From Candidatus Naiadarchaeum limnaeum (GTDB taxonomy: Archaea; Undinarchaeota; Undinarchaeia; Undinarchaeales; Naiadarchaeaceae), in assembly GCA_014189685.1 (NCBI GenBank), contig DVAB01000007.1:1-39358 (forward strand): DNA of 39,358 bases, in the 5' to 3' direction. Below the pieces are notes generated by a model. The model ran no database searches. It was not told where the DNA came from and worked only from the letters and a program-made list of their open reading frames with translations. Positions 1-39,358 of the stretch are shown here, one piece after another. Position numbers and translations under genes: made by a program. How positions within the stretch are numbered: the stretch's first letter is position 1; every line of letters begins with the position of its first letter.

Positions 1-16
1 AAACTTTACTATCTGC

Positions 17-30
17 GCGACTAAAGTCGC
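17..30 (+). other. Small hairpin GCGAC-TAAA-GTCGC in the leader of the first ORF
   Basis: Perfect 5-bp stem with 4-nt loop about 30 nt before the start at 69/63; GAGGTG SD-like sequence follows. Confidence 0.4.
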
Positions 31-62
31 TTGATTTCCAAAACAGAAGTAATTGAGGTGTT

Positions 63-482
63 TTGAAAATGGTACACGTTCGCGAGCTGGAATCACATTT
101 GCGCGCTATTAGAACTAATTCTATGAGCGCAATTGACGAAGAAACCGGTAAAGTAGATCAACACACAATAGACGAGCAAGCCCAGGCCCTTAAAAGATGG
201 ATTGCCGATCTTGAAACCGCATATGTTGAGGAAGCAAAAAGAAAGCCAGTCGACTCTAATAAAATTGGCGCAGAGGGGAGAAAACTTGTTGAGGAAGCTT
301 GGTTTGCTTATGAAATCATGTTAGAAGTTGAGCAGCGCTCAGGAGAGCCCCCACGGCCAGCAGAATATGAACAACTACCTTCTGGGATTGTTACTGGAGA
401 AGCGAGAGTAGCAATGCTTTCGGCCCTTCGCGATTTAACAAACCATTTTGCAGAATTCAGAAGAAATGTTTTAAAAGGCTAA
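63..482 (+). CDS. Hypothetical helical protein (139 aa)
   Basis: ORF with upstream GAGGTG; overlaps the convergent hef stop by 4 nt. Confidence 0.75.
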   Translation: MKMVHVRELESHLRAIRTNSMSAIDEETGKVDQHTIDEQAQALKRWIADLETAYVEEAKRKPVDSNKIGAEGRKLVEEAWFAYEIMLEVEQRSGEPPRPAEYEQLPSGIVTGEARVAMLSALRDLTNHFAEFRRNVLKG

Positions 483-2689
483 GTTTTTTTGTATTTACTT
501 TTTATTACTTTTCCAATTTCTTTTGCTCTTGTTTCCCCAATTCCTTTAACCTCTTGCAACTCACTTTCTGTAGCATTGAAAACCTTTTCCACAGACCCAA
601 AATACTCTAAAAGATTTTTTGCCAACGAAGGCCCTATTGTTGGCAAACTCTCAACTATAAACTGTTGCATTTCTGGCAAACTAAAAGCGCGCTTTTCTCC
701 GCGCAGAACAATTTCCCTTTCCTTATCCAACTGCTCTCTTTTTGCAATAACTGCAAGGAAAGCCGCAGACTCCTTTACATCTCTAGTATAGATTATTGGA
801 ATTTTAAAATCAACCACAAGCGCCCCAAGAGCTCCGCGTATAGCATTTGGGTGTATATTTCTGATCCCGTAAAGTGTTTCTCCCTCGATTACAAAAATCG
901 GCCGCTCAAAATTCTCCACAAGATTTTTTGCCTGTTCTAATAAACGGCCATCAATTAAACTCTGTAAGAAATCTTCTGTTGTTTTCCTTTCAACTCCTAC
1001 TCTATCTGAGAGCTGAAAATCCGCAACCCCTAGCTGCTTAATTCTAACATCTACTTCTAGCTCATTCAACTCTTTTAAAATTCCACTCGCACCTTCCCGT
1101 ACATCTGCAAAAATAGCAGCCTTTTCTTGTTTCATTCCTACCTCTCTAAATCCATCTAAAGTTTTTTGTCCAATTCTTTTTTTCTTTAAATCAACATGCC
1201 TTAAAACACCCTGCATTCTCTTCTCTTTATAATGAGAGCTCCAATAATAAGCCTCATCTCTAGTTCCTTTTGTAATAAATATTGTTATTTTACCTGGCCT
1301 ATGGCGTGCTGTTCTTCCTGCCCTTTGTATAGTGCGGACCGCAGAAGGAATAGGCTCATAAAAAATAACATGATCAACTTCGGGGATATCCAATCCCTCT
1401 TCTCCAATAGAGGTTGCAACCAAAACCCTATATTTTCCCTTTCTGAAGTCTTCAAGCCTTTTTAACTGCTCTTTTTGGCTTAATCCAATCTTTTTTACAC
1501 CACTTGACTGCCCAACAAGCGAAATAACCTTAACATTATTCTTCTTTAATTCTTCTAAAATAATATCAACAGTTGCTCTGTAATGCGCAAAAACAATTGT
1601 TTTTCTGCCTTGTTGAATAATTTCTAAAAGACTCTGTATTTTTGGGTGCTCAATTCCTTTTTTTAAAAGTTCCTCTGCAAGAGCAGTTGCCTCTTTTATC
1701 TGTGGATTTATGAGTAAATTAAAAGCTGCCTTACTCCTGTCTGCGTGCAACCCTTTTAAATAATTATAAACTTGCTTTACTCCTTGGGTTTCAATTAGTT
1801 CAATTCCATGATAGAGTTTTAATAAGGCCGCCAGTGTACTTACATAAGGATATAGAGCTGGATTTTTATTTGCGTCTCTTGCTAACTTTGCTTGCAAATC
1901 CAGAATTTGCGTTTTTCTAAATTTTTCTTTTTCAGCAAACTGAATGATTCCGCTATTTTTTAAAAACCTTAAATTTTCTGAAAAAACAACATCTAACAAT
2001 CCTTTGATTCTCAACATTTCCCTTGGGAGCTCAAGCATAACCCACTCAAACTCGCGCTGCTTTATGTATGGTTTTACATCCAAATCTTTTCTATCTCTAT
2101 TCTCAATCACCTCAATAGCCAAATCACTGCAAACCTGTTCAATCTCCTCTTTATAACTCCCCGGAGATGCGGTTAGCCCCAAAACACGCGGATTTTTTGC
2201 CTGTTCTAAATATTTTTTTGCAATAAACCCATATGGATATTCTCCGGCAGTTCTGTGGGCCTCATCCACAATTAAAAGCAAAACATCCTCCATTGAAAAT
2301 TTTCCGCTCAACAAATCATTTTGAATTACTTGCGGGGTTGCAAAAATAAAACGCGCTTCCTCATACTCAGAAATTCTTTTTTGCGGATTAACCAGGCCTG
2401 TAAAAACTTTGAATTCTTCTGGGGGAAAATTAAAAACCTTTTTCCAACTTCCTGAGTGCTGTTCAACCAGTGGTTTGGTCGGAGCTAAAAACAAAACCTT
2501 TCCATCAACCAAATTTAATTCAAGCCTTTTCGCTGCAACCAAAGCAGCAATAAAAGTTTTCCCTAGCCCTGTTGGCAGAACAACCAAAGTATTTTTATTA
2601 ACCGCAGTGTTTAAAATTGCCTCCTGATACAAACGAGGTTCTATGCTCCCACTCTTAATGAGACTTTTAGCCAAAGCCATTTTTGCCAA
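479..2689 (-). CDS. hef: Hef-like (FANCM/XPF family) helicase-nuclease
   Basis: SF2 motifs (LPTGLGKTFIAALVA, VDEAH, TSIGEEGLDIPEVD, IQRAGRTAR), ERCC4 nuclease GVERKTTEDFLQSL, C-terminal HhH (LPTIGPSLAKNLLEYFGSVEKV..VKGIGETRAKEI). Confidence 0.95.
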   Translation of the reverse strand: MAKMALAKSLIKSGSIEPRLYQEAILNTAVNKNTLVVLPTGLGKTFIAALVAAKRLELNLVDGKVLFLAPTKPLVEQHSGSWKKVFNFPPEEFKVFTGLVNPQKRISEYEEARFIFATPQVIQNDLLSGKFSMEDVLLLIVDEAHRTAGEYPYGFIAKKYLEQAKNPRVLGLTASPGSYKEEIEQVCSDLAIEVIENRDRKDLDVKPYIKQREFEWVMLELPREMLRIKGLLDVVFSENLRFLKNSGIIQFAEKEKFRKTQILDLQAKLARDANKNPALYPYVSTLAALLKLYHGIELIETQGVKQVYNYLKGLHADRSKAAFNLLINPQIKEATALAEELLKKGIEHPKIQSLLEIIQQGRKTIVFAHYRATVDIILEELKKNNVKVISLVGQSSGVKKIGLSQKEQLKRLEDFRKGKYRVLVATSIGEEGLDIPEVDHVIFYEPIPSAVRTIQRAGRTARHRPGKITIFITKGTRDEAYYWSSHYKEKRMQGVLRHVDLKKKRIGQKTLDGFREVGMKQEKAAIFADVREGASGILKELNELEVDVRIKQLGVADFQLSDRVGVERKTTEDFLQSLIDGRLLEQAKNLVENFERPIFVIEGETLYGIRNIHPNAIRGALGALVVDFKIPIIYTRDVKESAAFLAVIAKREQLDKEREIVLRGEKRAFSLPEMQQFIVESLPTIGPSLAKNLLEYFGSVEKVFNATESELQEVKGIGETRAKEIGKVIKSKYKKT

Positions 2690-2756
2690 AGAAAACCTTA
2701 TAAATACCCCCCTTAACTATATCTGACTTAACTTTTTAATAAATCTATAAGGATAT

Positions 2757-3041
2757 ATGGCTTGCGTATCGTGTGGGAGAAATAGTAGGAGAACGTATAA
2801 AGGCTACTGTATAAGCTGCTTTATTAAATTACAATCTAAAAAAATCCACGGTCCAAAATTGCCGCAGTGGTTCTTAACAATTTCAAACAAAGTTTTGCCG
2901 CCCCTGTTCTTTTTTATTTTAGCAATAATTTCTCTACACTACCTTAATCTAGTTGATTCAAACACCCTGCGCGTAAATCTTGGGGTTGTCTCTGTAACCG
3001 CAAGCGCACTTTCAGTCTATTTAACTATTTTAATTCTCTAA
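2757..3041 (+). CDS. Small zinc-ribbon plus membrane protein
   Basis: N-terminal CVSCG..CISC then hydrophobic helices. Confidence 0.7.
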   Translation: MACVSCGRNSRRTYKGYCISCFIKLQSKKIHGPKLPQWFLTISNKVLPPLFFFILAIISLHYLNLVDSNTLRVNLGVVSVTASALSVYLTILIL

Positions 3042-3080
3042 TTCTAAACTTATTTAAACAAAGCCCATAAATATCTAGAT

Positions 3081-3545
3081 ATGGGTATCCGAGACATTTT
3101 TAAAAAGAGATTGAAAAAAGTTAAGGACTCTGTCGAGGGCGAGGAAGAGTTTCCTGCTGGCGAAATTTTTGGAGAGGAAACAAAAGCCGAGGGCGGAGGG
3201 TTTCCTGAGGACGAGTTTGGAAAAGAATTAGGCGCGGAAAAAGAGGAAGAAGAAAAGTTCCCGGAATTTGAAGAGGCAAAGCCAAAAAAAGAAAAAGAAG
3301 CCGAAGAAGAAATTGAGGAAGAAAAACCTGCGCCCGGTGGCGAAGAATTAAAAGCCCAGCTCGATGTTGTGCGCTCAAAATTAGATTTAGTTGAAACCCA
3401 CCTACAAAATATTGAGAGTAAGGAGGAGATGCACAAATTTGAATCAGATCGTTACATACAATACTTAACTTTTATAAACGAAAAATTAGATCATTTAGAG
3501 CGCGAACTTGCTGAAATTGAACGTTTAATTAAAAGGCGCGAATAA
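3081..3545 (+). CDS. Hypothetical acidic, coiled-coil-rich protein
   Basis: E/K-rich low-complexity middle and heptad-like C-terminus; the antisense ORFs here are composition artefacts. Confidence 0.7.
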   Translation: MGIRDIFKKRLKKVKDSVEGEEEFPAGEIFGEETKAEGGGFPEDEFGKELGAEKEEEEKFPEFEEAKPKKEKEAEEEIEEEKPAPGGEELKAQLDVVRSKLDLVETHLQNIESKEEMHKFESDRYIQYLTFINEKLDHLERELAEIERLIKRRE

Positions 3546-4883
3546 TTACTTTCCTAGTTTTTTTATAACATTATCAACAATTTCAACAGCAACCCCAATA
3601 TGATTATCAGGATTTAGCGTATCTTGGATATCTTTAATGCTCAGACATTTCCTAATTTCCCGATTGTTTATTAAAACAACCGAGAGCTCAATATCTTTTT
3701 CAAAACTTTCCATTGCACAAACCCTTACTAACTCATGCGCTTCCTGCCTCCCCAGTCCTTTTTCAACAAGCTTTACCATTACTGCCTCTGCCATAATTCT
3801 CCCTTTTGTTAACCCAAGATTTTTTCTAATATTCTTTTCATAAACTCTTAATCCAGAGATAACATCTATTGCTTCTGTCAAAATATAATGTGTTAAAATA
3901 AAAGACTCAGCAAACATTAATCTATCTGAGGACGAATTTGTTAAATCCCTTTCATGTTCCAGTGGAATATTATCAAGAGCAACAATTGCGTTTGCTTTTA
4001 TATTTCTCGCAAGCCCGCAGATTCTTTCGCTCCTATGCGGATTTCTTTTATGCGGCATAGTAGAGCTTCCTACTTGCTTCTCCTTAAAAGGCTCCTCTGC
4101 CTCCTGCAATTCGGTTCTCTGCAAATTCCTAACCTCTGCTGCAATTTTATAGAGGGTTTGAGCAACTAACGCTAGTGTAAAAATTGCCTGTGCATGTCTA
4201 TCTCTTTGTAAAGTTTGAGTTGTCGCAAGCGGAACTCCAAGATTTAATTCCTGCATAACCATTTCCTGAATTTTAATTGCGTTTTTCCCAAGCGCAGCTC
4301 CTGTTCCAACAGCTCCTGTCATTTTCCCAACTGCAACAATTGGTAAAACATCATCTAATCTATCCAAATGTCTCTGAACCTCTGCAGCCCAAACAGCAAA
4401 TTTTAATCCAAAAGTAATAGGAACCGCATGCTGTCCATGGGTCCTCCCAATCATAACAAGCCTTTTATATTTCCCAGCTTTTTCCAGCAAAATTTTCTTG
4501 AATTTTTCTAAATCTTTTCTAACTAAAAGAATTGCATCTCTCAATAACATTGCATAAGCAGTATCGACAATATCATAACTAGTCGCGCCGTAATGAACGT
4601 ATTTTCCAGCTTCCCCGCATTTTTCGCTCAAAGCTTTTACAATTGCCATCAAATCATGTCTAATTTCCTCATCAATTTCATTTACGCGTTTCATTGTAAC
4701 ATATTTTACATTTGCTTTTTTTGCAATTTCGACCGCAGCTTTTTTTGGAATATTTCCCAATTTAGCATGAACTTTAGCCAAAGCCGCTTCAACATCCAAT
4801 TTTTTTTGCAGAATATTGTCTTCCTCAAAAAGCGCGCGCATTTCTTCTGTGTAATATCTATAGTCAATTGGATGAACTGCCAT
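3546..4883 (-). CDS. purB: Adenylosuccinate lyase
   Basis: Fumarase/ASL signature GSSTMPHKRNP; YVHYGATSYDIVDTA; GRTHGQHA. Confidence 0.96.
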   Translation of the reverse strand: MAVHPIDYRYYTEEMRALFEEDNILQKKLDVEAALAKVHAKLGNIPKKAAVEIAKKANVKYVTMKRVNEIDEEIRHDLMAIVKALSEKCGEAGKYVHYGATSYDIVDTAYAMLLRDAILLVRKDLEKFKKILLEKAGKYKRLVMIGRTHGQHAVPITFGLKFAVWAAEVQRHLDRLDDVLPIVAVGKMTGAVGTGAALGKNAIKIQEMVMQELNLGVPLATTQTLQRDRHAQAIFTLALVAQTLYKIAAEVRNLQRTELQEAEEPFKEKQVGSSTMPHKRNPHRSERICGLARNIKANAIVALDNIPLEHERDLTNSSSDRLMFAESFILTHYILTEAIDVISGLRVYEKNIRKNLGLTKGRIMAEAVMVKLVEKGLGRQEAHELVRVCAMESFEKDIELSVVLINNREIRKCLSIKDIQDTLNPDNHIGVAVEIVDNVIKKLGK

Positions 4884-4944
4884 CTTTTCCCACCTTAAAA
4901 GGAATAATGTTTTTAATCAGCCTATTTATAAACTTATTCTGAAA

Positions 4945-5598
4945 TCAAGCAAAAGCTAAAAATCCAAAAAGCATAATCGCCAAAACAATAGCGGAAGCCC
5001 AAATCTTTTTATCCCATACAAAAATTTTTTCCCCATCCAAAGGCGCAAATGGAATTAAATTAAAAATCGCTAAAAAAGCATTTGCGCTCGCTCCTATAGC
5101 AAAAATCGCGCTCCACAATTCCTCAACAATTAACAAACTGAGCAATCCAAAAGCTACTCCTAAAAACAAATTTATTACAGGCCCGCTCAATCCAATTTTT
5201 CCAATTTTTTCCTTTGCCGCTGTTGTAAGAAAACCATGCGGCGCAAAATAAACAGCTCCTGGGGCTATAAATAAAAATTGCCCCCTTGTGAGAACTGTGA
5301 TTAAAATTGCCAATAACAATCCCTGAGTCCACATTCTGTATTCGGCCCAGAATCCAAATTTTTGCGCAGTAAACTTGTGCCCCATCTCATGCAAAACAAA
5401 AGCAGGAACAATAATTATCGTAGCAAAAGGGATAAAAAACAAAACTGAAATTAAAAAGCTCTCAAAAGAAAAACCTTTTCCTGTCAAAAAATTGCCCGCA
5501 CCTGCAACCATGTTTATTGCAACTAACGAGCTCATTATGAAAACACTTATTATTAAATGAGAAATCTCCTTTCCAGAAAATCTAATTCTATTTACCAT
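4945..5598 (-). CDS. Site-2-protease-like M50 metallopeptidase, integral membrane
   Basis: HEMGH zinc motif; NLIPFAPLDGEKIF second motif; multiple TM segments. Confidence 0.88.
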   Translation of the reverse strand: MVNRIRFSGKEISHLIISVFIMSSLVAINMVAGAGNFLTGKGFSFESFLISVLFFIPFATIIIVPAFVLHEMGHKFTAQKFGFWAEYRMWTQGLLLAILITVLTRGQFLFIAPGAVYFAPHGFLTTAAKEKIGKIGLSGPVINLFLGVAFGLLSLLIVEELWSAIFAIGASANAFLAIFNLIPFAPLDGEKIFVWDKKIWASAIVLAIMLFGFLAFA

Positions 5599-5605
5599 TT
5601 AAAAA

Positions 5606-5809
5606 CTATTCAAGTGCGCGCAGTTCAATTGGCTTTCCAATAACTAATTCAGCTGCTCTTACAACACTTCCATTTGGCCCAATTGCGCGGCCGATTTTTT
5701 CCTTATGAACATAAATAATTATTTTTTCCTCAGCATGCTCTATCTTATGAATTATAACATCGAGCATTTTTTCAAGCTTTTTTACATCTATCTCTTTGTG
5801 CTCTGCCAT
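5606..5809 (-). CDS. Small KH-domain protein
   Basis: KIGRAIGPNGSVVRAAELVIGKPIEL matches KH/NusA-like core. Confidence 0.75.
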   Translation of the reverse strand: MAEHKEIDVKKLEKMLDVIIHKIEHAEEKIIIYVHKEKIGRAIGPNGSVVRAAELVIGKPIELRALE

Positions 5810-6029
5810 TTACTCTCTCAAAACCATAATTAACCGATATTTAAATGCTTTTTTCTCAAAAAACAATACAAAAAGCGCATAAGAAAGTATAAAAATACCC
5901 TATTTCTATAAAAAAACGCAGATATTTAGTGTTTAACGCTATCTGTACTCAAAAAACATTCAAGTGGCGGAAAAATCCCCTAACTGGGCTTTTTTAACTC
6001 CGCAAAACAATATTGGAGGTCGGTTAAAA

Positions 6030-6392
6030 ATGGGTGTTGTAAACCTAAGTTCTCTTGTTGGAAGGGATGTCTACACAAGAAATGCTAAGTATGTTGGAAA
6101 AATAGACGACACAATGATAGACACTGAAAAAGGAAACATCTATGGATTTGCAGTTGCAATGTCCCGTGATTCTTTCCTTTTCAGAATGCTGTCCCGCAGC
6201 GAGCAAGGAGTGAAGAAGACAATTCTTATTCCATATAGAGAAGTTCTTGCAGCAGACGACATTGTGCTTGTGACAGTGCCAAAGCAGTATGAAAAGATGG
6301 AATCCTCTGAATCCTCAGAAGGGTCTGAAGAGGAATCCGTACTTGGTGCTGGCCAAATGGCAGCAATGCCAGGCGCTTCTGAAATAGAATAA
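6030..6392 (+). CDS. PRC-barrel domain protein
   Basis: SSLVGRDVYTRNAKYVGKIDDTMIDTEKGNIYGFAV. ATG 6030 preceded by GGAGGT SD; the track start 5964 is GTG. Confidence 0.85.
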   Translation: MGVVNLSSLVGRDVYTRNAKYVGKIDDTMIDTEKGNIYGFAVAMSRDSFLFRMLSRSEQGVKKTILIPYREVLAADDIVLVTVPKQYEKMESSESSEGSEEESVLGAGQMAAMPGASEIE

Positions 6393-6539
6393 AAATTATT
6401 TTAAAGTGCGCAATTAATTTTTTAGCGCACAAAATTATAATTTAAGCCAGAGCTCCCACTCTTCTACAAAGTCTTAGCTCTCTTTGCCCTGTTTTAAGAA
6501 AAAGAGCCATTCAGGCCCCTATTTCTAAATTTTTTCCTT

Positions 6540-6600
6540 TAAATTATAGTAGATTTGTGAGTTATCCAATTTGTTAGCTATCCCGCCTACTATAATTTAT
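6540..6600. terminator. 12-bp inverted repeat 3' of the 93-aa gene
   Basis: AAATTATAGTAG ... CTACTATAATTT, perfect, about 37-nt loop; overlaps the stop region of the minus-strand gene. Confidence 0.5.
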
Positions 6601-6878
6601 TCAACGTCTTCAAACTCAGTCTGCTTTTCCTTGCTTGCACCCTTGAGTGCTGCCATTTCCTTTATCTTTTCGCAGACAAAATCAACAACTTCTGCATTAT
6701 CTGGGATTGTGAAGCTGCGTTTAAAGCGCTTGCTTCCATCCGGGGCAAAGAATCCGCGGCTTATTGCAACGAATTCATTCTCTCCCTCCGGAGTTACTGC
6801 CTTTTTTCGTGCAACTTCTATGAAGTTGTTGTTTCCAAATTTTACTTCTTCTGCCTTCAGTGTCTGAAATTCTACCAT
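6597..6878 (-). CDS. Hypothetical 93-aa protein, possibly PC4-like/ssDNA-binding fold
   Basis: Good SD (GGAGGG); beta-rich core NNFIEVARKKAVTPEG..FVAISRGFFAPDGSKRFKRSFTIP then a helix. Fold assignment is inference. Confidence 0.65.
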   Translation of the reverse strand: MVEFQTLKAEEVKFGNNNFIEVARKKAVTPEGENEFVAISRGFFAPDGSKRFKRSFTIPDNAEVVDFVCEKIKEMAALKGASKEKQTEFEDVE

Positions 6879-6912
6879 TTCCTATTCCCTCCGTTTAAAG
6901 TTGGTGAAGCTC

Positions 6913-6932
6913 CAACTCGCTTGCGCGAGTTG
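6913..6932 (-). promoter_or_regulatory. GNRA-capped hairpin in the leader of the 93-aa gene
   Basis: Minus strand CAACTCGC-GCAA-GCGAGTTG, enclosed by GTTGGT/ACCAAC (6900-6905/6938-6943). Confidence 0.6.
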
Positions 6933-6993
6933 AGGCAACCAACCATTTTTTGCGTCCGTTTAAGTGTAGGACCATATTTTTAAACCTTTCTAC

Positions 6994-7872
6994 TCATGTT
7001 TTTAGTAATGCGTATCCGATTGTTTTATAAGCCAATTTTGCAGCTGTAAAATCATAAGCATAAAAATTTTTTATTGGAGAATGCTCACAGATATCAAATC
7101 CAACTATATTTTTTTCTTTTCCAACATTTCTTAAAACTGTTATCATATCATACCAATCAAGCCCCCCTGGCTCAGGATTGCTTGTTGATGGGTGTAATCC
7201 AGAATCTAAAACATCAATATCAAAACTTATGTAAACATTTTCTTTCAAAGAATTTATGATTCCCTCATAATTAACCAAGCCTCTCTTAAATTCATGCGCC
7301 CAGAAAAATTTCAATTTATTTTTTTCAATAAATCCCATTTGCTCTTCTTCCAAAGACCTGCAACCAATATGTACAATATTTCCATTTACATCTGCAATTC
7401 TTCTTAGTGCGCATGCATGGTTGTATTCGCTTCCCATATACTCATTTCTCAGATCCCCATGCGCATCAAAATATAAAATAGAAATGTTTTGGAAACTTTT
7501 GGAATATGCGCGCGCAGGCCCAATACACATCGAATGCTCCCCTCCTAAAGTAACAACAAATTTTTTTCTTTCAATTAATTTTTTTGTCTCTCGCTCAAGA
7601 ATTTGCGCAACTTCCTCTGGTTTTTTATTTTTTATATCATATGGTTTTAGAGTTGCAACCCCCCCAATTTTTTCTACAATATTAGCTTTTAACTCCTCAT
7701 CCCAAAACTCAAGCTGCTTTGAAGCCTCAATTATTGCGCGCGGCCCTTTGGAAGTTCCTTTTCCGTAAGTAACTGTTTTTTCATAAGGCGCACTTGCTAC
7801 AACAACCCTCGATTTTTCAAAATTAGAAAGTTCTGGCTCAATGCCTAAAAAATTGTCCGGTACTTTTTCCAT
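6994..7872 (-). CDS. speB: Agmatinase (ureohydrolase family)
   Basis: GGEHSMCIG, YFDAHGDLR, SFDIDVLDSGLHPSTSNPEPGG. Confidence 0.93.
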   Translation of the reverse strand: MEKVPDNFLGIEPELSNFEKSRVVVASAPYEKTVTYGKGTSKGPRAIIEASKQLEFWDEELKANIVEKIGGVATLKPYDIKNKKPEEVAQILERETKKLIERKKFVVTLGGEHSMCIGPARAYSKSFQNISILYFDAHGDLRNEYMGSEYNHACALRRIADVNGNIVHIGCRSLEEEQMGFIEKNKLKFFWAHEFKRGLVNYEGIINSLKENVYISFDIDVLDSGLHPSTSNPEPGGLDWYDMITVLRNVGKEKNIVGFDICEHSPIKNFYAYDFTAAKLAYKTIGYALLKT

Positions 7873-7910
7873 TCTCCCCTTTCTCGTTTAATTAGTATTT
7901 TAAAATTAGT

Positions 7911-8516
7911 TTATTTTTGAAATCCTAAAACCGGCACCTCATGGTTTACAAAGCAAAGTGCAACAAGTGCTGTGCCGAATTTTTTCTTTGGAATAAAGCT
8001 CTTTATGTAAAGCTCAATATCTCTAAGTGTGTATTTTCTCTTTATATCCTCAGCATATAATTCATTTAAACTTGCCTGCAAAGTCTTCTTTGCTTCTTCC
8101 TCTGTTCCATTATCGCTGTATTCGCAGACTAAACCGCCTGCTTTTTCGCCTGTTATTTTGTCATAAAGCCATCCATAAATAATCCCTGCAGTTGCACGAA
8201 TTCCTTTTGTAGAATTTGAGCACGCCATTATTGTTTCCATCACACTTCCAAACATTAGCCCTTTTGGCCTATCAATTTTATTTGCAATCGAGCTTAAAAC
8301 TGAAGAATATACCATAATATTTTGTTTTTCAATTCCAGCATCTCTTAAAGCTACATGATAGGATCCTGCATGTATAGTAATCTCACTCTCTCCAATTCCA
8401 GAAGTAACAAAATAATCCTTTGGAATTCTGTTTCCAACTACCAATTTAGGAGCGTTTTTCTGATTTTTAGCTTGGATTTGTAGTAAATTTCCAGCGAAAA
8501 TATCCCCTTCTTTCAT
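7911..8516 (-). CDS. pdaD: Pyruvoyl-dependent arginine decarboxylase
   Basis: PvlArgDC-like core with Ser-Ser self-cleavage region (IMVYSSVLSS), MACSNSTKGIRATAGI, adjacent to agmatinase; ATG at 8516 is the likely start. Confidence 0.87.
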   Translation of the reverse strand: MKEGDIFAGNLLQIQAKNQKNAPKLVVGNRIPKDYFVTSGIGESEITIHAGSYHVALRDAGIEKQNIMVYSSVLSSIANKIDRPKGLMFGSVMETIMACSNSTKGIRATAGIIYGWLYDKITGEKAGGLVCEYSDNGTEEEAKKTLQASLNELYAEDIKRKYTLRDIELYIKSFIPKKKFGTALVALCFVNHEVPVLGFQK

Positions 8517-8761
8517 TTTATAAATCGCCCCCAGCAAAATTTTTCAAAACTCGAGCATAAGAGATAGTAAAATTTAGAAAAATTGACCCCACCTTTGTGC
8601 TTAAGTGTTTTTTTGCGAGAGATTTTTTCACTTATTAAATTTTTTGAACGCGATTTACACTCCTTTCGCTTAAAAAATAATAATTGAAACTTGCTTATAA
8701 ACATTTCTATTGCAAAAAAATTTTATTTTTTTTAAAAAAATTTTCAGAAATAAAAAAGTAG

Positions 8762-8854
8762 TGCGCCCTGCGGGAATCGAACCCACGTCCTGAGCTTTTT
8801 TCTCTTAAATTTTAAGAATGGGAAGCTCAAGTCATACCACTAGACCAAGGGCGC
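8762..8854 (-). tRNA. tRNA-Gly(CCC) with intron at 37/38
   Basis: Acceptor GCGCCCT/AGGGCGC, D-arm, T-arm GTGGG-TTCGATT-CCCGC, anticodon stem TGAGC/GCTCA; 22-nt intron 8797-8818 with TCTTAA/TTAAGA hairpin. Confidence 0.92.
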
Positions 8855-8963
8855 AAATTCTTTCTTAGCCATTCTCAATAGCAACTCTTAAATACTATCT
8901 ATATTACTCAAATAGTGCTTTTCACAATATAATTAATTTAGCATTGAAAAGTTGGTGGGAGTC

Positions 8964-9008
8964 ACTACGTGAAAGGACCATGAAATAATTAACCTTTCAC
9001 TAGTTTTT
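8964..9008 (+). promoter_or_regulatory. Long hairpin followed by T-tract upstream of a winged-helix gene
   Basis: ACTACGTGAAAGG ... CCTTTCACTAGT then TTTTT. Confidence 0.5.
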
Positions 9009-9040
9009 CATCGCAACAAAATAAAATAGGGCGATAAAAA

Positions 9041-9337
9041 ATGCTTAAACAAATCGAACCTCAGAGTGAAATGGAGACTCTATTTTTTAGAGAAAAACCA
9101 GCGCGGCTTTTGGTCTATGTAAAAAGAGATCAAAAAGCATATGCAAGCACTCTTGCAAAAAGAATTGATTGTACATACGCTCACACTGTAAAACTTTTGG
9201 ACCGCATGCAACAAATGGGATTGGTGAATTTTGACAGATCTGGGCGAATAAAGTACATAACTCTAACCTCCACCGGTAATGATCTGGCTGAACATTTTGA
9301 AAGTTTGATTTTTAGAAAATTGAATGGAAGGAAATAA
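9041..9337 (+). CDS. MarR-like winged-helix transcriptional regulator
   Basis: YASTLAKRIDCTYAHTVKLLDRMQQMGLVNFDRSGRIKYITLTSTGNDLA. Confidence 0.82.
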   Translation: MLKQIEPQSEMETLFFREKPARLLVYVKRDQKAYASTLAKRIDCTYAHTVKLLDRMQQMGLVNFDRSGRIKYITLTSTGNDLAEHFESLIFRKLNGRK

Positions 9338-9373
9338 AAACTATAAATATTGCGCAAGACACTAATTTTATCA

Positions 9374-9766
9374 ATGACTAAACACCTTACCCCCGAACGG
9401 TGGTCTGAGCTCCTTCCTAAATTAGAGGCACTTTTTAAAAAACAAATTATTGTCTGCAGCATAGAAGATGAGAAAGGTATTGATGTTGAGACAGCAATTA
9501 TTGGAATAATCACTAGCGGTTCCTATTCTGATAAACGAAACAATATTACTTTAAACTTAAGCAACATTCAAGTTTTTCAACGCTACCCAGATAGTCGTGG
9601 CTACAGAATTTCTGGTAGAGAGGACCCTGTTGTTATAATTGAAAGAGGAACATTTCAGAAAAGCGTTTTAGATGGTAAAGATTATTTCCAAAAAGGCATT
9701 ATGGTGGTAGCGCCCTATAACACAGAGGCTTTTAATAACATAGTTGGATATTTAAGCAGGCGGTGA
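9374..9766 (+). CDS. Hypothetical protein (about 130 aa)
   Basis: ATG at 9374 preferred over TTG at 9350; same strand as the winged-helix gene. Confidence 0.65.
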   Translation: MTKHLTPERWSELLPKLEALFKKQIIVCSIEDEKGIDVETAIIGIITSGSYSDKRNNITLNLSNIQVFQRYPDSRGYRISGREDPVVIIERGTFQKSVLDGKDYFQKGIMVVAPYNTEAFNNIVGYLSRR

Positions 9767-10073
9767 AAAGTTAAATAACTCTGCAAAACACACGACCGAG
9801 ACACTATAATTAAAATTGATACATCATTCTTTAGGTAATAAAAGTACTAAAACATTGTTAAACTTTAAAATAGCATTTAATACCAATTCAATACACTAAT
9901 TTCCACCAAACCCCAAGAAAACCCTTCTTTTGCCGCGTGGAGAAGCCTACAACACTGAAAAAACCCCATCCATATTGATATAATAAACCCCCATCCAAAC
10001 TCTGCCTAAACTACTTTTGCAAGAGTTTACTGCTATGATAAGATATATAACTTTCAAAAAATAACCTATTTCT

Positions 10074-10562
10074 ATGCCAGAAGAAGTAAAAAAATCATTG
10101 CCGTCGAGAGGAATTCCAAGCAAGGAAAGCTTGTGGCTAGAGGACATTCGCAAACTAAGAGATGACTGGAAATACCATCAAAACGTGCGCTTGGAAATAG
10201 ATCAAATTCTGCACATAATCTTCCCAAAGAAGTACCAGGAAAAATATTATGAAACCGCCCTAAAGTTCATGCACTCATTATTGCAAAAGCAAGTTATGCG
10301 CGGCGCTGACCTTGGAGAGTTTTTGCGCTCAAGCAACTTCTCAAAAGCCACATTTTATAACATAATCCTGCCTCGTTTAAAGCGCGTTGGCATGATTACT
10401 ACTGAAAGGGAAGCCTTTACAGAGCAGGCCAGTGAGCGCAAATTCTACAGGAAAATAGTGCGCCCATCAACTCAATTTAGTATCTTTTTCTCCCACCTAG
10501 CGCGCGAATATGAGAGCATTGTTGAAACAGCAAAAGCCCGCTCCGGCACACAAAAAACTTAA
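10074..10562 (+). CDS. Hypothetical winged-helix-like protein
   Basis: TATA (ATATAA near 10047) about 26 nt before ATG suggests a leaderless gene; FLRSSNFSKATFYNIILPRLKRVGMITTERE resembles a wHTH. Confidence 0.65.
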   Translation: MPEEVKKSLPSRGIPSKESLWLEDIRKLRDDWKYHQNVRLEIDQILHIIFPKKYQEKYYETALKFMHSLLQKQVMRGADLGEFLRSSNFSKATFYNIILPRLKRVGMITTEREAFTEQASERKFYRKIVRPSTQFSIFFSHLAREYESIVETAKARSGTQKT

Positions 10563-10590
10563 TAATTACCTAGCTCATTTTCTCAAACCC

Positions 10591-10911
10591 ATGGAAGAAG
10601 AAAACAAAAACGGATATGGAATAGCATTTGATGATCGCGGGACAATTTATATTGGATATGCTTCCCGTGTCCAGAAAGAAATAGACGAGGTTATGGTTGG
10701 CTGGGAAAATCAAATTGTTGTTTTGGAAATTGTTGCATGGGACAAGGAAAAGAACGAGCCCAGATATAGAAAGCGCACAATGGGCGCAATTGTCGCTCCG
10801 CTGATCCATTGGGAGAAATTTGAAAATTTAGAAAAGTTTTTGCAAAAATATAACGAGCACAAACCTGATTTTGTTCGAGTTCTGAAACAAGCGAGTTTGC
10901 AAGGGTTATGA
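10591..10911 (+). CDS. Hypothetical protein ending VLKQASLQGL*
   Basis: ATG 10591 preferred over 10510; the C-terminal codons are duplicated at 11398-11433. Confidence 0.65.
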   Translation: MEEENKNGYGIAFDDRGTIYIGYASRVQKEIDEVMVGWENQIVVLEIVAWDKEKNEPRYRKRTMGAIVAPLIHWEKFENLEKFLQKYNEHKPDFVRVLKQASLQGL

Positions 10912-11378
10912 TGAACATAGACGATGAAATTCTAGCTTTGGCCGAAGGGGAAATGCGTGAATTCTTTAAAGAGAGGCTTAGTCGGGTAACGAAAGAGCGA
11001 AAAATATCAGTTTTAAAAACATTAAGAAAATATGGTAGTAACCATTGGTGGAATTCGAAAGACACAGCTTTTATTGCGAGATGGCAATTATACGAGGACA
11101 TATCTATTGTACCTATTGATATTTTCCAGGAGGGTTTAGAAGAATTATTGGGTAAAAAAGTCATGTCGCATGAATTGATTGCAAGACAAAGACTACGAAA
11201 AGAAGCAGAAGCGGCCGTAGAACAATTTGATAATGGAGTTCTACCGCGAAGAAAAAATCAAAAAGAGGTAGATAAAATAATTAAAAAAGCTATAGCAGAA
11301 CTCAGAAGAATGAAACGGAAGAGGGGCGTTATCCCTTTTGAAATAGAAAAGAATTGGGGTGAAATTGAACGGCCATAA
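10908..11378 (+). CDS. Hypothetical charged helical protein (156 aa), cargo of a putative 3'-end insertion
   Basis: Starts at ATGATG overlapping the upstream TGA; bounded by copies of the upstream gene's tail. Confidence 0.65.
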   Translation: MMNIDDEILALAEGEMREFFKERLSRVTKERKISVLKTLRKYGSNHWWNSKDTAFIARWQLYEDISIVPIDIFQEGLEELLGKKVMSHELIARQRLRKEAEAAVEQFDNGVLPRRKNQKEVDKIIKKAIAELRRMKRKRGVIPFEIEKNWGEIERP

Positions 11379-11397
11379 AATAGCCCTTACTATCATT

Positions 11398-11433
11398 TGA
11401 CTTTTAAAACAAGCGAGCCTGCAAGGACTTTAA
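11398..11433 (+). pseudogene. Displaced tail copy of ORF 10591-10911 (LLKQASLQGL*)
   Basis: AAACAAGCGAGCCTGCAAGGACT vs AAACAAGCGAGTTTGCAAGGGTT (19/23); all four differences silent in frame. Confidence 0.75.
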
Positions 11434-11480
11434 AAAGCTTTATAAACTAAGAATTATTATCCCGAAATGGGAGGGAAATT

Positions 11481-11939
11481 ATGGCATTAGAATTACCAGT
11501 TGTAAACAATGTGGCAGTTTTAGTTGCAGCTATTGTGAGCATGGTTCTAGGTGCAGTTTGGTTCTCCCCACAGATGTTTGGAAAGCAGTGGATGAAGCTA
11601 GCTATGAAAAAAATGATGCCCCCAAAAATGGGCAAACAAGCCATAGCCGCAATGAAGGAAGAAATGCAAAAGGGTATGATGAAAGGATATGCTCTTGGAT
11701 TTATTACAACACTCATTGCAGCATATGTACTAGCACTCCTTGTCGCTTGGATTCCAGGAACCGCAGGAGTTGCCCTTGACGGAGCGATGGTAGGATTCTG
11801 GGTATGGCTTTTTGTTGCAGCAGTTGCATTCAGTTCGTACATCTGGGAAAAAGAACCACTACAACTTTACTTGCTAAAAATTGGCCATGTATTAGTTACT
11901 TTTGTTGTGATGGGGGCAATTTTAGCTGCTTGGGTCTAA
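11481..11939 (+). CDS. DUF1761-like integral membrane protein
   Basis: FSPQMFGKQWMKL near the N-terminus plus four hydrophobic segments. Confidence 0.75.
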   Translation: MALELPVVNNVAVLVAAIVSMVLGAVWFSPQMFGKQWMKLAMKKMMPPKMGKQAIAAMKEEMQKGMMKGYALGFITTLIAAYVLALLVAWIPGTAGVALDGAMVGFWVWLFVAAVAFSSYIWEKEPLQLYLLKIGHVLVTFVVMGAILAAWV

Positions 11940-11946
11940 TATAGAC

Positions 11947-12079
11947 AAAATCGATACGCGCAGTCATAGCAGGATAAAGAGTTTAATCTGTGTTATATGG
12001 CCCTCTCGCGGTTTTTCGAAAAACCCTGAGTAAAATGTGAGAGATAGAATTTGTATACTCGAGTATATATTTCAAAAAT
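11947..12079. repeat. Copy B of a ~130-nt intergenic repeat, possible structured ncRNA
   Basis: Aligns gaplessly with 12311-12443 (about 90/130 identical by hand); has GGTTTTTCGAAAAACC and TATACTCGAGTATA. Confidence 0.7.
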
Positions 12080-12091
12080 TCGCCTTACTAA

Positions 12092-12208
12092 CTAGATCGC
12101 TTTCATCCTAAGTTTTTTCTGCGCCCTCATTCTGCGGCGCATTCTTTTCTTTTCCCATTTCCAGCGCATCTTTCCTTTCTTTTTCCACTTCTTCTTGCGG
12201 GTTTTCAT
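12092..12208 (-). CDS. rpl41e: Large ribosomal subunit protein eL41, with 13-aa N-terminal extension
   Basis: MKTRKKKWKKKGK-MRWKWEKKRMRRRMRAQKKLRMKAI*; the last 25 aa align with eL41 (MRxKWxKKRMRR). TATA (TTATATAAAT, 12231-12240) about 28 nt upstream of ATG 12208. Absent from the ORF track because it is short. Confidence 0.85.
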   Translation of the reverse strand: MKTRKKKWKKKGKMRWKWEKKRMRRRMRAQKKLRMKAI

Positions 12209-12310
12209 TCCACAGAGAATATATTATTTAATTTATATAACTTCTGCTCAGCGCGAAACTTAGGCGCATAGCGCAAAAGAGAAATTCCAGCCTAATTTCC
12301 AAAATTCCGT

Positions 12311-12443
12311 AAAATCAATATGCGGCGCCATACCAAACTCCCGAGTTTTTGCCGTGTGGTATAGCCCCCTCGGCCTTTCCCTCAAAACACTGAATAAAAT
12401 GTGTGAGTTATATTTTCTATACTCTAAAATATACTTTCAAAAA
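12311..12443. repeat. Copy A of the ~130-nt intergenic repeat
   Basis: See copy B; has ATACCAAAC...GTGTGGTAT hairpin. Confidence 0.7.
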
Positions 12444-12968
12444 CTACTTTTTCAGCCTATAATAAACCTCTCTCCCTTTTCTCATCTGTTCCACAACATT
12501 ATATTTTGTCAATTCACTCAATCGCATTGCTGCATATTGCCTTGAAATTTTTAATTCTTTTGCAACCTCTGCCGCGCGCATTTTTCTTCTCTCAACTAAA
12601 TTTACAATTTTTTTATCTATATCCAACATTTCTAATTCTCTATCTACTTCCTGGCGCATTTTTTCAAGCTCTGTTTTTTTCTCTTCCAGATATTTTTTAA
12701 ACTCCGAAAAGTCGCTTTTTGTTGCCTGTTCCCCCATAATCTTATGATGATCCTCCCTCAATCCCTTAAATCCACTTAACAGTGTAGATTGAATCTCCTC
12801 AACATCGCGCTGAACATTTGTCAACTGCTTGCTAAAACTTATTACCGGATCTTCAGCAATTTTTTCAGCGCTTACATATTTTTTTCTTTCCTTCTTTTTC
12901 TCAATAGTTCTCTGCATAGCGTTTTTGCGCGCTTTCTTTTTCCCAACTAAAAAATCCCAAAATGCCAT
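12444..12968 (-). CDS. Coiled-coil protein with C-terminal winged-helix DNA-binding domain
   Basis: MRAAEVAKELKISRQYAAMRLSELTKYNVVEQMRKGREVYYRLKK. Confidence 0.8.
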   Translation of the reverse strand: MAFWDFLVGKKKARKNAMQRTIEKKKERKKYVSAEKIAEDPVISFSKQLTNVQRDVEEIQSTLLSGFKGLREDHHKIMGEQATKSDFSEFKKYLEEKKTELEKMRQEVDRELEMLDIDKKIVNLVERRKMRAAEVAKELKISRQYAAMRLSELTKYNVVEQMRKGREVYYRLKK

Positions 12969-12988
12969 AATCTGTCACAATATGTAAA

Positions 12989-13037
12989 TTGACATGTCAA
13001 CTATTTAAATGTTATGTCAATTGACAAGTTGACATGT
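12989..13037. promoter_or_regulatory. Palindromic operator cluster around a TATA box
   Basis: TTGACATGTCAA (12989-13000), TGTCAATTGACA (13015-13026), TTGACATGT (13029-13037); TATTTAAAT TATA between the first two. Confidence 0.75.
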
Positions 13038-13174
13038 AGTTTACAATATATTAATACATAGCGATTTTATGTCGTATACAGAATTTGACATGGATGCGCA
13101 TGTGCATTTTTCTAAAAATTTTGCAGTAAAAAATTTATTTGAAATGAGAAAATTTTGTCAAAAGTGAGGGATAG

Positions 13175-13255
13175 TAGTATAGTGAGGTGGTGTTATTTTG
13201 GGTCGCGTGAGTGAAATGTGAGAGTTCTTAGTCTATTATAATAGTATAAAATAAG
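13175..13255. repeat. Partial/degenerate third copy (C) of the intergenic repeat
   Basis: Shares GGTGTTATtTtGG and TGAGTgAAATGTGAGAG followed by AT-rich palindrome CTATTATAATAG. Confidence 0.4.
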
Positions 13256-13271
13256 GCTATGCATATCGATT

Positions 13272-14309
13272 TTAAATCGCAGCATATTGATTTTTAGTCA
13301 GAATATTTTCGTGTGTATGAAGGATTTTTCCAAAAAATTGTTCGCAAACCCAAATGTTGGTGTGCGCATGCGAGGTAAGTTTTGAAAATTTTAATGTTGA
13401 TGCAGATCGCGAGAGGGCTAAAAAGGGAATTATCTGATCTAAGGAATGTCGGTCAATTGTCGCATCGCTTTTGAAATCCTCAATTAATGATTGCGAGGCT
13501 TCCTTTCCAACAATCTCAGCCCTTAATGTTTGCTCCCCTATTTTTGAAGCGCCCAAAATCGCTCCGCTTTGAGTTGTGAGCCATAATGTAATTGCACTTC
13601 CAATATTCTCGGCCTCTAAATATTCTGTTTTTATGTTTGGTGAGACTTGTAACTTATTAAAAATCTCTCCGCGTGCAGAAATTTTTTGCCTTTCTGCAAC
13701 TTTTTTCTGTTCTAAGTGTTTGCTAGCAATTGATAGCCCAGAAACATTCTCAAGTTTCCCCTGTTCAATTAAGTTTAACCCTTTCAATTCATTTGCCGGA
13801 TAAAAAATCGCATTAACTCTTGCCCTACCTTTTGGATAAAACCCATGTCTTTCAACTTCTAAATCAATTTTATACCCGATTTTTTCCAAAATTTTGTAAA
13901 AAACATTCTGCACAAAATCGATAGGCGGCGCCCATTTTCCATAAGTTGCACCCCCTCTAATCTCAACTTTAACCTTTTTTTCTGCTTTTAGAGCTGCAAT
14001 TTGCAAAACCTGCAGAACTAATCCAATAGACCCTGCTGTTTCTATCTCAACTTTTACCTTGTCAGAAAAATTTTTCTCAGGAAAAAACTTAATTTCTGTT
14101 GAGCCCAATTCAGCGCCTATAATTTTTCCCCCGCACAATTCAGCCGCAGCCTTTACTCCCTGCAAATGCTGTACTTTTAATCCTGGCTGGGGGCGGTTTT
14201 TTCTGACATTATAGATATAAAGTGGCTTTCCAGTAAATACACTAAGCCCAACCGCAGTTCTAACTATCGAGCCTCCACCCTCCCCATAGCTCCCATCAAT
14301 TTCTAACAT
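13272..14309 (-). CDS. rtcA: RNA 3'-terminal phosphate cyclase
   Basis: LEIDGSYGEGGGSIVRTAVGLS; RPQPGLKVQHLQGVKAAAELCGG; RGGATYGKWAPPIDFVQ. Confidence 0.95.
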   Translation of the reverse strand: MLEIDGSYGEGGGSIVRTAVGLSVFTGKPLYIYNVRKNRPQPGLKVQHLQGVKAAAELCGGKIIGAELGSTEIKFFPEKNFSDKVKVEIETAGSIGLVLQVLQIAALKAEKKVKVEIRGGATYGKWAPPIDFVQNVFYKILEKIGYKIDLEVERHGFYPKGRARVNAIFYPANELKGLNLIEQGKLENVSGLSIASKHLEQKKVAERQKISARGEIFNKLQVSPNIKTEYLEAENIGSAITLWLTTQSGAILGASKIGEQTLRAEIVGKEASQSLIEDFKSDATIDRHSLDQIIPFLALSRSASTLKFSKLTSHAHTNIWVCEQFFGKILHTHENILTKNQYAAI

Positions 14310-14371
14310 GCTCTCACACCCCCTCTTTTATAATTAATATTATATATTTGCGCTTACTATCTATTTCAACC

Positions 14372-15877
14372 ATGAAACTTTCCTTTACTTCGGATCCAGT
14401 AGAAGAGCTAAAATCAGAATGCATAGCCCTAGGCGTTTTCCAAGAGGAGCCCCTTGCCCACGAAGCAAGAAAAATCGATACTGAACTAAACGGAGCGATT
14501 TCTTCCTTAACAAGAAACAAGGAATTCAAGGCAGAATTAAACGAAACCTACCTTTTTCCCTCAATGGGCAAAATTGGAGCAAAAAGAGTTCTCTTAATTG
14601 GATTAGGGAAAAAGCAGGACTTTTCATTTGATATAACAAGACAGGCCTCTGCAAGTGCAATTCAGGCTGTCAAAAGAGCAAATCTTAACTCATACACAAG
14701 CCTTGTTTTTGGCGCAGGCGTAAAAGGCCCAACAACAGATTTAGTTCAAGCAATGTCTGAGGGCGCAGTTCTAGGAGTTTATGCTTTTGACACCTTTAAA
14801 ACAGCTGAAAAGGAAAAGCCAAAGCAGGTTGAGTCCTTAGAAATTTTTTATGCTGACAAAAAAGAAATTCCAAAATTAAAAGAATCAGCCCAGGCTGGCC
14901 AGACCTTGGCCGAAATAGTGAATTATCACAGAGAGCTTGCAAATCTACCAGCAAATATTGCCACTCCTACTTACATTGCAAACGAATCTGAGAAGCTTGG
15001 TAAGAAATATGGCTTTAAAGTTACAGTCTATGATAAAATTGGAATCCAAAAACTCGGCCTTAACGGACTCTTAGCAGTTAATTCAGGCTCAGCGCAGGAG
15101 CCACGCTTTGTTGTTCTTGAATATAAGTCAAAATCAATAAGTGGCGCCCCAATTTGTTTAGTTGGAAAAACAATTACTTTTGACTCAGGAGGGCTTAATA
15201 TAAAAACTGCAGATTACATGCAGAACATGAAATTTGACAAGTGCGGAGGGATTTCTGTTTTGGGAGCAATTTGTGCAGCCGCTGCCCTAAAACTTTCTGC
15301 CCACTTAATCGGATTAATTCCTGCAACAGAAAATATGCCTTCTGGTTCTGCGTACAAAGTTGGGGACATAATAAAAACCTGGGGCGGAAAGACAATTGAA
15401 ATCGGAAATACAGACGCTGAAGGTCGCGTTGAGCTCTCAGATGTTCTTGCATATACAAAAGAGTTCAAACCAAAAGCCATAATAGATTTGGCAACTCTAA
15501 CAGGGGCCTGTGTTGTTGCCCTAGGGGTTCAGGCAGCAGGTTTAATGGGAAATGATGCCCGCTTTTCAACAAGAATAAAGGATGCTGCTGAAAGCTCTGG
15601 AGAACGAGTATGGGAACTCCCAATGTATGATGAGTACTCTGAGCAGATAAAAAGCGAAGTTGCAGATGTAAAAAACATTGGCGATGGAAATGCAGGCGCA
15701 ATCACAGCAGCAAAATTCCTTCAAAAATTCATCCCAGAAGGAGTTCCATGGGCTCATTTGGATATTGCAGGAGTTGCCTGGACTGATAAAGGAAAATACA
15801 GACCCTATGTTGGAAAGGGCGCAACTGGGTATGGCATTCGCCTCCTAATAGAACTGTTCAAAAACTGGCGTGGTTAA
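14372..15877 (+). CDS. pepA: Leucyl aminopeptidase (M17 family)
   Basis: GKTITFDSGGLNIKTADYMQNMKFDKCGG; NTDAEGRVELSD; ATLTGACVVALG. ATG 14372 preferred to TTG 14348. Confidence 0.95.
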   Translation: MKLSFTSDPVEELKSECIALGVFQEEPLAHEARKIDTELNGAISSLTRNKEFKAELNETYLFPSMGKIGAKRVLLIGLGKKQDFSFDITRQASASAIQAVKRANLNSYTSLVFGAGVKGPTTDLVQAMSEGAVLGVYAFDTFKTAEKEKPKQVESLEIFYADKKEIPKLKESAQAGQTLAEIVNYHRELANLPANIATPTYIANESEKLGKKYGFKVTVYDKIGIQKLGLNGLLAVNSGSAQEPRFVVLEYKSKSISGAPICLVGKTITFDSGGLNIKTADYMQNMKFDKCGGISVLGAICAAAALKLSAHLIGLIPATENMPSGSAYKVGDIIKTWGGKTIEIGNTDAEGRVELSDVLAYTKEFKPKAIIDLATLTGACVVALGVQAAGLMGNDARFSTRIKDAAESSGERVWELPMYDEYSEQIKSEVADVKNIGDGNAGAITAAKFLQKFIPEGVPWAHLDIAGVAWTDKGKYRPYVGKGATGYGIRLLIELFKNWRG

Positions 15878-15964
15878 AAAGTTTTAGTTTCATATTATAA
15901 TGGTGTTTAAAAGTGGTAAAAACAGTATTTTTCAAATACTTTATCGATATGAAACGAACTTTTT
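15876..15964. terminator. Nested inverted repeat between convergent genes, probable bidirectional terminator
   Basis: AAAAAGTT(TTA)GTTTCATAT ... ATATGAAAC(G)AACTTTTT enclosing AGTATTT-TTC-AAATACT. Confidence 0.5.
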
Positions 15965-15998
15965 CGCGCACCCTTAGTTTCGAGTGGAAATCATAACC

Positions 15999-16586
15999 CT
16001 ATTCAGCTAGGCCAAGCCATTTTCTTATCACATATATAACAGCTGCTTTGAATGGCATCCTACCTTTTCTTATCTCAATCTCTTTAATTACATCATCCAA
16101 AAGATTAGTCCCCTCAATAACTTTCTTTATCTCACCTTCCTCCTTAAGTGGTAATACTCGTGCCCAAAAATCAACAAGAATAAAAATATTTTCAAGCTTT
16201 TCAACAATATCTTTTTTAATTTCATAAGACTCGGAAAAAGCAGTTAAAATAGCATCTTTTTTCTCCATAACATCCTTTTCCAAGTACTTTTTTTCTTGAA
16301 TATTCGCTATTTTTTCTCTAAATTTTCCAAAATCAAGTCCTGCTTTGTGGAGCACCTCTGTAAACTGAAGTATTTTCGTAACTTTTTCGGTCTCTATTTT
16401 TCCATCCATGAGCAATCCTATCTGCTCTTTAATTTTACCTAGTATTGCTTCTGTTTGGTCAGAATCAAGCATCTCTCTTTTAACTAGATCTCTCACTTGC
16501 TCACGAAATTTTTGTAATGCTGTATTCACCTCATCAAAAGGGTTGGCAGCGGCCTTCTTCTTAGTTCTTGCTTTTTTTGCCACCAT
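15999..16586 (-). CDS. Hypothetical helical protein (195 aa)
   Basis: Long ORF, lysine-rich N-terminus, promoter-like AT-rich upstream. Confidence 0.7.
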   Translation of the reverse strand: MVAKKARTKKKAAANPFDEVNTALQKFREQVRDLVKREMLDSDQTEAILGKIKEQIGLLMDGKIETEKVTKILQFTEVLHKAGLDFGKFREKIANIQEKKYLEKDVMEKKDAILTAFSESYEIKKDIVEKLENIFILVDFWARVLPLKEEGEIKKVIEGTNLLDDVIKEIEIRKGRMPFKAAVIYVIRKWLGLAE

Positions 16587-16654
16587 AATTAATCTGTCAT
16601 TTTTTTACCATATATAAGTTATGTTTTTAAACAATATCAACTAATAGACTTGCT

Positions 16655-17926
16655 ATGATTGACGTAAACCTCTTGCGCACAAATCCAGAAATTGCAAAAG
16701 ACTCCCAAAGGCGCCGCGGTATAGAAGTTTCCCTAGTTGACAAAGTCCTTGAAGCAGATAAAAAATGGCGCACTTTGAAAGGCGAATTAGATGAGCTACG
16801 CGCTGAAAGAAACAAACTTGGCGAGGAAATTGGAAAATTAAAAAAGAAAGGCGAAAATCCGGTTGATATTTTAAACCGCGTTTCAATTTTATCAGGAAAA
16901 ATAAAGAAACAAGAAGAGGAATTAGCAGAATTGGAGCAAAAAAGGGATAAACTTTTGCTTGAAATTCCCAATATTTTGCACGAAACTGTCCCTCAAGGAA
17001 AAGACGAGGGCGAAAATGTAGAGATTAAAAAAGTTGGAAAGCCAACAAAATTTCCATTTCAGCCAAAAGACCACATTGATTTAGGCTTAAACTTGGATTT
17101 ATTTGATGTGGAAAGAGCAGCAAAAACCTCTGGTGCAAGATTTTACTTTTTGAAAAACGAAGCTGTGCTTTTAGAGCTTGCTCTTGTCCAATATGCAATG
17201 GATTTTTTAGTAAAAAAACAAGGATTTACTCCTATAATTGTTCCTGATTTAGTAAAAGAGCGCTCTATGTATGGAGTTGGAATGCTCCCACACTCTCCAA
17301 ACGAGATTTACAAAATTGAAAATGAGGATCTGTATTTAGTTCTAACAAGTGAGCATGCAATTGCAGGAATGCACATGGACGAAACTTTCAAACCAGATGA
17401 TTTGCCAAAGAGATACGCAGGCTTTAGCACTTGTTTTAGAACAGAGGCAGGTGCTCACGGAAGGGATACAAAAGGAATTTTCCGAGTTCATCAGTTTGAC
17501 AAGGTTGAAATGTTTATTTTTTCCAAACCAGAGGACTCCTGGAAAGAGCATGAGAAACTTCTAAAAAATGCAGAGGAGCTTGTAAAAGGATTAGAACTTC
17601 CCTACCGAATTATGAATATCTGCACAGGTGATATTGGAGTTGTTGCTGCGAAAAAATATGACATAGATGCCTGGATGCCTGGGCAAAAAGCCTACCGCGA
17701 AATTATTTCGTGCTCAAATTGCACTGATTTCCAAGCGCGCAGGCTAAACATTAGAATCCTGCGCAATAATAAAACAGAAATCGCCCATACTTTAAACTCA
17801 ACTGCTTTAGCCATAGGGAGAACAATAGTTGCAATTTTGGAAAATTATCAAAACAAAGATGGTTCAATAACAGTTCCAAAGGTTTTGCAGAAATATACTG
17901 GATTTAAGAAAATTGGGCCTAAATAA
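16655..17926 (+). CDS. serS: Seryl-tRNA synthetase
   Basis: Class II motifs: FSTCFRTEAGAHGRDTKGIFRVHQFDKVEMF; EIISCSNCTDFQARRLNIR; TLNSTALAIGRTIVAILENYQ; N-terminal coiled coil. Confidence 0.96.
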   Translation: MIDVNLLRTNPEIAKDSQRRRGIEVSLVDKVLEADKKWRTLKGELDELRAERNKLGEEIGKLKKKGENPVDILNRVSILSGKIKKQEEELAELEQKRDKLLLEIPNILHETVPQGKDEGENVEIKKVGKPTKFPFQPKDHIDLGLNLDLFDVERAAKTSGARFYFLKNEAVLLELALVQYAMDFLVKKQGFTPIIVPDLVKERSMYGVGMLPHSPNEIYKIENEDLYLVLTSEHAIAGMHMDETFKPDDLPKRYAGFSTCFRTEAGAHGRDTKGIFRVHQFDKVEMFIFSKPEDSWKEHEKLLKNAEELVKGLELPYRIMNICTGDIGVVAAKKYDIDAWMPGQKAYREIISCSNCTDFQARRLNIRILRNNKTEIAHTLNSTALAIGRTIVAILENYQNKDGSITVPKVLQKYTGFKKIGPK

Positions 17927-17980
17927 TCAATACGCCCAGCTATCAATTTTTTATTTTTTAATTGTCTTTTCAATATTTTA

Positions 17981-18535
17981 TTATGGCCGTGTTATGTAAT
18001 TAAAAGTCACTACCACATTTCCTTTGCCAGTGTAAGTTGATTGCCCTGCATAAACTGTGACACTGCCAGTTGAAGGCTCGCTACCCTCATTCAAACTTAT
18101 TTTTATTGTTCCACCAGACCAAGCAGGCCTTGTTCCTGTAATTCTTGCTGTTATGTTTAAAAAGGGGTCTATTTCCTGAAATCCATAAAAACCCCTATCT
18201 TCAGCCTTCCATCTGGTGCCAATTTCTTTAGTTCCTGCAGCTTTGAAGGTCACTTGTCCACTTGCCTTCATCCATACATCGTGGAAATATGCGCCTCCTG
18301 TCATTCCCACTGGCGAAAATTTTCCGCTGCCTCTGATATCAATTGTGTTTCCACTGCCATCGCTTAGCCCAGTTGCAGAGAAAGAAAACGAATGTCGCTC
18401 CCTATCAAACCACTTTCCTGTAATATTGTCTTTTGCAATGAAAACAGTTGCCAAAATAGCTATTATAATTATCACTATCAATGCCTTGTATCTAATTTCC
18501 TTTCTACCCAGCATGGCCAAAGTTTTAAGTTTCAT
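17981..18535 (-). CDS. Hypothetical membrane-anchored beta-rich extracellular protein, cargo of a putative 3'-end insertion
   Basis: Single N-terminal TM (ALIVIIIIAILATVFIA) followed by G/S/T-rich beta-type sequence. Confidence 0.65.
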   Translation of the reverse strand: MKLKTLAMLGRKEIRYKALIVIIIIAILATVFIAKDNITGKWFDRERHSFSFSATGLSDGSGNTIDIRGSGKFSPVGMTGGAYFHDVWMKASGQVTFKAAGTKEIGTRWKAEDRGFYGFQEIDPFLNITARITGTRPAWSGGTIKISLNEGSEPSTGSVTVYAGQSTYTGKGNVVVTFNYITRP

Positions 18536-18588
18536 GTGCCAATTATGAATTTGCTTACTGTACTCTTATATTTTTTGGTAAGAAAAAA

Positions 18589-18636
18589 GTTTTGCAGAAG
18601 TATACGAGGGTTAAGAAGATTGAAGCCAAGAAATAA
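18589..18636 (+). pseudogene. Displaced serS tail copy (VLQKYTRVKKIEAKK*)
   Basis: In-frame match to the serS C-terminus VLQKYTGFKKIGPK* (17882-17926). Confidence 0.85.
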
Positions 18637-18684
18637 TTTAAGAAAACTAAATAAACTCTTTATCCCTCAATAATTCTGTTTACG

Positions 18685-19767
18685 ATGAAATCCAAAGAAC
18701 CCCCTCTTTTAATGACGCCTGGTCCGACTTATGTTCCAGAAAGAATTCTTAAAGCTCTTTCTCGCCCTTTAATCCATCACCGCGAAAAAGAATTTTTGGA
18801 AATGGTGCAAAACTGCACTGAGCGCTTAAAACAAGTTTTCAAAACAAAAAATGATTTGTTTATTCTCACTTCTTCTGGAACAGGTGCAATGGAAGCTGCA
18901 ATTTCCAACACAATAAGTCCAGGGGACAAAGTCCTCTCTGTTGTAAATGGTGTTTTTTCAGAAAGGCTTTCAAATATAGCAACTTCATTTGGTGCAACTG
19001 TAAGAACTCTTAGTGTGCCACATGGCCAAGCTGTTGAACCAGCAAAATTTAAAGAAGTTTTCCAAAGCTCTAATTATAAATTGGTGACTATTGTACACAA
19101 CGAAACATATAGCGCAGTTAAAAATCCTGTTGCAGAGATAGGAAAAATCGTAAATGAAACTGATTCACTTCTTTTAACAGATGCAATCTCGAGCTTGGGG
19201 GGCGATGATATACGAACAGATGAGTGGGGAGTTGATTTTTGTCTTGCAGGGAGTCAGAAGTGCTTAATGCTTCCCCCGGGCCTAGCTTTTATAACAGTTT
19301 CTGAAAAAGCATGGGGTGCAATTGATAAAAAACAGGGCGGCAGATTTTATTTTAACTTAAAAAAATACAAAGAAAAGGCACCTGATAATCCATGGACAAC
19401 TGCCATAAATCTTGTTTTTGGGCTTGATGAAAGCCTGAACATGATTTTTGAGGAAGGCTTAGAAAATCGAATTAAAAGACATACTCAGGTTGCAGAGCAT
19501 TGCAGAAAAGAGATTAAGAAACTCGGATTTCAGCTATTTGCAACTCCAGAATCTGTTGCTTCCCAAACTTTGACGTCTGTTTTGGCCAGTGGGCGTGACG
19601 TTGAAAAAATGCGCTCAATTGTAAAACAAAAATATAATATTCAAATGGCCGGTGGGCAAAAAGATTTGAAGGGAAAAATTTTTAGAATCGGGCACATGGG
19701 CGCAATTGGAAAAAAGGAAGTTGATCTTACAATTGATGCTATTTCTAAATCTCTTAAAGAACTATGA
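18685..19767 (+). CDS. Class V aminotransferase (alanine-glyoxylate/serine-pyruvate aminotransferase-like)
   Basis: MTPGPTYVPERIL; LTSSGTGAMEAAI; DAISSLGGDDIRTDEWGVDFCLAGSQKCLMLPPGLAF (PLP lysine). Confidence 0.92.
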   Translation: MKSKEPPLLMTPGPTYVPERILKALSRPLIHHREKEFLEMVQNCTERLKQVFKTKNDLFILTSSGTGAMEAAISNTISPGDKVLSVVNGVFSERLSNIATSFGATVRTLSVPHGQAVEPAKFKEVFQSSNYKLVTIVHNETYSAVKNPVAEIGKIVNETDSLLLTDAISSLGGDDIRTDEWGVDFCLAGSQKCLMLPPGLAFITVSEKAWGAIDKKQGGRFYFNLKKYKEKAPDNPWTTAINLVFGLDESLNMIFEEGLENRIKRHTQVAEHCRKEIKKLGFQLFATPESVASQTLTSVLASGRDVEKMRSIVKQKYNIQMAGGQKDLKGKIFRIGHMGAIGKKEVDLTIDAISKSLKEL

Positions 19768-19842
19768 TGTCAAAAATGCCTCAAAATAAATCAATTTTTG
19801 ACATATGCGAAATTCAAAAGTACTTTGAGGTGAATTTCGCAT
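19768..19842 (+). promoter_or_regulatory. Structured leader: two hairpins with complementary loops masking SD and start codon
   Basis: TGTCAAAAA/TTTTTGACA; ATGCGAAATTC/GAATTTCGCAT; loop CCTCAAA complements TTTGAGG, which contains the SD. Confidence 0.7.
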
Positions 19843-20818
19843 GATTTTAATTGTATTCCCCTTTTCAGAGGATATTGGAATTAAAGTCGTAAAGGCAAGT
19901 TTAGAAAGACAGGCGGCCTTTTTTGATAAGTTAACTATAGGAAAAGTCAAAAGTGAGAAAGCTCGCGCAAACAAAATAACTTCCAAATGCAAAAAACTTT
20001 TACAAAGCGGGAAAAGAGTCGATACGATAATTCTTTTGCGCTCAAAACTTTCCAACTCAGAAAAAATTAGCGTTTTTTATGTTCCGCGCGAGCTAAATTC
20101 TAATCTAACCCATTTTATAGAGGACCAAAAACTTTCGCGCGCCAGATTTAAGCCGGAATTTGCTGAGCTTAATAAAACCGAATTTCCTTTCTCACTAAAA
20201 AACCTAGGAACTTTTTCTCAATTTGTTCTTTTAGTTGAATTTTCTTTTAATAAAAACAATCCACTCGATTATAATTTGCGCAAATATAGGAGAAAAATGT
20301 CTTCGCCATCTCTTTTAACTGCCGTAAGATACTTAAAATATCTTTTTAAAGATTTGGAGAAACATTCAAAAAGGAAAGCAGCCGCGTTCTCTAGAAAAAG
20401 AACAAAAGAAATTTCTGAAACATCTAGTGCGCTTGAGGAATTAGAAAAACAATTGATTGCTGAAAAGAAAAAAATCGATCTTGAACAGGACAAAACAATA
20501 AAACCACACCTTGAAAATCAATGGCGGAGAAGTGGCGAGGATAATTTGTTTGCATTGTTTAGGCAAATTGTCTTACCTAAATTAAAGGAAAAATCAAACT
20601 ATTCCATAACCTTGGAAGAAACTCAAGATGCTGCCGGTCGCAATATATCAATTAAAATTCCTGGCCGGGCAGTTGCAGATGTTTTTCTGAGCGGAACAGG
20701 AGCTTTAGAAATATTAAAGCGCAGTCCTGTTGAAAAAATTTCACTAATAACTTTCTATGAAAAACTATGTAAAGGCGATCTTTCAAATAAATGGGGGGAG
20801 AAGTTTGGCATAAAATGA
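19841..20818 (+). CDS. Hypothetical protein (325 aa), charged coiled-coil middle
   Basis: ATG with SD GAGGTG 8 nt upstream; no recognised family. Confidence 0.75.
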   Translation: MILIVFPFSEDIGIKVVKASLERQAAFFDKLTIGKVKSEKARANKITSKCKKLLQSGKRVDTIILLRSKLSNSEKISVFYVPRELNSNLTHFIEDQKLSRARFKPEFAELNKTEFPFSLKNLGTFSQFVLLVEFSFNKNNPLDYNLRKYRRKMSSPSLLTAVRYLKYLFKDLEKHSKRKAAAFSRKRTKEISETSSALEELEKQLIAEKKKIDLEQDKTIKPHLENQWRRSGEDNLFALFRQIVLPKLKEKSNYSITLEETQDAAGRNISIKIPGRAVADVFLSGTGALEILKRSPVEKISLITFYEKLCKGDLSNKWGEKFGIK

Positions 20819-21735
20819 GCGCAAAAATTTTGCTTGCAGACCCAATTGATAAAAAAGCGTTTGATGCAATTAAAGAATTGGCTCAAGTCAAAGATGCCTC
20901 TAAGCTTTCTCGTGCCGCTCTGCTGAAAAATATTTCATCATATGAAATTTTAATTGTTCGCTCTAGGACAAAGGTAGATGAACAATTATTAAAAAAAGCA
21001 AAAAAATTAAAAGCAGTTGTTCGCGCAGGCGTTGGACTGGATAACATTGATGTTGAATATTGCAACGAGCACAATCTAAAAGTCGTAAACACACCAGAAG
21101 CCCCAACCATTTCTGTTGCAGAACTTACAATTGGATTAATGCTATCTCTTTTAAGAAAAATTCCGTATGCAGATGCCACAACTAAAAACAAGAAGTGGCT
21201 TAAGTCAGAGCTTACAGGAAAAGAACTTTTTGGAAAAACTCTTGGAATAATAGGATTTGGCAGGATTGGGCCGCAAGTTGCGCAAAGGGCAAAAGTATTT
21301 AGGATGGAAATCTTAATTTTTGACAAAAGAGCAAATACAGAACAAGTTAGAGATTTTGGGCAGCTTGTTCCTTTGCAGGAGTTGCTGAGGCGCTCTGATA
21401 TAATTACGTTGCATATTCCGCTCACTGATGAAACTGAAAACATGATTTCTGATGCGCAATTTAAACTGATGAAAAACGGTGCCTATTTGATTAATACTGC
21501 ACGCGGTCCAATTGTAAATGAACAGGCTCTGATAAAAGCACTGAAATCCGGGAAGCTTGCTGGTGCGGCCCTTGATGTCTATTGGGGCGAAACTCCCTTT
21601 GGGTCAAAAATTATGCAGTTTAAAGACAAACTTATTTTGATGCCCCACATAGGCTCCCAGACTTATGAGGCACAGGCAAGAGTTGGCGATCTTTTGATTG
21701 AAAAAGTAAGGCAGTTAATAGCAGAATTAAAATAG
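20815..21735 (+). CDS. serA: D-3-phosphoglycerate dehydrogenase/2-hydroxyacid dehydrogenase, short form
   Basis: RAGVGLDNIDVEYCNEHNLKVVNTPEAPTISVAELTIGLML; LGIIGFGRIGPQVAQRAK; LINTARGPIVNEQALIKAL; LMPHIGSQT; no ACT domain. Confidence 0.9.
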   Translation: MSAKILLADPIDKKAFDAIKELAQVKDASKLSRAALLKNISSYEILIVRSRTKVDEQLLKKAKKLKAVVRAGVGLDNIDVEYCNEHNLKVVNTPEAPTISVAELTIGLMLSLLRKIPYADATTKNKKWLKSELTGKELFGKTLGIIGFGRIGPQVAQRAKVFRMEILIFDKRANTEQVRDFGQLVPLQELLRRSDIITLHIPLTDETENMISDAQFKLMKNGAYLINTARGPIVNEQALIKALKSGKLAGAALDVYWGETPFGSKIMQFKDKLILMPHIGSQTYEAQARVGDLLIEKVRQLIAELK

Positions 21736-21757
21736 TTCTCTTAACAAAGTTCTATTT

Positions 21758-22456
21758 ATGGCAGAAAGCGAAGAAGACCCAGTCAAGATATTTAGTAAGT
21801 ATGTTGAAGGATACGACCGACAGCAGAGATTAGAGAGGTATAAGAGCCTTGTTTCTATTTTAGGAGATTTAGAGGAAATTAAAAAAAAGCGAAAGAAAAA
21901 CTACCTTCTTATTGCGAAAACTGGCATTGTGCCAAAAATGATTGATGCAAATGATCGCGGTGATGTGGAAGAATTTACCCATCTTTTTGCGCAATTATTA
22001 GCAATAAAACATCAAGGAGAACGTGCTCTCAAAAAAAAGCTTGATGAGCAAAAAGCCAAGTTTTATTATCTCGAAGAACTAATACTTGATTACGATCTAA
22101 TCGAAAACGAAAAAATTTTTAAAGAGTTGGCAATTTTGAAAGATTTTTTAGATGATACAGAAATTGCGCGTTTTGATAGGCATTATGAGCAAATTAGAGC
22201 TGATATTGAAGATGTAATTAATGAACTAACGCCCGACCTTGATAAAAAATGGGCCGATTTAAAGAGTATCCTTCCGGAAGATATTCAAAAGGCAATGGAT
22301 TTTTTTGATGGGGCAAAAGCAAAGAATATACGAACGCTCAAGCTTTTTGAAAGGACAAAAATAGCCTTGGAGCGGGGCGTGTCCTCGGAAAAGATTATCA
22401 GTGCCCTAAAGAAAGAGTTAAGGGAAATTTTGAAGCGGTCTACAAATAAAAAATAA
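21758..22456 (+). CDS. Hypothetical helical protein (232 aa)
   Basis: ORF overlapping the topA start by 1 nt. Confidence 0.7.
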   Translation: MAESEEDPVKIFSKYVEGYDRQQRLERYKSLVSILGDLEEIKKKRKKNYLLIAKTGIVPKMIDANDRGDVEEFTHLFAQLLAIKHQGERALKKKLDEQKAKFYYLEELILDYDLIENEKIFKELAILKDFLDDTEIARFDRHYEQIRADIEDVINELTPDLDKKWADLKSILPEDIQKAMDFFDGAKAKNIRTLKLFERTKIALERGVSSEKIISALKKELREILKRSTNKK

Positions 22457-24552
22457 TGGAACTAAAAAATTATGAACTAATTATAACAGAAAAGCCAAGC
22501 GTTTCTTTAAGAATCGCTGAGAGCCTGGCAGATGGAAAAGTTCGCGCGCATAAACATGGAAAAGTTACTTACTTTGAAATAGAGCACAAAAATAAAAAAA
22601 TTATTATTGCTCCTGCAGTTGGCCATGTTTTTACTCTAAAACATCGCGTTGGCAAAAAAGGATATCCGATTTTTGAGGTGAGATGGCTCCCAACCTACGA
22701 AGCAAGCAAATCTGCTGCATTTGCAAAACAATATGTTGATACTTTAAAATTTCTGGCAAAGCACGCAAGCTCGTATATTAGTGCTTGCGATTACGATATA
22801 GAGGGCGAATTAATTGGCTATAATATCTTAAAATTTATTTGCGGTGATGACACAGTTAAGAAAGCAAGGCGCATGAAATTCTCTGCCCTTACAAAAGAGG
22901 AGCTAACAAATTCGTATGAGCATGCATTGCCTCACCTTGATTTTAACCTTGCAGATTCTGGAATATCCCGGCACATTTTAGACTGGTATTGGGGAATGAA
23001 TACTTCACGCGCTTTAAGCCATGCTTATAAAACAGCAACATCCTCCTATCTAACACTGTCTGCTGGGCGAGTTCAAACTCCAACCTTAAAAGTTTTGTAT
23101 GATAGAGAACAAGAAATCAAGAATTTTAAAGCTCTGCCTTTTTGGGTTATTACAGCTCTGATTAAAACAAAAGAACAAGATGTATTATCTTTGCATGAAA
23201 AAGAGAAATTCTTTAACAAAGCCGAGGCTGAAAAAGTTTTTGAAAATTGCAAAGGCAAAGATGCTCTAGTCACAAGTGTTGTAAAGCGCAGAACTGAACA
23301 AACACCCCCAACACCTTTTAACTTAAGTGATTTGCAGCAAGAAGCATATAGCCTTTTCAAATATGTCCCAAAACTAACACAGGCAATTGCACAAAGCCTT
23401 TATGAAAAAGGACTCATCTCCTATCCACGAACAGGCTCTCAAAAACTAACTGGCGTAGATCCAAAACATATTTTGCAAAAACTTGCCGAAAATCCCCTTT
23501 ACTCAAGTAAAGCTAAGAAACTTTTATTAGAAAAAGAACTAGTTGCAAACGAAGGCACAAAAACAGACCCTGCACACCCCTGTATTTATCCAACAGGAGA
23601 AAAATCAGAAAAATTAGAAGGTCTTGACGCAAGACTTTATGATCTTATTGTAAAAAGATTTTTTGCAACTTTTGGAAAATCTGCAATACGCGAAACACAA
23701 ACAGTTAATTTCAATATTGGGCACGAAACTTTTTTTGCAAAAGGCTCACTTACAATTGAAAAGAATTGGCATACACTATATGAGCCCTATGTTAAATTAA
23801 AAGACGAGGAACTTCCTCCTCTAAAGGAAGGGAAATCGTACAAAGTTAAAAACTTAAGCATAGATCAGAAGGAAACCCAACCGCCTCAGAGATATAATGC
23901 TGCCTCAGTAATTAGAAAAATGGAAGAACTCGGCATTGGAACAAAAGCAACAAGAGCGCAGACATTACAAACACTTTATGATCGTGGCTATGTTTCTGGC
24001 ATTAATCAACTCCACGTAACCTCTTTTGGCGCGACAATAGTTGAAACATTGGAAGAATATGTTCCTGAATTAACAAGTGAGCAGCTCACTAGAAATTTTG
24101 AAGACGAAATAGAAAAAATTCAGAGCGGTGAGCTGAAAAAAGAGGTAGTGATAAAAGAGGCAGAGGAGACACTAACAAAAATAATGCTTGAGTTCAAAGA
24201 AAAAGAAGAGAAAATCGGCGAGCGCTTAAAAAAATCTTACTACAAATCAAGACAGGAGCAGGCAATTATCGGAACTTGTCCAAACTGCGGCTCTAATTTA
24301 ATAATAAGAGTTTCTCGTGCCTCTGGAAAACAGTTTATTGGATGTTCTAGTTATCCAAAATGCAAAACTGGCTTTCCACTTCCACAGGCTGCATTAATTA
24401 TGCGAACAGTTAAAACCTGCGAGCATGATAAACTTCCAATAATTCAAGTCATTCGCAAAGGAAGGCGCAGATTTGAGATGTGCATCTCTCCAACCTGTCC
24501 TTCTAAAAAAGATTGGGGCAACAAAAAAACAAAGAAAGAGGCTACTTCTTAA
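22456..24552 (+). CDS. topA: DNA topoisomerase I (type IA)
   Basis: TOPRIM ITEKPSVSLRIAE, SACDYDIEGELIGYNI; active site EKGLISYPRTGSQKL; C-terminal Cys4 CPNCGSNLIIRVSRASGKQFIGCSSYPKC. Confidence 0.96.
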   Translation: MELKNYELIITEKPSVSLRIAESLADGKVRAHKHGKVTYFEIEHKNKKIIIAPAVGHVFTLKHRVGKKGYPIFEVRWLPTYEASKSAAFAKQYVDTLKFLAKHASSYISACDYDIEGELIGYNILKFICGDDTVKKARRMKFSALTKEELTNSYEHALPHLDFNLADSGISRHILDWYWGMNTSRALSHAYKTATSSYLTLSAGRVQTPTLKVLYDREQEIKNFKALPFWVITALIKTKEQDVLSLHEKEKFFNKAEAEKVFENCKGKDALVTSVVKRRTEQTPPTPFNLSDLQQEAYSLFKYVPKLTQAIAQSLYEKGLISYPRTGSQKLTGVDPKHILQKLAENPLYSSKAKKLLLEKELVANEGTKTDPAHPCIYPTGEKSEKLEGLDARLYDLIVKRFFATFGKSAIRETQTVNFNIGHETFFAKGSLTIEKNWHTLYEPYVKLKDEELPPLKEGKSYKVKNLSIDQKETQPPQRYNAASVIRKMEELGIGTKATRAQTLQTLYDRGYVSGINQLHVTSFGATIVETLEEYVPELTSEQLTRNFEDEIEKIQSGELKKEVVIKEAEETLTKIMLEFKEKEEKIGERLKKSYYKSRQEQAIIGTCPNCGSNLIIRVSRASGKQFIGCSSYPKCKTGFPLPQAALIMRTVKTCEHDKLPIIQVIRKGRRRFEMCISPTCPSKKDWGNKKTKKEATS

Positions 24553-25225
24553 CCTTAACTCCCTCTCCTGTACCAACCCAAACCTCGCTTACTTTTTCCT
24601 TTCTAAAAATTCCATTTTCAAGAACTCCGCTTATTTCATTTATCATACTTTCAACTCTGGCAGGCTTTAGGATGAAATCAAATTTCGCATCCAAAACATA
24701 ATTTCCATTGTCCGTAAGAAAAATTTCTCCATTTTTTACTCTCAAAGAAACTTTTGCCCCAATTTTTTCTAATTCACTCTTAACAGATTCCCATTTTTCT
24801 CTCTTAGCCTCTACGGGAACAGGAAAGCTTCCCAAAATGTCGCTTAATTTACTTCCATCAACAATAACAACAAATTTTTTTGCTTTATATGCAATTCTTT
24901 TTTCCCGCAAATGCGCTCCGCCGCCACCTTTTATTAAATTTAGCTCTACATCAACCTCATCCGCTCCATCAATTGCCAGATCGATTGCTGTTTTTTCCAG
25001 TTGTTCAAAAGGGACTACAGTAATTCCAAGAGACTTTGCTTTTTTTTCAGTATCAATAGAGGTCGGAACTGCCCTAAATCTTAAATTCTCCTCCTTAATC
25101 CTTCTCCCCAATTCCTGTATTGTATAAAAAACAGTGCTTCCTGTGCCAAGGCCAATTGCCATTCCGCTTTTTACTAAACTAGCGGCCTTTCTGCCAACAA
25201 GTTCTTTTAAATTTTTTTCTTCCAT
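24542..25225 (-). CDS. rpiA: Ribose-5-phosphate isomerase A
   Basis: IGLGTGSTVFYTIQELG; DLAIDGADEVDVELNLIKGGGGAHLREKR. Confidence 0.96.
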   Translation of the reverse strand: MEEKNLKELVGRKAASLVKSGMAIGLGTGSTVFYTIQELGRRIKEENLRFRAVPTSIDTEKKAKSLGITVVPFEQLEKTAIDLAIDGADEVDVELNLIKGGGGAHLREKRIAYKAKKFVVIVDGSKLSDILGSFPVPVEAKREKWESVKSELEKIGAKVSLRVKNGEIFLTDNGNYVLDAKFDFILKPARVESMINEISGVLENGIFRKEKVSEVWVGTGEGVKVKK

Positions 25226-26101
25226 CTATAAAACATTCACAATCTCATGTGCCAAGCTTACTTCTGCAGTCTCATTTTTTACAGAATCAGTTGTAACAAC
25301 ATACTCAGCCGCGCTTCTAAGCCTCCAAAGCGCATCTGAAACAAATAATCCATGACTAGCAGCTGCAAAAACTCGTGCAGCTCCATTTTGCTTGCAAAGC
25401 TCAACTGCTTTAATCATTGTGTTCCCTGTTGAAATCATATCATCCAGAACAAGAACATTTTTTCCTTGTACATTTAGAGTTCCAGTCATTTCAACTTGAT
25501 AATCAGATGTGCGCTTTTTTTTGAGGGCAGAATGTGTTGAATCTGTGTTTTCTGCAGCTTGTTTTACCAACTCAGAAGCTCCAAAATCCGGGCTGATTAT
25601 ATGCAATTTGTTCAAAGAAAATTTTGCCTTTATGTAGTGTGCAAGCAAACTTCCGCCAGAAATATTTGTCCCGCGCAGGCTGAACAAATTGTATCCAACA
25701 TAATCATCCCTGAAATGCGCATCTGCTGTTATGATTCTTTTAATCCCAGAATTCTTCAAAAACTTTGCAATTATTTCCAGAGAAAACGCCTCGCCTAGTT
25801 TAAACCGTTTGTCCTGGCGCGCGTATGGGAAATATGGAACAACCGCAGTAACTTTTCTTGCCTTCTGTTCCTTGCATGCGTCTGCTGCCAATAAAAGTTC
25901 AATCACAGAATCGTTTGGATTCGGATACCCACTCTGCACAATTACTGCCTCGCTCCCACTTAAATCTGTATCAATGCGAAAATAATTTTCCCCATCGGGG
26001 AATTTTCTGCTCTCATACTGTACAACACCAGTTTTTAGCTCAGTCGCGAGCTTTGTGGCTAGGTCAACAGCATTCGAGCACGGTACGATTAATTGTTTCA
26101 T
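25226..26101 (-). CDS. prs: Ribose-phosphate pyrophosphokinase
   Basis: VVPYFPYARQDKRF; PDFGASELVKQAA; VLVLDDMISTGNTMIKAV. Confidence 0.95.
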   Translation of the reverse strand: MKQLIVPCSNAVDLATKLATELKTGVVQYESRKFPDGENYFRIDTDLSGSEAVIVQSGYPNPNDSVIELLLAADACKEQKARKVTAVVPYFPYARQDKRFKLGEAFSLEIIAKFLKNSGIKRIITADAHFRDDYVGYNLFSLRGTNISGGSLLAHYIKAKFSLNKLHIISPDFGASELVKQAAENTDSTHSALKKKRTSDYQVEMTGTLNVQGKNVLVLDDMISTGNTMIKAVELCKQNGAARVFAAASHGLFVSDALWRLRSAAEYVVTTDSVKNETAEVSLAHEIVNVL

Positions 26102-26142
26102 TCTCCCAGTAAGAAATAACGCATTAAGATATAAATAGTTCT

Positions 26143-27378
26143 CTAAAAGAGCTCTTTTCCAGCTCCTTTCTTTCCAACAAACTCATCTATCTCAACAATT
26201 AAATTTCCACGCAAGAAAACTTTCTCAATTTTTCCGCGCAATTCCCAGTTGTTATAAGGACTCCAGCCGCATTTTGAGTGCAATTCTTCTGCTTTTACTT
26301 TTTTCCATTCATCTTTACTAACAACAACTAAATCAGCATCCTTCCCTTTCTCAATCAAGCCCTTGTTTTCTAATCCGAAAGTTTTTGCTGCACCCTCTGA
26401 GCTCAATCTTGCTATCTCAATCCACTCCAACTTCCCCCTATACGCATAATCAATTAACAAAGGCAAAAACAATTCAATGCTTGGAATTCCATTTGGCGGG
26501 TTTTCTAATTCCTTTTCCTCTAAAGTATGTGGAGCATGGTCTGTGCTCAAACAATCAACTCTATCTAAATTTTTCCATAATTCTTCTCGCTCTTCTCTAG
26601 TTCTTACAGGTGGTTTCATTTTTATGAAGTATCCAAGCTCTTCTTTGTAATTCGTATCAAAGAATAGATGTGGAATATTAACCTCAACTGTTGAATTTTG
26701 GCAGTTTCTAATTAGATCAAGCGATTTTTTTGTCGTGCAGTGCGAAAAATGAATTTTGTTTCTGTTAAAATTACATTTAACAATATTTTCAATCGCTTTC
26801 AACTCAGCCTCAAGCGGCCGCCCCTCTTTTTTCTCAACGGTTTTTCTGTCTTCGGGGTGCACTGCTATAATTTTTCCTTTTAATTTGTTTAAGGCTATTT
26901 GTAAGTTTTCATAACTAATTTTTTCATCAAGATAAGCCTTGTAAGCAAATGCATTTACTTTATCAATTTTCTCTACATTTTTATCATGCACCTCTGCATA
27001 CAATCCATAGTCAACAACTGCCTTTTTCTTAATCTCCTTTCTCTTTAACTCAAGCGCTGCATTTGAATCAATATCCGGATTGTTGTTTGGCATATCCAAA
27101 ACTGTTGTAACTCCTCCAAAAGCCGCTGAAAGAGTGCCTGTGTAAAAATCCTCTTTGTGTGTTTTTCCAGGATCGCGGAAATGGACATGCGGATCAATTG
27201 CGCCTGGCAAAACAATTTTTCCTTTCAGGTCAATAGTTTCTTCTGCCTTTGGAGTATGCGCTGTTTTTTTAATTTCAAAAATTTTTCCATTATCAACAGC
27301 AATATTTGCCTCTATTATTTCCTTGCTTGTTACAATTTTGCAGTTTTTTAAAACCAAATCAACGTTCATTTTTTCCAA
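26143..27378 (-). CDS. pyrC: Dihydroorotase
   Basis: LPGAIDPHVHFRDPGKTHKEDFYTGTLSAAFGGVTTVLDMPNNNP; CLSTDHAPHTLEEK. Confidence 0.95.
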   Translation of the reverse strand: MEKMNVDLVLKNCKIVTSKEIIEANIAVDNGKIFEIKKTAHTPKAEETIDLKGKIVLPGAIDPHVHFRDPGKTHKEDFYTGTLSAAFGGVTTVLDMPNNNPDIDSNAALELKRKEIKKKAVVDYGLYAEVHDKNVEKIDKVNAFAYKAYLDEKISYENLQIALNKLKGKIIAVHPEDRKTVEKKEGRPLEAELKAIENIVKCNFNRNKIHFSHCTTKKSLDLIRNCQNSTVEVNIPHLFFDTNYKEELGYFIKMKPPVRTREEREELWKNLDRVDCLSTDHAPHTLEEKELENPPNGIPSIELFLPLLIDYAYRGKLEWIEIARLSSEGAAKTFGLENKGLIEKGKDADLVVVSKDEWKKVKAEELHSKCGWSPYNNWELRGKIEKVFLRGNLIVEIDEFVGKKGAGKELF

Positions 27379-28163
27379 TATTGCAGCACTCCTGCTTTAT
27401 CTCTATGTGAAACTCCAAACTCTTTCAACCTTTTTAATTCTCTCATTTCCACAACAGGTCCGTCTATGCACAAAATTAAATCATCCATCATGCAACTTCC
27501 ACATATTCCAAAACCGCATTTCATAATTCTTTCCAAACTCGCCTGCAAATCCAAATTATTTTTCGCGCAAATATCAAAAATAGCCTTTTCCATCATTTCC
27601 GGACCGCAAGTATAAACACAATCAAATTTCTTTTTCTTTAATTCTTGCTCAAAAGGCTCAATTACCAATCCTTTGTGTCCTGTACTGCCATCATTTGTTG
27701 AAATATACACAGTTGAAACTTTCTCAAGCCTTTTTACAAAAAGCAAATCCTCTCTTGTTCGTGCGCCCAGGAAAGAATCAATCTGAACTTCTTTGTGCGA
27801 ACTTTTTATTCGCTCTGCGAACAATCCTAAAGGCGCAGCTCCGTATCCGCCTGCAACTAAAGCAATTCTTTTCGTCCCTATCTTTAAAGTAAAAGGCTTT
27901 CCAAAAGGCCCTCTCAATCCAATATAGTCTCCAATTTTTTTCGCATGCAGAGAGTTGCTTGCTGGCCCGATTGCAGCTACGCTTATTGCAATTGATTTTT
28001 TATCCGAGTATGCAACTGACATTGGGACTTCCTCGCTTCCTGGAACCCAAACCATTAAAAATTGTCCAGGCTCAGCAATTTTATTAAATTTGAAAAAGAA
28101 TGTGCTAACTTTTGGTGTTTCTTTTACAATGTCGACTAGTTCGAAAGATCTCTGAATGGTCAT
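27366..28163 (-). CDS. pyrK: Dihydroorotate dehydrogenase electron-transfer subunit
   Basis: FNR-like fold; MKCGFGICGSCMMDDLILCIDGPVV 2Fe-2S cluster motif; next to pyrC and pyrD. Confidence 0.92.
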   Translation of the reverse strand: MTIQRSFELVDIVKETPKVSTFFFKFNKIAEPGQFLMVWVPGSEEVPMSVAYSDKKSIAISVAAIGPASNSLHAKKIGDYIGLRGPFGKPFTLKIGTKRIALVAGGYGAAPLGLFAERIKSSHKEVQIDSFLGARTREDLLFVKRLEKVSTVYISTNDGSTGHKGLVIEPFEQELKKKKFDCVYTCGPEMMEKAIFDICAKNNLDLQASLERIMKCGFGICGSCMMDDLILCIDGPVVEMRELKRLKEFGVSHRDKAGVLQYWKK

Positions 28164-28208
28164 TCTCAAGCCTAATTCGAAAAAGCTCTATATATAATAT
28201 TTTAAAAA

Positions 28209-28460
28209 TTACCTTTTCCTTCTCTTTCTAACTTCTGCTTCAATCTCCTCAATACTTGGAGTTGTCGCAATTGTATATCCAACCCATAAAACAATTAGCA
28301 TTATTACAACAAGCAGAACTGTTGCGAAAATTTTGATTGCGAGCCACTGATTTGTCTTTAAAATATCCTCTGTGCCCCACATAACATAGACCCAAGCGAC
28401 AATAATTAGTACTGAAATCACGCTTAGCAAGAATCCAAATGCTTTGTCTTGTGCTGCCAT
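28209..28460 (-). CDS. Small two-TM membrane protein
   Basis: Two hydrophobic segments, basic C-terminus. Confidence 0.7.
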   Translation of the reverse strand: MAAQDKAFGFLLSVISVLIIVAWVYVMWGTEDILKTNQWLAIKIFATVLLVVIMLIVLWVGYTIATTPSIEEIEAEVRKRRKR

Positions 28461-28492
28461 GGTTATGTATAACTCTTAGCCCTTTTTAAATA

Positions 28493-29401
28493 TTATCTTT
28501 TGTGTGCCAATCCAGTTAGTTCAGCTGCGCTTTTGTAGCCTTTTCTATGCAAAAACTTATCTAATTCATTTGAAATTCTCTTAAAAGCATTTGGCCCCTC
28601 ATTTATTGCCGCTGTACCCATTCCAACCGCAGTTGCGCCTGCCATCATTAGTTCAGCTGCATCTTCTCCGCTTAAAACTCCGCCTGTTCCTATAACAGGA
28701 ATGCGCACATTTTCATAAATATCATAAATGCACCTAACAGCAACCGGCCTTAAAGCCGCTCCTGAAAGTCCACCTGATAAATTTGTTAAAATTACTTTTC
28801 CTGTTTCAACATCTATTGCAAGCGCAGGCATCGTGTTTATTGCAGTTATCCCATCAGCGCCTGCTTTTTCACAAGCAACTGCAATCTCAGAAATTTTATT
28901 CACATTCGGTCCCAATTTTGCAAAAACAGGCTTTTTAACAATTTTTTTTACTTTTGAAACAACTTCTGCAGCAACCTCTGGGGATTGAGAAAACTCTAAA
29001 GTCCCTTTTGTATTTGGGCAGCTTAAATCAAGCTCAACAGCATCTCCAAGATTTCCAATTTTTTCAGCAACTTTAACAAATTCATCAACACTAAAGCCTA
29101 CACAGCTTACAATTATTGGACTTTCAGCCCCTGATTTTGCAATTTTTAATTCCTGCAAAAAATTTTCAGCCCCTGGATTTGGAAGCCCCATAGCATTTAA
29201 CAAACTTTTGTTTTCAAGCTCAACAATATTTGGAGTTTCGTGCCCATCCCTTGGCTTGAGTGAAATTGATTTTGTAGTAACCGCGCCGGCGTGCTTTGAA
29301 ATGCGTTTCAAAATTTCTCCCGTGTTCCCCAAAATTCCCGCAGCTAGGACTGTTGGATTCTTAAGAGTAAGCCCGCATAAATTTATTCGAAGGTTTGCCA
29401 T
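28493..29401 (-). CDS. pyrD: Dihydroorotate dehydrogenase catalytic subunit
   Basis: LSCPNTKGTLEF; PVFAKLGPNVNKISEIAVACEKAGADGITAINTM; VIGTGGVLSGEDAAELMMAGATAVGMGTA; likely start MANLRINL at 29401. Confidence 0.94.
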   Translation of the reverse strand: MANLRINLCGLTLKNPTVLAAGILGNTGEILKRISKHAGAVTTKSISLKPRDGHETPNIVELENKSLLNAMGLPNPGAENFLQELKIAKSGAESPIIVSCVGFSVDEFVKVAEKIGNLGDAVELDLSCPNTKGTLEFSQSPEVAAEVVSKVKKIVKKPVFAKLGPNVNKISEIAVACEKAGADGITAINTMPALAIDVETGKVILTNLSGGLSGAALRPVAVRCIYDIYENVRIPVIGTGGVLSGEDAAELMMAGATAVGMGTAAINEGPNAFKRISNELDKFLHRKGYKSAAELTGLAHKR

Positions 29402-29468
29402 TTCTGCAATTAAAATTAGCTTGCGCATTTAAATATATATAAATATAGCACTGTCTACTATTTAATTA

Positions 29469-29642
29469 ATGGCGCTATATAGATTTGTAACTAGCCGCCC
29501 GAGACATGGGCATGGCGGTTGGCATTTTTTTAAATGTTTAAAATGTGCGAATACTGAATTTAGAAAAAGCTTCTTTTTTGGAGCTATCTGCGCGCAATGT
29601 GGAGCTAAGGCAAAGCCCCACGGGAATCCAGAGAAAGTATAG
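29469..29642 (+). CDS. 57-aa zinc-ribbon protein
   Basis: MALYRFVTSRPRHGHGGWHFFKCLKCANTEFRKSFFFGAICAQCGAKAKPHGNPEKV*; two CxxC knuckles; TATA-like sequence upstream; missing from the ORF track. Confidence 0.7.
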   Translation: MALYRFVTSRPRHGHGGWHFFKCLKCANTEFRKSFFFGAICAQCGAKAKPHGNPEKV

Positions 29643-29643
29643 C

Positions 29644-30375
29644 TTATCCAATACCCTCCTTTGTTATTTTAAGTTTAATGCTCTCTCCATCCTCCCTAAA
29701 CGAATGCTTAATCAGAGTTACTAATCGATCTTTTCCTTGTTTTTCAATCCAAAGTATAATTTTGCTCCAATAATCCAGAGCATCTCCTCCTGCAGGCATT
29801 AACTCTTCCAACTCTTTTTCATCTGTAAAAGAATCATAAACTTGGTTTGTAATTAAAACAGCGCACTTATAATCCCGGGCCAAATTTGCTAAAATTGAAA
29901 GCTGTTTTCCAAGCTCGCGGCCGAATGGCAAAATTTTTTCCCTACCCCCGCGCAGTTCCAATCTATATAAACTCACAAATGAGTCAATAACTATTAATGA
30001 AAAATTCTCATCCATAAAATTTCCCAATTTTTCAATTGCAATTCTTTGTTCGCTCAAATTTCTTGGATTGTACAAGTAAATTCGTTTCGCAATTTCAGCC
30101 GCTTTTTCCCCTGCCAATTGTTCAAATCTAAATTTATTAAAACTGTTTTCAGTGTCAATATAAGCAATCTCATTTCCATTTAAAGCAACCTGAACAGCTG
30201 CGCTCATACAAATATTTGTTTTTCCACTTCCTGCAGAGCCATAAATCTGAGTTATTAAACCACTTGGAAATCCGCCGCCAAGAAGATAATCCAAATTTGT
30301 GCTGCCGCTATGGATAAAATCATTCTTAGTGCTCTGAGTCTTTCTACTAAATATGCCCATAGAGAAAAGTGCCAT
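29644..30375 (-). CDS. radB: RadB-like RecA-family recombination protein
   Basis: Walker A GSAGSGKTN, Walker B LIVIDSFVSLYR, LLGGGFPSGLITQIYG; small RecA core without N-terminal HhH. Confidence 0.9.
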   Translation of the reverse strand: MALFSMGIFSRKTQSTKNDFIHSGSTNLDYLLGGGFPSGLITQIYGSAGSGKTNICMSAAVQVALNGNEIAYIDTENSFNKFRFEQLAGEKAAEIAKRIYLYNPRNLSEQRIAIEKLGNFMDENFSLIVIDSFVSLYRLELRGGREKILPFGRELGKQLSILANLARDYKCAVLITNQVYDSFTDEKELEELMPAGGDALDYWSKIILWIEKQGKDRLVTLIKHSFREDGESIKLKITKEGIG

Positions 30376-30446
30376 TTTCGGTATATTTAAAATTTTTTTA
30401 ACTCGCGCACACTTGTCGCAGTTTATCAATAGAAACCTTTATATAT

Positions 30447-30478
30447 CACCTTTTCATCTAAGATGAAGTGGTGAAAAG
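30447..30478 (+). promoter_or_regulatory. Near-perfect palindrome at the start of the RHH-like gene (operator or hairpin)
   Basis: CACC-TT-TTCATC-TAA-GATGAA-GT-GGTG just downstream of TATA (TTATATATC). Confidence 0.55.
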
Positions 30479-30761
30479 ATTCATCACTACGATGATAAGG
30501 CGCACAATTACTTTCAATGTGGATATTTATAATGAGTTAATGAACATCCGCGCAAGTGCAATCTCTGCTGGAAAAGAAATGTCTTTTACAACAATTGTAA
30601 ATGTTGTTCTTCTTGGGGGAATTTTAGGCGCGAATAAATTTGATACTTCTATTTGGAAAGAAATTTTAAGTTTTATTGAGGAAGAGAGCTCTGTACTTGA
30701 ACTAGAAGCTTTAAGAGATCAATATGTAGAGAAGATGGTAAAGAAGATGGCCACCCCATAG
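30468..30761 (+). CDS. Putative ribbon-helix-helix-type small protein
   Basis: RRTITFNVDIYNELMNIRASAISAGKEMSFTTIVNVVLLGG; start GTG 30468 or ATG 30492. Confidence 0.6.
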   Translation: MVKRFITTMIRRTITFNVDIYNELMNIRASAISAGKEMSFTTIVNVVLLGGILGANKFDTSIWKEILSFIEEESSVLELEALRDQYVEKMVKKMATP

Positions 30762-30810
30762 AAACTTTTTAATACCCTTTATTGTTATCCAAACTTATAC
30801 TATCATACGT

Positions 30811-30864
30811 AAAATCGCGAAGGCGATTTTCCTATCTCGCAAATAAGAAATAGGTGAAATTTGC
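30811..30864 (+). promoter_or_regulatory. Structured 5' leader of cdc48
   Basis: AAAATCGC-GAAG-GCGATTTT; CCTAT/ATAGG; GCAAAT/ATTTGC interleaved around SD AGGTGA. Confidence 0.5.
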
Positions 30865-30867
30865 TCA

Positions 30868-33144
30868 ATGGCTGAAAAACAAGAAATTGACCTCAAAGTC
30901 TCAAGGGCAATGCCCGAGGATGCGGAAAAAGGCATTGTTAGAATGGATGCTAAATCCATGCAGACAATTGGAATTGTTCCCGGAGATATCATTGAAATTG
31001 AAGGGGGCCGAGTAACAGTTGCCGTTGCTGCAAAAGCGTATCCTTCTGATGTCGGACTTGGAGTAATAAGAATGGATGGGCTTTTGCGAAGAAATGCAAA
31101 ATCCGGAATTGGGGAGCCTGTAAAAATTAGAAAAGCAGAAGTAAAAGAGGCTGAAAAAGTTGTTCTTGCACCTGCTCAAAAAGGAGTTCAAGTTCAAATT
31201 ATGGGCGGCGGACTTGAAAAAAGTTTAATGGGGCGCCCTGTCACAAAAGGAGATATTATTTCTCCGATTAGAGCGCGCAGAAAATCTTCTGTTGATCCTT
31301 TTGAGGATGTTTTCTCTGCCTTTGAGGAATCTTTCAGTCCTATGTTTGGATTTCCAGGATTAAAGCTGATGGTTGTAAACACAAAGCCAAAGGGCGCCTG
31401 TGTAATAACAGACATGACTGAAATTGAATTAAGCCCGCAGGCTGTTGAGGTTAAAGAGCTTGAAAAAATTCCGCAAGTTACTTACGAGGATATTGGGGGA
31501 TTGAGTGATGCTATTTCTAAAGTTCGAGAAATGATTGAACTTCCATTAAAGCATCCTGAACTTTTTGAAAAACTTGGGGTTGAGCCTCCAAAGGGAGTTC
31601 TTTTATACGGCCCGCCAGGAACTGGAAAGACTTTACTTGCAAAAGCTGTGGCGAATGAAACCAATGCAAATTTTATTGCAATAAACGGACCTGAAATCAT
31701 GAGCAAGTGGTATGGTGAATCAGAAAAACAGCTCAGGGAAGTTTTTGAGGAAGCTGAGAAGAGTGCCCCAAGCATAATTTTTATTGATGAGATAGATGCG
31801 ATAGCTCCAAAAAGAGAGGAAGTTACAGGAGAAGTTGAGAGAAGAGTTGTTGCAACTTTACTCTCTCAGATGGACGGTCTTAAAACAAGAGGGAAAGTTG
31901 TCGTTATTGCAGCCTCTAATAGGCCAGAGGCCCTTGATCCTGCTCTAAGACGAGGTGGAAGATTTGATAGAGAAATAGAAATCGGAGTTCCAGACAGAAA
32001 AGGGCGCAAAGAAGTTTTGCAGATTCACACAAGGGCAATGCCACTTGAGCCAGATGTAGATTTAGATGAGTGGGCAGATGTTACTTACGGATTTGTTGGA
32101 GCGGATTTGGAAGCTCTGTGTAAAGAAGCGGCAATGGCAACTCTGCGAAGAATTTTGCCCAAAATAAATATTGAGGAAGAAGGCGAAATCCCGCGGGAGC
32201 TTCTCGAGGAATTAAAAGTCCTGAAGAAAGATTTCAAGGATGCCTTTAAGAATGTCTCTCCAAGTGCAATGCGCGAAGTTTTAGTTGAAGTTCCAAAAGT
32301 AAAGTGGAATGACATAGGTGGTTTGGATGAATTAAAACAGCAATTAAAGGAAGCTGTTGAATGGCCGCTCAAGAATCCAAAAATGTTTAAGAAAATGGGG
32401 ATAAAACCGCCTAAAGGAATTTTACTCTATGGCCCGCCTGGAACCGGAAAAACACTTTTAGCAAAGGCAGTTGCGAATGAGAGCGATGCCAATTTTATCT
32501 CTGTAAAGGGTCCAGAAATATTCAGCAAATGGGTTGGAGAAAGTGAGCGGGCAATAAGAAAGATATTTGGGAAAGCTAAACAAGTTGCTCCGTGCATAGT
32601 TTTCTTTGATGAGCTGGATGCTATTGCTCCAATAAGGGGAAGAGACTCTGGAACTCATGTGACAGAGACTGTTGTGAATCAATTGCTCACAGAATTAGAC
32701 GGGCTTGAGGAATTGGAAGGCGTTGTTATCATAGGGGCAAGCAATCGTCCAGATATCATTGACCCCGGATTATTGCGCCCAGGCCGTTTTGATAGATTAC
32801 TGTTTACACCTGTTCCTGAAAAAGAAAGCCGCTTAAAAATATTCAAAGTTCACACAAAGAACATGCCTCTTGCAAAAGATGTTTCTATAGAAAAGCTTGC
32901 GGCTGAAACAGAAGAATATGTGGGAGCTGATATTGAAGCAATTTGCAGAGAAGCAGCAATGATTGCTCTGCGAAAATCTGGAATGAAAGCAGAGGAAGTT
33001 TCAATGGCAGAGTTTAAAGCAGCAATGGATGTTGTCAGGCCAACAATGAACGAGGAAATGAAAACATATTATGAAAACGTTTTCAAAGAATTTAAGAGAA
33101 AAGCAATAGCTGTTCCAGTTGAAAGACCAAAATATTTAGGATAA
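30868..33144 (+). CDS. cdc48: AAA+ ATPase, Cdc48/VAT (p97-like)
   Basis: Two AAA modules each with [17 protein letters not shown], Walker [14 protein letters not shown] and [13 protein letters not shown] motifs; N-domain at N-terminus. Confidence 0.97.
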
Positions 33145-33152
33145 CTATATTT

Positions 33153-33539
33153 TTAATCTGATTTTACATTATCTACCTGATTTATTAATTCCTGCGCATC
33201 TTCAATAATCCTGTTCAAAGACTTTTTAACTTTGTGTTTTTGCGCATCCACAGATTCATATAGTCTATATTTTTGAATAGCGTTTGCAAAATCATCTCCT
33301 TCAATTTTTGTATATGGATTTTTATTTAATTCACGAGAAACATCCTTGCAAATCTCAGATAACCATTTGTTCATTTCAATTTTTACGCGTTTAGAAATAA
33401 TTTTATCACGGTCAATAACCTCTCTCATAACTCGAACAACAGCAGCATTTGGAAAAGGTAATTTTGCTTCTAATTCTGGAGCTATTTCCTCCTCTCCATT
33501 TTGATTCTTTTTTATAGCTTCTTGCTGTTCTTGAGCCAT
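33153..33539 (-). CDS. Histone-fold protein with N- and C-terminal extensions
   Basis: LPFPNAAVVRVMREVIDRDKIISKRVKIEMNKWLSEICKDVSRELNKNPYTKIEGDDFANAIQKYRLYE matches the archaeal/NF-Y-type histone fold pattern. Confidence 0.75.
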   Translation of the reverse strand: MAQEQQEAIKKNQNGEEEIAPELEAKLPFPNAAVVRVMREVIDRDKIISKRVKIEMNKWLSEICKDVSRELNKNPYTKIEGDDFANAIQKYRLYESVDAQKHKVKKSLNRIIEDAQELINQVDNVKSD

Positions 33540-33635
33540 TCCTGTCCCACCTCAAATCTTTTTAAAATGATTTTACTGCTCCTTTATTGTGCGTATTTAA
33601 ATACTTAATTGCGGCGCTGCATATTGGTTTTGGGT

Positions 33636-34568
33636 TTATTTTTGCCCCATAGTTGTTACAAACGCCCCATCTTTTTGCACAACCATAGTATGTTCGAATT
33701 GTGCAACTAAACCATTTCCTTTTTCTTTTAAAACAGGATACTGGTAAAGCGCTCCGAATTGGTTTAGCTCTCTAAATGCGAGCGCAAGCTTTAATTTCCC
33801 AATTTTTTTCTCAATCCAGCGCTTTGCAAATGGCAATTTTTCAAAATCTTTTTCAGCCATCATTAAAATTCTGCGCGCTTCCATCAACCTTACTGGAATT
33901 TTTGCTATAAATTCATAAATTTGAACTTCTTTATCATCATAAACCAATCCTTCTCCATTCGTACTAAAAGGCTCAATTGCAATTGACATTCCCTCTTCTA
34001 AAATTCCTCCTGATTTTTTCACATTTGGAATTATCGGCTCATCATGCTGAACATATTGCCCAACTCCGTGTCCTGTTAAATTTTCAATCGGCTTTACTCC
34101 AAAGCTTTTCATTGTATTTTCGATTGTTTCTCCAATTTTTTCAATTTTAACTCCGGGCTTAACCAACTCAATTGCTTTTTCTAAGCTTTTTTGGGCAGCT
34201 TCAATTAATTTTACATGCAAATCATTTTTCGGATTTGTTGTAATTGTAATTGCAGAATCTGCAATAAATCCGTCGACTTGCACCCCCAAATCAAACTTGA
34301 CTAAATCATCTTCTCCTAGGACAATTTTGCACTCATAATCAGGAGTATAGTGCGCCGCAATATTGTTAATTGAAATATTAGCAGGAAAAGCAAGCCTTGC
34401 ACCTTCCTCTTTAATTAAATTTTCAACTTTTTCTGCAATATCAAGAACTTTTGCTCCCGGCTTCGCTAACTTTTCAACTAAGTTTTTTGCTTTGATATTG
34501 ACCTTTCCAGCTTTTTTGTATTTTTCAAAAATTTCAGAGTCCATTAACATATGCGGCCTTGCTCCCAA
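33636..34568 (-). CDS. map: Methionine aminopeptidase, type 2
   Basis: PANISINNIAAHYTPD; LVKFDLGVQVDGFIADSAITI; NLTGHGVGQYVQHDEPIIPN; SIAIEPFSTNGEG; C-terminal QFEHTMVV. Confidence 0.96.
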   Translation of the reverse strand: MGARPHMLMDSEIFEKYKKAGKVNIKAKNLVEKLAKPGAKVLDIAEKVENLIKEEGARLAFPANISINNIAAHYTPDYECKIVLGEDDLVKFDLGVQVDGFIADSAITITTNPKNDLHVKLIEAAQKSLEKAIELVKPGVKIEKIGETIENTMKSFGVKPIENLTGHGVGQYVQHDEPIIPNVKKSGGILEEGMSIAIEPFSTNGEGLVYDDKEVQIYEFIAKIPVRLMEARRILMMAEKDFEKLPFAKRWIEKKIGKLKLALAFRELNQFGALYQYPVLKEKGNGLVAQFEHTMVVQKDGAFVTTMGQK

Positions 34569-35158
34569 ACCTCTATAACTCCATGTCTGAGTACTTTAAT
34601 TTTTCCATTTACCTGGACAACAGTGCTTGGACCCTTGTATTTTGTTTCTCCTTTACCAATCACTAAATCAACTTTTTTCTTAATCGACTTCGGGACTTCT
34701 TTCGCACTAATTGGATCTTTTCTTCCAGAGATATTTGCGCTTGTGCTTGTGATTGCGTGGCCAAATTTTCTTAAAAGTTCCTGTACAAATTCATTATTAG
34801 GGACCCTAATTCCCACATAAGCTGAATTTGTGATCCATCTCGGGACAGTTTTCTTCTTTTTTAGAACTAAAGTAATCGGGCCTGGTAGAAAATTATCAAT
34901 TAAAATTCGTGCTAAATCATTTACTTGCGCATATTTTTCAATATTTTCCTTCAAGCATGCGATTGAAAGTGCTTTTGTCTGCTCACGGCCTTTAAGCGCA
35001 TAAATCTTTTCTACTGCTTTTTTACTTTTTATATCAGCCCCAAGACCATAAACAGTTTCGGTTGGGTAAACAATAACTCCACTTTTTTTTAAAATTTGAA
35101 CAGCTTTCGCTACAATATCTTGTTTCTTACTTTTTGTTTTCGATCTTTTTGGTTTCAT
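34544..35158 (-). CDS. Sua5/YciO/YrdC family threonylcarbamoyl-AMP synthase
   Basis: GVIVYPTETVYGLGADIKSKKAVEKIYALKGR; PGPITLVLKKK; ITSTSANISGRKDP; GPSTVVQV. Confidence 0.93.
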   Translation of the reverse strand: MKPKRSKTKSKKQDIVAKAVQILKKSGVIVYPTETVYGLGADIKSKKAVEKIYALKGREQTKALSIACLKENIEKYAQVNDLARILIDNFLPGPITLVLKKKKTVPRWITNSAYVGIRVPNNEFVQELLRKFGHAITSTSANISGRKDPISAKEVPKSIKKKVDLVIGKGETKYKGPSTVVQVNGKIKVLRHGVIEVWEQGRIC

Positions 35159-35774
35159 TAATTAGTTTAGTAAAGTTTCTTCCTTTAAACATTACCGTGT
35201 GCATCCCAATTTTTTCTGCAGCCATATCTTCTGGCTTGTCTCCAATCATAACTGCTTCTCTTGCCCTGCATTTTGCTTTTTTCAGAGCCGTTCTGAAAAT
35301 TTTCTTGCTTGGTTTTTCAGATCCAACTTCTTCACTTATAACCACAATATCAAAAAATTTGCTCACATTCAATCTAATTAGTTTATCCCATTGTTTAGTC
35401 GCGCGGCCGTTAGTGATAATTCCAAGCTTATATCCACTTGCTTTTAATTTTTCTAGCGTTTTTTTAACCCCAGGAAACGGCTTTAGAAGTCTAAATTTTG
35501 TATTATGATATTCTACAATTCCTGCAGCAACTATTCTCGATCTTTCTTCTTTTTTTACTTTGTAGGCTTGAACTAATTTATCAAAATGCCCGGGATAATT
35601 TGATCCATATTTCTTAACAATCTGCAGTAATTTTTTAAACGCTGGTCCGAATTTTGTATTTAATCCAGCTTTAATCATCGCCTTAACCGCATTTTTGCGT
35701 GCATTTGTTGAAAGGCCGCGGCTATCAAAAAGAGTATTGTCAATATCAAAGAAAACCCATTTTATATTTTTCAT
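35127..35774 (-). CDS. HAD-superfamily hydrolase
   Basis: FFDIDNTLFDSR; GIITNGRATKQWDKL; GSEKPSKKIF; MIGDKPEDMAAEKIG. Confidence 0.93.
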   Translation of the reverse strand: MKNIKWVFFDIDNTLFDSRGLSTNARKNAVKAMIKAGLNTKFGPAFKKLLQIVKKYGSNYPGHFDKLVQAYKVKKEERSRIVAAGIVEYHNTKFRLLKPFPGVKKTLEKLKASGYKLGIITNGRATKQWDKLIRLNVSKFFDIVVISEEVGSEKPSKKIFRTALKKAKCRAREAVMIGDKPEDMAAEKIGMHTVMFKGRNFTKLINETKKIENKK

Positions 35775-35780
35775 CTTAGT

Positions 35781-36473
35781 TTAGCAGACTAACCCATTCT
35801 CCCCTGCTTCTATTAAATCCCCATAACCAGATCTTGCTGATCTATCCTGATAAGCAATTGCTCCTGTTGTATAGTGAACTGTAGTAAAATAATCTCCTGA
35901 ATTATAGCTCTCCTCCGCTTTATTCAGATATTCTATCGAGATTGGCTTTTGATTTTTCTTTAAAAACGATTTTGCATATTGTAAATCGCAGAAAGCATAG
36001 TTCTGCATTTTTGTATTTACAAGTTCACATTTATCAATTGCTTCAATGTTGTTCAGAACTTGCAATTTTAATCCAGAAATTCTCCCATAGAAATCATTAC
36101 CAGCATTTATTTCTCCAATTGTCACAACGCCACTTAACGCTTCGAATTCGTTTAAAGGAGAAAGGCGCATTAATTCCTTAACTTCAAACAAGTTGAAACT
36201 TCTCGCAATTTTCTTTTCCAAAGATTTTTGTTCCTCTAGCAAGGATTCACTGCACATGATCTCGGCCCCACGATTATATGAGCGCTGCGTTAGCAAGCAG
36301 GAACTTTTCTGTGCCTGCAAATTTTTGCAATTTTCTTGAAAAGAACTTATTTGATTTACAGCGCGCTCTTTACTAGAATTCAACTCATTATAATACCACA
36401 TTCCTGTAAGAAAAATAAAGACTACCATAAGCGCAACTATTAAACCATCCAGGTAAATTATTTCTCTTTCCAT
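35781..36473 (-). CDS. Hypothetical single-TM protein (230 aa)
   Basis: N-terminal TM LIVALMVVFIFLTGMWYY followed by a soluble helical, Cys-containing domain. Confidence 0.75.
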   Translation of the reverse strand: MEREIIYLDGLIVALMVVFIFLTGMWYYNELNSSKERAVNQISSFQENCKNLQAQKSSCLLTQRSYNRGAEIMCSESLLEEQKSLEKKIARSFNLFEVKELMRLSPLNEFEALSGVVTIGEINAGNDFYGRISGLKLQVLNNIEAIDKCELVNTKMQNYAFCDLQYAKSFLKKNQKPISIEYLNKAEESYNSGDYFTTVHYTTGAIAYQDRSARSGYGDLIEAGENGLVC

Positions 36474-36482
36474 ACTAGCTAA

Positions 36483-36512
36483 TTAGAAGTGCGTTAATTT
36501 AAATTGTTCCTT
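36483..36512 (-). pseudogene. Displaced polB tail copy (KEQFKLTHF*)
   Basis: Minus strand AAGGAACAATTTAAATTAACGCACTTCTAA vs polB AAGAAACAATTTAAGCTTACACATTTCTAA; H, T, L, K codon changes silent. Confidence 0.85.
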
Positions 36513-36513
36513 T

Positions 36514-36611
36514 CAGCCGAAGCCGTTTAAAAGCTGTATAATCGGCTGGCGCTTATGGGACTACATTAGTGATTGCTCGCTTCTTTGAAATTGTGCGCTC
36601 GCAATCACTAA
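36514..36611. other. Hairpin-rich noncoding insert between polB and its displaced tail
   Basis: CAGCCGA/TCGGCTG (36514-36548) and TTAGTGATTGC/GCAATCACTAA (36566-36611, 11 bp). Confidence 0.6.
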
Positions 36612-36643
36612 ATAGGCCTACGGTTATTTATTCCCACGGTACC

Positions 36644-39082
36644 TTAGAAATGTGTAAGCTTAAATTGTTTCTTTCCCAGCAAAGCCCCTTCCTCATACCC
36701 AAGCGCTTCCATAACTCTTGAAACAGCAGGGATTATCTCATGTTCAATATAGTAATCCTTATCATATTTCTTAAAATCAACCTCATCAACCGGCCGCGCT
36801 CTTTCACTTATTTTACCTTCCCCTTTTATGATTATATATCCAATCGAACTGCCTGTTTTAATGTCCTCGCCTTTTTTCTTCAGTATTTTTGCAACAGCGA
36901 TGTGCGGCGCAGTAACTTCATATTTTTCAAGCGGCCTTGTCAATGCTGTGTAAACAACTAAATCCTCCTTTGTAACCCTGCCTTCTTTTAGCCTGTTAAT
37001 AACTTCTCTCACAATTTCAAATGCCTTTTCAGACGAGCCTTTGTCAAGCAGCGCCTCCAAAACTTTTTTCTGAGTGTCTTTGGCAAGCTGGCTCCAGTCT
37101 CTCCTGACAAATTCCAGTCCTTTCACAGTTGTCTTTCCGTTTTTGTCAGCTAGCGCATATCTTTTCTTTGAAACAAAAATCCCTCTCTTGTAAATTCCCT
37201 CAAGCTCGAGCTCCATAGCTCTAGGAAGCTCTGAATTTATTTTTTTCAAGAAGTTTTTAATACGATCCTCTATTGGTCCTTCTTTGCTTATTGCAAAAAG
37301 TGAATCTGTATCCCCGTAAATAACTTCCAATTTCTCGTTCTCAGCAACATCCATAATTTTCTTAATATACATCCTTCCCAGTGCAGTTACAGAACTCGCA
37401 GACGACCTTGAATACCATCTTGCATTTCTATACGCCAAATAACCATAAGCAGAATTTGCAAGAATCTTAAGCGCATACTGTTCATTATCAAGTTCTTTAT
37501 ACTCTTCTGAATTTTTGTCAAGCTTTTTCATATGTTCCTTAACTTTAACTCTCCTGTCAATTATTTTTTCAAGGACATCCGGAATCAAGCCCCTTCTTTT
37601 TTTGCAAAACCAGTTTTTAGTCTCAGGAACAGGCTCTGCAATTCCTTTACAGCAATCGCAGTTTATAGTGCTTGGATCGATGTTATGCGAAATAATTATT
37701 GTCGGATACAGAGATCTGAAATCAAGAAGCGCGATATTTTCATACATCCCTTTTTTTGGCTCTTTTACATAAGCGCCTTCAATTGCCCCAAGCTCATACC
37801 TTGCGTCCCTCTCCTCTTCATCTGGCCGGTTTGGCGCAATTTCATTTCTTTCGTGTGCATTCCATATCAAATAGTTCTCCACTAATTGTCCATAGGAAGT
37901 TCGTATTGCATCAAAAACAGGAATTTTTACAAGCTTTGCAATTTCATAGACTTTTGGCAGAAAAACGTTTGCAAGCTTCCACGTTAAAACAGAATCATGA
38001 AGCGCATATTCAAACAGCTGGTCTAATTTTTCATCCCCCTCATCCCAGTATTTCCACATGACTTTCCAGTCAATTTCTTTTTTCCCTTCTCCAAGAAAAG
38101 TTTGCGCCACATTTTCCAGTGTCCTGCTGCTAATTCCTCCAAGCGCACCTCTTAATATATATGAGGCATAGTGGAAAAGGTCAATATGCACTCTTCCGAT
38201 TGTCTGGACCGCTGTAAACAATCCTTTTTTCTTGAACTTAAGTGGATCTTCAGTTCTCCCCAGAACAACCTCATATTTTACGCGCTCCATCCTATTTCTA
38301 ATATATTCTAAATCAAACTGGTCAGAGTTATAGCCAACTAAAATATCAACATCTCTTTCGTTTACAATCTCTGCAAATTTTTTTATAATTTCAGCTTCGC
38401 TTGAAACTTTTTCTATCTTATTGCTGGGTTCTTTTGAGGTTTTTGTTGAAATAAGCTTCTCTATTTTTCCATCTTTCAGGCTAAGCATCGTTATGTAATC
38501 AATTTTCTGGTCAGGCGCGCCTTTTGGGTTGTAAACTTCAATATCAAAACTCATAACATTTAAATCAGAAAGTGTTTTGTCCGTATTTTTTGGCCTTTCC
38601 TCTAAATCAATTAAAATTTCTGCTTTGTAGTTTTTCTTTATTTCAGCATCTGAAACAATTTTTCCCTTTGCGGAAATCATTACCATCGGCATCAGCCCGT
38701 TGTCAAACAAATAGCGGCGCGCAAACAAAATATCTGCTTCATAAACTCCTTCCACCCCCCTGACATGTTTGACAGCTTCCCTTGCAGAAGGAACTTCAGT
38801 TGGAGACTGCATAACAACTTTTAAAATTTTTACTTCCTTCCCGTTGAGAAGTTTTTTTTCAATCTTAACTTTTTCAATTACAAACTCTTCTTTTTTAAGT
38901 TCTTTCAGCCGCTCAGCGGTTTTTTCAGGCTCCTTTGAATAAGCATAAAAGTAGGGCTCAAATCCTCTGTCAAAAGCCACAATACTCTGTCCCTTATCAG
39001 TTCTACCGAATATTCTTATTACTGGTTTTTTTTCTTCCAGAATATAATCTATATCGAGCAGACTAAACGCATATTCTCCCAT
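36644..39082 (-). CDS. polB: Family B DNA polymerase
   Basis: Exo motif SFDIEVY; DFRSLYPTIIISHNIDPST; KILANSAYGYLAY; YGDTDSLF; no intein. Confidence 0.97.
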   Translation of the reverse strand: MGEYAFSLLDIDYILEEKKPVIRIFGRTDKGQSIVAFDRGFEPYFYAYSKEPEKTAERLKELKKEEFVIEKVKIEKKLLNGKEVKILKVVMQSPTEVPSAREAVKHVRGVEGVYEADILFARRYLFDNGLMPMVMISAKGKIVSDAEIKKNYKAEILIDLEERPKNTDKTLSDLNVMSFDIEVYNPKGAPDQKIDYITMLSLKDGKIEKLISTKTSKEPSNKIEKVSSEAEIIKKFAEIVNERDVDILVGYNSDQFDLEYIRNRMERVKYEVVLGRTEDPLKFKKKGLFTAVQTIGRVHIDLFHYASYILRGALGGISSRTLENVAQTFLGEGKKEIDWKVMWKYWDEGDEKLDQLFEYALHDSVLTWKLANVFLPKVYEIAKLVKIPVFDAIRTSYGQLVENYLIWNAHERNEIAPNRPDEEERDARYELGAIEGAYVKEPKKGMYENIALLDFRSLYPTIIISHNIDPSTINCDCCKGIAEPVPETKNWFCKKRRGLIPDVLEKIIDRRVKVKEHMKKLDKNSEEYKELDNEQYALKILANSAYGYLAYRNARWYSRSSASSVTALGRMYIKKIMDVAENEKLEVIYGDTDSLFAISKEGPIEDRIKNFLKKINSELPRAMELELEGIYKRGIFVSKKRYALADKNGKTTVKGLEFVRRDWSQLAKDTQKKVLEALLDKGSSEKAFEIVREVINRLKEGRVTKEDLVVYTALTRPLEKYEVTAPHIAVAKILKKKGEDIKTGSSIGYIIIKGEGKISERARPVDEVDFKKYDKDYYIEHEIIPAVSRVMEALGYEEGALLGKKQFKLTHF

Positions 39083-39115
39083 AATCGCATATAATCTAGT
39101 ATATTTAATATAATT

Positions 39116-39310
39116 TTAGAAAAACCTTTTTTCCCCACCGCCCTGCTTTCCAATATTCTGCTCTATCTTCTTTTTTAACTCTTCTAAATTTTCATCTCCT
39201 TTCAAAAAGTCAATAGTATCCAACAGTTCAATGTAAAACGCATTTGCGAACTTTGAAAAGTTTATTATTCCAGCGAGCGCGTTTGATGTGTTTTCAAGAG
39301 TTTCAAACAT
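39116..39310 (-). CDS. Small hypothetical helical protein
   Basis: 64-aa ORF upstream of polB; may extend beyond the window if another start is used. Confidence 0.5.
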   Translation of the reverse strand: MFETLENTSNALAGIINFSKFANAFYIELLDTIDFLKGDENLEELKKKIEQNIGKQGGGEKRFF

Positions 39311-39358
39311 AAAGGATTTTGTTAGTCTATTATCGTTTAAAATGCTGTAAATAAAAAC

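Follow-up and report, generated by a model that had tools for sequence, protein, structure and literature searches.

Displaced copies of gene ends, each separated from its gene by an insert, recur in the small genome of the uncultured archaeon Candidatus Naiadarchaeum limnaeum. The ancestral host tail is the displaced copy; what now forms the C-terminus arrived with the insert. The best explanation, to which we assign a probability of roughly 60%, is a set of insertions at gene 3' ends, each bringing a replacement tail, with a recombinase that acted in trans or was lost. Single tail replacements are already known; their recurrence as a set, in a genome in which no recombinase was found, is unusual.

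Three displaced tails in the window

The window, that is the whole stretch of DNA analysed, comprises 39,358 nt of contig DVAB01000007.1 (GCA_014189685.1). The initial annotation had described tail duplications at three genes, a 106-aa ORF, serS and polB, and all of them were found where it had placed them:

10591..10911, plus strand: 106-aa ORF, present C-terminal tail VLKQASLQGL-stop at 10879-10911
10912..11400, plus strand: insert 1, carrying a DUF7736 gene (10908-11378)
11401..11433, plus strand: displaced tail of the 106-aa ORF, LLKQASLQGL-stop
16655..17926, plus strand: serS, present tail KVLQKYTGFKKIGPK-stop at 17879-17926
17927..18585: insert 2 (serS), carrying a convergent 184-aa gene (17981-18535, minus strand)
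18586..18636, plus strand: displaced serS tail KVLQKYTRVKKIEAKK-stop, before an aminotransferase gene (18685-19767)
36644..39082, minus strand: family B DNA polymerase (polB), present tail KKQFKLTHF-stop at 36644-36673
36513..36643, minus strand: insert 3 (polB), one copy of a structured repeat of about 150 bp
36483..36512, minus strand: displaced polB tail KEQFKLTHF-stop
35781..36473, minus strand: gene after polB, 230 aa, membrane-anchored

At all three loci the second copy has the strand and frame of the gene, retains the stop codon and differs mainly by synonymous changes. The displaced tails also adjoin the next gene, as had been claimed: 9 bp separate the polB copy from the following ATG and 48 bp the serS copy from the aminotransferase gene, while the copy of the 106-aa ORF tail is followed by a promoter-like region with a TATA-like box and then by a DUF1761 gene (11481-11939).

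The cargo of these inserts is heterogeneous. In insert 1, the start codon of the DUF7736 gene (E=4e-10) overlaps the stop of the 106-aa ORF; its product gave a weak 65-aa match to a hypothetical protein of a Paenibacillus phage, the sole match in the phage collection, and a scan of IMG/VR for DUF7736 relatives returned none. The 184-aa protein of the serS insert gave a weak Ig-like match, and a membrane helix is apparent at its N-terminus. The present polB tail resembles a PCNA-binding motif, and the insert behind it is one of about 17 genomic copies of the structured repeat, in whose helix 7 of 11 pairs have changed on both sides with pairing kept at 100%. This repeat is common to the polB, tRNA-Cys and tRNA-Thr inserts only. 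Searches with the polB insert gave nothing convincing in Rfam and no match in the phage collection, and the insert proteins had no convincing match in PHROGs.

Displaced tails across the genome

The scan was extended to the whole genome (984 kb, 1041 genes, 98% complete). Matches to each gene tail, anchored at the stop codon, were sought on the same strand within 5 kb downstream, the match rate elsewhere in the genome serving as the chance level. Seven non-paralogous, non-artefactual matches were obtained against about 0.09 expected (Poisson ~1e-11), an excess over chance that bears out the pattern proposed from the window; serS, whose copy is offset by one codon, and the case on C29 are additional to these seven. 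A scan at the amino-acid level favours synonymous differences. As a confirmation free of this bias, the tail of each gene was also compared, as nucleotides and without regard to frame, with the 5 kb that follow it; displaced-tail cases were recovered in this way too, among them all three window cases (scores 19, 23 and 20).

Altogether there are at least seven solid protein cases (the 106-aa ORF, serS, polB, guaA, argS, trmI and a TrmG10-like methylase), two weaker ones (C8 and C29) and three tRNA cases (tRNA-Cys, tRNA-Phe and tRNA-Thr). In each the target is a gene 3' end, and att-like repeats restore the end of the target; the att-like logic and the unrelated targets noticed in the window are supported. 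The mirror test, gene heads against upstream sequence, returned mainly tandem paralogues and no comparable case except the displaced guaA tail itself. Displaced tails were absent among 1522 genes of other archaea, including one whole sister-order genome. Several candidates were dropped: the tail repeat at C39:9379-10008 is a piece of an RNase Z gene in another frame, that at C35:5496-6917 extends beyond the stop and is part of RiPP-like precursor genes duplicated in tandem over 230 bp, and C15, C40, C45 and C7:15810 look like tandem paralogues. An apparent stray serS fragment on C97 of the relative genome G001 is in fact a contig end that holds the serS empty site.

Taken together, the tail pairs of the protein genes differ by 41 synonymous and 19 nonsynonymous changes (pS 0.70, pN 0.09). 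Without the weakest case, 36 of 47 differences are synonymous, where 35-41% would be expected if the copies had begun identical (P < 1e-6). Between the two tRNA-Cys copies there is a compensatory change in the T-stem, and only the tRNA-Thr and tRNA-Phe repeats are exact. The present and displaced tails had diverged under selection before they met.

Polarity is given by relatives, in which empty sites were found for serS, polB and trmI: the gene adjoins the same downstream gene, at the place of the displaced tail, as the initial annotation had anticipated. In G001, serS adjoins the aminotransferase gene directly and insert 2 is missing; in Undinarchaeales relatives, the ortholog of the 230-aa gene starts 1 nt after the polB stop, and trmI and pyrB are about 42 bp apart, which matches the spacing between the displaced stop and pyrB in Naiadarchaeum. 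The displaced trmI tail is identical to those of six relatives at 19-22 of 27 nt, the present one at 15-18 of 27. The displaced tail is thus clearly the closer to relatives for trmI and weakly so for polB, serS being mixed. A polB scan of genome contigs gave no match, and an alignment scan yielded only relatives at about 56% identity or less. These empty sites, and the fact that the displaced trmI tail resembles relatives more than the present one does, show that the displaced copies are ancestral and that the present tails came with the inserts, as had been proposed from the window.

Origin of the replacement tails

On the favoured reading, a DNA element would recombine with a gene over its last 24-60 bp, and the resulting order would be the gene ending in the element's tail, the rest of the element and the host's original tail beside the next gene. 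The join would be made by site-specific recombination, presumably by an integrase of the tyrosine-recombinase type that a virus or plasmid provided in trans or that the element itself encoded before its decay. The inserts range from about 30 bp to 4.4 kb and would be what is left: scars and CIME-like islands lacking an integrase. In favour of this reading, besides the cases, empty sites and tail differences given above, the classic targets of integrases include tRNA genes and guaA (PMC5704250, PMC9376610). Against it count the small size of the 30-130 bp inserts, the diversity of targets, which would demand many different integrases, and the negative searches of the next paragraph.

The absence of an integrase, first noted in the window, holds for the whole 98%-complete genome, where a recombinase acting in trans had been suggested: none of the tyrosine, serine, Y1 or Cas1 types was found. 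No recombinase was present in the insert genes scanned either (the guaA ABC genes and the 677-aa beta-helix-like gene at TrmG10 lay outside the individual scan), and searches of IMG/VR for a helper with the structured repeat or with degenerate polB or guaA tails returned none. A boundary or core motif common to all inserts, another suggestion of the initial annotation, was looked for and not found. The claim of minimal cargo does not hold throughout: three inserts measure about 30-60 bp and that of polB 131 bp, but guaA has a RiPP-like cluster of 4.4 kb. The idea that acquisition always leaves a tail scar was wrong: about 110 of 309 conserved neighbour pairs are expanded in Naiadarchaeum, and very few of these carry one.

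Such widespread expansion of conserved junctions would suit a recombinase-free capture, in which circular or linear DNA of a related lineage with a homologous tail recombines by short in-tail homology, a possible but secondary explanation in our estimate. A single crossover, or homology at one end with micro-homology at the other, would leave donor tail, donor DNA and host tail. It would account for the missing recombinase, the variable insert size and the diversity of targets and cargo, and the longest blocks shared by the two tails (7-23 bp) are found towards the 5' end of the tail repeat in several cases, namely polB, argS and trmI. However, long displaced gene fragments should then occur too, whereas only tails of 8-20 codons ending at the stop are observed, and the use of tRNA ends and circles of 50-150 bp is left unexplained. 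Tentatively, and with still less confidence, one may think of non-autonomous mini-elements, some consisting just of about 150 bp of structured DNA or RNA plus a replacement tail, which would visit the lineage and be moved by an unseen helper in trans or by tail homology.

A transposon-like insertion with a long target-site duplication and subsequent drift of the displaced copy is unlikely. In its favour, the polB insert consists of one complete copy of a dispersed repeat, and the copy of this structured repeat at tRNA-Thr has an exact 17-bp repeat on either side, but most copies of it lack flanking repeats and identical flanks are not the rule. Drift from identical duplicates is rejected because of the synonymous excess, and the displaced trmI copy being closer to relatives than the functional one reverses the expectation. 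Even less probable is endonuclease-driven homing, in which a double-strand break close to the end of a gene is mended with a donor allele that bears tail and element. A like anatomy, with native tails closer to relatives, is known from atp6, atp9, cox2 and nad3 of Glomus (PMC3630166); here the insert genes scanned include no homing endonuclease, the genome has no LAGLIDADG_3 match, and the smallest inserts, that of polB included, are too small to encode one. That strain variants of gene ends were placed in tandem during assembly is hardly credible, even for a genome assembled from a metagenome: tail divergence far exceeds strain level, coding genes or a multicopy element are present in the inserts, relatives show the same gene order across them, several contigs are affected, and a sister-order metagenome-assembled genome has no such case.

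Significance and comparison with known systems

In this reduced DPANN genome, the C-termini of core genes (DNA polymerase, tRNA synthetases, GMP synthase, tRNA methylases) have repeatedly been swapped for foreign versions, and each event keeps a polarised record with cargo, new tail and old tail side by side. The stop-anchored scan is simple, had no match in the comparison genomes and detects integration scars that are invisible to integrase-based searches. If mini-elements mobilised in trans were real, small archaeal genomes could gain single genes without carrying a recombinase; whether by a helper or by tail homology, mini-elements would represent an acquisition route at gene ends with a recombinase in neither the host genome nor the element.

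Prophages, ICEs, IMEs and iMGEs share with these inserts the 3'-end target and the empty sites, but they bear a recombinase gene, which was not found here; casposons do not fit, no Cas1 having been found in the genome. The 30-130 bp inserts are also far smaller than the integrase elements of the cited papers. CIMEs and the integrase-less Dehalococcoides ssrA islands are likewise bounded by repeats of the target gene and devoid of integration genes (PMC5704250, PMC3146451). The correspondence to CIMEs, which keep attL and attR and have lost integration and transfer genes, is one of anatomy: those usually stand in tandem with, or derive from, identifiable ICEs or IMEs at one locus, whereas the cases in Naiadarchaeum are spread over about ten single loci that are unrelated, and a resident helper was not found. 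As in GIsul2-type islands the target can be the guaA 3' end (PMC9376610); here, though, guaA is archaeal (a 319-aa subunit), the cargo is RiPP-like and no integrase was found. Fungal mitochondrial mobile ORFs also fuse a foreign C-terminus and leave the native one behind the insert, closer to relatives (PMC3630166), but encode a homing endonuclease.

Thaumarchaeota iMGEs enter the 3' ends of protein genes with att-like repeats mostly under 26 bp (PMC6563490). They and prophage e14 at icd of Escherichia coli carry an integrase (or casposase) and measure 2.6 kb or more, in contrast to the inserts described here. In both, as in Naiadarchaeum, insertion is distal in the gene, short att-like repeats are formed and the gene receives a new stop and tail from the element; and the two tails at e14 have likewise diverged at synonymous sites, the icd/icdC pair differing by 10 synonymous and 2 nonsynonymous changes.

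Displaced gene tails in the window and in the genome

The initial annotation described three genes of the window as each followed by an insert and then by a second copy of its own last codons, and all three duplications were found as described:

10591-10911, + strand, 106-aa ORF
16655-17926, + strand, serS
36644-39082, - strand, polB

The present tail (the current 3' end) of polB reads AAG AAA CAA TTT AAG CTT ACA CAT TTC TAA and the displaced tail, beyond the insert, AAG GAA CAA TTT AAA TTA ACG CAC TTC TAA; the differences in the 106-aa ORF and serS are of the same kind. The polB tail resembles a PCNA-binding peptide, so that one would expect such a tail, if functional, to be retained.

The analysis was based on a single MAG assembly (983,883 bp, 52 contigs, 98% complete; the window is contig 37), of which all contigs were taken in and joined and 1041 genes called. 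In a stop-anchored scan, the last residues of each gene were compared with all stop-terminated reading frames of the genome. With 34 as the minimum BLOSUM score, this yielded 46 matches, 36 of them on another contig or the opposite strand, nine on the same strand within 5 kb downstream and zero beyond 5 kb. Two of the nine were dropped, on C15 as a tandem paralogue and on C39 as an artefact. The remaining seven stand against about 0.09 expected (P ~1e-11), a genome-wide excess over expectation. A looser scan added two cases, and a frame-blind nucleotide scan recovered the same set; a mirror scan of gene heads against upstream DNA returned mostly paralogues. Other archaea, represented by 59 loci with 803 genes, gave no case, nor, an identical paralogue pair excepted, did the whole Undinarchaeales genome G003 (719 genes).

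Tail duplications, with scan, position of the displaced tail and insert content
guaA, C35: stop-anchored; 20 codons; +4490; insert C35:5076-9505 (L037, the guaA region) between guaA and displaced tail, with 2 small precursor-like ORFs, radical-SAM/SPASM protein with PqqD domain, GNAT protein, ABC transporter (ATPase and permease)
polB, window: stop-anchored; structured repeat, 36513-36643
106-aa ORF, window: stop-anchored; one DUF7736 protein
argS, C7: stop-anchored; +1613; two proteins without Pfam match
trmI, C7: stop-anchored; +80
TrmG10-like methylase, C23: stop-anchored; +2546; beta-helix-like surface protein and membrane protein
hypothetical gene, C8: stop-anchored; weaker, mostly nonsynonymous, tentative
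serS, window: looser scan; one-codon offset; convergent 184-aa protein
C29 gene: looser scan; +54; weaker, tentative

Three tRNA genes also have duplicated ends: 26 nt of the 3' end are repeated in tRNA-Cys, where the T stem carries a compensatory change, and the 3' end of tRNA-Phe and the 5' end of tRNA-Thr are repeated exactly. On C39 (L040), about 50 bp at a methyltransferase gene 3' end are identical to the catalytic-motif region of the RNase Z gene next to it, in another frame (C39:9379-10008 and C39:6963-7883), and an exact inverted repeat of 97 bp lies near this pair.

Divergence and polarity of the tails

Eight tail pairs differ by 41 synonymous and 19 nonsynonymous changes (pS 0.70, pN 0.09). 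The synonymous share of 68% (~77% leaving out the weakest case) exceeds the 21% expected under random change and the ~35-41% under identical duplication followed by drift (P = 2e-5 to 8e-7). The two tails of a pair had therefore been diverging as coding sequence by the time they were joined. The positive control, the E. coli prophage e14, shows 10 synonymous and 2 nonsynonymous changes between icd and its displaced copy icdC.

The nearest of the genomes compared belong to the same order, with PolB and SerS identities of 54-62%. Empty sites were compared for serS, polB and trmI; orthologs of the 106-aa ORF and of guaA are missing or cut off in relatives. In the related archaeal genome G001, serS ends VLQKWTGFKEIKLKKK*, and the next gene, for the aminotransferase, begins in overlap with it; here this gene comes after the displaced tail. 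Gene order farther on is conserved. In G003-G005 and named Undinarchaeales MAGs, the ortholog of window gene 35781-36473 begins 1 nt past polB, followed by HAD-like and further genes in window order, and the trmI-pyrB gap is ~42 bp, against ~45 bp here from the displaced trmI stop to pyrB. The displaced tail thus occupies the position of the ancestral gene end, in line with the polarity initially proposed. In comparison with six relatives, 19-22 of 27 nt agree in the displaced trmI tail and 15-18 in the present one; the difference is small for polB (20 vs 18 of 30) and mixed for serS.

Inserts and enlarged junctions

The inserts measure about 30, 53, 58, 131, 489, 659, 1583, 2519 and 4430 bp. 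Both precursor-like ORFs of the guaA insert (MEYVxPExxPPVPMCMGDxxGRLCML..) share the core PPVPMCMGD..GRLCML, and the cargo may be a RiPP-like cluster. In the 106-aa ORF, the replaced tail is translationally coupled through ATGA to the DUF7736 gene (window 10908-11378), whose product weakly resembles a Paenibacillus phage protein.

The polB insert is one of about 17 copies of a dispersed, structured repeat of ~110-150 bp; the about 16 others include C44:14815, C25:4314, C41:249, C21:7439, C50:14136, C24:17868, C17:15483 and C8:2345. Compensatory base changes are strong: all cells of its main hairpin (100%) are paired, with both sides changed in 7 of 11 pairs. Around half of the copies are found next to tRNA genes or inside them, in introns. 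Host repeats flank three copies (polB, tRNA-Cys, tRNA-Thr); the remaining copies are intergenic and lack them. The repeat has no Rfam match and was not found in relatives, and its pattern was found in none of the others of 101 archaeal genomes and in none of the viral contigs searched.

Of the neighbouring gene pairs of G003, 309 are conserved here; in ~110 of these the gap is enlarged by at least 60 bp, and in only 5 it is contracted. Few of these enlarged junctions carry a scar, so the suggestion that acquisition always leaves one does not hold. At one expanded junction (window 18685-22456), compact in G003, a 325-aa gene (19841-20818) lies between the aminotransferase gene and serA.

Mechanism and known systems

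Profile searches of the 98%-complete assembly gave no match to a tyrosine recombinase, nor did those of five order members, control genomes all being positive; serine recombinase, Y1 transposase, Cas1 and LAGLIDADG_3 likewise gave none in this genome. As no tyrosine recombinase of any kind was found, a XerA-type dimer-resolution enzyme is not detectable in this and five related Undinarchaeota genomes.

By analogy, the process would work like tail-restoring integration (probability about 0.6): an element would integrate at a gene 3' end, at inferred crossover points, and restore the gene with its own tail, the enzyme being supplied in trans or since lost. Capture through short homology, the main rival, is considered rather unlikely. 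The anatomy seen here is shared by elements that integrate at gene ends and restore them: thaumarchaeal iMGEs at the 3' ends of protein genes (PMC6563490), guaA islands (PMC9376610), CIMEs (PMC5704250) and Dehalococcoides islands that lack an integration module (PMC3146451). One part of this scheme does not agree here, as no recombinase was found in this genome; it is the fit of the anatomy together with the missing recombinase and endonuclease that leads to the proposal of an enzyme in trans or lost. Endonuclease-driven C-terminal replacement in fungal mitochondria differs in that no endonuclease was found in the inserts scanned here, but its anatomy is the same and its native tails are likewise nearer to relatives (PMC3630166).
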